A stretch of DNA of 39,516 nt, from the NCBI GenBank assembly GCA_019429445.1, contig JAHYIW010000026.1, positions 1 through 39,516 of the forward strand. Direction: 5' to 3'. This stretch comes from Desulfuromonadaceae bacterium (lineage in GTDB: Bacteria; Desulfobacterota; Desulfuromonadia; Desulfuromonadales; JAHYIW01). Each line of letters begins with the position of its first letter. Position 1 is the stretch's first letter. The position numbers and the translations under genes were made by a program. Below are positions 1-39,516 of the stretch, piece by piece. The notes beneath the pieces were generated by a model. It saw only the letters and a list, made by a program, of their open reading frames with translations. It was not told the origin of the DNA and ran no database searches.

Positions 1-62
1 CAAAGAACGGTTCCGTCTGACCGACCAAACAACCTCGGTTGACGGATTTAAGCGGCAAATCC

Positions 63-265
63 CTCGCGAAAATGACTTCGCGGGTGAAACCTGAGAGGTG
101 CGAGCTTGCCTCTCACTGATTCAGGATTTACAGACTAACTATATTCAGTTACAATTGAAGATGGAGGTCTTCTTATGAAAATAGCGTAATGCGCGAATCT
201 CGGCCCTGAATCAGTGAGGTAGCAACTCGCATCTCTGGTTTTCCTCTCGGTGTCATTTTCGCGAG
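63..265. repeat. Large imperfect inverted repeat (arms ~62 nt)
   Basis: The left arm (63-125) and right arm (205-265) are inverted copies at roughly 75-80% identity by eye. Outer 14-nt blocks (63-76 and 252-265) and inner 13-nt blocks (113-125 and 205-217) are perfect reverse complements. The similarity appears to continue weakly outward toward positions 10-60 and 275-325. A third, direct copy of the inner motif CTCACTGATTCAGGA lies at 342-356, just before the first gene. The 79-nt loop contains a GGAGG followed by a four-codon reading frame (175-189). No gene is visible in 1-416. It could be a degenerate palindromic mobile repeat or a structured leader. Confidence 0.75.
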
Positions 266-416
266 TCATTTTAAGTGTCGTACCGTCCGTCTGAGTTGTT
301 TTCCCGGACCGAAAGAACCTGAGGAAATATACTATTTTAAACTCACTGATTCAGGAATTACTTTCACGGCTTCTATTTGGTCAGTACAAATTTCATCATC
401 ATTTTGGAGAACGGTC

Positions 417-2807
417 ATGGTCTTTCGCAGGTTGTTCTTTGTGTTCCTTGGGATGTTGGCGGCGGCTTTTTTAAGCATGGTGACCGGCTGTGCTGACAGG
501 GATTCCACAGATTTCAAGAAAAACTCGTCCGGATCGAATGCAGCTATCGCTGTAGATCCGTATATTGTTGGTGCACTATTCGAAGAGGTGGCCGCAGACG
601 GCCAAGCTGTCTTGCAGGCGAACTCGACGCGATCCGACAGTCAGGGCCGATTTTACTTTCCCGATGAAATCTCAGTCGGTTCCGTCATAAAGCTGCAAGC
701 TTCGGCAAGAGGTGTGCACGGTGGGATGCCCTATACGGGGATACTGTTGCGTCGAGTCGATCCCGGGCAGAAGGGACCGTTTGTCGTCTCGCCGCTGACC
801 ACGATCCTCGCCAACAAGGTAACCCCGGACGAACTTATCACTCTTCTTGATAATTCTGGTTTGCCGGGACTGCAGCGAGACGGTCTGTTCCGGGATCCCA
901 TGCAGGGGCTTGTCGCTGCCGGAGGCAAAATCGATCAACAGGCCCTGCAGTTACTTCAGGCCAATCTGGCCGCCGGGGTCTATCTCATATTCCTGGAGAT
1001 CCCCAAATTCATTGACCAGGTAAATCCTTACGAGACTAACTTCCCCTATTTCGCAGATGCGGTCAGCCTGGTTCAGGACACCTTGGACGGGCAGCTCTTG
1101 TCGCAGTTCCTCGCTGAGGTCAGTCCGGATTTTTCGCTGGATGACAGGCTGGCCACATCGATTCGGCTTTGCCAGCTGACGGTTTCCGAGTTCGAGCGAG
1201 CCCTTGCCGCCGGCCAGGCCGTTTCCGGTGGTCTGCTCGCCGACATCGTGGCGGGCACCATTGCTGTTGCCCTTGATGTCGCGAAAGAGGTCTATTTCGC
1301 CCGAACCGGCGAGAAAATGAACCTGTTGCCGATCGCGATCACCGACACGGTATCGGCGGTCGAAGGGGGCACGACGGTAACCGGCAACGTGCTGACGAAC
1401 GACGATCCCGGGGACGCGCCTGCCACGGTGAGTTCAGCCGACCAGGGTGGGACAGCGATCTCACTGGGGAGCGCGTTCACGACGACTGGCGGTGGATCCC
1501 TGACCGTTAACTCCGATGGGACCTACAGCTATACGCCGCCAATCTTGGGGACGGTTACTCCGGTCGGTCTGGTTGAGACGATCAACTACACGGTAACGGA
1601 TCAGGACGGCGATGCCGCTTCCGCACGATTGACGATTCAGGTTGAAAACACGAACCTTCTTTCTTCTGCCGTGGACGACACGGTATCGGCGGTCGAAGGG
1701 GGCACGGCGGTAACCGGTAACGTGCTGACGAACGACGATCCCGGGGACGCCCCTGCCACGGTGAGTTCAGCCGACCAGGGTGGGACAGCGATCTCACTGG
1801 GGAGCGCGTTCACGACGACTGGCGGTGGATCCCTGACCGTTAACTCCGATGGGACCTACAGCTATACGCCGCCCAGCCGGGATGTGCCTCCGGTAGGATT
1901 GATGGAATCTTTCCGCTACTTCATTGAAGATGAAGACGGGGATGCAAGTTCCGCGATGTTGATAGTCAATATCTCTTATAATGGGCAACCTTACTCAATT
2001 TCTGTGTTCAGTCCGGTAAGGATCGCCCTGGCGCCAACCGGGCAGCTTTTGGTCAGCTCCTCTAATAGTGGCAATATCCCGATATTTAACCCTGACTCTA
2101 CTCAGCGGGAGGGGGCCATTCAGGCCAACAGGAAGATGTCGGCGATCGGGGCTGCCTCTAACAGGGTTTTCGTTGGTTTGGATGTGCCAGGTGCGGTTGG
2201 ATGCTATACGTATGATGGTCAACTTTTGTATCTGCTGGGCTCAGGGATCGGTGAATTCGGCACAGCCAATGACCTGGTGATTGTTAGCGATCAAGTGTAC
2301 GTGACGGATTCCCGCAACAAACAAGTTCGCGTTTATAACCTTGCCGATGGCGCTTTTCTCCGGAGCTTTGGCCAGGATCGGATGCACTTCCCGACCGGGA
2401 TCGCCATCGACCCGAACAGCAACACGCTGCTGGTCTCCGATTTTGGTGTCGGCACCGAAGGAGGAGGCATGATGAGTCCAGGAACATATTATGCAGGCAT
2501 CTGGCGTTATGATTTGAATGGCAATTATGTTGAGACGATTTCCGGTGATTTTTCCCGTCCCCAGGGGCTGGCGGTCAACGCCAACGGCGAGATCTTCCTT
2601 GCCGACAGCCTGCGCGGAGAAGTGCTGGTATTACGTAAAAAACCCGATGCGCCCGGTTACCTAGAGCCTTACAGCTACGGCACGGGTGACATTCCGCTGC
2701 GGTTGCCGCTGGACGTTGCGATCGACCCCCTGACGCAGACTTTGTATGTCACCAATAACCTGCTCAACAGGGTCGAGGTGATTCCGGAAGGAGGTCTTTT
2801 GCCATGA
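417..2807 (+). CDS. Exported lipoprotein with cadherin-like (VCBS-type) repeats and C-terminal NHL propeller
   Basis: This 796-residue protein starts at an ATG with GGAGA 6 nt upstream. It has a lipoprotein signal peptide ending in MVTGC (Cys at about residue 25), so it should be anchored in the envelope. Residues ~30-300 resemble the helical N-terminal part of deltaproteobacterial surface lipoproteins. Residues ~305-540 hold two cadherin-like repeats of the type DTVSAVEGGT...GTYSYTPP seen in adhesins. Residues ~540-796 form an NHL/6-bladed propeller with repeats of the form VYVTDSRNKQVRVY. The stop codon overlaps the start of the multiheme cytochrome (ATGA), so the two are translationally coupled. 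NHL proteins commonly accompany outer-membrane cytochromes in Geobacter; a structural or docking role for this one is inferred. Confidence 0.85.
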   Translation: MVFRRLFFVFLGMLAAAFLSMVTGCADRDSTDFKKNSSGSNAAIAVDPYIVGALFEEVAADGQAVLQANSTRSDSQGRFYFPDEISVGSVIKLQASARGVHGGMPYTGILLRRVDPGQKGPFVVSPLTTILANKVTPDELITLLDNSGLPGLQRDGLFRDPMQGLVAAGGKIDQQALQLLQANLAAGVYLIFLEIPKFIDQVNPYETNFPYFADAVSLVQDTLDGQLLSQFLAEVSPDFSLDDRLATSIRLCQLTVSEFERALAAGQAVSGGLLADIVAGTIAVALDVAKEVYFARTGEKMNLLPIAITDTVSAVEGGTTVTGNVLTNDDPGDAPATVSSADQGGTAISLGSAFTTTGGGSLTVNSDGTYSYTPPILGTVTPVGLVETINYTVTDQDGDAASARLTIQVENTNLLSSAVDDTVSAVEGGTAVTGNVLTNDDPGDAPATVSSADQGGTAISLGSAFTTTGGGSLTVNSDGTYSYTPPSRDVPPVGLMESFRYFIEDEDGDASSAMLIVNISYNGQPYSISVFSPVRIALAPTGQLLVSSSNSGNIPIFNPDSTQREGAIQANRKMSAIGAASNRVFVGLDVPGAVGCYTYDGQLLYLLGSGIGEFGTANDLVIVSDQVYVTDSRNKQVRVYNLADGAFLRSFGQDRMHFPTGIAIDPNSNTLLVSDFGVGTEGGGMMSPGTYYAGIWRYDLNGNYVETISGDFSRPQGLAVNANGEIFLADSLRGEVLVLRKKPDAPGYLEPYSYGTGDIPLRLPLDVAIDPLTQTLYVTNNLLNRVEVIPEGGLLP
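1344..1540 (+). repeat. Intragenic repeat copy 1 (cadherin-like domain)
   Basis: This 197-bp segment encodes most of the first cadherin-like domain. It recurs at 1677-1873, 333 bp downstream, with only about three base differences that I can find. Phase is preserved (111 codons). Confidence 0.9.
1677..1873 (+). repeat. Intragenic repeat copy 2 (cadherin-like domain)
   Basis: Second, nearly identical copy of the 1344-1540 segment. The sequence between and after the copies differs clearly, so the match is confined to the domain core. This suggests recent duplication or gene conversion. Confidence 0.9.
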
Positions 2808-4861
2808 GATATTCACCTGTGGATAGATGCAAAGTCTCTTTGGTCACCATTCTTCTCGTCCTGGGCTTTGTCTGGCCGGCATACGCTTTGTTGGAGGCGC
2901 ATTTAAACTACGATGGCTGCGCGACCTGCCATAATCTTCATTCCTCTGCGGGAGGGGCACTGCAAGATATCTCTTCCAACCCCGAAGAACTCTGTCTGAG
3001 TTGTCATGGCCCGGGCGGGATTTCCACCCTGACGGTCATGACGCACAACCTGGCCGGGGTCGACTCGGCCGAGGTTGGCTATATCTCCTGCAACGATTGC
3101 CACAATTCTCACAACAACGGCGAGGAAACCAGTCTAACCAATCGTGACGGAACCTACAACATCAAATTGGTTGGTCTTTTCAAAGACTACAACAGCAGTC
3201 CACCTGTGAGCCTCCTCTCGCCGCAGATTCGTGAAAAGCGGGTGGCGACCGGCCTCGGGGCGTTGAAGGAGGTGGTCTACAACACTGCGATTGACGATTA
3301 CAACAGGGTTCCGGGTATCAATGGCGTATGTAATGCCTGTCATGGCGAGACGCACAATGCCGACCAGGACTGCTCGGCCTGTCATGGCCATGACGGCGGT
3401 TTTGCCGGTGCGGGGGATTGCCGGGCCTGTCACGACGGCACCGGTGTCGGTGCTGAAGCGATCAGCGTTTCGAGCCCCCATTCAACAAATACGATATACA
3501 ACAGTGTCGGCGTAACATTTACCTGTGAGAACTGCCATACGGACCATACCAGCGGCACAGTATTGATTACGAATTACAACACTGTTGGCATCTCTTACGG
3601 AACGGGCGGGATCTCTCTGGGGAACAGTGGTGGAGGTATCTACAATGCGGTCGGTCTTACCGAGGCTGAGATCTGCTGGAACTGCCATGATTCTTACGGG
3701 GTTTCAGAATGGGGCTTGAACACTGACACCAATGGTGCTGGCAGCAATTACAACACTGGAACCTTATCCGGGGCGACTGCTCCGCAATGGGTCAGCGATG
3801 ATGGTCTTGCCGTCGCCACCTGGAGCAGTGCACAAAGCTTGTTTTCCTACAAGTCCGGTGCCATCCAGTCGACGCATTCGGTGAACAGCGAGGTTTTGTC
3901 TCCCGGTCTGGACGCTGTAGAGGATATCCGCTGCTCCTACTGTCATGACGTGCATGAGCTGAACCTGGCGACTGGCGATACGACCTCTGGGCCGCCTTAC
4001 TTGCGTGGCAACTGGATGGGCAACCCGTACCTTGAGGACGGAGCGCCGCAGAGCGGGACGGTTTACGGTCAGTACGAATGGGGGCCGGTGCCGCGCGGTT
4101 CTGTGCTCAATAACGAATACGGCGGCTACCAGATCGACCAGAACAATGGGGGCCCGACCACGGGCTGGACCTTGGCTTCATCAGCGGGCCTGTGTACTTT
4201 GTGTCACGGTACTGATGTAGACAACATGAACCAGTTTGGCACGGCCAGCGACGATTGGGTTGGCAGCAACGGCCACTCCAATGCTGTGATAGGGGGGACT
4301 GGTGTCAACGCTGCCAATATCTTCTATACCAGCGACCGGGCGCCGAGCGGTGTTGACACACAAGGGGCGAAGCCGGACATGGGTTATGCAAACCATGGTT
4401 CGGGTGTCGGTTACGGTTTCCGTGGAACCGATGGCCGCTCATTCCAACATGCCCCTGGCATGGACGGCAGCCAAGCCTCGAAAGCCACACAACCTTATGG
4501 TGGTAGCTTTTACGAATGGGGCGCGAGCGTGGACGAAGCAACGGTTGATTCGCAGTACCACAAGTTCTCCTGCTCCAAATGCCATAACCCGCACGCCTCG
4601 CGGTTGCCACGACTGATGATTACTAACTGCCTCGATACCAGACACAACACCTGGGATGAGAATGCCGATGATGGTGGACCTTCAATTGGCAATCAGAACA
4701 ATAATAAAATTACTCTGAGTTTAACAAGTTCCCCTGACAACTGGCTACGGACCTGGTCGAACACGACATCCGCCCAGAATTGCCATCGGGTGGCTGGAAA
4801 CAACAGTGCGGGCTGGAGTCCGGGCTATGGTGACGGCTGGAACGATGTAACCCCCTGGTAA
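2804..4861 (+). CDS. Exported multiheme c-type cytochrome (11 CXXCH plus two degenerate sites)
   Basis: This 685-residue protein begins at ATG 2804 with AGGAGGT upstream and overlaps the preceding gene by 4 nt. A Sec signal peptide (hydrophobic residues 12-28, ending PAYA) exports it. Eleven canonical heme motifs are visible: CATCH, CLSCH, CNDCH, CNACH, CSACH, CRACH, CENCH, CWNCH, CSYCH, CTLCH and CSKCH. Near the C terminus a CLDTRH (CX4H) and a QNCH lacking its first Cys look like modified or lost heme sites. Long Gly/Asn/Ser/Thr-rich stretches separate the heme groups, as in Geobacter outer-surface cytochromes. It probably takes part in extracellular or periplasmic electron transfer with the NHL lipoprotein encoded upstream. 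The specific redox partner cannot be told from the sequence. Confidence 0.9.
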   Translation: MRYSPVDRCKVSLVTILLVLGFVWPAYALLEAHLNYDGCATCHNLHSSAGGALQDISSNPEELCLSCHGPGGISTLTVMTHNLAGVDSAEVGYISCNDCHNSHNNGEETSLTNRDGTYNIKLVGLFKDYNSSPPVSLLSPQIREKRVATGLGALKEVVYNTAIDDYNRVPGINGVCNACHGETHNADQDCSACHGHDGGFAGAGDCRACHDGTGVGAEAISVSSPHSTNTIYNSVGVTFTCENCHTDHTSGTVLITNYNTVGISYGTGGISLGNSGGGIYNAVGLTEAEICWNCHDSYGVSEWGLNTDTNGAGSNYNTGTLSGATAPQWVSDDGLAVATWSSAQSLFSYKSGAIQSTHSVNSEVLSPGLDAVEDIRCSYCHDVHELNLATGDTTSGPPYLRGNWMGNPYLEDGAPQSGTVYGQYEWGPVPRGSVLNNEYGGYQIDQNNGGPTTGWTLASSAGLCTLCHGTDVDNMNQFGTASDDWVGSNGHSNAVIGGTGVNAANIFYTSDRAPSGVDTQGAKPDMGYANHGSGVGYGFRGTDGRSFQHAPGMDGSQASKATQPYGGSFYEWGASVDEATVDSQYHKFSCSKCHNPHASRLPRLMITNCLDTRHNTWDENADDGGPSIGNQNNNKITLSLTSSPDNWLRTWSNTTSAQNCHRVAGNNSAGWSPGYGDGWNDVTPW

Positions 4862-4883
4862 TTGCGACTGTAAGAGGAACAGG

Positions 4884-4920
4884 AAAACGGGAGCTGAGAT
4901 TTCGAGTCAGCTCCCGTTTT
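4884..4920 (+). terminator. Rho-independent terminator after cytochrome gene
   Basis: A perfect 14-bp stem (4884-4897 with 4907-4920) around the loop GATTTCGAG ends in TTTT on the plus strand. It closes the lipoprotein-cytochrome operon. Confidence 0.9.
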
Positions 4921-4967
4921 CTTATGGTGTGCAAGCACCCAGAAAGTATCCCCTGCGGGGGTGCTTT

Positions 4968-5124
4968 CTACTCATCCCCACCAATCTTGCTGATAAACAC
5001 CTCGCGCGGCCGGCTGGTGCCGTCCGACGGGCCGACGATCCCTTCCGCTTCCATCTTCTCGATCATGCGCGCGGCGCGGTTGTAGCCGAGGCGCAGGCGG
5101 CGCTGCAGCATCGAGATCGAGCTC
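4968..5124 (-). pseudogene. ftsK: 3' remnant of ftsK (gamma domain only)
   Basis: The minus strand, read from about 5123 to the TAG at 4968-4970, encodes about 51 residues matching the very end of FtsK/SpoIIIE DNA translocases: [19 protein letters not shown], then a segment with EEKM-like helix residues and [17 protein letters not shown]. This is the winged-helix gamma domain that reads polar KOPS-type sequences. The rest of ftsK (motor and membrane domains) is absent from this window. The reading frame is shifted by one relative to the fused transposase frame upstream, so the remnant is not translated as FtsK from that start. A complete ftsK presumably exists elsewhere, because loss of the function would be costly. 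Confidence 0.85.
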
Positions 5125-5376
5125 CTGATAGCGCTCAGCTAAGGCCAGTACTTCATCGACCAGAGCCTTGCGTGCCGAAGCCTGAGATAGCCGCTTGTCA
5201 ATAAGGCCGTCGATCCCGTTTTCCTTGTAACGATCGATATAGCGTCGAAAGGAGCGGGACGAGACGCCAAGCATATGGGCCGCTTCTTCTTGGGTAATAC
5301 GACCCTCGGTCCAGATGCTGAAAGTTTCACCAAATCGCATTTTCCGGATCTCCTGTAGTAATGCTGTCGGTTTCAT
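5122..5376 (-). pseudogene. Truncated ISNCY-like transposase N-terminus
   Basis: From ATG 5376 the minus strand encodes about 85 residues with a helix-turn-helix. Hallmarks are MRFGETFSIWTEGRITQEEA, LLGVSSRSFRRYIDRY-like residues and GLIDKRLSQASARKA. These match the N terminus of ISNCY-family transposases, in which this helix-turn-helix region precedes a DDE catalytic domain. Homology stops at about residue 85 (ERYQE), where the sequence switches to the ftsK tail. The open frame runs on in the wrong ftsK frame to position 4972, giving a spurious 134-residue chimera. The catalytic domain is missing, so it is inactive as a transposase. A DNA-binding remnant protein is conceivable. Confidence 0.8.
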
Positions 5377-5516
5377 AAGGGCCTCCTGTAGAGACCATCA
5401 TGAACCGGACAGATGTTGTGCTACAACTCCGGACATATTACGTGTTGCTGACAATGATGGAGGATTGCGGGATCCCCGAACATCTGCTAGCATGGCGCTC
5501 AATCAAGGAGCAGAAG

Positions 5517-5708
5517 ATGAACGAAATCATTGAACGTATTATTGACCTGGAGACCCGTTTTGCCCATCAGGAGCTGCAACTTGACGAGTTGAATACCATC
5601 GTCATCGAGTGCCGCGACCGCATCGACCGACTGGAGCGGGATAACCGCCGCATGAGTGAAATGCTTGCCGGAATGGCGCCCGAATCGATGGAGTCCCCCG
5701 ACGAATGA
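5517..5708 (+). CDS. slyX: SlyX family protein
   Basis: This 63-residue protein (MNEIIERIIDLETRFAHQEL...) is a short continuous coiled coil with the SlyX pattern: LE-R-AHQE-QLDELN near the start, then a heptad-rich region and a polar tail. SlyX is a widespread small cytoplasmic protein of uncertain function, first noted near slyD. The start chosen is ATG 5517, because AAGGAG sits 7 nt upstream; the open frame extends further 5' to 5400 without a family match. The stop overlaps the start of the rhodanese gene by 4 nt. Confidence 0.85.
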   Translation: MNEIIERIIDLETRFAHQELQLDELNTIVIECRDRIDRLERDNRRMSEMLAGMAPESMESPDE

Positions 5709-6214
5709 CCTTGCTCAAATTCGATTACAGCAACCTGCGCCGGGTGATCCTCGAAGCGCTGGTGATTGTCTGTGGCGGCATTCTCCTCGGGCTGACGTTC
5801 AATTACCCGCTGGTCGGCGCTGTTTTCAAAGGGGAACTGCCCCCGCCACCCTCGCGTGAAGTGCCGCTCAATGCGGAGAGACTCCCCATACCGGCCTCGC
5901 TGGCCGACGTGCGCAACGCAACGCCAGACACGGTACTGGTTGATGCCCGGATTGCAGAACTCTTTAACGCCGGGCATTTGCCGGGCGCACTTTCGCTGCC
6001 GCTGGCAGAGATTGACGCGCGGCTTGATGCTTTCAGCGCACACATTCCGTCCGACCGACCGTTGATTATTTACTGCAACGGCTACGGTTGTCCCGATTCC
6101 TTCGATCTTGGGCAGATATTATTGCAACAGGGGTATCAGCAGGTGATGGTCTTTGAGGGCGGAGTCCCCGAGTGGCGCGACGCCGGGTTCGCTATCGAAA
6201 GGGGCGAGCCATGA
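5705..6214 (+). CDS. Membrane-anchored rhodanese-like protein
   Basis: This 169-residue protein has one N-terminal membrane segment or uncleaved signal (residues ~14-40). A single rhodanese domain follows (residues ~60-160): VLVDAR at 78, AGHLPGALSLPL at 89-100, and the active-site loop CNGYGCPDS with Cys124. Rhodaneses move sulfane sulfur or act in redox sensing through a persulfide on the loop cysteine. The catalytic domain probably faces the periplasm. It overlaps slyX upstream and the MauE/DoxX-like gene downstream (both ATGA), so the three are one transcript. The rhodanese plus MauE-like pairing suggests a shared thiol or sulfur redox role, which is inferred. Confidence 0.85.
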   Translation: MTLLKFDYSNLRRVILEALVIVCGGILLGLTFNYPLVGAVFKGELPPPPSREVPLNAERLPIPASLADVRNATPDTVLVDARIAELFNAGHLPGALSLPLAEIDARLDAFSAHIPSDRPLIIYCNGYGCPDSFDLGQILLQQGYQQVMVFEGGVPEWRDAGFAIERGEP

Positions 6215-6666
6215 AACGGACGGGTCAATGTTCCTACCACCTCTGCCGTCTGCTCCTCGGTGCTGTCTTTATTTACGCTGGCATCCTCAAGATCAACGAT
6301 ATCCCGGTCTTCGCCGGGCAGATCGCCCGCTACGAACTGCTCCCCTACCAATGGAATTATCTCGCCGCCGCCACCCTCCCCTATATCGAGGTGATCGCCG
6401 GGCTGTTGTTGATCTGTAACCGCCGGGTTCGCGCCGCGTCGCTGACGATCGGCGGGATGCTGATTTTTTTCATCCTCATTCTCCTGTCGGTGCTGGCGCG
6501 CGGCCTGGAGATCGATTGCGGCTGCTTCGGGCCGAGCATTCAGAGTTCTCCACAGCAGGCGTTGTTGCGCAATGTGCTGCTGTTGGTCCTGGCTCATTTT
6601 GTTTTTCATCTGCGCAACACCTATGCCCGCGAAAAGTCTTTGACGGAGAAGGAATCAGATTCATAA
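6211..6666 (+). CDS. MauE/DoxX-like four-helix membrane protein
   Basis: This 151-residue integral membrane protein has about four hydrophobic helices (residues ~12-30, 48-68, 74-96, 118-136). The motif CGCFG after helix 3 is typical of the MauE branch of the DoxX-like family. MauE is needed for maturation of methylamine dehydrogenase, and relatives are thought to move disulfide or thiol equivalents across the membrane. The start is ATG 6211, overlapping the rhodanese stop; a longer frame from 6172 would run back into that gene. Pairing with a rhodanese supports a thiol-redox role. The true substrate is unknown. Confidence 0.8.
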   Translation: MKRTGQCSYHLCRLLLGAVFIYAGILKINDIPVFAGQIARYELLPYQWNYLAAATLPYIEVIAGLLLICNRRVRAASLTIGGMLIFFILILLSVLARGLEIDCGCFGPSIQSSPQQALLRNVLLLVLAHFVFHLRNTYAREKSLTEKESDS

Positions 6667-6701
6667 TTCAAGCAACGAGCGTTGAGCGGATAGATATCTC
6701 C

Positions 6702-7799
6702 ATGGAAGACTGGCAACTCGAACTCAGACAGGCAATTACCACCGCCGACCAACTCGCCGCTCATTTTGCAGTTGATGTAGCCGCCTTGCGGCCAGTGATC
6801 GAACGCTACCCCTTAAGCATCACCCCACATTATCTGCGGCTGATCAAGGCGCCGGGCGACCCGATCTGGCGGCAGTGCGTCCCTGATCCGGCGGAGCTGA
6901 TTGACGACGGCGCGCCACTCGACCCGCTGGCCGAAGCGGAACATGCGCCAGTTCCGGGGATTATTCATCGTTACCCCGACCGAGCCCTGCTGCTGGTCTC
7001 GGGGAGTTGTGGCGTTTATTGCCGCTTCTGCACCCGCAAGCGTCAGGTCGGCACCCGCGCCATGTCGTACACCTTCGGCGAACTCGACAACGCCATCGCC
7101 TATATCGCGCGTACCCCGGCGATCAAGGACGTGATCCTCTCCGGCGGTGATCCGCTCCTCCTCCCCGACCTGCTCCTCAAGCAGTTGCTCGACAAATTGC
7201 GGCGGATCGAACATGTCGAGATCATCCGCCTTGCCACGCGGCTTCCGGTGACGTTGCCATCACGCATCACCGAGCGCCTTTGTACCCTGCTCCAGAACTA
7301 TCCGCCACTCTACCTTCTGACCCACTTTAATCATCCACGTGAACTGAACGCGGCAACTATCGCAGCGTGTAACCAGATCGCCGACGCCGGCGTTGTGCTT
7401 GGCAACCAGACAGTGCTCCTCAAGGGCGTCAACGATGATCCGACCGTGCTGGCGGAACTGTTTCGCGGTTTGCTCAAAATTCGCGTCAAGCCCTACTACC
7501 TGCATCATGTCGATCTGGCCCGCGGAGTCGGGCATTTCCGCACCCCGCTCGAAACTGGCATCAGCATCCTCAGAACGTTGCGCGGAACGCTTTCGGGGCT
7601 GGCAATTCCGCACTATGTGGTCGATCTGCCTGGCGGTAAAGGGAAGTTGCCGATCACCCCGGAAGCCTATGAACGCAGCGCTGACGGGTGCATCCGGTTG
7701 TTGACCCCGGACGGGGAAACATTGTGCTTCGCTGAAGATGCGCGGCTCTCCAAAGATGGGCAAATATTTCACCACGAAGCTCACGAAAAAAACGCATAA
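6702..7799 (+). CDS. kamA: KamA-family radical SAM lysine aminomutase
   Basis: This 365-residue protein carries the radical SAM motif CGVYCRFC (Cys103, Cys107, Cys110), followed by TRKRQVG as in lysine 2,3-aminomutases and EF-P beta-lysine enzymes (EpmB). Downstream motifs DVILSGGDPLLL, HFNHPREL, QTVLLKGVND, PYYLHHVDLARG and the C-terminal YVVDLPGGKGK bind SAM, PLP (the GGKGK lysine) and lysine. It converts L-lysine to beta-lysine, as a metabolite or for EF-P modification. ATG 6702 is chosen because homology starts just after it. The last ~12 residues (FHHEAHEKNA) come from a dispersed DNA repeat motif, so the C terminus is probably extended. EpmB versus KamA cannot be settled here. Confidence 0.85.
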   Translation: MEDWQLELRQAITTADQLAAHFAVDVAALRPVIERYPLSITPHYLRLIKAPGDPIWRQCVPDPAELIDDGAPLDPLAEAEHAPVPGIIHRYPDRALLLVSGSCGVYCRFCTRKRQVGTRAMSYTFGELDNAIAYIARTPAIKDVILSGGDPLLLPDLLLKQLLDKLRRIEHVEIIRLATRLPVTLPSRITERLCTLLQNYPPLYLLTHFNHPRELNAATIAACNQIADAGVVLGNQTVLLKGVNDDPTVLAELFRGLLKIRVKPYYLHHVDLARGVGHFRTPLETGISILRTLRGTLSGLAIPHYVVDLPGGKGKLPITPEAYERSADGCIRLLTPDGETLCFAEDARLSKDGQIFHHEAHEKNA

Positions 7800-7865
7800 A
7801 AGGGATGATCAACTTGGTGTTCTTCGTGATCTCCAGTGAGCACCGCGAACGGGTGGTGAACAACC
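7764..7865. repeat. Dispersed CACCACGAAG-type motif, inverted pair
   Basis: The motif TTCACCACGAAGCTCACGAA starts near 7764 on the plus strand. A related minus-strand copy (GTTCACCAC...GATCACGAAGAACACC) occupies about 7820-7862. A further plus-strand relative lies at 34502-34530. The first copy overlaps the 3' end of kamA. Similar short motifs are scattered through many environmental proteobacterial genomes, with unknown function. Confidence 0.45.
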
Positions 7866-7887
7866 AAAAGTGCCAAGGAGCCACATC

Positions 7888-8946
7888 ATGACCAAACCGA
7901 TCATCAAAAACCAGTTTGCCAGCGACAACTACGCCGGAATCTGCCCCGCAGCCTGGCAGGCGATGCATGATGCGAATTCAGGGACGGCCGATGCCTACGG
8001 TGATGACTGGTGGACCGCCAAAGCCTGCGATGCGCTGCGCGACTTTTTCGAGACTGATTGTCAGGTCTTCTTCGTCTTCAACGGCACCGCTGCCAACTCC
8101 CTCGCGCTCTCCGCGCTGTGTCAGTCATATCACAGCATTATTTGCCACGAACTGGCCCATATCGAAACTGACGAATGCGGTGCGCCGGAATTTTTCTCCA
8201 ACGGTGTCAAAATCCTCCTCGTAGCGGGACGCGACGGCAAGGTCGACCTTGACGCCGTAGCGCATACGGTGACCCGGCGCAGCGATATCCACTACCCGAA
8301 ACCGAAAGTGTTGAGCATCACCCAGGCCACCGAGATCGGCGGCGTCTATTCGGTCAACGAACTGCACGCGGTAAAAGACACGGCGGCGCGCTTTAACCTG
8401 CGCCTGCACATGGACGGCGCACGCTTCGCCAACGCTGTGGCCTCATTACAGGTCGCGCCGAAGGAGCTGACCTGGCAGGCGGGGGTCGATGTGCTGACCT
8501 TCGGCGGCACCAAAAACGGCATGGCGGTCGGTGAAGCGGTGGTGTTTTTCAACAAGGAGCTGGCCAGGGAGTTTGACTACCGTTGCAAGCAGGCCGGGCA
8601 ACTGGCCAGCAAGATGCGTTTTCTGGCCGCGCCCTGGGTTGGTATGCTGGAGAGTGGTGCACTGCTGGGCCACGCCGTTCACGCCAACACCATGGCGCGG
8701 AAACTGGCGGAGCAACTGCACCGCTGCAGCGAGATTGAGGTCGTCCACCCGGTTGAGGCAAATGCCGTCTTTGTCCGCATGCCGCAAACATTGCTGACCG
8801 GATTGAGCGTGCGCGGCTGGAAGTTTTATACGTTTATCGGTAGCGGGGAAGCACGGCTGATGTGTTCGTGGCAGACAACGGAGGCAGATATCGCGGATTT
8901 TGTCGCCGATGTTACTGCTTTGGCGGCAAGACCAACGCCCGCCTGA
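7888..8946 (+). CDS. ltaE: Low-specificity L-threonine aldolase
   Basis: This 352-residue fold-type I PLP enzyme cleaves L-threonine/allo-threonine to glycine and acetaldehyde. Typical features are SDNYAGICP at the start, FVFNGTAANSLAL, HETDECGAPEFFS-type residues near 90-104, HMDGARFANA (the Asp contacting the PLP ring nitrogen) at 174-183, and the Schiff-base lysine in TFGGTKNG (K209). ATG 7888 is chosen because AAGGAG lies 7 nt upstream; an upstream GTG at 7870 has no such site. It follows kamA by 88 bp and may share its transcript. It probably serves glycine supply or threonine breakdown. Confidence 0.92.
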   Translation: MTKPIIKNQFASDNYAGICPAAWQAMHDANSGTADAYGDDWWTAKACDALRDFFETDCQVFFVFNGTAANSLALSALCQSYHSIICHELAHIETDECGAPEFFSNGVKILLVAGRDGKVDLDAVAHTVTRRSDIHYPKPKVLSITQATEIGGVYSVNELHAVKDTAARFNLRLHMDGARFANAVASLQVAPKELTWQAGVDVLTFGGTKNGMAVGEAVVFFNKELAREFDYRCKQAGQLASKMRFLAAPWVGMLESGALLGHAVHANTMARKLAEQLHRCSEIEVVHPVEANAVFVRMPQTLLTGLSVRGWKFYTFIGSGEARLMCSWQTTEADIADFVADVTALAARPTPA

Positions 8947-8956
8947 AACGCGGGCG
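8936..8956 (+). terminator. Weak hairpin at end of threonine aldolase gene
   Basis: A 7-bp GC stem (8936-8942 with 8950-8956) overlaps the stop codon region but is followed by CTTAATG rather than a T-run. Termination may be weak or factor-dependent. Confidence 0.35.
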
Positions 8957-9066
8957 CTTAATGATTGGGAATGGGCGGCAATCGGAGCGGACAGCGTGCA
9001 AACCGGCAGGTTTTTATTAAATTGGCGACGAACTGATCAAATTACCACGCAGGAGAATTCAGAATT

Positions 9067-9214
9067 GATGCACTCGCAAAAAAAATGAGATGGCCAAGCA
9101 AAAATTTCGTCCTGCAAGGCTTGGTGTTTTTCAGGGACGAAGGCCTACATCAGGTAGGTCGAGGTCCTGAAAAACCAGCGTAACGCCGGAGGCCGGACTT
9201 TTTGCGATGCCATC
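9067..9214 (+). mobile_element. ~150-bp palindromic dispersed repeat, copy 1 (MITE-like)
   Basis: The element begins GATGCACTCGCAAAAA and ends with an imperfect inverse of that (TTTTTGCGATGCCATC), 13 of 16 terminal positions matching. A central hairpin pairs 9127-9135 with 9166-9174 and 9144-9148 with 9154-9158. Two more copies in the same orientation lie at 32505-32654 and 38601-38750. No protein is encoded. It fills most of the 333-bp gap between the aldolase gene and the tRNA. It could be a non-autonomous transposable element moved by a transposase elsewhere, or a repeat-encoded structured RNA. Confidence 0.85.
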
Positions 9215-9223
9215 AAAATTAGG

Positions 9224-9252
9224 TTGAATCCCCCTGCGGATTATGCTAATCA
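9224..9252 (+). promoter_or_regulatory. Candidate sigma-70 promoter for tRNA-Thr
   Basis: TTGAAT (9224-9229), a 17-nt spacer and TAATCA (9247-9252) with an extended TGC just before it. The tRNA starts 28 nt downstream. Confidence 0.45.
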
Positions 9253-9279
9253 TTCGAACCCTGACTGCATCGCTTGCAC

Positions 9280-9355
9280 GCCGCTATAGCTCAGCCGGTA
9301 GAGCAGCTCACTCGTAATGAGCAGGTCGTCCGTTCGATTCGGATTAGCGGCTCCA
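9280..9355 (+). tRNA. tRNA-Thr (anticodon CGU)
   Basis: A complete 76-nt cloverleaf is visible. The acceptor stem GCCGCTA (9280-9286) pairs with TAGCGGC (9345-9351), followed by discriminator T and an encoded CCA. The D arm is GCTCAGCCGGTAGAGC, the anticodon arm has loop CTCGTAA giving anticodon CGU, and the T arm contains GTTCGATTC. It reads ACG threonine codons. The gene stands alone with its own terminator. Confidence 0.93.
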
Positions 9356-9360
9356 CTATC

Positions 9361-9406
9361 AACAAAGCAGGGATTCGGAGCATGACGAATCCCTGCTTTG
9401 TTTTAT
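9361..9406 (+). terminator. Rho-independent terminator after tRNA-Thr
   Basis: A perfect 17-bp stem (9361-9377 with 9386-9402) with an 8-nt loop is followed by TTATCT. It ends the tRNA transcript and insulates the cytochrome gene. Confidence 0.9.
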
Positions 9407-9460
9407 CTACCCTCCCACCAAAGCCCGCAGCAAATCACCATTAACGAAGACAAATTTTTC

Positions 9461-9489
9461 TTGACAGCAGATCGGCCAACGCATAAACT
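9461..9489 (+). promoter_or_regulatory. Sigma-70 promoter of cytochrome c3 gene
   Basis: TTGACA (9461-9466), a 17-nt spacer and TAAACT (9484-9489). The -35 box is perfect. The start codon is 41 nt downstream. Confidence 0.65.
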
Positions 9490-9530
9490 GTCCCAAATTC
9501 AACCATTCTAATCTTTTGGAGGTCAATGAC

Positions 9531-9845
9531 ATGAAAAAACTGTTGGTACTTGTTGCGGTGGCCGTTTTTGTTGCGGGTTTTTCGCTGACGTCGTTTGCTA
9601 GTGGTCCTGCCGACATAACCTTTGAAGCAAAAACGGGCAATGTTGCGTTCCCGCATGCAGCACACCAGGGGAAAGTCTCGGACTGCAACACATGTCACCA
9701 CAAAGGGACTGACGATCCCAAGTGCTCCACCTGTCACGACGGCACCAAAGCGCCCAAAGCGAAAGACGCTTATCACAAGCAGTGCAAGAACTGTCACAAA
9801 AAAATGGGTGGCCCGACCGGCTGCAAGGAATGTCACGTAAAATAG
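9531..9845 (+). CDS. Periplasmic tetraheme cytochrome c3 family protein
   Basis: This 104-residue protein has a Sec signal peptide (residues 1-23, ending SFA). The mature domain of about 80 residues has four CXXCH heme sites (Cys52-His56, Cys65-His69, Cys85-His89, Cys98-His102). Four candidate distal histidines (H42, H45, H57, H82) are spaced as in class III cytochromes. It is as small as the triheme PpcA-type c7 of Geobacter but keeps the extra heme of c3. It should shuttle low-potential electrons through the periplasm. ATG 9531 is chosen over a TTG at 9516, because GGAGG lies 8 nt before it. It is monocistronic, with a strong promoter and terminator. Confidence 0.92.
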   Translation: MKKLLVLVAVAVFVAGFSLTSFASGPADITFEAKTGNVAFPHAAHQGKVSDCNTCHHKGTDDPKCSTCHDGTKAPKAKDAYHKQCKNCHKKMGGPTGCKECHVK

Positions 9846-9872
9846 ATTGCTTTATTTTATTACTGAGCAAAC

Positions 9873-9904
9873 AAAAAGGCTCCCGAAAAGGGGGCCTTTT
9901 TGTT
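9873..9904 (+). terminator. Rho-independent terminator after cytochrome c3 gene
   Basis: The stem AAAAAGGCTCCC / GGGGGCCTTTTT around a GAAAA loop is followed by GTTTG. Confidence 0.85.
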
Positions 9905-9929
9905 TGTGTGGAGCCCATTATGTCGCACA

Positions 9930-9957
9930 TTGCACTGGTACAGATTTATGATACAAT
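9930..9957 (+). promoter_or_regulatory. Candidate sigma-70 promoter of superoxide reductase gene
   Basis: TTGCAC (9930-9935), a 16-nt spacer and TACAAT (9952-9957). AGGAGG follows about 37 nt downstream, just before the start codon. Confidence 0.55.
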
Positions 9958-10006
9958 TTCCCGCGTCGATTTTAAATCATTCAACGCCAACTCAGGAGGT
10001 AGATAA

Positions 10007-10387
10007 ATGAGCGAAAAATTACAGATTTACAAGTGCTCGGTGTGCGGGAATATTGTTGAAGTGGTTCATGCGGGGAAGGGGGCTCTTGCCTGTTGTAATC
10101 AGGCAATGGTACTGCAAAGTGAAAACACCACTGACGCCGCACAGGAAAAACATGTCCCGGTGATCGAAAAAACTGCGGACGGCTATAAGGTCACCATCGG
10201 CAGTGTCGCGCACCCGATGCAAGAGGAACATTACATCGAGTGGATTGAGCTGCTGGCGGACGGCAAGGCTTACACCCAGTTCCTGAAACCGGGCGATGCA
10301 CCGACCGCTACCTTTCAGATCAAGGCAAACAAAGTTACCGCGCGTGAGTTCTGCAACCTGCATGGTCACTGGTCAGCCAAAGCTTAA
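10007..10387 (+). CDS. dfx: Desulfoferrodoxin (2Fe superoxide reductase)
   Basis: This 126-residue protein reduces superoxide to hydrogen peroxide in the cytoplasm of anaerobes without releasing oxygen. The N-terminal desulforedoxin-like domain binds a rubredoxin-type iron through Cys10, Cys13, Cys29 and Cys30. The catalytic domain has the Fe(His)4Cys ligands H49, H69, H75, C116 and H119, and the conserved Glu47 in the EKHVP motif. All residues of a class I (2Fe) enzyme are present and the length is normal. It starts at ATG 10007 with AGGAGGT upstream. It is monocistronic and convergent with the polyferredoxin gene, sharing a bidirectional terminator with it. Confidence 0.95.
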
Positions 10388-10393
10388 AGACCA

Positions 10394-10422
10394 CGCGGCG
10401 GCCACTCACTGTGGCCGCCGCG
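10394..10422. terminator. Bidirectional terminator between dfx and the 13-gene operon
   Basis: A perfect 12-bp GC-rich stem (10394-10405 with 10411-10422) has a 5-nt loop. The plus strand continues CTTTATAATTT; the minus strand is less T-rich (CTTTAAGCTTT). It is the only terminator I can find at the 3' end of the minus-strand operon. Confidence 0.7.
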
Positions 10423-10455
10423 CTTTATAATTTCTCGCCAAAATTCAGCAAACGC

Positions 10456-12018
10456 TCAGCTGTAACCATCCGCCACCGTCACGTCCCTCTTGCGCCGACT
10501 TTCGCCCTGATTGATCACCCGGATCGCGCTCGTCCCCTCCACCGGGCATTTGGTCTCGCAAATCCCGCAACCGATACAGAGTTTGTCCACCACCTGCGGA
10601 ATCTTGATGCGGCGTGTCTCGCCGTTGACTAACACGTCCTGCTCCGCAAAGATGATCGCCTTCGACCCGGTCGGACAGTGTTCCTCACAAACCAGACATT
10701 CTTCATGTTTGGCAAACGGCAGGCAGCGGTTCTTGTCGAAGACCGCCAGACCGATCACGGTCTGGCGCTTCTGCTCCAGCGGTAACCGCTTGATCGCTCC
10801 GGTCGGGCAGACCTGACCGCAGAGGGTGCAGTTGTATTCACAATAGCCGATACGCGGGATCAAAAGCGGCGTCCACAGACCGACCGGGCCCGCCTGACCG
10901 AGGGCGGGATGGAGGGCACCGCCGATACAGACGCGCATACACTCGCCGCAACGGATACAGCGCTGTAAAAATTCCATTTCTGTCGCCGCTCCGGGAGGGC
11001 GCAAGAGATAAGAATCGAGCTTGACCGCTGCCGGGGTGGCACGTACCACCGGAGCAAACAGAGCTCCGGCAGCGAGCGAGGCCACGACCCCGCGCCGGGT
11101 CAGATCGACCCCCGGCCGCCGCCCGGAGGGTTGCCGGAACGCAAAGTCGACGCGCTCATGGGGGCAGTAATCGAGACAATCGAGACACAGCACACATTCG
11201 CTGCTGTGCTGCCCCGACTCATCCGCTGCGGACATGCGACAGGCACTGTTGCACACCTTGCAGTCGTTACAGGCTCCCGCCGGTATGCGGCGCAACAGGG
11301 CATGGCCACTACATAGTCCGAGCAGCGCGCCGAGCGGACAAAGGTTTTTGCACCAGAACCGGCGCTCAATTTTTTCCAGCAGCAGAATCGCCACAAAGAC
11401 CAGCAGGGTAAAGACTCCCAGTTGATAATAGGGCTGATAAAAGGCCATCAGGTGATCACGAAAAAACGGATAAGATCGATTGACCGCGTCACCAACAAGA
11501 GGCACCGGCTGGGCGTAGGTGAGATCGAACAGGGCGTTCAGGATCAGGTTGAAAGCCGGGTAGATTGCCAGCGTCAGCGTCCGCAAAAAGATCGCCAATG
11601 GATCAAAGAGACCGAGGAGCTGGACACCGAAGAATGCCGCGCCGAGCAGGCCGATCAACAACAGATATTTGACCCGTCGCCAGCGATAATCGACGGCATG
11701 GCCAGACGCCGACAGCTGCGCCCCACACCCGTCGAGGGTGGCGCCAAGCGGGCAGATCCAGCCGCAGAAAAACCGTCCCAGCAGGATGGTCAGAAGTACC
11801 AGCAGCAGCGCAGGCCACAGCAATGCCCAGCCAAAACCGCCCGGTGCCAGCAGATCTGCCAACGCGGCAAGCGGATCAAGACGAAAGAGGAGACTGACCG
11901 GGTACGGGAGTTCATCGAGTCCGCGATATTCGGTCTGCCAGAACAGCCAGACAAAGAGGGCCAGACAGACGCTTTGCGATAGTTGCCGCAAGCGGCGCAA
12001 ACGGCTGGTACGCAGCAT
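10456..12018 (-). CDS. NapH-type membrane polyferredoxin fused to a periplasmic-type ferredoxin
   Basis: This 520-residue protein has an N-terminal NapH/NosR-like membrane domain (residues ~1-220, four or more helices) with CGWICPLG (85-92) and CKNLCPLG (223-230). A 4Fe-4S pair follows (CNDCKVCNSAC, CVLCLDCLDYC). Then comes an internal twin-arginine-like segment (LTRRGVVASLAAGALFAPVV, ~306-325) and a NapG-like region with about four more clusters, among them CIRCGECMRVC, CTLCGQVCPTG and CIGCGICETKC. It resembles NapH and NapG joined in one chain and should carry electrons from the quinone pool or cytoplasm to the periplasmic side. ATG 12018 lies 1 nt after the DUF362 stop; upstream in-frame starts would overlap that gene. 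Its partner is probably the DUF362 protein. Confidence 0.85.
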   Translation of the reverse strand: MLRTSRLRRLRQLSQSVCLALFVWLFWQTEYRGLDELPYPVSLLFRLDPLAALADLLAPGGFGWALLWPALLLVLLTILLGRFFCGWICPLGATLDGCGAQLSASGHAVDYRWRRVKYLLLIGLLGAAFFGVQLLGLFDPLAIFLRTLTLAIYPAFNLILNALFDLTYAQPVPLVGDAVNRSYPFFRDHLMAFYQPYYQLGVFTLLVFVAILLLEKIERRFWCKNLCPLGALLGLCSGHALLRRIPAGACNDCKVCNSACRMSAADESGQHSSECVLCLDCLDYCPHERVDFAFRQPSGRRPGVDLTRRGVVASLAAGALFAPVVRATPAAVKLDSYLLRPPGAATEMEFLQRCIRCGECMRVCIGGALHPALGQAGPVGLWTPLLIPRIGYCEYNCTLCGQVCPTGAIKRLPLEQKRQTVIGLAVFDKNRCLPFAKHEECLVCEEHCPTGSKAIIFAEQDVLVNGETRRIKIPQVVDKLCIGCGICETKCPVEGTSAIRVINQGESRRKRDVTVADGYS

Positions 12019-12019
12019 C

Positions 12020-12934
12020 TCAGACCCGCCGCATCCGGGCCAGGTCGATCCCCCCCAGACCACGCCTGGCGGCAGCGGCAAGGGTCGGAATGTCGTGAGG
12101 TTGAAAGCCAAAGAGGGTTGCCGCGTAGCTGTCGGCCGCGACAATGTCAGGGGACGCGATCAGCGTGTCGAGTTGCCGGACATCCTCCGCTCGCCCCCCT
12201 TGCGGACCGTTGGCCACCAGAATCCGGGTGGCATCGATGACGGTCAGATCGGAGTGAACGACCAGATTGATATCACACAGCGCCGCGGCGATATTGCGAT
12301 GCAGGACGCCGCGATTGCCGCCAATCACCCCCATAATATTTTTCATCCCGAGGGTCAGTTTTGAAATCGAGTGATGTTTGGCAATCGGCACATTGATCAA
12401 CCGATCAGCTTCCAGCGCGGGCTGATAGAACTCCCATTCACGCAGTTCTTGACCATCTTTGATCACCAGTTTCTGGTAGGCACGACGATCCATGTATTCA
12501 ACCGTCACCCGCTCGGAGCGCAGTGCTTCAACCGCTGCGGCGATGCCACTCTGGGCATAACAGCGCCGTGGATCGTTGCAGGTTCGATCAAACACCCGCA
12601 CCCTTTTCGCCCCCGCTTCGAGACAGGCCGTGACCAGCGTGGCAACCAATTCGGGGGAGGTGTTTGCCGCCAGCTCCGGGGTCCGGTCCCAGCCGATATT
12701 CGGTTTGACCACCACCGTCTCGCCGCGCTTGACGTAGTTCTCCATCCCGCCGAGCGCCGCCAGGGTATCGATCACCAGCTGCTCGATATTCTTCCCGGTG
12801 CGTACCGCCAGCAGCGACCCTTCCGCTGCAAACACCGGTCGGGAGGGGAGCGCCAGAATCGGCACCGCACCGCCCACGGTACTCAACAGCGCAGCACGCA
12901 ATGACTGACGAATAAACTCACGACGATCAAGCAT
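12020..12934 (-). CDS. Tat-exported DUF362 protein
   Basis: This 304-residue protein begins MLDRREFIRQSLRAALLSTV, a twin-arginine-type signal (DRREFI) with a hydrophobic stretch and a likely cut after PVFA. The rest matches DUF362: ETVVVKPNIGWDR, RVRVFDRTCNDPRRCYAQSG, NVPIAKHHSISKLTLGMKN, VIDATRILVANGPQGG. DUF362 proteins often sit beside ferredoxins and are usually annotated as iron-sulfur related, though this one has few cysteines. It lies 1 nt before the polyferredoxin gene, so the two are co-expressed and probably act together. The reaction is unknown. Confidence 0.82.
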   Translation of the reverse strand: MLDRREFIRQSLRAALLSTVGGAVPILALPSRPVFAAEGSLLAVRTGKNIEQLVIDTLAALGGMENYVKRGETVVVKPNIGWDRTPELAANTSPELVATLVTACLEAGAKRVRVFDRTCNDPRRCYAQSGIAAAVEALRSERVTVEYMDRRAYQKLVIKDGQELREWEFYQPALEADRLINVPIAKHHSISKLTLGMKNIMGVIGGNRGVLHRNIAAALCDINLVVHSDLTVIDATRILVANGPQGGRAEDVRQLDTLIASPDIVAADSYAATLFGFQPHDIPTLAAAARRGLGGIDLARMRRV

Positions 12935-12985
12935 GGTGCTTTCCTTTACCCCGTTGATCTGCCAGACAACATCACCGGGCTCAAT

Positions 12986-13591
12986 TCAGATAAAACGTCC
13001 TGCCTGCAAAAACTTCCGGGCCGCCTCGCGCGGCGACGTAGCGGCCGCCGCTCTTTCCAGCCCTGCCATCGCTTCGCCATCAATGGCACCGCCAAGCTTG
13101 TCGATCAGGCGCGCCAGCGCCGGAAATTTTTTCAAGGTATCTTTACGGACGACCGGTGCTGCCTGGGCAGGAACACCCTCCGGTGCGACCCCATTGGCTT
13201 CAAATCCGAGGGGCTTGAGCCAGATCAGATTCAACTCCTGATTGTAGGTCGACTTGACCGCCTGATAGAGAGCAGCGGCGTCCGCCAGCGGTGCGCGTCC
13301 GAGAATTGTCACCTGACCAACACCGGTGTACTCAACGTACAGATCGATATCGGCCTTCAGCAGCGCCTGATGGGTATCGATATGCGACGGATAGCTGACG
13401 ATCTTGACCGTCGTTCCGGTACGCTCACTGATCAGCAGACCCAACATCTCGGCCAGGATCTCCTGCTGGAGCGTTCCGCTGGCACCGATCACCAACGTCT
13501 TGCCAACACAGCCCCACGCACTCGCCGACAGAAAGGCAAGCAGAACCAATCCTGTCAAAATAATTTTTCCCGCTGTTCTGATGTAACCCAT
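12986..13591 (-). CDS. Minimal OpuAC-like (glycine betaine-type) binding protein
   Basis: This 201-residue protein has a Sec signal peptide (residues ~1-28, ending SAWG). The mature part matches quaternary-amine binding proteins: LVIGASGTLQQEILAEML, then DIDLYVEYTG, LNLIWLKPLGFEA, and a C-terminal APVVRKDTLKKFPALA block. Family members usually have about 270-300 residues. Here the sequence passes from the GFEANG region almost directly to the VVRKDTL region, so most of one lobe seems to be missing. No ABC permease or ATPase is nearby. ATG 13591 has AGGAGG 7 nt upstream; a longer frame to 13729 would overlap the beta-helix gene. It may bind a ligand in a reduced pocket or be structural. Confidence 0.75.
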   Translation of the reverse strand: MGYIRTAGKIILTGLVLLAFLSASAWGCVGKTLVIGASGTLQQEILAEMLGLLISERTGTTVKIVSYPSHIDTHQALLKADIDLYVEYTGVGQVTILGRAPLADAAALYQAVKSTYNQELNLIWLKPLGFEANGVAPEGVPAQAAPVVRKDTLKKFPALARLIDKLGGAIDGEAMAGLERAAAATSPREAARKFLQAGRFI

Positions 13592-13625
13592 CAGCGAACC
13601 TCCTTGCTGATAATCTGTTATTTTC

Positions 13626-14489
13626 TTAGCGGCACTCAGGGTGCAGGGCGATTTCCGCGCCCAGCGGCTCAGGGGTATGAACCCGCCCCAATGCACGATC
13701 GCTGCGCTGGTCAAAGATTGATGCGGCAATCACGGCGGGATCGGTGGTTCCCCACCAGTTGCGTGGCAGGCTGATGTCAGCGTGCTGATTCAACCCCATT
13801 TTGACCGCATAACGACGACTGCCAACGATGTTGTTCTGTTCGATCACGGTCCTGTTCTCGGCACGCGTTACGACAAAGATGCCGATCTCGTTGTCACGGA
13901 TATCGTTGTGGTGAATCTGCGCCGTTCCCCGTCGTTCTTCGTAGCGCAAACCGTGAGTGTTCTCATAGATACGATTCCCCGACAGTTCCAGCCTGACGGT
14001 TGAAAATCGCACCCCGTCAACGTTGTAACGAAAGATCGAATCGACCACCCGGGCGGCACAAAAGTGGATCTGAATCCCGCTGTAGGCATATTCGGAGAGC
14101 AGGTGGGCAACCTCCCCTTTCCGCGCAAAGTCGAGATAGAGATATTTCCAGTCGGCCGGTTGCGGATTTGGCGCGGCGCTGGTGAGGACAATCGGCGCGG
14201 CGGCGGTACCGACAGCGATCAATTCCCCCTCGACCATAATCTCCCCGTCGCCGATGCCGTCGCCGTCCCGATCGAAGCGCTCAAAACGTATCCGCGTGCC
14301 GGGCAGGAGGGTCAAAGTGCCGCTCTTTTTGACCGTGACCACGCCCCGGACAAGAATCTCCCCCGACCAGACGACGGCGCTGTCAATCGTCAAATCTTCA
14401 TCGATCAGCTGCGGACGCACCCCCAGACAGCTGCCGAGCAACAGCGGTGCAGCGCAAACAAAGGCAACAAGAGAAAAACGGCTCTTCAC
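13626..14489 (-). CDS. Beta-helix lipoprotein (BH-4)
   Basis: This 287-residue protein starts at GTG 14489, overlapping the DUF3467 stop by one base. A lipoprotein signal ends LLLGSC (Cys ~21). A WSGEILVRGVVTVKKSGTLT strand region, then PGTRIRFERFDRDGDGIGDG with an Asp-rich calcium-like loop, leads into a right-handed parallel beta-helix of NosD/CASH type (repeats such as NRIYENTHGLRY, NDIRDNEIGIFV). It ends in RNWWGTTD, the cap motif shared by the beta-helix proteins of this operon. It is clearly paralogous to the N-terminal half of the 22981-24816 protein but lacks its propeller. It should be a periplasmic or outer-membrane lipoprotein; function unknown. Confidence 0.82.
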   Translation of the reverse strand: MKSRFSLVAFVCAAPLLLGSCLGVRPQLIDEDLTIDSAVVWSGEILVRGVVTVKKSGTLTLLPGTRIRFERFDRDGDGIGDGEIMVEGELIAVGTAAAPIVLTSAAPNPQPADWKYLYLDFARKGEVAHLLSEYAYSGIQIHFCAARVVDSIFRYNVDGVRFSTVRLELSGNRIYENTHGLRYEERRGTAQIHHNDIRDNEIGIFVVTRAENRTVIEQNNIVGSRRYAVKMGLNQHADISLPRNWWGTTDPAVIAASIFDQRSDRALGRVHTPEPLGAEIALHPECR

Positions 14490-14800
14490 TAGTGATAACC
14501 TTCAACCTCCGGTGCGGCGACCTGGTGATTGAGGTTGATGGTGCCGAACTGCTGCTCGTATTTGGCGACACTGTCCTGCAAGACCAGCAACAGTCGTTTG
14601 ATATGAGCCGGGGATGAAATCACCCGCGAACGGACCTTGGCGCGGGGCGCCTGCGGCTGCACAAAGATAAAGTCAAGGGTAAACTCCGCATCGCTGTGAT
14701 TGACCATCGCCAGATTGGCATAGACCCCCTGGGCGATCTCTTCATCGAGCTGGATGTCTATTTTGACTTCCTTGACTTCCGGTTTTTTCTTCTCGTTCAC
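14489..14800 (-). CDS. DUF3467 family protein
   Basis: This 103-residue cytoplasmic-looking protein starts at GTG 14800 with GGAGAG upstream. The core is typical of DUF3467: DEEIAQGVYANLAMVNHSDA, EFTLDFIFVQPQAPRAKVRS, RVISSPAHIKRLLLVLQDSV and a C-terminal YEQQFG. The family is small and of unknown function. Lacking a signal peptide, it is the only clearly soluble cytoplasmic product in the operon besides possible domains of the membrane proteins. It overlaps the next gene by 1 nt (TAGTG) and follows the Creg-4 stop by 13 nt, which suggests a role in regulating or assembling the system. That role is inferred. Confidence 0.85.
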   Translation of the reverse strand: MNEKKKPEVKEVKIDIQLDEEIAQGVYANLAMVNHSDAEFTLDFIFVQPQAPRAKVRSRVISSPAHIKRLLLVLQDSVAKYEQQFGTINLNHQVAAPEVEGYH

Positions 14801-14813
14801 GTCTCTCTCCTTT

Positions 14814-15884
14814 TCAATCGAGCCGAACCGGCTCGACGACAATGGTGATATTGTCAACGACAGCGCCTGCGCTAACCTCAAGACCGTGGTCGGCACTGTT
14901 ATCGTACATGCCGAACCGTTCCGTCGGCAACGGTGAATCACCGTACTCTTCGCGGGCACCGAGATAGTACCTTCCGGCTGCGGGCAGACTCAGCACAAAC
15001 GTCCCGTCAGCGCCAAGTGGCGCACTCAACGCCGCCGGACGTTTGTGCCCGATCACCCGCTCGGTATAGGCGAAGACATGGACCCCGGCCGCCGGATGTC
15101 CGGCACTGTCGAGCACCCGCCCTTTCACCAGCGCGCCGCCGGGGCGGCTGAACGTTTCACTCCCCGCCGCCGCATGGGTCTTGCGAATGGCGGACAAGGT
15201 GACAACCGCCGTCTTCCCCGCCAGGGCGGTGAGTGGATTTGCGGTATAGATGGCCGACCAGTCTCCTGCCATGACCGGTCCGACCTGCCCCCCCGCCAAC
15301 CGTTTGCGGGCGACGAGAAAATAATCACTTTCCGGCAGACCATCAAAGGCGAAGAAGCCGTCTTTCCCGGTCGGCGGTGACCGGCGGTAACCCTGCCCCT
15401 TGAGATCATCCGCCACGTCAAGGTAGAGGTAGACGTAAGCATCAGCCAACGGCTTGCCCTCCGCCAGTACCTGCCCTTCGATCGCCGCACTGTAGGGATC
15501 AGCATACAATTGGCTGGTTGCCGGTCGGATCGTCACCGCCTGCAATCCCGCCCAGGTGGAAGCCTGTGCTGTCACCGTGACCGGATTTCTCCCACAGAAA
15601 GCAAACAGTCCGGTAGCGGCCAGGCGACCGTACACGGCATAAACACCCGCAGGCAATTCCAGACGATAGCTGCCGTCTGCGCCGCTGAGCGTCGTCGCGA
15701 GCGGCCTGGTGCTGTAATCAAGGCTACCATAGGCGGCCACCGTCATTCCCGCTACCGGCTCATCCCCCTTGATCACCCGCCCTTCGATGATCCCGTTGTT
15801 GGCCGCACCGGCCACACTGGCCGTCGTGCCCAGCCAAGTCATCAGGACGCACAAAAAAATAACCCTTGCCAAGATACGCATCAT
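14814..15884 (-). CDS. Exported protein with three carboxypeptidase-regulatory-like domains (Creg-4)
   Basis: This 356-residue protein has a Sec signal peptide (residues 1-27). Three tandem transthyretin/CarboxypepD_reg-like beta-sandwich domains lie at about 30-125, 140-240 and 255-350. Each has the pattern G.V...G.PVAG..V.AY..., DGSYRLELPAGVYAVYGR, and a terminal NP-type turn (CGRNPVTV; YTANPLTA). The third domain ends in a GRYYLGARE, MYDNSADHGLEV block shared with its paralogs. Such domains are usually structural or carbohydrate-binding modules in secreted proteins. It overlaps the beta-helix gene at 15881-17257 by 4 nt. It is one of four paralogs alternating with beta-helix genes. Confidence 0.82.
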   Translation of the reverse strand: MMRILARVIFLCVLMTWLGTTASVAGAANNGIIEGRVIKGDEPVAGMTVAAYGSLDYSTRPLATTLSGADGSYRLELPAGVYAVYGRLAATGLFAFCGRNPVTVTAQASTWAGLQAVTIRPATSQLYADPYSAAIEGQVLAEGKPLADAYVYLYLDVADDLKGQGYRRSPPTGKDGFFAFDGLPESDYFLVARKRLAGGQVGPVMAGDWSAIYTANPLTALAGKTAVVTLSAIRKTHAAAGSETFSRPGGALVKGRVLDSAGHPAAGVHVFAYTERVIGHKRPAALSAPLGADGTFVLSLPAAGRYYLGAREEYGDSPLPTERFGMYDNSADHGLEVSAGAVVDNITIVVEPVRLD

Positions 15885-17257
15885 TTACCTCGCGGGCCGA
15901 TTTCCGCCAGCGGTTTCTTTAGCCAGGGACGAAAACGCACAATATCAAGCACGTAACTCTCCGGCCCGAACCCTTCATAAGTAACGGTCGGTTTGTCATG
16001 ACGGTCGAAGAACAGCGCGCTGTTGCCGTCGCCCACTGCGGCCAACTGCGCGGTGTCGTCCCCCCACCAGTTGCCGCTGACATCAACGTAATCGGTAAAT
16101 TCGGTCGGGGCCTTGGCGAGCAGGGGGTTCTGGGTGCGCCGCGCCTGCGCCTGCTCCATAACGATCCCCTTTGACCCGGAACGTTTTTCCCAGTCAGCGC
16201 TCTGAAAAATACCGAGTTCAACCACCTGGCGATTGCGGATAAAGTGGTTATCTTTCACCTGCGGATACGATGAATAATCGCAGAAAAGAACCACATCATT
16301 CTTTTCGAAGAGATTTTTTTTCAGCGTCGGGTTCGCCTTGCGATAGTTATAAACGGCGAGGCGATTGTCACGAAACAGGCTGTGGGTAATCGCCGGAGAG
16401 CCGAACTGGTCATTACGCACTGCGGTCTGATTGGCAATGAATGTGCTATCTTCGACCTGCGGATAGGAGAAGGAAAAATTGACCAGCGCGTTGTCGTTGC
16501 CGGAAAAATAATTGCGCGTGATCAGCGGTGTACTCTGGGTCTGGTTGCAATAGATGCCGACCTTGTTGTCAACGAAGCGGTTGTTACTGAGTTCGTCGGT
16601 GTACTTCTGCATCAGGCCGATCGCCTGTTCATTTTTCTCAAAGGTATTGCCACTGATCGGTCCGAAACTGCCATGCGATGCAATGATGGCGGCCTTGCGG
16701 TGTCCGCTGAAACGGTTGTGGCGAATTGTCGGCCGCGATTTCATTTCCACGTCAACCCCGATGTTGTTATCCGTAAAGGTACAATCCTCAATCAGGGTTT
16801 TGGTCTCGCGCAGCAATTTAACCGCCGTTTCGCAGTCGTGAAAACGGCAGTTGCGAATCAGCAGTTCTGTTTCGATCGTCGATAGTGCTACCTTTGCAGA
16901 GGAAAACTCGGCATAGGTCACAACATGGGGCCCCTTGCCACGCCCGTAAAAATCGATCCCCAACCATCCCGGCGGAGTCTGAAAGATGACGGGCCGGGTG
17001 CTGCGGCCATCAATTCGCAACAGTCCCTGCACGGTAATTTTCACGTTGGGGTCGGTCACCACAATCGTTGTGCCCGGTGCGACGAGCAACTCCGCATCGA
17101 CCGGAACGATAACACTCGCGGTGAGCTGCACCTGCTCGCGCCAGACGGTTTTTCCCGTCAGGGTTTGCGGCGCGGCGGCAACGGCAAGCACCGGGAGCAG
17201 CACCAGCGCCAGCAGCACACCCCCAACCAGATTAGCGCGACTCAAGCTGTTCCACAT
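15881..17257 (-). CDS. Exported right-handed beta-helix protein (BH-3)
   Basis: This 458-residue protein has a Sec signal peptide (hydrophobic residues 11-28, ending AVAA). A WREQVQLTASVIVPVDAELL entry region and PGTTIVV strand lead into a long parallel beta-helix of about 12-14 rungs (for example NCRFHDCETAV, CTFTDNNIGVDV, NRFVDNKVGIYC, NYFSGNDNALVN, NHFIRNRQVVEL). It ends with GNWWGDDT and YVLDIVRFRPWL. It resembles NosD, the periplasmic beta-helix protein of nitrous oxide reductase maturation, but nothing else of a nos operon is present. It is most similar to the 18262-19452 protein, sharing the tail motif. A scaffold or glycan-related role is possible. Confidence 0.83.
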   Translation of the reverse strand: MWNSLSRANLVGGVLLALVLLPVLAVAAAPQTLTGKTVWREQVQLTASVIVPVDAELLVAPGTTIVVTDPNVKITVQGLLRIDGRSTRPVIFQTPPGWLGIDFYGRGKGPHVVTYAEFSSAKVALSTIETELLIRNCRFHDCETAVKLLRETKTLIEDCTFTDNNIGVDVEMKSRPTIRHNRFSGHRKAAIIASHGSFGPISGNTFEKNEQAIGLMQKYTDELSNNRFVDNKVGIYCNQTQSTPLITRNYFSGNDNALVNFSFSYPQVEDSTFIANQTAVRNDQFGSPAITHSLFRDNRLAVYNYRKANPTLKKNLFEKNDVVLFCDYSSYPQVKDNHFIRNRQVVELGIFQSADWEKRSGSKGIVMEQAQARRTQNPLLAKAPTEFTDYVDVSGNWWGDDTAQLAAVGDGNSALFFDRHDKPTVTYEGFGPESYVLDIVRFRPWLKKPLAEIGPRGK

Positions 17258-18257
17258 TGATCGTCACCTCATGGGTCGTTGTTTGCGCATCAAAGCGCAG
17301 ACCGGGCCCCGCCAACCGTCCGTAAAATTCGTTCGTGGCAGGTCCGCCGAATTCCTGCCGGGCCAGCAGGTGGTAGGGGCCGTCACCGGGAAGCGGCAGT
17401 TCAAACCGGCCATCGGCACCGGTTGGCGCGGAAAAATAATCAGGCGTGCCGGTCATCGTCGCCGTAGCGTAGGCGAAGACATAGATCCCCGCGACCGGCT
17501 CTTTGCCCCCCCCGTGAACCACCCCGCGCACACCATGGAACGGCACCGGGTCGTCGGCTTCGAGCATTGACAAGCGGGTGATCGTCTCGATATGGATATC
17601 ACGCACTTCCCCCGCCTCGATGCGCACCGGGTTGCCATAATAGTAATTAAAATAATCGCCGATTTCAATCGGGCCGTAGCGTCCGCCCTTGAGCCGTTTT
17701 CGCGCCAGCAGATAGTAGTCACCGGGCGGTAGACGCAAACGAAAGGTCCCCTTTTCAACCGGGTGAACCAGATAACCCGGGCCCTTGAAACCATTTTCCG
17801 GGTCGTTATAAACGTAGAGATAAACCTTTTCGAGCGGCTTCCCCTGGAAGGTGATTTCCCCTTCAATCGCGGAGCGCGTCCCTGGTTGCGGCGGAGCCTC
17901 TTGCGGTACGCGAATCAGGTTGAAGCCGACATTGGTGTAACGCCCCGCCACAACCCGCACCGGACTGCCGCTGTAATAACAGAAGTGGTCCCCCGGTTGC
18001 GGAGCAGCGGGGTAATCGCGGGCGGTCAGAAAATATTCACCGGGCGGCAAATCGAGCTGATAGGTGCCGTCGAGTGCCGTTGTTTCGGCGCGACCGACCT
18101 CCTTGCCCAGAGCGATGTCGGCTACCGCGCGATAAGCACGCACACTGACCCCGGGAACCAGTTCGCCGCGCCAGGCCGCACGCCCTTTAACGCCGCTCGC
18201 CGCCCACAGCGGTTGCGTCAGCCCTAAAAAAATGACGAAAAAAACAAGCTGTTTCAC
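17232..18257 (-). CDS. Exported protein with three carboxypeptidase-regulatory-like domains (Creg-3)
   Basis: This 341-residue protein starts at GTG 18257 with AGGAG 7 nt upstream, inside the end of the previous gene; longer in-frame extensions lack support. A Sec signal peptide covers residues 1-19 (ending LWAA). Three beta-sandwich domains follow (~20-115, 125-225, 235-335) with DGTYQLDLPPGEYFLTARD, FRLRLPPGDYYLLARKRLKG and DGRFELPLPGDGPYHLLARQ. The paired turns YYSGSPVRV and YYYGNPVRI show the operon-specific GNP signature. It ends with the DAQTTTHEVTINVEQLE strand and overlaps the next beta-helix gene by 26 nt. Confidence 0.82.
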   Translation of the reverse strand: MKQLVFFVIFLGLTQPLWAASGVKGRAAWRGELVPGVSVRAYRAVADIALGKEVGRAETTALDGTYQLDLPPGEYFLTARDYPAAPQPGDHFCYYSGSPVRVVAGRYTNVGFNLIRVPQEAPPQPGTRSAIEGEITFQGKPLEKVYLYVYNDPENGFKGPGYLVHPVEKGTFRLRLPPGDYYLLARKRLKGGRYGPIEIGDYFNYYYGNPVRIEAGEVRDIHIETITRLSMLEADDPVPFHGVRGVVHGGGKEPVAGIYVFAYATATMTGTPDYFSAPTGADGRFELPLPGDGPYHLLARQEFGGPATNEFYGRLAGPGLRFDAQTTTHEVTINVEQLESR

Positions 18258-18261
18258 GCGA

Positions 18262-19452
18262 TTACTCCTGCAAAGTGGTCGCGGCTTGCGTCCGCCAGGG
18301 GGTAAAAACAACGATATCCAGGGGATAGTCCTTCCCCCCCTCAGCGAAAGTCGGGGTGTCACGGCCATCATCGATGAACGAAGGGTTGCCCTGCGCGCCA
18401 CTGTGCGCCAATTCGGCAGTCCCCTGTTCGCCCCACCAGTTATTGATTGCCTGCACCTTGCCGTCCAGTAAACGCGGTCGGCGCTCTGCTTCACTGACCG
18501 GTGTCCCCGCTTTACGCCCGAAAGCACCTTGTTGATTCGCGACACTTTGCCGCTCGGAGCTGCCCCGCTCGCGCTCCCAGAGCGAAGACTGATATTCCAG
18601 GACCAACGCCTTCTGGTTGGCAATAAAATCGTTGGTGCTGATCTCCGGATAAGAAGAATAACCAACCGAAATTGCAATCCGGTTACGCGCCAGCAGGTTG
18701 CCGCTGATCTGTGCGTCGGAGCGTCGGTAAAGGCGAATCCCGGTTTCGTTACCGGTCAGTCGATTCCCCCGCAGTACCGGGCGAGCCGCACGATCAACCT
18801 CGATCGCCACCCCGTTGGCCGTAAAATAGTTAGCGCTGATCTGCGCATCGCTGCCGTAGTAGGCAATCATCAGCCCGGTCGGGTTCCCCGCAAACTGATT
18901 CCCAACAAAGCGCTGCGGAACGGCCCGGTAAATATATGCGCCGTACTTGCCGTTCGCACTGAAGCGACAATCTTCAACCACCGGAATCGCCTCATCTTTA
19001 ACGAACAGCCCAACTTTGCGATTTTTTTCAAAGACACAGGCCGTGATCAGCGCGGCACCCTTGCGCCGAACCTCTACGCCGACGTCATTGTCGGTCAAAA
19101 TCAGTCGTTCCAGACGCGGCGCTCCGCCACCGATCAGCACAGCGGTACGTGCTCCGCTGATCACGCTATCACGCAATACAGTGCGCTGATCACAATTTTT
19201 CAACTCGATCCCGCTCCACCCCGAACCGTCGATCCGGCTCCGCTCAACCCGCAGCACACCGGTAACCTCCAACCCGCCACCGGAAAAATGAATGATGCTG
19301 TGCGGTGCAATCGTCAACGTCACTTCCGGGGCAACGCGAACCATCTCGTGCAGGTTCCGTTCGCCGCGCCAGGTTGTATCGACCGAAATCGTCAGCGCCG
19401 CAGCGGGCAGCGGCAGCAACAGCAAGATCAACAAAAGCAGGGGGCGAGACAT
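18262..19452 (-). CDS. Exported right-handed beta-helix protein (BH-2)
   Basis: This 396-residue protein has a leucine-rich Sec signal peptide (residues ~4-20, ending AAA). It then runs TTWRGERNLHEMVRVAPEVT, a long beta-helix (rungs such as SVISGARTAVLIGG, CVFEKNRKVGLFV, NYFTANGVAIEV, NRLTGNETGIRL, NDFIANQKALVL) and the cap NNWWGEQG with tail YPLDIVVFTPWR. Start choice: ATG 19452 overlaps the previous stop (TAATG) and has GAGG 7 nt upstream, so I prefer it to ATG 19458. It is a paralog of BH-3 and is flanked by Creg-2 and Creg-3. Envelope function unknown. Confidence 0.82.
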   Translation of the reverse strand: MSRPLLLLILLLLPLPAAALTISVDTTWRGERNLHEMVRVAPEVTLTIAPHSIIHFSGGGLEVTGVLRVERSRIDGSGWSGIELKNCDQRTVLRDSVISGARTAVLIGGGAPRLERLILTDNDVGVEVRRKGAALITACVFEKNRKVGLFVKDEAIPVVEDCRFSANGKYGAYIYRAVPQRFVGNQFAGNPTGLMIAYYGSDAQISANYFTANGVAIEVDRAARPVLRGNRLTGNETGIRLYRRSDAQISGNLLARNRIAISVGYSSYPEISTNDFIANQKALVLEYQSSLWERERGSSERQSVANQQGAFGRKAGTPVSEAERRPRLLDGKVQAINNWWGEQGTAELAHSGAQGNPSFIDDGRDTPTFAEGGKDYPLDIVVFTPWRTQAATTLQE

Positions 19453-20531
19453 TACCATACCTCACGAACGGTCAGCCCACCAAGGACGGTGGTTTTTCCA
19501 TCGGCCACCGCGACGCCATGATCAGGGCGCTGATCGTAGGTTCCTACCCATTCCCCCGGTTCCAGCGGCCCGCCAAAGGTGCTGCGAGCGCCGATATAAT
19601 AGGTGCCGCCGCTTCCGAGATGAAGCGTAAAGTGGCCATCCTCACCGGTTGGTGTCGAGATATAGGTCGGTTTCCCGACCATCCGGCTGTCAAGATAGGC
19701 AAACGCATAAACGCCCGCCACCGGCGCGCCATCGCTGTCAACCATGCGCCCGCTGAGCGCGGTTCCGGTCGCCGCAAACTTCCCCTGACCGAGGCGCGCG
19801 GCACGCTGGGTGGCGCTGACAACTTTCAGTTCCAAATCACCGATATCGCGGGTCTTGCCGCGCTCCAGACGCAACGGGTTGCCCACGTAAATCCCGTTGT
19901 AATCCCCCGCCTGAGGCTCCCCCATGCGCGCCCCGTCGGCACGCTTGCGCGCGGCAAGAAAAAACTTTCCGGCCGGCAGCGGAATGTCAAAGCGACCGGC
20001 GCTATCGGTCAATACCGCATCCCCGAAAGACGGTCCCATCATCCCGGCGGCATCCTCACTGTAAACATAAACGTAGGCATTCTTGAGCGCCTGCCCGGCA
20101 AGGGTAACCCGTCCGCTCACCCCGGTGTCGGGATCAGCGACCAGCTGACCGTCACGCCCCATCTCCCGCAAACTGAACGGGGCAATCTCGCGCAAACCGT
20201 CGGTCACCGTGAGCGGATTGGCCGGACACTCCGCCATCAACATCCGCGTCCGCCCGGACTGGTCATAGTGGCGCAGTTTGCCGATCAGAAAATAGTTCCC
20301 GCTGGGCAGTGTCAACCGGAAACGCCCACGGTTATCGGTCGTGGTGACCGCAAACGGCTGGGTCGAGCGATCCTTTTCCGCCTTGAGATAGATTTCAACC
20401 TGGGCGCCGGACAATGGCTGGTCAGCAAACAACAGTGTCCCGCTCAAGCCGCTTTCGCCGGAAGGGGTACAGGCGGCAAGCAGCAGTGCCGCGCCACAGA
20501 TTAAAGTGAAAAATCGGGATAATCGGATCAT
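19452..20531 (-). CDS. Lipoprotein with three carboxypeptidase-regulatory-like domains (Creg-2)
   Basis: This 359-residue lipoprotein has the signal ending ALLLAAC (Cys ~21). It has three beta-sandwich domains (~28-125, 135-235, 255-355) with RGRFRLTLPSGNYFLIGKL, AGRFDIPLPAGKFFLAARKR and DGHFTLHLGSGGTYYIGARS, and turns CPANPLTV and YVGNPLRL. The third domain ends PGEWVGTYDQRPDHGVAV, the same tail block as the paralog at 24810-25865. It overlaps the spermidine-synthase-like gene upstream (ATGA) and BH-2 downstream (TAATG). It is likely periplasmic or outer-membrane anchored; ligand unknown. Confidence 0.82.
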   Translation of the reverse strand: MIRLSRFFTLICGAALLLAACTPSGESGLSGTLLFADQPLSGAQVEIYLKAEKDRSTQPFAVTTTDNRGRFRLTLPSGNYFLIGKLRHYDQSGRTRMLMAECPANPLTVTDGLREIAPFSLREMGRDGQLVADPDTGVSGRVTLAGQALKNAYVYVYSEDAAGMMGPSFGDAVLTDSAGRFDIPLPAGKFFLAARKRADGARMGEPQAGDYNGIYVGNPLRLERGKTRDIGDLELKVVSATQRAARLGQGKFAATGTALSGRMVDSDGAPVAGVYAFAYLDSRMVGKPTYISTPTGEDGHFTLHLGSGGTYYIGARSTFGGPLEPGEWVGTYDQRPDHGVAVADGKTTVLGGLTVREVW

Positions 20532-22984
20532 GAAGATTCCGTCGTCAGCGTCGGCCTGACCACCAGCACCAAGCCCAGAGCCAGCAGATAAACTGTTTCA
20601 CCGCCAAGCAGTGTGACATTAAAACCGAAGTTCATCGCCATCACCACCGCCAGAATAGCGCCAAGGACACTGGTTGCACTGTTGATCCCCCAGCTCCACG
20701 GCACACCGGTCGCATCATTTCCGTGAAAGAGACGCATCCCCAGCGGCAGCGGCATACCGAGCAGCAAGCCGAGCGGAGCAAGCAACAGGGTTGCGATCAG
20801 GCAACGCCAGAGAATGGTGTTGCCCATCAACGTTTCAAGGACCGGCGACAAAGCAAAGATATACAGGTTGAAGAGCAAAACCAGTGCCAAGAGAATGCGC
20901 GGCAGGATCTGTCGCTCACGACCGCGCGTTATCCGTCCGGCAAGCAAACTGCCGAGGCCGGAAAAGATCAGTAATGAAAAAAGAATCACCGCCAGTGAAT
21001 AGATCGGTGGCCCCAGAAAAAGGATAAAGCGTCGCAGCAAACCGATCTCGATCAGCATAAAGCCGAGACCGAGACAGGCAAAGTAACCGATCGGTGCCAT
21101 ACCGCTGCGCGCCAGGTCGCTACGGCGGGTCAACCACAGCGGCGCGACGATGAAGAGGGCGACCAGCACCGTCACCACCAGCAGCAGGTTACGCAGGATC
21201 AGCACCGCCCGGTCTTCAAAATTGCTTTGCTCCAAAAAGGTGAAAAGTCGAATAAAATCGACCGGTTTATACATATAATAGAAAAATGGATTATTGTCGT
21301 CGGTGGGGCGCACATTAAACGGAAAATCGCGATAGAATGCCTCGCTGCCGTTTGAAGAAAGGAGTTCCCAGAAAGGGCCATCCCCCGCCGTCTGCCCCGG
21401 CAAAAGCACAATCTGGAAAGCCTTGTCGCGCGCCTCCTCCTTGAGTCGCGCAATGTCGGCAACGGTAAAGGGTGAACGCTTGAGCATGAAGTTGGCCAGT
21501 CCCCGCTCCTTGATCACAGCGATATGTTGCGCCGGGTCAGCAACACCGAGATCGTTCAGCAATGCCAGCCCGAGGGAGACCAGACGTAACGATTCGCGCT
21601 CAAAAATAAACCGTGAAATAGTCAGAATTCCGTCATCGGTCAGATGATCCCAGTAGTCGTGAAAGGCTTCCAGCGTATAGAGATTGTTTTCCGACAGGGT
21701 AAAGGCCCCCGCTGCCGGGGCCATCCGTCCGAAGACCGCCGAGGCCTGAATCACATCGTAGCGCTGTGCAGAGCGGCGAATGAAACTCCGTCCTTCGTCG
21801 ATCACCACCCGGACTTCGGGACGTTGATACAACTGGCCGGTGAAGGCACCGAATTCCTCGTTAACCGCCTCGACGATCAGCGGGTTGACTTCGACCGCCG
21901 TGACGTGAGCGGCACCCATGCTCAGCGCCGCCAGAACATCTTTCCCTCCCCCCGGACCGATGACCAGGCCGCGGGCATGTTCCTTGAGGGTATACGGCAG
22001 GGCAATAACGTTATTGCGGAAAAAATCGAGTCCCTCATCACCGTTCCAGCGATACATGGTGGTGTAGCCGGTATCATCCACCACCATACCGAGCTGCTCG
22101 GGAACCGGTCCGCGATAGGTTCGTGACAGCCCCCACGCCTGCCCCATCTCCTGACTCTGTGACGGATAGACCGCAACCCGTGAAAAGGAGTTCCACGAAC
22201 TCCAGAGCAGATTCGGTTCGTAGCGCCCGCGCACAAAACGGATATCGGCAAAACCGTTCCAGTAGTTACCTGCGGCCAACAGCAAAAAGGTACAGAGCAG
22301 GCCGCCAAGCACCACGCGCGGCATGCGTCCGCCCCCCGCAGGGGTCAGCAGAGCGGCGGCCAGCAGGCCGATCGTTGCGATCAACGGTAACGCCGTAACC
22401 CCGCCGACCAGCTTCAACAACAAGATAATCAGCAAACAGCCGGTCCCGGCACCGAGCAGGTCCCAGCAGTAGAGGCGGTTGATATGCTCCACGTAGCGCG
22501 ACAACAACATGGTCACCGCCAGGCCGCTGAAGAAAAAAGGCAAGGCGGTGAGCAGGTAGAGGGCGGCAAGGACCAGCAGCAGCTCCCCTGGCACCCCTTT
22601 ATCGTAAAATCCCTGCTGAAACGGTTGATAAAAGGGCTGATGGAAAAAGGACAGAACCTTGAAGCCGAATTGCGGTGACCAGCGAAAGAGGTAAAAGAGA
22701 CCGAAAAAAAAGGCGACGCAGAGGCCGAAAAGCACCGCGCAGCGCGCTGCCAGCAGGTTGGCTTTCGACGTCGGAAAATGGCGCGGCAGCAGGTACACGA
22801 CCAGCGCCGCCGTGCCGAGACCAAAGAGCGCCAGAGAGATCGCCATGGAAGCAAAATGGTACCACATCAGCACCGAAAAGATCCGTGTCAGGATCAGTTC
22901 GTACATCAGGGTGGCAAGACACAGGGAAAAAAGCCCCCAACAGGTTTTTCGGCTCGGGGCGGTCATGTTACGTGTAGTTGTCAT
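20528..22984 (-). CDS. Membrane protein with spermidine-synthase-like domain
   Basis: This 818-residue protein has an N-terminal bundle of about 7 membrane helices (~15-245). A soluble Rossmann methyltransferase-like domain of the spermidine synthase family follows (~300-530), then a second membrane bundle (~600-810). The SAM-type site is seen as LVIGPGGGKDVLAALSMG followed by VTAVEVNPLIVEAV, then YDVIQASAVFGR. Such membrane-embedded SpeE-like proteins occur widely in bacteria, and their substrates are mostly unknown. There is no reason to assume polyamine synthesis here. It overlaps both neighbours by 4 nt. In an operon of exported beta proteins it might modify or flip a small molecule at the membrane, which is speculation. 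Confidence 0.82.
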   Translation of the reverse strand: MTTTRNMTAPSRKTCWGLFSLCLATLMYELILTRIFSVLMWYHFASMAISLALFGLGTAALVVYLLPRHFPTSKANLLAARCAVLFGLCVAFFFGLFYLFRWSPQFGFKVLSFFHQPFYQPFQQGFYDKGVPGELLLVLAALYLLTALPFFFSGLAVTMLLSRYVEHINRLYCWDLLGAGTGCLLIILLLKLVGGVTALPLIATIGLLAAALLTPAGGGRMPRVVLGGLLCTFLLLAAGNYWNGFADIRFVRGRYEPNLLWSSWNSFSRVAVYPSQSQEMGQAWGLSRTYRGPVPEQLGMVVDDTGYTTMYRWNGDEGLDFFRNNVIALPYTLKEHARGLVIGPGGGKDVLAALSMGAAHVTAVEVNPLIVEAVNEEFGAFTGQLYQRPEVRVVIDEGRSFIRRSAQRYDVIQASAVFGRMAPAAGAFTLSENNLYTLEAFHDYWDHLTDDGILTISRFIFERESLRLVSLGLALLNDLGVADPAQHIAVIKERGLANFMLKRSPFTVADIARLKEEARDKAFQIVLLPGQTAGDGPFWELLSSNGSEAFYRDFPFNVRPTDDNNPFFYYMYKPVDFIRLFTFLEQSNFEDRAVLILRNLLLVVTVLVALFIVAPLWLTRRSDLARSGMAPIGYFACLGLGFMLIEIGLLRRFILFLGPPIYSLAVILFSLLIFSGLGSLLAGRITRGRERQILPRILLALVLLFNLYIFALSPVLETLMGNTILWRCLIATLLLAPLGLLLGMPLPLGMRLFHGNDATGVPWSWGINSATSVLGAILAVVMAMNFGFNVTLLGGETVYLLALGLVLVVRPTLTTESS

Positions 22985-24816
22985 GGTGATTCGTTGATCC
23001 GCACGCTGTGCAAGCGATGGTCACGTGCCCCGAAAAAGAGTTGGCGGTCGTGCAGCAGTGGAATACTCTGGACCGGTGCGCCAATCAACAGCGTCGTTAT
23101 TGCATCACCACTGTCAGCATTGACGGCCAGCAGGCGACCATCGTTAAGGGCCAGAAACAGACGCCGTCCACTGAGCAGCGGCGTCGCATATGCCGGTCCA
23201 CCCAACGTGCTGCGCCAGATCGTTGTGCCGTCGGCGGAGTCAAGTTTCCACAAACCACCCGCGGCAGTGGCAACATAAATGGCGCGATCGTCAGCGACCG
23301 GCGCAGCATAGTAGCACACTTCGCCGAGCGCTCGTGACCAGCGGCGCTCACCAGTGAAGGTGAAGGCGGTGACCGTTCCCTCGCGGTCGACCACCAGCGG
23401 CCCCGCTGCGCCCAGCAACGGGGAACTGAGGAGCGGTGCGGCGAGCGCAGCAGCCCAGACTTCCTTGCCTTCAAGATCGAGAACCACCAGCCGTCCCGTT
23501 GCGGACGTGAGATAAATACGCCCTGCAGCAACGATCGGCATCGCCCGCAACGGCTGCCCGGCGGCGTACTGCCAGAGCAATGCGCCGCTGTCGGCGTGCA
23601 GCGCGTAGAGGATCCCGTTCCACGCCGGAACCAGCAGCAGGTTACCAGCCAACACCACCCCCCCCTGACGATGATCGTCCGCCACCGATTGCGGATAGCT
23701 AAAGGACCAGAGCAGTGCTCCGCTGTCGCGCTCGCGACACTGGACCTCGCGTCCCCAGTTGTGCAGATAGATCCGCTGCTCAGCAACCGCCAATGGCGCA
23801 TCGATCACATCACCACTGTCAATTCGCCAGCGCCGCTGCCCCGCCAGATCCAGCGCCTGAAGGCTGCCATCCCAGCTGGCAACAAAGAGAGTGCCCTTTG
23901 CCAGCAACGGTGGGGCATCGATAAACCCGCCGGTTTCCACCGTCCATCGCGGCTCGAATGTCAACCGGTCACGTGGCCCGCTGCCGGGCACCCACGTGGT
24001 CAGCGGAGACAACGTCACGGTGCCGATCGCGGGATCCTGACGACGATCAAAAATTGTGGCGGCAGCACGCTGCGGGTCAGCGTCTCCCCACCAATTGTCA
24101 CTCAGCGCCACATCATTGGCAAAAAAATCACCGAGACGAAAATTCCATTGATTGCCGTAGAGGTTGTTGTCACGAATCGTATACGCACGATCGGTTTCAA
24201 AGAGGAAGATTCCAGTGCCATTGTAACGAATGATATTGCGCTCCAGGGTCACCGTCGAGTTGCGAAAATTAACCCCCTTGCCAAGGTTGTTTTCAATCAG
24301 ATTATTGCGCAGAACAAAGCTGGCCTGCCCCAACCGCGAACCATCAATGTTAAAGTGAATGGTGCAGTCCGCAACAATCCCGCGGGTGAAATGTGCGTGC
24401 AGGGTGTAGGCGGAATCACGAATTTCACAGTAACGCAACTCGACATTGCGCGAAAAATCGACCCGTAATTCGAGCCAGTCGCCCGGTTGTGGATCCGCCT
24501 CGGCACTGTGAAAAAGGATCGGGCGAGCGGATGTTCCGATCGCCTGGAGCTCCCCCTCCACCACCAGCACCGCATCACCGAGGCCATCGCGATTCACATC
24601 GCGGCGGACGAAGGCGATATCGGTTCCGGGGCGAATGGTCAGCGTAGCCCCTTTTGCTACCTTGACCGTTCCGTCGATAATGATCGAACCACTCCAGATC
24701 GCATCATCGGTCAGCGTCAATGATTTAAAATGCGTTACTTGAGGGGAGTGCACACCGGTAAAGAGACAGCCACTCAGCAGTAAAGTCGCGACGATACCAA
24801 GCAGCCGCACTACCAC
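22981..24816 (-). CDS. Lipoprotein: beta-helix fused to PQQ-type beta-propeller (BH-1)
   Basis: This 611-residue lipoprotein has the signal ending LLLSGC (Cys ~17). Residues ~30-265 are a beta-helix with WSGSIIIDGTVKVAKGATLT, the Asp-rich DVNRDGLGDA loop, rungs such as NLIENNLGKGVNF, and the cap DNWWGDAD. This part is paralogous to the 13626-14489 protein. Residues ~285-611 are a PQQ/BamB-like propeller with repeated strand motifs (WTVETGGFIDAPPLLAKGTL, GSLQALDLAGQRRWRI, DSGALLWSFSYP, DSGALLWQYAAGQP, DGRLLAVNADSGDAIT). The propeller lacks obvious PQQ ligands, so it is likely a protein-binding platform as in BamB. It overlaps Creg-1 by 7 nt and the next gene by 4 nt. Confidence 0.83.
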   Translation of the reverse strand: MVVRLLGIVATLLLSGCLFTGVHSPQVTHFKSLTLTDDAIWSGSIIIDGTVKVAKGATLTIRPGTDIAFVRRDVNRDGLGDAVLVVEGELQAIGTSARPILFHSAEADPQPGDWLELRVDFSRNVELRYCEIRDSAYTLHAHFTRGIVADCTIHFNIDGSRLGQASFVLRNNLIENNLGKGVNFRNSTVTLERNIIRYNGTGIFLFETDRAYTIRDNNLYGNQWNFRLGDFFANDVALSDNWWGDADPQRAAATIFDRRQDPAIGTVTLSPLTTWVPGSGPRDRLTFEPRWTVETGGFIDAPPLLAKGTLFVASWDGSLQALDLAGQRRWRIDSGDVIDAPLAVAEQRIYLHNWGREVQCRERDSGALLWSFSYPQSVADDHRQGGVVLAGNLLLVPAWNGILYALHADSGALLWQYAAGQPLRAMPIVAAGRIYLTSATGRLVVLDLEGKEVWAAALAAPLLSSPLLGAAGPLVVDREGTVTAFTFTGERRWSRALGEVCYYAAPVADDRAIYVATAAGGLWKLDSADGTTIWRSTLGGPAYATPLLSGRRLFLALNDGRLLAVNADSGDAITTLLIGAPVQSIPLLHDRQLFFGARDHRLHSVRINESP

Positions 24817-25865
24817 ATCTCCTCCACCACCAGACGGATATCCGTGCGGGTTTGACCCTTGTCGATCAACAGGGAATGGTCGGGGGTACCATCATAAACG
24901 CCATAGAGATCACCCGGGCCGGGTGCCCCGCCGAGGGTATTGCGGGCCGCCAGATAATAGGTGCCGCCGTGAGGAAAGGATAACATGAACCGCCCGTCTG
25001 CCCCGGTCGGCTGCGACACAAAGAGCGGGCGATTAAGCATTTGTGCGTTAGCGTAAAGTATCGCCCGCATCCCCGCCACCGGATTGCCTGCAACATCAAC
25101 AATTTGCCCCTGCAATGACGTATCGCCGAAGAGGTGTTCCGCATAGCGCTCGACCTTGTCCGGAACTTCGAGCAGTGCGATGCCGATCCGAGCGACCTGA
25201 TCGGCATGAACAGTCAATGGATTGTCGGCATGATAACCGTAGAGATCACCGGCGCGCAACGGTCCGAGCTGCTGTGCTCCGCGCCGCAAACGAACCAGCA
25301 GATAATAGGTTCCGGGGGGAAGTTCTGCTTCAAAATAACCTTCTGCATCGGTCGGGCCGGCAATCTGATACCCCATGCCCTTGAGCTGACTGGTCAGATC
25401 GGTATAAACAAAAACCATTGCCCCGCCCAGCGGCACCCCCTGATGAGTGACCACCCCCGCCACTCCGGTGGTCGCGAACGGTTCAAGCGGAAGGATAACA
25501 TCACGCGAAGACGAAACCAGACCGACGTTCAGTTCGGTTATCCCTGCGGCGGGAACGGTTACCGGATTGCGGCCATAATAGGCAAAAGACTCTTCTCCGC
25601 GCGCCAGCAGATAGTAATCACCCGGCGGGAGATGCAACCGAAAAGTACCGTCGGTGGCGGTCGCCACCCGGTACGGCGCGAGCCCGCGCAAGGTCGTAAC
25701 AGCAGCAGGGTAGGCATCGACAGAGGCCGCCACGCTTTGGGAGGCGCTGGTGAGCTTACCGGAAACAACGGCCCCCTCCGGCACCCTGTCGACCAGAGCA
25801 CAGGAGCACAATACGATCACTATGGAGATAATGGCGATATTTTTCATTGGCTCTGTGGTTAGCAT
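24810..25865 (-). CDS. Lipoprotein with three carboxypeptidase-regulatory-like domains (Creg-1), first gene of the operon
   Basis: This protein of up to 351 residues has a lipoprotein signal ending VLCSC. Three beta-sandwich domains lie at ~30-120, 135-235 and 250-348, with DGTFRLHLPPGDYYLLARGE, EGYFEAELPPGTYYLLVRLR and DGRFMLSFPHGGTYYLAARN, turns YYGRNPVTV and HADNPLTV, and the tail PGDLYGVYDGTPDHSLLI. The start is uncertain: ATG 25865 has GGA 7 nt upstream, while ATG 25847 (MKNIAIIS) gives a more typical signal peptide. It begins the minus-strand operon, 69 nt after the terminator of the FG-GAP gene. A palindrome at 25891-25906 may control it. Confidence 0.82.
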   Translation of the reverse strand: MLTTEPMKNIAIISIVIVLCSCALVDRVPEGAVVSGKLTSASQSVAASVDAYPAAVTTLRGLAPYRVATATDGTFRLHLPPGDYYLLARGEESFAYYGRNPVTVPAAGITELNVGLVSSSRDVILPLEPFATTGVAGVVTHQGVPLGGAMVFVYTDLTSQLKGMGYQIAGPTDAEGYFEAELPPGTYYLLVRLRRGAQQLGPLRAGDLYGYHADNPLTVHADQVARIGIALLEVPDKVERYAEHLFGDTSLQGQIVDVAGNPVAGMRAILYANAQMLNRPLFVSQPTGADGRFMLSFPHGGTYYLAARNTLGGAPGPGDLYGVYDGTPDHSLLIDKGQTRTDIRLVVEEMW

Positions 25866-25890
25866 GATTCATTCCAATTGACCGTTTGAG

Positions 25891-25906
25891 TGACCAATAA
25901 TGGTCA
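25891..25906. promoter_or_regulatory. Candidate operator palindrome upstream of the 13-gene operon
   Basis: TGACCA-ATAA-TGGTCA is a perfect 6+6 dyad with a 4-nt spacer, placed 26 nt upstream of the first start codon. Nearby half-site-like TTGACC and GGTTGATCA sequences surround it. I see no convincing -10/-35 pair in this 69-nt gap. Confidence 0.4.
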
Positions 25907-25933
25907 AATCGGTTGATCACTTTCCCTGAACAC

Positions 25934-25962
25934 GAAAAAGCGGGTCGCAACTGCGACCCGCT
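25934..25962 (-). terminator. Rho-independent terminator after FG-GAP gene
   Basis: A perfect 11-bp stem (25939-25949 with 25952-25962) with a tiny loop is followed on the minus strand by TTTTTCG. It separates the FG-GAP gene from the operon that begins at 25865. Confidence 0.9.
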
Positions 25963-25987
25963 CTAATCGGTGGAATGGAATGGATGG

Positions 25988-27487
25988 TTACTTGATGGCC
26001 TGCGAAAGCATGTTCGGCTTGCTCAGGGCAGGCTCAATGATTTCCAGCAACTGACCGGTCTTGACATTTTCAACCCGCGCTTCGATGCCACTCGGGAAAA
26101 CGGCAACAACGTCGTAGGTCTTGGCCGCATTGAGGCCGAAGTGCAATTGCTGCGGTGACTGGGCACAGAAGCCGCTGGCGGAACGCAGTTCACGCATTGC
26201 GGTCAGCTTGCTCTGCCCCGCCTCATAGACACTGACCTTGCTGCCGTAGGCGTCGCGGTTGGAGGTGGTGCCGCTCAGTTTAATCTTCAACCAGTTGTTA
26301 TCATTCTGATTGTTGATATAAAGCTTGTTCTCGGCCCCCCAGTTGACCACATAAAGGTCGAGGTCGCCATCGTTGTCAACATCGGCAAATGCCGTGCCCT
26401 TGGTACGTACGGTTTCGCACTGCAACTGCGGCTGCTGGTCAGCCACGTTGGTGAAGTTGCCTGTGCCATCGTTGATATAGAGCTGGTTGGCCAGCTTGCA
26501 GTCCCCTTCGTAAAGATCCAGATCGCCGTCGTGGTCAACATCGCCAAAGGTAGGGCCTTTCCCCCAGCCCTCGTGCTTACCGGCAATCTTCCCGGTCGCT
26601 TCGGTAAACTTGCCCTTGCCGTCGTTCAGATAAAGTTTATTGGAACCGACATAGTTCGACACAAAAAGATCGAGGGTGCCGTTGTTGTCGATATCGGCAA
26701 ACGCCGCGCCAAGACCCCAGTTGGGATCTGCCACACCGGCCTGCTGACTGACATCCGTGAAGGTACCGTTGCCATTATTGAGATACAGCTTGTTCGGCTC
26801 ACCGACCGGATAGCGTCCGTTGACCACGTAGAGGTCGACAAAATTGTCGTTGTTCACGTCTGCCCAAACCCCCATCCAGCTCCACGACGGGTCGCCGACT
26901 CCGGCGAGATCGCTCACGTCGGTAAAGGTCCCGTCGCCGTTATTGCGGTAAAGAATATTTTTCGCGCCAACACCGTAGTTAGCACAATAGATATCGAGAT
27001 CACCATCATTGTCATAATCAGCAAAGGATGCCGCATAAGTAAACACCTTCGCACCAACCCCCGCCTGCGCTGTCACGTCAGTGAAGGTGCCGTCACCGTT
27101 ATTTCTAAACAGACGGTTCGCCTCGATTTCGTAACGACCGCCGGTCGCCAGGTAAAGATCGATAAAACCATCGTTGTTATAGTCGCCAAAGACGCTGCCC
27201 ATGGTGAACCCGGGATGATCAATCCCCGCGCCAGCCTTGGCCGTAATATCCTCAAAACGGCCATTGCCTTTATTCAGGAAGAGCTTGTTTGCCCCCCCCT
27301 TGTTTGAGACATACAGATCGACCAGGCCGTCGTTGTTGATATCAGCAAAAGCGACGCCCTTGCCCAGACCGTCGTCGGCAACACCTGCCGCCACCGACAC
27401 ATCGCTGAATTCGCCCGCCAAAGCTCCGCCGGCGCTGAGCAGCAAAGCCGCCATAATCGCCATCGATTGCAAAATCTTTCTACGCAT
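25988..27487 (-). CDS. Exported FG-GAP/VCBS-repeat protein with ASPIC/UnbV C-terminal domain
   Basis: This 499-residue protein has a Sec signal peptide (residues ~1-25, ending ALAG). About seven FG-GAP-like repeats of ~55-60 residues fill positions ~25-390. Each carries an Asp/Asn-rich calcium loop (FADINNDGLVDLYVSNKGGA, FADYDNDGDLDIYCANYGVG, FGDVDHDGDLDLYEGDC) and a NKLYLNNGNGTFTDVS-type strand pair, predicting an integrin-alpha-like propeller. Residues ~400-490 match the ASPIC/UnbV domain (GTTSNRDAYGSKVSVYEAGQ, RELRSASGFCAQSPQQLHFG). ATG 27487 is chosen because AGGAG lies 7 nt upstream. It is monocistronic. It is probably a calcium-binding surface or periplasmic protein; partner unknown. 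Confidence 0.88.
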   Translation of the reverse strand: MRRKILQSMAIMAALLLSAGGALAGEFSDVSVAAGVADDGLGKGVAFADINNDGLVDLYVSNKGGANKLFLNKGNGRFEDITAKAGAGIDHPGFTMGSVFGDYNNDGFIDLYLATGGRYEIEANRLFRNNGDGTFTDVTAQAGVGAKVFTYAASFADYDNDGDLDIYCANYGVGAKNILYRNNGDGTFTDVSDLAGVGDPSWSWMGVWADVNNDNFVDLYVVNGRYPVGEPNKLYLNNGNGTFTDVSQQAGVADPNWGLGAAFADIDNNGTLDLFVSNYVGSNKLYLNDGKGKFTEATGKIAGKHEGWGKGPTFGDVDHDGDLDLYEGDCKLANQLYINDGTGNFTNVADQQPQLQCETVRTKGTAFADVDNDGDLDLYVVNWGAENKLYINNQNDNNWLKIKLSGTTSNRDAYGSKVSVYEAGQSKLTAMRELRSASGFCAQSPQQLHFGLNAAKTYDVVAVFPSGIEARVENVKTGQLLEIIEPALSKPNMLSQAIK

Positions 27488-27574
27488 AGGACCTCTCCTT
27501 TTCACCGATTAACTTCGCGAAACAACTTATACTCGCCAAAGATAAATGACTATTCAAGCTGACACATCAGCCAA

Positions 27575-27602
27575 ACTTTAGCAGAACAGGCGACGATGTC
27601 AA
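27575..27602 (-). promoter_or_regulatory. Candidate sigma-70 promoter of FG-GAP gene
   Basis: On the minus strand TTGACA (27602-27597), a 16-nt spacer and TAAAGT (27580-27575). The start codon lies about 87 nt downstream. The remaining gap to 27785 holds nothing else I can support. Confidence 0.45.
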
Positions 27603-27785
27603 CACCACTCAAAAAGCTTGCAACACGCCGTGGACAGCGCATTTACCAGCGCCGACAGCCAGCATCTGTACTCACCAACCGACGGTCAGCCTGATACACC
27701 TGCCCTGTAGTTTACTGCAAAAAACAGGCCGTCGAATAATGACAAAAAATCGTCACCGGGAAACGGAAACGCAGGCAGATGCTCA

Positions 27786-28742
27786 TCAACTCCAGAGCTG
27801 CAATCCCCACCCGAGCAGAACCGCCCCGCTCACCCCGCTCACCACAAAGGTCATCACCACCCGCAGCCGAAACATGCCGCTTAAGGCAATGATTGCCGGG
27901 ATACTCGACACCGGGCCGGCCATCAGTAAGGTGTAGGCCGCCCCCCGATCAATCCCCATGTCCAGCAAGCCCGCCAGAATCGGAATAATCGTAATCTGGT
28001 TAGTTGGCAGCGGCAGTCCGATAAAACTTGCCAGCAGCACCGAGAAGAGATTGTTGCGTCCGATCAGCACGGTTATCCAGTCAACCGGTACGAACGTCAC
28101 CAGCGCCGCTTCGAGAATGATCGCCAGCAGCAGATATTTACCAACAAACAGCCCCGCATCCAACGTCCGGTCAAAGATAAAGCGGCAGCGACTGGAGCGC
28201 GGCACAACCTGCATCCGCTTGACATGAATGCCGGACGCCGCACCGATATCCGCCGCCGGGGCGAGGGTACCATCCTCATTGTAAACCGGTTTCAACCGCA
28301 GCAGATCTCCCGCCAGAAAGCCTTGCTTGACCAGCCAGTGTGTCACCAGCCCGGCACTGATCCCCAGCGCCGCGGCACCACCAAGTTTGAGCAGTGCCCA
28401 GTCCAGTCCCAGCCCGCGCCAGGTCAGGACAAATGCATCCGGCCCCATAATCGGCGAAGTCACCAGGATCGCCAGCAGCGGCGGCAACGGCGTTCCCATC
28501 ATCGCCAGAGAAATCACTACCGGCAGGATACCGCAAGCGCAGAGGGGCGACACCATGCCGACCGCAACTGCGATAAAAACCGCAAAAATTCCCGCGCGAT
28601 TGACCACTTTGCGAATCCGCAGGTCCAGCTTGTACCCCTTGATCAAGCCCACCAGCAGGATCGACAGCAGAAAAAACCACCACATCCGGCTGATTTCCAG
28701 CCAGATGACGCCAAAAAACTGTTCCCAAAGACTCGTCGGCAA
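27786..28742 (-). CDS. ArsP/DUF318-type permease
   Basis: This 318-residue membrane protein has about eight helices in two halves (~20-45, 55-80, 90-115, 120-140, then ~195-220, 225-250, 260-290, 295-318). The first half contains SPLCACGILPVVISLAMMGT, the signature of the permease family that includes the organoarsenical exporter ArsP. The second half has the related LPTNQITIIPILAGLLDMG. The cytoplasmic linker (~140-190) is long. The start appears to be TTG 28742, with AAGGA 7 nt upstream, 4 nt after the FmdE stop; no ATG is available before the first helix. It is co-transcribed with the FmdE and AAA genes. The substrate is unknown, and a metal- or thiol-related solute is possible. Confidence 0.82.
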   Translation of the reverse strand: MPTSLWEQFFGVIWLEISRMWWFFLLSILLVGLIKGYKLDLRIRKVVNRAGIFAVFIAVAVGMVSPLCACGILPVVISLAMMGTPLPPLLAILVTSPIMGPDAFVLTWRGLGLDWALLKLGGAAALGISAGLVTHWLVKQGFLAGDLLRLKPVYNEDGTLAPAADIGAASGIHVKRMQVVPRSSRCRFIFDRTLDAGLFVGKYLLLAIILEAALVTFVPVDWITVLIGRNNLFSVLLASFIGLPLPTNQITIIPILAGLLDMGIDRGAAYTLLMAGPVSSIPAIIALSGMFRLRVVMTFVVSGVSGAVLLGWGLQLWS

Positions 28743-28746
28743 GCGG

Positions 28747-29274
28747 TTATCCTTTCACCGCAGCGGTCAATTCTGTCACCCTCATCAGTTCTTCGTCAGG
28801 ACAGGTGCGCAGTTCATCGAGCAGAATGTCGAGCTGTACCGCCAGCGCCGCTTCGCGTTGCTGTAACTCGGTGGCCGACAACGCCGCACGTTGCGACTCC
28901 AGTATGGCGCGCGCCTGCCGGTATGCTCCGCTGCGCCGCAAGGCTGCGGCGGTCAACTGCACGCTGATCCCCGCACCGCTCTCAGTGCGTAAATCGAGAC
29001 GCTGCTGGCCGCCCGGCAGCAGGCGCAACGTTCCGGTCGCTTCGTCACAACCGGTCGTCTGGACAATGCCGGCCAGCGCACAGCTTCGCGTATAAACCAG
29101 CGCCATCAACCGGCCACTGATCCCCGCCGCTTCAAGCCTTTTGCGGGCGGCCCACCCCATTCGTCCACCGCAGGTACTCATCGGGCAGTAGTGGCCGTGC
29201 TCATTGCGAATCGCGATAAAAACGTCGGGCGGCGGCAAAGGTATCGGGCACCTTTCAGGGCGTTTAAAACTCAT
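28747..29274 (-). CDS. FmdE-domain protein
   Basis: This 175-residue soluble protein contains the FmdE/GXXXC core HGHYCPMSTCGGRMGWAARK at ~26-45, with the invariant His and Cys of this domain. Later cysteines in YTRSCALAGIVQTTGCDEAT may complete a metal site. FmdE is named from formylmethanofuran dehydrogenase operons, but the domain is common in bacteria without that pathway and often sits near molybdenum or metal transport genes. The usual C-terminal zinc ribbon is absent; a Leu/Glu/Arg-rich helical tail replaces it. It overlaps the end of the AAA gene by 11 nt in another frame and precedes the permease by 4 nt. Confidence 0.8.
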   Translation of the reverse strand: MSFKRPERCPIPLPPPDVFIAIRNEHGHYCPMSTCGGRMGWAARKRLEAAGISGRLMALVYTRSCALAGIVQTTGCDEATGTLRLLPGGQQRLDLRTESGAGISVQLTAAALRRSGAYRQARAILESQRAALSATELQQREAALAVQLDILLDELRTCPDEELMRVTELTAAVKG

Positions 29275-30145
29275 AGTGATGAGGGCAATCCGTTTCCCGA
29301 ATTGCGTAATATTTCGCCGTCATGTCAGGGGTCAGAAACTGTCGCACCTCACGCAACGCCCGGTCAAAGTGCGCTGCGGTAACGACGGCAGAATCGCTTT
29401 TGATCGCATTGACCGTTGCCCGCTTGCAGAGGCTCTCAATATCCCAGCCGACATAGCCTTCCGCCTTCTCGGCCAGTTGTTTCCGGTCGATTCCGGCGGC
29501 CAGATTCGGCATTTTATCCATATAGATATTGAGCATCCCGAGGCGATCTTCGGCGCTTGGAGGATGGACAAAAACCTTCCGGTTATAACGTTTTTTCTCC
29601 TTGATCAGTGCCTGATCAACGGTATCGATACGGTAACACGAACCGACCAGCATCACCCCCTCGACCTGATTGATCCGATCGACCTGCTCAATAAAAAGCC
29701 TGGTCAGCGCCTTGTCAGCAAAGGTCGGCGGCACCGCCCGCAGATTACCGGGACTCCACTCATAATTGCATCCGGCACGCGGTGCCAGCCACTCGCAGTC
29801 GGAGATAAAGAGGATACAGGGCGCTTCATGGATCGCGCAGTCAAACGCCTCGACCAGCTCCGCCCCTTTGCCGAGCATCTCCTGCCCGGAGATGTAAACA
29901 AACGGAACTCCGGCTTCGGCGGCACAGGCTTCGGCCAGCATGGTGATGCCGGTACCAAGCGGTCCCCACATCATCACTCCGGCGGGGATACCGAGATTGT
30001 GTTGCTTGAGCATCTCCGGCTTTTGCAGCGGCAGACAGACCATCTCTTTAAGGGTCTCCTTGACATCGGCGTAACCGCCGATAGCGTCCCAGGTAAGAGC
30101 CGGGTCGCGAACTTCGTAAAATATATTCTGGAGCTTTCGATGCAT
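29264..30145 (-). CDS. Degenerate AAA+ ATPase-like protein (Walker A Lys to Ile)
   Basis: This 293-residue protein has the layout of a single classic-clade AAA domain (FtsH/proteasomal ATPase type): WDAIGGYADVKETLKEMVCL (~19-38), a P-loop region at 61-68, a Walker B region at 111-118, a sensor/Arg-finger region and a C-terminal lid with AEKAEGYVGWDIESLCKRA. The P loop reads GPLGTGIT instead of GPPGTGKT. Walker B reads ILFISDCE instead of a hhhhDE sequence. The usual RPGRFDR element reads KEKKRYNR. With lysine, acidic pair and arginine element all altered, ATP hydrolysis is unlikely. The fold and length are intact and the frame is open, so this looks like a maintained pseudo-ATPase. It is the first gene of an operon with FmdE and a permease. 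Confidence 0.85.
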   Translation of the reverse strand: MHRKLQNIFYEVRDPALTWDAIGGYADVKETLKEMVCLPLQKPEMLKQHNLGIPAGVMMWGPLGTGITMLAEACAAEAGVPFVYISGQEMLGKGAELVEAFDCAIHEAPCILFISDCEWLAPRAGCNYEWSPGNLRAVPPTFADKALTRLFIEQVDRINQVEGVMLVGSCYRIDTVDQALIKEKKRYNRKVFVHPPSAEDRLGMLNIYMDKMPNLAAGIDRKQLAEKAEGYVGWDIESLCKRATVNAIKSDSAVVTAAHFDRALREVRQFLTPDMTAKYYAIRETDCPHHYEF

Positions 30146-30269
30146 ATTTGATATCCGTCCATAAAGAAGAAGTCAGGTGCGCGACAACAGCAACCACCCA
30201 TAAATTCGCACCGCGCGTAACAACAAACCAACCGGCACAAAAAATTGAGCAACATTCATGCCACCAGGC

Positions 30270-30299
30270 TTGACGGTTTCGGCATAATGTCTGTACTCT
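30270..30299 (+). promoter_or_regulatory. Candidate promoter of glpK
   Basis: TTGACG (30270-30275), an 18-nt spacer and TACTCT (30294-30299). It is moderate only. A GGAGG follows at about 30316, with a long 11-nt spacing to the ATG. Confidence 0.35.
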
Positions 30300-30331
30300 G
30301 AAAACGGCATCAACTGGAGGTTCAATTTCCC

Positions 30332-31810
30332 ATGGAAAAATTCATTCTGGCAATTGATCAGGGAACCACCGGCAGCACCGCCCTGCTGCTTGATCACGCG
30401 ATGGTTGTCCGGAGCCGGGCGACCGTTGACTTCCCCCAGCACTTTCCGCAACCGGGCTGGGTCGAACATAATCCGGATGAAATCTGGGCCTCGGTTGCCG
30501 ACGCGACGCGACGCACCCTGGCCAGCGGAGCCATCGACCCGTCCGCGATTGCCGCCATCGGCATTACCAATCAACGCGAAACAACCCTCCTCTGGGAACG
30601 CCGTAACGGCAGAGCCGTGCATAACGCCATCGTCTGGCAGTGTCGGCGCAGCGCATCAATCTGCGCCGAACTCAAGGAACGTGGACTGGAAGCAGAGTTC
30701 CGCGCCAGGACCGGGCTACTCCTCGATCCCTATTTTTCCGGGACCAAGCTGACCTGGCTGTTGCGGCAGCACCCAGGGCTGCGTGCTGCCGCCGAAGGTG
30801 GCGAACTGGCCTTCGGCACCATCGACAGTTTTCTGGTCTGGCGCCTGACCGGCGGACAAAATCATGTCACCGATGTCTCGAACGCCTCGCGCACCCTGCT
30901 GATGGAACTGAGTGAACGGTGTTGGGATGACACGCTGCTCCACCACCTCGACATCCCGCGCCGCCTGCTACCGGAAATCCGTTCTAATTCCGAAATTTAC
31001 GGCATGACACAGGGGCTGGATTGGCTGCCGGACGGGATTCCGGTCGCGGGGATGGCAGGTGATCAGCAAGCCGCGCTCTTTGGCCAGGCCTGCTTCACCC
31101 CGGGTGAGGCCAAATGCACCTACGGCACCGGAGCTTTTTTACTGGAAAATACCGGGCAGGAAATCGTCGTCAGCAGACACGGTCTGTTGACCACCGTCGC
31201 CTGGGAACTGAACAACATCACCACCTACGCCTTGGAGGGCAGCGCCTTTATCGCTGGAGCAGCGGTGCAATGGCTGCGTGACGGCCTCGGTATTATCGAC
31301 TCGTCGGCGGAGGTTGAAACGCTTGCGGCAAGCGTTCCGGACAACGGCGGCGTCGTCTTTGTTCCGGCCCTGACCGGGCTCGGCGCGCCGCACTGGAACA
31401 GCGCCGCGCGCGGCGTCATTCATGGCCTGACCCGGGGCACGACCAGCGCCCATCTGGCGCGAGCCACGCTGGAGGGGATCGCCCTGCAAATCGTCGATCT
31501 GGTCGCGGCCATGGACGAGGATCGGGGGTATCCGCTGCGCCAGCTCAAGGTTGACGGCGGTGCCGCCGCCAACAACCTGCTGATGCAGCTCCAGTCCGAT
31601 CTGCTCAAGCTGCCGGTGGTGCGCCCGGCAATGCTTGAAACCACAGCCCTCGGTGCGGCACTGCTGGCAGGACTGGCGGTAGATTTCTGGCAGGGCCAAG
31701 AGGAGATTATCGCCAAATGGCGCCAGGACCGCGATTTCTTGCCGACAATGACAACAGAGCTCAGAAACAATCTACGGCAACAATGGCGGCGGGTTTTGGA
31801 AAAGGTGTAA
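30332..31810 (+). CDS. glpK: Glycerol kinase
   Basis: This 492-residue FGGY-family kinase phosphorylates glycerol with ATP to sn-glycerol 3-phosphate in the cytoplasm. Hallmarks are [15 protein letters not shown] at the N terminus, [30 protein letters not shown], the FGGY signature region around [20 protein letters not shown], and [20 protein letters not shown] near the C terminus. Length is normal and there is no frameshift. Neither glpF nor glpD is adjacent. It is transcribed alone, convergent with the small unknown gene downstream (3-nt gap). Confidence 0.96.
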
Positions 31811-31813
31811 ACG

Positions 31814-32176
31814 TTACAGATCGTTAAGCAGACGATAAATCTGTTGTTGAACCGCCCAGACAAGGTCAGAACTGGTACTGACGAAGTCATTGCTCTCATC
31901 AACCTCAGCGTCGTCTGCCACGGCGTCTTCAGCGGCTTCTAGTATCAGGCGGGCCTGATCAAGATAACCATGGGCCTTGAGCAACACCGGGGTCAGTTTC
32001 GCTTCGAGTCGCACCTGCGGAATTTCGCCGACCTGCTCCAGCAAATCATCGATCGTAAGCGCAGCCTTGACCACTGGGCGCAAGACGTCGGCCTGCCCTT
32101 CAAAATTCGCTTGCAGATTAAAAATTTCAGCGGACAGTTGGCGATAGCGTGTAGATATACTCATCGGGTTCCCCAT
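31814..32176 (-). CDS. Small acidic helical protein, unknown
   Basis: I do not recognise this 120-residue protein. It is predicted to be mostly alpha-helical and acidic, with stretches such as RLEAKLTPVLLKAHGYLDQA and an Asp/Glu-rich loop (DAVADDAEVDESNDF). It has no signal peptide, cysteines or membrane helix. Start is ambiguous between ATG 32176 and ATG 32164 (MSISTRYR), neither with a strong ribosome site. It stands alone, ending 3 nt from the glpK stop on the opposite strand. Codon use looks like its neighbours, so it is probably real. Confidence 0.65.
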   Translation of the reverse strand: MGNPMSISTRYRQLSAEIFNLQANFEGQADVLRPVVKAALTIDDLLEQVGEIPQVRLEAKLTPVLLKAHGYLDQARLILEAAEDAVADDAEVDESNDFVSTSSDLVWAVQQQIYRLLNDL

Positions 32177-32303
32177 TTTATCCAGACTGTTTCACCCCCA
32201 CGGTGTGAAGTCGAGACATCTTAGCGGATTGACAGCAGAAATGCAACGCGGACAACACGCGGGCAACATCCTTGAACAAAGGCAGATGCCACCCGAATTG
32301 CGA

Positions 32304-32333
32304 TTGACTTCGTCGTAAAAATCATGCTAGCTT
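32304..32333 (+). promoter_or_regulatory. Candidate sigma-70 promoter of the thiamine operon
   Basis: TTGACT (32304-32309), an 18-nt spacer and TAGCTT (32328-32333) with an extended TGC before it. Transcription would start near 32340, just before the riboswitch. Confidence 0.5.
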
Positions 32334-32345
32334 GCGCACAGTACA

Positions 32346-32434
32346 AGCCCTAGGGGAGTAGCAATACTGAGAGTCTCGCGTGCGGGACGACCCTTTGAAC
32401 CTGATCCGGATTATACCGGCGTAGGAAAGCGGCT
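32346..32434 (+). ncRNA. TPP riboswitch (THI element) aptamer
   Basis: Core THI-box elements occur in order: GGGGAGT, CTGAGA, ACCCTTTGAACCTGATC and CCGGCGTAGGAAAGC. The variable arm GTCTCGCGTGCGGGAC forms a small hairpin. P1 can close AGCC (32346-32349) with GGCT (32431-32434). The aptamer senses thiamine pyrophosphate and should turn off the thi operon downstream. Confidence 0.95.
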
Positions 32435-32493
32435 GACGATACCGGAAGCTTGTTATCCGCCATGTATCGGCCGCCCTGCGCGGCCGTTTTTTG
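32429..32493 (+). terminator. Riboswitch expression platform: terminator with alternative antiterminator
   Basis: The terminator stem pairs CGGCCGC (32468-32474) with GCGGCCG (32480-32486) and is followed by TTTTTT. The alternative antiterminator pairs GCGGC (32429-32433) and CGATAC (32437-32442) with GTATCGGCCGC (32464-32474), consuming the terminator's left arm. GCGGC overlaps the aptamer P1 strand, so TPP binding should block the antiterminator and favour termination. Confidence 0.85.
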
Positions 32494-32504
32494 TTTCAAA
32501 CGAT

Positions 32505-32654
32505 GATGCACTCGCAAAAACTCATGGGATGGCTAAGCAAAAATTTCGTCCTACAAGGCCTGGTGGTTTTTCAGGGGCGAAGGCCTACATCAGGTAGGTC
32601 GAGGTCCTGAAAAATCAGCGTAACGCGGTAGGGCGGACTTTTTGCGACGCCATC
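32505..32654 (+). mobile_element. ~150-bp palindromic dispersed repeat, copy 2
   Basis: Same element as at 9067-9214, with the same GATGCACTCGCAAAAA left end and TTTTTGCGACGCCATC right end. It lies 12 nt after the riboswitch terminator T-run and ends 15 nt before the thiF start codon, so it forms most of the operon leader. Confidence 0.88.
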
Positions 32655-32669
32655 AACAATGGATAGTCG

Positions 32670-33494
32670 ATGAAAATCCGCCTCAACGAACAACTGATCG
32701 CAACCACCGCAACCACCCTCTTCGCGCTGCGTGACGCCCATCAACCGGACGCCGATGTGCTGATTGTCAACGGCTTTCCGGTGCGTGCCGATCAACCCTT
32801 GCGCGAAGGTGACCAGGTGGTGCTGATCAAGCGCGGCGCAGTACCAGGCGCCGCCGAAATGGAAGCGTTGCTGACCGCGCGTCACACCCCCGGCGTCCAT
32901 CAGCGGATCAAATCGGCAACCGTTGGCATCGCCGGAGCGGGGGGGCTCGGTTCAGCTATTGCCATCGCCCTGGCACGCTGCGGCATCGGGCGGCTGATCA
33001 TTGCTGACTTTGACGTCGTCGAGCCATCGAACCTCAATCGTCAGCAGTATTTTATCGACCAGCTGGGGCTGCCAAAAGTCGACGCCCTGCGCGCCAACCT
33101 GCAACGCATCAATCCCTTTGTCAAAGTTGCCGCTTTTTACGGACGACTCGACCATAAAAATCTGCCCCAGGTCTTTGCCATGGCCGATGTGCTGGTCGAA
33201 GCCTTCGATGCCCCTGACCAGAAAGCCATGCTGGTCGAAAACTGGCGCAAAGCGCACCCGGAACGCCCGCTCGTCGCCGCGTCGGGACTGGCCGGTTTCG
33301 GCACGGCAAATACAATTGCCACGCGCCGCGTCGGGGAAAACTTTTATCTGGTTGGTGACCAAACGACCGCCGCCGCCGCCGGTTGCGGTCTGATGGCACC
33401 GCGTGTCGGCGTCGCCGCACACCATCAGGCCAATGCCGTGCTGCGCCTGCTGCTTGGCACAGACCCGGTTGGCGACAACATGGATGAGATATGA
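32670..33494 (+). CDS. thiF: ThiS adenylyltransferase ThiF with N-terminal ThiS-like domain
   Basis: This 274-residue protein has a ubiquitin-fold ThiS-like domain at residues 1-~58 (VLIVNGFPVRADQPLREGD, then VVLIKRG) with no terminal Gly-Gly. An E1-like adenylyltransferase domain follows: GIAGAGGLGSAIAIALA nucleotide loop (~87-103), DFDVVEPSNLNRQQYF and VEAFDAPDQK. It adenylates the C terminus of ThiS, the sulfur donor for the thiazole of thiamine. The zinc-binding CXXC pairs common in E1 enzymes are missing. It starts at ATG 32670 with only a weak GGAT ribosome site. It overlaps thiS by 4 nt. Confidence 0.9.
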   Translation: MKIRLNEQLIATTATTLFALRDAHQPDADVLIVNGFPVRADQPLREGDQVVLIKRGAVPGAAEMEALLTARHTPGVHQRIKSATVGIAGAGGLGSAIAIALARCGIGRLIIADFDVVEPSNLNRQQYFIDQLGLPKVDALRANLQRINPFVKVAAFYGRLDHKNLPQVFAMADVLVEAFDAPDQKAMLVENWRKAHPERPLVAASGLAGFGTANTIATRRVGENFYLVGDQTTAAAAGCGLMAPRVGVAAHHQANAVLRLLLGTDPVGDNMDEI

Positions 33495-33691
33495 AAATAA
33501 CCCTCAACGGCAAAGAAATTCTTGTTAGCAACCCGCTGAGCATTGTCGACCTGCTGGCCGAGCACACCCTCGACAGCACCCGCGTGGCGGTTGAACTGAA
33601 CCGTGAAGTCATCTGCGCCAATGCCTTCGCGACCACCTTGCTCGGCGATGGCGACAGCCTGGAAATCATCCATTTTGTCGGTGGTGGATAA
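33491..33691 (+). CDS. thiS: Sulfur carrier protein ThiS
   Basis: This 66-residue beta-grasp protein begins [10 protein letters not shown] and ends HFVGGG, giving the C-terminal Gly-Gly needed for thiocarboxylate formation. Its carboxy end is adenylated by ThiF and then sulfurated, and it donates sulfur to ThiG. It overlaps the thiF stop (ATGA) and precedes thiG by about 35 nt. Confidence 0.95.
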
Positions 33692-33726
33692 CCCCGCTGA
33701 AAGGGATTTACTTGAAAGGGCCCAAG

Positions 33727-34497
33727 ATGGATAAATTGGTGATCGCCGGACGCGAATTCAGCTCACGACTGATGGTCGGCACCGGAAAATTTTCTTCGCA
33801 CGCGGCAATGGTTGCGGCGCTGGAAGGGGCGGGAACCGAGATCGTCACCGTCGCGCTGCGCCGGGTCGATATCGACAACCCTGCTGACGACATGCTCACC
33901 CACATCGACCGCAACCGCTATCTGCTGCTGCCGAACACCAGCGGCGCGCGCGATGCCGACGAAGCGGTGCGGCTGGCGCGACTGGCGCGGGCGGCAGGGT
34001 GCGAACCATGGATCAAACTCGAAGTCACGCCCGACCCCTACTACCTGCTCCCCGACCCGATTGAAACCCTCAAGGCCGCCGAAATTCTCGTCAAGGAAGG
34101 CTTTAACGTCCTCCCCTATATCAACGCCGATCCGGTTTTAGCCAAACGTCTGCAGGAAGTCGGCACCGTCACCGTGATGCCCCTCGGTGCGCCGATCGGC
34201 ACCAACAAGGGGGTGCGCACCCGCGAGCAGATCGCCATTATCATTGAACAGGCGATTGTCCCGGTGGTCGTTGATGCCGGGCTCGGTGCCCCTTCCCACG
34301 CCGCCGAAGCGATGGAGATGGGTGCTGCCGCGGTACTCGTCAACACCGCCTTCGCTGTCGCCCGTGATCCCGGCGCCATGGGCGTCGCCTTTAAAAAAGG
34401 GGTCGAAGCCGGACGCGAAGCGTTCCTGGCGGGGATCGGCGAGCAACGTGACCGGGCGGAAGCCTCCAGCCCTTTGACCGGTTTTCTGCATGACTAA
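33727..34497 (+). CDS. thiG: Thiazole synthase
   Basis: This 256-residue TIM-barrel enzyme condenses deoxyxylulose phosphate, dehydroglycine and ThiS thiocarboxylate into the thiamine thiazole. Motifs include [10 protein letters not shown], the Schiff-base lysine in PWIKLEV (K97), [31 protein letters not shown], and the phosphate-binding [22 protein letters not shown] 33727 (MDKLVIAG) is preferred over a TTG at 33712. It has AAAGGG 7 nt upstream, and homology starts there. ThiH, encoded next, supplies dehydroglycine. Confidence 0.95.
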
Positions 34498-34501
34498 TTA
34501 A

Positions 34502-34530
34502 TTTCACCACGGAGACCACGAAGGGCACAG
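34502..34530 (+). repeat. Dispersed CACCACGGAGACCACGAAG motif
   Basis: This motif just after the thiG stop resembles the one at the end of kamA (~7764). It lies in the 78-nt thiG-thiH gap. No function is evident. Confidence 0.4.
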
Positions 34531-34575
34531 GGTAAAGATCGGCCAAACCCTGCCCGTCGCGGTAAGATAGAATCT

Positions 34576-35703
34576 ATGAGTTTTCTTGACGTTATCAATC
34601 AGTACGATCCACAACAGCTCCTGGCCGAGATTGAGGCCAAACGTGCGGCCGATGTTGAACACGCGCTCGCGGTCGACAAGCTCTCACTGGAAGATTTCAA
34701 GGCTCTCCTCGCCCCGGCGGCGGAAGCCTATCTTGAACCATTGGCCGCAAAGGCCCATCAGATCACCCGCCAGCGCTTTGGCAAAACGATCTTGCTCTAC
34801 GCCCCGATCTACCTGTCGAATAAATGCACCAACGGTTGTCTCTACTGCGGATTCAACGCCACCAACAAAGTCTCACGTCGCACCCTGACGTTCGACGAGA
34901 TCGAGCGTGAGGCCCGCGTGCTGCATGAGCAGGGCTTTCGTCACATCCTGCTGGTCACCGGCGAGGCCCCCCAGTCGGTGGACAATGACTACATTGCCGC
35001 AGCCGCACAACGTATCAAGAACCTCTTCAGTTCAATCTCCATCGAAGTCTACCCGATGGAGATCGCCGGATACCAGCAGATGGTCGCCACCGGAGTTGAC
35101 GGGCTGACAATCTATCAGGAAACCTACGACCGTGAACTCTACGCCGAACTGCACCCCTTTGGCAAAAAGCGTGATTACGACTTTCGGCTGCTGACCCCTG
35201 AGCGCGGCGGTGCGGCGGGGCTACGGCGGATCGGCATCGGTTTTCTACAAGGTCTCGGCAACTTTCGCACCGAAGCGTTCTTCACCGGCCTGCATGCCGG
35301 TTATCTGGCCAAACATTACTGGCGCAGCCTGATCAGCATCTCTTTCCCACGTATGCGCCCGGCGGAGGGGAGTTATACCCCGCCCAATCCGGTCTCCGAC
35401 AAAAATCTGGTCCAGCTGATCTGTTCCATGCGCCTGCTGATGCACGATTCCGGGCTGGTCATGTCGACCCGTGAGAGCGCCGCTCTGCGCGACAACCTGC
35501 TCCCCCTCGGCATCACCCAGATGAGTGCCGGTTCGTGTACCGCTCCCGGCGGCTACAGCGACAAAGAGGCCAGCACCGAGCAGTTCGCCATCGATGATGA
35601 CCGCACCCCGGCAGAAATTTCCGCCATGTTGCGCCGCCACGGTTACGACCCGATCTGGAAAGACTGGGATGGCGCGTTTCTGGACAAAAGTGCCGGACGT
35701 TGA
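34576..35703 (+). CDS. thiH: Radical SAM tyrosine lyase ThiH
   Basis: This 375-residue radical SAM enzyme cleaves L-tyrosine to dehydroglycine and p-cresol for thiazole formation in anaerobes. The cluster motif is CTNGCLYC (Cys84, Cys88, Cys91), followed by GFNATNKVSR. Other hallmarks are LLVTGEAP, EVYPMEIAGYQQMVATGVDG, TIYQETYDRELY and SAGSCTAPGGYS. The length is typical. It sits between thiG and thiE with a 3-nt gap to thiE. Confidence 0.95.
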   Translation: MSFLDVINQYDPQQLLAEIEAKRAADVEHALAVDKLSLEDFKALLAPAAEAYLEPLAAKAHQITRQRFGKTILLYAPIYLSNKCTNGCLYCGFNATNKVSRRTLTFDEIEREARVLHEQGFRHILLVTGEAPQSVDNDYIAAAAQRIKNLFSSISIEVYPMEIAGYQQMVATGVDGLTIYQETYDRELYAELHPFGKKRDYDFRLLTPERGGAAGLRRIGIGFLQGLGNFRTEAFFTGLHAGYLAKHYWRSLISISFPRMRPAEGSYTPPNPVSDKNLVQLICSMRLLMHDSGLVMSTRESAALRDNLLPLGITQMSAGSCTAPGGYSDKEASTEQFAIDDDRTPAEISAMLRRHGYDPIWKDWDGAFLDKSAGR

Positions 35704-35706
35704 GCC

Positions 35707-36363
35707 ATGTCGCGCCCTGCTGTCGATTTTAATCTCTATGTGATCAGTGATCGCCTTCACTTGCCGGAAGGAAAGGATCTGCTCGGCCAGCTTGAGCAGG
35801 CGCTGCTCGGCGGAGTGCGCTGCGTGCAACTGCGGGAAAAAGATCTGTCGGCGGAAGAGTTGTTGCCCGTCGCCATCGAGCTGCGCCTGATGACCAGCGC
35901 CTTTAATGCCCGGCTGATTATCAACGACAAAGTCGATCTGGCGCGGACCGTTGCAGCGGACGGGGTCCATCTCGGCGGGCAGTCAATGACGGTGACTGAA
36001 GCGCGTCGCCACCTCGGCCCAGGCAAGCTGATCGGCGTTTCGACCCACACGCCGGAAGAAGTCGACCGCGCCGCAAGCCAGGGGGCTGATTTCGTCACCT
36101 TCGGCCCGGTCTACCCGACCCCCTCAAAACTCCCTTACGGTCAACCGCTCGGTCTCGACCCGCTACGCATGGTATGCGCCAGGCATGCGCTGCCGATCTT
36201 TGCCCTTGGTGGAGTCACTTCAGAACGGCTCGACGCGCTGCGTCATGCCGGTTGCCACCACGTTGCCTGCATCGGTGCCATCCTTCATGCCGACAACCCG
36301 GTCGTCAGCTCCCGCCAATTTATTGCGGCGCTGCACAGGGGGCACGATGTCCCCGTTTGCTGA
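35707..36363 (+). CDS. thiE: Thiamine phosphate synthase
   Basis: This 218-residue TIM-barrel enzyme joins thiazole phosphate and HMP pyrophosphate to thiamine phosphate. Visible motifs are YVISDRLHLPEGKD, VQLREKDLSAEELL, RLIINDKVDLARTVAADGVHL, GVSTHTPEEVDRA and FVTFGPVYPTPSK, and GGVTSERLDALRHAG near the end. The start ATG 35707 is 3 nt after thiH. Its 3' end overlaps the DUF3820 gene by 17 nt. No thiC or thiD lies in this window. Confidence 0.93.
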   Translation: MSRPAVDFNLYVISDRLHLPEGKDLLGQLEQALLGGVRCVQLREKDLSAEELLPVAIELRLMTSAFNARLIINDKVDLARTVAADGVHLGGQSMTVTEARRHLGPGKLIGVSTHTPEEVDRAASQGADFVTFGPVYPTPSKLPYGQPLGLDPLRMVCARHALPIFALGGVTSERLDALRHAGCHHVACIGAILHADNPVVSSRQFIAALHRGHDVPVC

Positions 36364-36595
36364 GCTGGAAAAATTGATCGCCATGCGTATGCCCTTCGGT
36401 AAACACGCCGGAATGCGCCTCATCGATCTGCCGGAAACGTACGTGGTCTGGTTCGCGCAACAAGGATTTCCGGCCGGCGAACTCGGCGCTATGCTGCGTA
36501 CCGTCTACGAGATCAAGCTCAACGGTCTGGAATACCTCTTCGATCCGCTGCGCGATCCCCCCGTTGTTGTGCAGGGCGACGCTCATGAAAAGTAA
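36347..36595 (+). CDS. DUF3820 family protein
   Basis: This 82-residue protein (MSPFAELEKLIAMRMPFGKH...) matches DUF3820, with MPFGKHAGMRLIDLPETYVV and LGAMLRTVYEIKLNGL. Family members are sometimes annotated as putative quorum-sensing-regulated factors, but the biochemical role is unknown. ATG 36347 lies within the 3' end of thiE. The longer open frame starting at 36185 would overlap thiE by 179 nt and is rejected. The stop overlaps the shikimate-kinase-like start by 11 nt. Confidence 0.83.
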   Translation: MSPFAELEKLIAMRMPFGKHAGMRLIDLPETYVVWFAQQGFPAGELGAMLRTVYEIKLNGLEYLFDPLRDPPVVVQGDAHEK

Positions 36596-37088
36596 TCTCG
36601 CCCTGATCGGCATGCCCGGCGCGGGAAAAAGCACCGTCGGCATTATTCTCGCCAAAACGCTGGCGAAAGGCTTTGTCGATACCGACATCCTCATCCAGCA
36701 AAATTGCGGTCGCTCGTTGCAGGCGATTCTCGACAGCGCAGGATATGGTGCCCTGCGCCGCGCTGAAGAGGAAGAAATCCTCCGCCTGAATGTTATCGAT
36801 CATGTCATCGCCACCGGCGGGAGCGCGGTCTACAGCGCAACCGCCATGACCCATCTGGCCACTGCGTCAACGATCATCTTTCTCCAGGTCGATTTTGATG
36901 AAATTGTGCGGCGCATTCATAACTTTGATACGCGCGGCATTGCCCGCTCGGCAACACAGAGCTTTCGCGAGCTGTACGCAGAACGACAGATTCTGTATCG
37001 ACGCTATGCGCAGCTGACCATTGACTGCGCCGGACTCAATCAGGAAGCGATCGTTGCAAAGATCGCCACAGCTTACGCGCAGCAGTGA
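36585..37088 (+). CDS. Shikimate kinase-like protein
   Basis: This 167-residue P-loop kinase has Walker A GMPGAGKS (9-16), FVDTDILIQ (the shikimate-side Asp pair), YGALRRAEEEEILRL, ATGGSAVYS in place of the usual GGG motif, and a C-terminal YAERQILYRRYAQL helix. It resembles AroK, but the GGG is GGS and the lid region (NFDTRGIARSA) differs from the RPLL-type lid. It may therefore be a paralog with another small-molecule substrate. ATG 36585 overlaps the DUF3820 stop. As the last gene of the thiamine transcript it is followed by a strong terminator. Confidence 0.8.
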   Translation: MKSNLALIGMPGAGKSTVGIILAKTLAKGFVDTDILIQQNCGRSLQAILDSAGYGALRRAEEEEILRLNVIDHVIATGGSAVYSATAMTHLATASTIIFLQVDFDEIVRRIHNFDTRGIARSATQSFRELYAERQILYRRYAQLTIDCAGLNQEAIVAKIATAYAQQ

Positions 37089-37131
37089 GGATCTTCTCGC
37101 CGTTGACTGTTTTCTTTTAAAAAAGCACACT

Positions 37132-37162
37132 AAAAAAGGCGTCCGCAACGGACGCCTTTTTT
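37132..37162. terminator. Bidirectional rho-independent terminator
   Basis: A perfect 14-bp stem (37132-37145 with 37149-37162) with AAAAAA on one side and TTTTTT on the other. It ends both the thiamine operon (+) and the 37188-37607 gene (-). Confidence 0.92.
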
Positions 37163-37187
37163 ATGCAACATGAGCTGAAAAGAATCA

Positions 37188-37607
37188 TTAACCGCAGCGC
37201 AGCAGTTTCTTCCCATCCTGAAACAGAACCTCAATCTTTTTCGGCCCGGCAATCGCGACCACCTGACCCAGACCAAAAATTTTATGTCTGATCACATCTT
37301 TTCTTCTGAAAACACCGTCCATCGCGTAAGGCTGTGAATCGGCGTTCTCAATTTTAACTTGCAGTGTTTCCCATTCGTCACGTTCATCCGCCACCGGGTC
37401 TTTACGCCGCGAGGTCGTACCCTTGACCGTCGTGCCGGTGCTTTTTTGCCGCGGCACACCACGATATTTATGTTCTCCGCTACACACGTTGCATTTGACG
37501 CGTTCAACTTTTGCTTCAACCAGAGCGACAATGGTGTGATTGGTAATGTCTTTACATTTGGTACAGCGTGCATCGATAATATCACCGGCTGACTTTGTTT
37601 CACTCAT
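37188..37607 (-). CDS. Zinc-ribbon protein of unknown function
   Basis: This 139-residue soluble protein has an N-terminal Cys4 site (CTKC at ~15, CNVC at ~39) that looks like a zinc ribbon. A basic Thr/Ser/Arg-rich linker (KSTGTTVKGTTSRRKDPVAD) follows. The C-terminal small beta domain IRHKIFGLGQVVAIAGPKKI, then EVLFQDGKKLLRC, resembles the CarD/RapA-like Tudor fold or DUF3553-type segments. That mixture suggests nucleic-acid or RNA polymerase binding, which is inferred. ATG 37607 has GGAG 8 nt upstream. It is monocistronic. Confidence 0.75.
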   Translation of the reverse strand: MSETKSAGDIIDARCTKCKDITNHTIVALVEAKVERVKCNVCSGEHKYRGVPRQKSTGTTVKGTTSRRKDPVADERDEWETLQVKIENADSQPYAMDGVFRRKDVIRHKIFGLGQVVAIAGPKKIEVLFQDGKKLLRCG

Positions 37608-37837
37608 CAATTTTTCTCCGCGTGAGGGCTCTGTCTACATTTCGCCGCGAGAGTGGGGGAATCCAGGCAGGGGGACGAGATAAGACGATTTTTGTTTTAT
37701 GAATCAACACTATAACATTTTTTGGAATTTTTAGCAGGGAAATATTTTACATTCAAGCTCCGCGTTACACGCAGCCAAGGTACCTTCATATCTGCGCGAA
37801 TTCCTTTTATTCAAGCAATTTTCTTGTGACAACATTA

Positions 37838-37866
37838 TTGACCAACTGGACCAATCTTGGTAGAGT
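37838..37866 (+). promoter_or_regulatory. Candidate promoter/operator of the Phd-PIN pair
   Basis: TTGACC (37838-37843), a 17-nt spacer and TAGAGT (37861-37866). ACCAA (37841-37845) and TTGGT (37857-37861) form an inverted repeat inside the promoter, fitting autorepression by the antitoxin. The rest of 37608-37837 holds no gene I can support. Confidence 0.5.
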
Positions 37867-37893
37867 TGACCTGTTTTATCCATGGAGGTCGTT

Positions 37894-38121
37894 ATGATTG
37901 TCAACATTTCCGAAGCAAAAGCCAACCTGTCAAAGCTGATCGATATGGCTTATCACGGTGAAGAGGTTATCATCGCCAAAAACAATCTCCCACTGGTCGA
38001 TCTGGTGGTGCATAAACCCAAAGGCAAGCGCACCCTTGGTCTGCTGGCCGGTAAAATAGACATTCCCGAGCATTTCAGCGACGCAGATAACGACATTGAT
38101 GACATGTTTTACGGGGATTGA
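37894..38121 (+). CDS. Phd/YefM-family antitoxin
   Basis: This 75-residue protein begins MIVNISEAKANLSKLIDMAY, the DNA-binding fold of Phd/YefM antitoxins, followed by GEEVIIAKNNLPLVDLVVHK and an acidic C-terminal tail (DADNDIDDMFYGD) that would wrap the toxin. It is expected to repress its own promoter and neutralise the PIN toxin encoded 3 nt downstream. ATG 37894 follows GGAGG by 5 nt. Confidence 0.9.
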   Translation: MIVNISEAKANLSKLIDMAYHGEEVIIAKNNLPLVDLVVHKPKGKRTLGLLAGKIDIPEHFSDADNDIDDMFYGD

Positions 38122-38124
38122 GCG

Positions 38125-38541
38125 ATGAAAATCCTTCTCGATACTCATATCTTTCTGTGGGCAATTTCCGCACCAGAGCGATTGCCCGCAAAATGGCGGG
38201 CCGAACTTGAATCACAAGCGAATCAGGTTTACCTTAGCGCAGTTTCGGTTGCAGAAATCATGATCAAGTCGTCAATCGGCAAACTTGACGTGCAGTTCAA
38301 CCCCCTCGATATTGCCGACAAAAGTGGCTTTGATTTACTCGATTTCACCGCGCAGGATGCCTTGTTGCTCAACGAAATGCCTTTTCATCATCGCGATCCA
38401 TTTGACCGCATGTTGATTGCGCAAGCGACTCAGAAACGCATAGCCATCATGACCGATGATGAAAAATTCAGTCGTTATGGGTGTCGCCTAATCGGGAGTC
38501 CCCGAGTGTCAAACAGAGAACTGCACTCCCCCCGCTGCTGA
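38125..38541 (+). CDS. PIN-domain (VapC-like) toxin
   Basis: This 138-residue PIN-domain protein is a probable RNA-cleaving toxin. The acidic residues of the active site are visible: D6 in LLDTHIFLW, E44 in SVAEIMIKS, D94 in DPFDRMLIAQA and D111 in MTDDEKF. The pattern WAISAPERLP is typical of the VapC group paired with Phd-like antitoxins. It follows the antitoxin by 3 nt, so the pair is one unit. Confidence 0.9.
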   Translation: MKILLDTHIFLWAISAPERLPAKWRAELESQANQVYLSAVSVAEIMIKSSIGKLDVQFNPLDIADKSGFDLLDFTAQDALLLNEMPFHHRDPFDRMLIAQATQKRIAIMTDDEKFSRYGCRLIGSPRVSNRELHSPRC

Positions 38542-38600
38542 TAACCCCGACGATAATCATTATTGACCGCTGTATTACATCGCACTACAATAGCAACAAT

Positions 38601-38750
38601 GATGCTCTCGCACAAGCTCAGGGGATGGCTAAGCAAAAATTTCGTCCTACAAGGACTGGTGGTTTTTCAGGGGCGAAGACCTACCTCAGGTAGGTCGAGG
38701 TTCTGAAAAACGAGCGTAACGCAGCAGGGCGGACTTTTTGCGACGCCATC
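38601..38750 (+). mobile_element. ~150-bp palindromic dispersed repeat, copy 3
   Basis: Third copy of the element at 9067 and 32505, slightly diverged at the left end (GATGCTCTCGCACAAG). It is flanked on both sides by AACAAT (38595-38600 and 38751-38756), a possible target duplication. It lies in the gap between the two toxin-antitoxin pairs. Confidence 0.88.
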
Positions 38751-38782
38751 AACAATCACACACATATCAGAAAGGGGCCGTC

Positions 38783-39046
38783 ATGAGCAGATTGGTCAAT
38801 ATCCGCATTGATGACGCAACCAGGCAGCGGCTCGATCGCCTTGCCAGTGCCACGGATCGAACCCGGAGCCACCTGGTCAAAAAAGCTATTGAAGAATTCC
38901 TGTGTGCCAATGAATGGCAGGTTCAGGCTATCGAAACGGCTATCCGACAGGCAGATGCAGCGGAGGCAGTGTTTGTCGAGCATGACCGGATCGACTCATG
39001 GCTCAACACCTGGGGGAGCGACAAGGAAACGGAACGGCCCCGATGA
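38783..39046 (+). CDS. Ribbon-helix-helix antitoxin
   Basis: This 87-residue protein has an N-terminal RHH fold (MSRLVNIRIDDATRQRLDRL, with the basic SATDRTRSHLVKKAIEEFL helices) typical of CopG/ParD-type antitoxins. A C-terminal helical, acidic segment should bind the toxin. AAAGGGG lies 7 nt upstream of ATG 38783. Its stop overlaps the ParE start (ATGA). The promoter is not obvious; the dispersed repeat ends 32 nt upstream of the start codon. Confidence 0.88.
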   Translation: MSRLVNIRIDDATRQRLDRLASATDRTRSHLVKKAIEEFLCANEWQVQAIETAIRQADAAEAVFVEHDRIDSWLNTWGSDKETERPR

Positions 39047-39330
39047 AAATCCGCTGGCTCGATGCCGCCGTTGATGATCTGGTGGAACTCCGCGATTACA
39101 TCGGTCGGGACAACCAGCAGGCGGCGCAAGAGATCTCCCGGCGCCTCCGGGATGCGATCAACGCCCTTCCTGCCCACCCTGCAATGGGGCGTCCGGGGCG
39201 GTTATACGAAACTCGGGAGCTCGTCATTCCCGGCTCCCCCTATATCATCCCCTACCGGGTTCGCGACAATACTATTGAAATCCTCAGGGTTTTGCACACT
39301 GCACGCCAATGGCCGCAACACAATCATTAA
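39043..39330 (+). CDS. RelE/ParE-family toxin
   Basis: This 95-residue protein matches the ParE/RelE toxin superfamily: IRWLDAAVDDLVELRDYIGR, then GRPGRLYETRELVIPGSPYI and IPYRVRDNTIEILRVLHTAR, ending WPQ. ParE members poison DNA gyrase while RelE members cleave mRNA. The RHH partner and the PYIIPYRV-type strand favour the ParE type. It is translationally coupled to the antitoxin. Confidence 0.9.
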   Translation: MKIRWLDAAVDDLVELRDYIGRDNQQAAQEISRRLRDAINALPAHPAMGRPGRLYETRELVIPGSPYIIPYRVRDNTIEILRVLHTARQWPQHNH

Positions 39331-39516
39331 AATAGTGGTTTCGGTCACTTTTCTCACCAAAGATAGGTACAAAAGCAATAAAGCAACAACGTTATATATG
39401 ACTGGAATCAAAGGACAACTTCCCGGAAGTTAAAGATTAAAGCCATAAGATACCAGTCTTGTAATTCCATTGTCCCCTGTTATTGAATAGCGCTTTATTC
39501 AACGGAACGGGAGGAT

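Follow-up and report, generated by a model that had tools for sequence, protein, structure and literature searches.

The window, a 39,516-nucleotide contig from a Desulfuromonadaceae bacterium, carries a run of minus-strand genes. An earlier note had described the run as 13 open reading frames of the minus strand spanning 10456 to 25865. Their number, strand, and order were all confirmed, and the domain calls of the 13 genes were supported by comparison with Pfam and NCBIfam. The borders, in contrast, were wrong, as four upstream genes (25988 to 30145) belong to the run as well. Genes for an FG-GAP propeller, an ArsP permease, an FmdE-like protein, and a pseudo-AAA protein also stand at the head of the run in relatives, including the distant loci L104 and L108. 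We conclude that the run extends from 10456 to 30145, with the following features.

29264..30145, minus strand: pseudo-AAA+ protein of 293 aa, GPLGTGIT with the Walker A Lys lost (Pfam AAA)
28747..29274, minus strand: FmdE-like protein with an HGHYCPMST motif (PF02663)
27786..28742, minus strand: ArsP_1-type permease with a CAC motif (PF03773)
25988..27487, minus strand: exported FG-GAP/ASPIC-UnbV propeller (Pfam)
25937..25964, minus strand: terminator-like 12-pair stem in the FG-GAP/Creg1 interval (terminator scan)
24810..25865, minus strand: Creg1, three CarboxypepD_reg domains (Pfam)
22981..24816, minus strand: BH1, beta-helix lipoprotein with a BamB/PQQ-type propeller; lipobox Cys in 23/24 and HxH in 24/24 sequences (Pfam)
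20528..22984, minus strand: SpeE-like domain (PF01564) inserted in a multipass membrane protein (Pfam, NCBIfam)
19452..20531, minus strand: Creg2, lipobox Cys in 30/32 (Pfam)
18262..19458, minus strand: BH2, exported beta-helix (Pfam)
17232..18257, minus strand: Creg3, invariant Cys in 30/30 (Pfam, alignment)
15881..17257, minus strand: BH3, exported beta-helix (Pfam, NCBIfam)
14814..15884, minus strand: Creg4 (Pfam)
14489..14800, minus strand: DUF3467 protein (PF11950)
13626..14489, minus strand: BH4, beta-helix lipoprotein, lipobox Cys in 23/24 (Pfam)
12986..13591, minus strand: half-OpuAC, a reduced substrate-binding fold, CVGKT invariant in 21/21 (Pfam, alignment)
12020..12934, minus strand: DUF362 protein with a twin-arginine-like (Tat) start (PF04015, alignment)
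10456..12018, minus strand: fused NapH-like/NapG-like polyferredoxin (Pfam, NCBIfam)

Adjacent genes among the 13 overlap by 1 to 26 nt or are separated by 1 to 51 nt. Three mechanically called reading frames were overextended at their 5′ ends, and homologues indicate likely starts at 14800 (DUF3467), 13591 (half-OpuAC), and 18257 (Creg3). A terminator scan returned 23 sites compared with 23.3 in shuffled sequence and was thus uninformative; both 12-pair stems in the scan lie outside the 13-gene run, one before Creg1 (25964 to 25937) and one after the ferredoxin gene (10394 to 10422).

Several of the predicted proteins have features that are fixed among homologues. The Walker A lysine expected of an active AAA+ ATPase is I or M in 27/27 distinct sequences of the pseudo-AAA protein, the FmdE motif recurs in 38 other loci, and the CAC motif of the permease is kept in 22/22. 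The permease is weakly similar to SaoE (78 bits) and to SO_0444 Cu/Zn efflux (79 bits), both below cut-off. The FG-GAP propeller is the most conserved member of the run, with a median identity of 73% to close relatives (n = 13) and 59% to distant ones (n = 4), and has three near-invariant cysteines (17/17, 16/17, and 17/17); its one match among solved structures was cartilage acidic protein 1. All of BH1 to BH4 match Beta_helix/NosD, and the description of the Creg proteins as three-domain applied to Creg1, Creg2, and Creg4, which have three PF13620 stretches each, but not to Creg3, which has two. The polyferredoxin has 23 cysteines conserved in 14 to 15 of 15 sequences. For the SpeE-like protein, the predicted model was of low confidence (pLDDT 67), and a fold search gave no match at an E value of ≤0.001; a major facilitator-like fold was set aside, as matches at E values of 0.02 to 0.1 are not evidence. 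A search of DUF362 against solved structures likewise gave no match. The half-OpuAC model (pLDDT 91.5) matched OpuAC/EgtU-type binding proteins with TM scores of 0.71 to 0.79 when normalized to the query but of 0.49 to 0.59 when normalized to isolated OpuBC/EgtU-type chains. Unlike those proteins, half-OpuAC is about a third shorter, and the genes of the run include neither an ABC permease nor an ATPase. Of the earlier reading, a set of exported proteins with a redox module was supported, and the set is conserved.

Comparison with relatives indicated that the run comprises two interleaved modules. Module A consists of the pseudo-AAA, FmdE, ArsP permease, Creg1, BH1, DUF3467, half-OpuAC, DUF362, and fused NapH/NapG-like ferredoxin genes, and module B consists of those for the FG-GAP propeller, the SpeE-like membrane protein, Creg2 to Creg4, and BH2 to BH4. 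Both modules lie in one run in 20 of the 37 genomes of the order that encode SpeE. Twenty-six genomes with distant SpeE matches only (≤288 bits) were dropped before counting. The order SpeE-Creg2-BH2-Creg3-BH3-Creg4 is intact in 22 of 27 named loci of the order, and the other five (L063, L067, L073, L075, and L080) are cut by contig ends; the gene order is more than chance. The alternation of Creg and BH genes had suggested matched pairs. Paralogue trees, however, grouped Creg2 with Creg4 while grouping BH1 with BH4 and BH2 with BH3, BH1 was found without a recognized Creg1 (e.g., L070 and L123), and three consecutive Cregs occur in L089 and L096. Matched pairs were therefore rejected on the grounds of incongruent trees and independent losses. 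One Creg1 sequence fell beside Creg3 in the tree, with a support of 0.56.

The same genome carries a second, related operon (G000:C16, L193) in which Creg1′, two BH, half-OpuAC-like, and NapH-like genes lie together with GeoRSP, a set for which NCBIfam names PqqD, radical SAM (rSAM), and SPASM proteins only (TIGR04302/04303/04304) and which reportedly goes back to Haft and Basu in 2011. In this operon, the GeoRSP rSAM protein scored 434.9 bits (cut-off, 400), YedE 380.7 bits (cut-off, 200), and the cysteine desulfurase 434.5 bits (cut-off, 377); the PqqD (94.7 of 100 bits) and SPASM (110.2 of 300 bits) proteins of the genome scored below cut-off. As a Pfam scan of 20 window proteins found no GeoRSP gene, we regard the window as a companion of GeoRSP rather than a member.

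Co-occurrence with GeoRSP was assessed in 118 genomes. One weak partial match (G100) was dropped before counting, which reduced 46 to 45, and in another count seven genomes listed under two identifiers were entered once. GeoRSP was present in 40/45 genomes with half-OpuAC (module A) versus 4/73 without, leaving five half-OpuAC genomes with no GeoRSP match, and likewise in 33/37 with SpeE versus 11/81 and in 32/36 with FG-GAP versus 12/82. A count based on Creg (44/50 versus 0/68) carries some circularity, since a Creg gene is itself part of GeoRSP operons. Among named genomes, GeoRSP was found in 13/13 with SpeE beside Creg/BH, four of these matches being below the 400-bit cut-off (271 to 391 bits), and in none of the 13 tested, out of 39 loci, with SpeE alone. 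Window modules and GeoRSP are thus associated beyond chance, in figures that are uncorrected for phylogeny and use controls from list heads rather than random ones. Moreover, in G170 (contig C11), FG-GAP, ArsP, Creg1/3/4, BH, DUF362, ferredoxin, half-OpuAC, and pseudo-AAA genes form a minus-strand run of about 35 kb with the GeoRSP rSAM and SPASM genes, in a genome without recognized SpeE, DUF3467, or PqqD. In three relatives from the class (L216, L217, and L219), PqqD-rSAM-SPASM adjoins Creg, BH, and half-OpuAC.

A micro-gene, typically MKKYxKPRVVGSSNVHPC-stop, was found in 28 genomes next to GeoRSP, FG-GAP, SpeE, Creg/BH, or cytochrome genes. Its 31 distinct sequences all have a Shine-Dalgarno-like stretch, third codon positions are free (0.57 versus 0.84/0.78), and conservation is absent outside the gene (0.42 upstream and 0.36 downstream). 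The micro-gene lies between the rSAM and SPASM genes in L193, L224, L230, L231, and L232, which places a conserved candidate precursor peptide beside a maturase, as looked for in a RiPP. Elsewhere it follows FG-GAP (five genomes), precedes FG-GAP (two genomes), or separates SpeE from Creg2 (three genomes), such that the peptide looks integral. The strict motif was missing from 6 of 20 regions examined (L221, L225, L226, L227, L229, and L233), the gene is absent from the window and is not beside FG-GAP in most merged clusters examined, and an NCBIfam scan of seven 20-residue peptides assigned no family, such models being poor on so short a sequence.

The best account of these associations, to which we give an even chance, is that the window supplies the envelope and redox arm of a larger system, with GeoRSP, encoded elsewhere in the genome, at its cytoplasmic core. 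GeoRSP, as PqqD-like carrier, radical-SAM enzyme, and SPASM partner, probably modifies the ∼18-residue peptide ending in Val-His-Pro-Cys, and would be accompanied by the cysteine desulfurase, a YedE-type transporter, and a PhnD-like binding protein. The product would leave the cytoplasm or be finished outside it. That the envelope arm acts on the peptide could equally be true or false; if it does, the exported half-OpuAC, Creg, and beta-helix proteins would bind the product and pass it along, the fused ferredoxin and DUF362 would supply quinol-derived electrons, and the ArsP permease (NicO type in some relatives) would transport either a metal or a form of sulfur or selenium. Once complete, the centre might be passed to an exported carrier, for which the FG-GAP propeller is the likeliest candidate, joined in some genomes by a multihaem cytochrome. 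We suggest only tentatively that this pathway yields a redox or metal cofactor. Peptide-derived redox cofactors of the mycofactocin and PQQ type offer a parallel, with a PqqD-like carrier, rSAM/SPASM proteins, and a short peptide with a fixed C terminus, and the GeoRSP rSAM protein scores 195 bits with the mycofactocin maturase model. The present set differs in its many peptide copies beside exported proteins and in its large envelope operon.

A nos-like maturation, in which NosD-type beta-helices and a NapGH-type electron supply build a metal-sulfur centre in FG-GAP without the peptide and GeoRSP runs in parallel as another pathway tied to the same lifestyle, seems unlikely. Similarity to NosD, NapH, and NapG, the cysteines and conservation of FG-GAP, and ArsP, NicO, YedE, and cysteine desulfurase genes near relatives are consistent with it. 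The analogy to the nos operon (NosD, NosR, and NapGH) is loose, the shared parts being beta-helices resembling NosD and a ferredoxin resembling NapGH. Every match to Nos or Nap models was nonetheless far below the curated cut-off: 16.2 to 54.5 bits of 300 for BH1, BH3, and BH4 with NosD (BH2 left out), 93.6 of 269 with NapG and 77.9 of 234 with NapH for the polyferredoxin, and 75 bits (TIGR02163, NapH-like) and 87 bits (TIGR00397, NapG-like) for its halves. On these scores, strict Nos maturation was rejected. NosF, NosY, and NosZ were not named among the scanned window genes, and NosZ (TIGR04246) matched in 0/118 genomes in a search in which no positive control gave a signal. The peptide genes adjoining FG-GAP and SpeE in several genomes argue against a peptide-free route.

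Still less probable is plain surface or extracellular-matrix assembly (adhesion or scaffold), with GeoRSP co-occurring by lifestyle only: the exported, lipoprotein-like Ig-like, beta-helix, and propeller folds are common at surfaces, but the quinol-type ferredoxin, DUF362, permease, and pseudo-AAA are conserved, peptide genes lie within runs, and in G170 the set and GeoRSP have merged into a single run. We regard as least probable that the run serves HgcAB in mercury or organometal handling, with ArsP exporting an organometal. HgcA does occur in 40/45 genomes with half-OpuAC versus 18/73 without and, in a phylum sample, in 23/29 with Creg versus 96/366, and of the 40 genomes having both, 21 have hgcA no more than 15 kb away from half-OpuAC. 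Yet HgcA is missing from five of the 45 genomes of the order and from L106, and the full run occurs without it in L104 and L108; GeoRSP was found in 0/20 HgcA-positive, Creg-negative genomes tested. Where hgcAB is nearby in loci of the order (e.g., L153, L179, and L180), it is encoded on the other strand, among housekeeping genes whose arrangement is conserved, and no module model matched beside hgcA in seven distant genomes with readable surroundings (L166 to L171 and L173). HgcAB was set aside as a partner, its co-occurrence being strong yet weaker than that of GeoRSP and probably indirect.

Literature searches found no described system of such composition, in agreement with the earlier note, and no description of GeoRSP envelope partners or of the peptide. 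Searches with the names GeoRSP or SAO gave nothing relevant among the matches listed, and the terms looked up did not occur in PMC10553843, PMC8235581, or PMC5539420. The novelty claimed for the set is qualified in that some relatives split the genes into two modules and in that GeoRSP, to which the wider set has ties, already bears a name in NCBIfam.

Returning to an envelope arm of GeoRSP, we speculate, as a long shot, that an rSAM-made redox or metal-binding centre derived from the C-terminal Val-His-Pro-Cys of the peptide crosses the envelope along a dedicated relay, made up of the half-binding protein and of lipoproteins with Ig-like and beta-helix folds, to be inserted into the FG-GAP propeller and multihaem cytochromes, and would be an unnoticed nonhaem partner of extracellular electron transfer. 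Two parts of the run are unusual in themselves, namely, the conserved pseudo-AAA+ protein and the shortened binding protein. GeoRSP is a named orphan rSAM/PqqD set for which the literature searched gave neither substrate nor purpose, and a candidate precursor peptide with conserved exported partners makes both directly testable. That a conserved exported set in mud-dwelling anaerobes travels with GeoRSP hints that the envelope uses an unexplored redox or metal cofactor built from a peptide; if the product is such a cofactor, it would be a new component of the envelopes of metal-reducing bacteria.

ORF calls and domain matches bore out the 13 minus-strand ORFs in the order that an earlier note had assigned them, and with three starts corrected their junctions are overlaps of 1 to 26 nt or gaps of 1 to 51 nt. 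The borders claimed for the run, 10456-25865, were wrong, as same-strand genes for an FG-GAP/ASPIC-UnbV protein, an ArsP_1 permease, FmdE and an AAA protein lie upstream. Two features mark the former border:

25988-27487, minus strand, FG-GAP/ASPIC-UnbV gene, upstream of Creg1
between FG-GAP and Creg1, a 12-pair stem with a T-rich tail

The stem suggests that FG-GAP may be produced more abundantly than the products of the remaining genes.

Several products of the run are unusual. The AAA protein (29264-30145) has lost the Walker A lysine by replacement in 27/27 distinct sequences, all 27 of which are 293 aa long from a conserved start. The half-OpuAC protein gave a good structural model (pLDDT 91.5), which matches OpuBC/EgtU-type binding proteins across only part of their length. 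Conserved Cys or His residues occur in FG-GAP (three Cys), Creg3, BH1 (HxH), half-OpuAC, DUF362 and ArsP (CAC). DUF362 and the LarA domain DUF2088 are placed in a common Pfam clan in an excerpt of PMC11770544.

A SpeE query search found a close copy (above 400 bits, our own cut; next best match, 288 bits) in 37 of 118 genomes sampled from the window's order. The order SpeE-Creg2-BH2-Creg3-BH3-Creg4 was present in 22 of 27 named loci of that order, and the remaining 5 stop at contig ends. SpeE also adjoins Creg and/or BH genes in 11 more distant named loci (L087-L089, L091-L093, L096, L104 and L106-L108, with L106 counted on weak evidence for Creg/BH), of which at least L087, L089, L092, L096 and L107 belong to the window's phylum, because the same genomes recur in the phylum sample. 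In L104 and L108, pseudo-AAA, FmdE, ArsP, FG-GAP, Creg1, BH1, SpeE, Creg2, Creg3, BH3, Creg4, BH4, half-OpuAC, DUF362 and ferredoxin form a single run, without BH2 or DUF3467.

Elsewhere the run separates into module A (pseudo-AAA, FmdE, ArsP, Creg1, BH1, DUF3467, half-OpuAC, DUF362 and ferredoxin) and module B (FG-GAP, SpeE, Creg2-4 and BH2-4). Module A stands alone in L138-L142, with DUF362 and, except in contig-cut L142, ferredoxin, and in L144-L146, with neither close by; L050 and L051 carry module B by itself, and L043 has it with the module A genes on the opposite strand. Among the 37 SpeE genomes, half-OpuAC was in the same run in 20, nearby on the other strand in 3, distant on the same contig in 2, on another contig in 10 (some possibly assembly breaks) and absent from 2. 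A third related module, encoding an EB_dh haem-binding lipoprotein, a short Creg1', a HEAT lipoprotein and a NapH-like protein, was seen in L043:2827-7087, L193 and L228.

The alternation of Creg and BH genes had been taken to suggest matched pairs. In paralogue trees every Creg and every BH formed its own clade, except for one Creg1 outlier, and Creg2 grouped with Creg4 (0.87), whereas BH1 grouped with BH4 (0.96) and BH2 with BH3 (0.87). The idea of matched pairs was not supported, and the groupings differ from those that duplication of a Creg-BH cassette would predict.

A weak extra Creg match led to a second operon in the window's own genome, on contig C16, with the order EB_dh, Creg1', HEAT, NapH-like, half-OpuAC-like, BH, BH, PhnD-like, TPR, YedE, PqqD, rSAM, peptide, SPASM and cysteine desulfurase. 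NCBIfam identifies the rSAM as GeoRSP, an orphan radical-SAM system. By counts that, throughout this paragraph, are uncorrected for phylogeny, GeoRSP was present in 44 of the 118 genomes (42 over cut-off): in 40/45 with half-OpuAC and 4/73 without, in 33/37 with SpeE and 11/81 without, and in 32/36 with FG-GAP and 12/82 without. Among 26 named genomes it was found in 11/11 where SpeE adjoins Creg/BH, 2/2 where SpeE adjoins a BH1-like gene and 0/13 with SpeE alone; 9 of the resulting 13 positives exceeded the cut-off. When genomes of the phylum and class that contain Creg were added, the figures were 27/29 versus 0/44 controls; the portion selected by Creg involves some circularity, since Creg is itself part of GeoRSP operons.

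Some genomes join the two gene sets. On contig C11 of genome G170, a minus-strand run of about 35 kb contains FG-GAP, HEAT, ArsP, Creg1, BH, Creg4, DUF362, a second FG-GAP, fused ferredoxin, Creg3, pseudo-AAA (Walker A lysine lost too, GPLGQGIT), half-OpuAC, ResB/BH, DUF362, BH, PhnD, ArsP, GeoRSP rSAM and SPASM, and an 18-CxxCH cytochrome; SpeE, DUF3467 and PqqD were not recognised in it by gene calling that was crude at high GC. In L216 and L217, from the window's class, Creg, BH, Creg and half-OpuAC lie immediately 5' of ResB, NicO, TPR, BH, PqqD, rSAM, SPASM, PhnD, TPR and YedE.

Comparison of short ORFs across 14 GeoRSP regions yielded one family, present in 9, of 18-20-residue peptides ending in VHPC. 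The copy in the second operon is:

L193:5006-5062 (contig C16), peptide gene, 18 residues, MKKYLKPRIVGSSNVHPC, between GeoRSP rSAM and SPASM

A search for M...HPC-stop in 235 loci and the window returned 39 matches, all of this family, from 28 genomes (tallied by hand from locus lists), and none in the window. A Shine-Dalgarno-like stretch lies within 20 nt in every one of 31 distinct sequences of the gene, a set that includes one from a viral scan, and conservation at codon positions 1, 2 and 3 was 0.84, 0.78 and 0.57, against 0.42 and 0.36 in the flanks. The gene lies between rSAM and SPASM (L193, L224, L230, L231 and L232), 3' of FG-GAP (L045, L066, L068, L149 and L150) or 5' of it (L088 and L222), between SpeE and Creg2 (L091, L093 and L106), beside Creg or BH genes (L216, L217 and L218) or directly 3' of a cytochrome gene or the end of one (L148, L194 and L217); in most merged clusters examined, none was seen next to FG-GAP. 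In the window, an NHL/Ig lipoprotein gene and then a multihaem cytochrome gene (417-4861) are oriented towards the operon's 3' end; a homologue in L194, from the same genus, has a peptide gene 44 bp past its end, and the window copy has none. The viral scan, a degenerate DNA pattern run against 2.9 million viral contigs, gave one match, a clear family member. That copy (L236:6695-6751) is on a 78-kb IMG/VR "viral" contig, which is possibly cellular because the nearest three ORFs match none of the models used.

CxxCH-rich ORFs occur near L051, L148, L151, L217, L221, L225 and L229; because such bacteria are cytochrome-rich, as an unrelated 31-CxxCH ORF in L194 illustrates, this proximity is only suggestive. 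The mercury-methylation protein HgcA (NF040863) was present in 40/45 genomes with half-OpuAC and 18/73 without, and hgcAB lay within about 15 kb of half-OpuAC or module A in 21 of the 40 having both (e.g., L138, L144, L146, L153, L179 and L180). In the loci examined hgcA is on the opposite strand in a conserved neighbourhood, and GeoRSP was found in 0/20 HgcA-positive, Creg-negative genomes. We read the HgcA link to the run as indirect. A Smithella MAG whose SpeE gene has no Creg genes beside it carries, after hgcA, genes for an ArsP-like permease and, by eye, ArsR-like proteins (L174:9899-13292).

The link between the cluster and GeoRSP rests on several independent lines. Our preferred interpretation is that the cluster encodes the exported arm of an orphan radical-SAM system with a putative peptide substrate.
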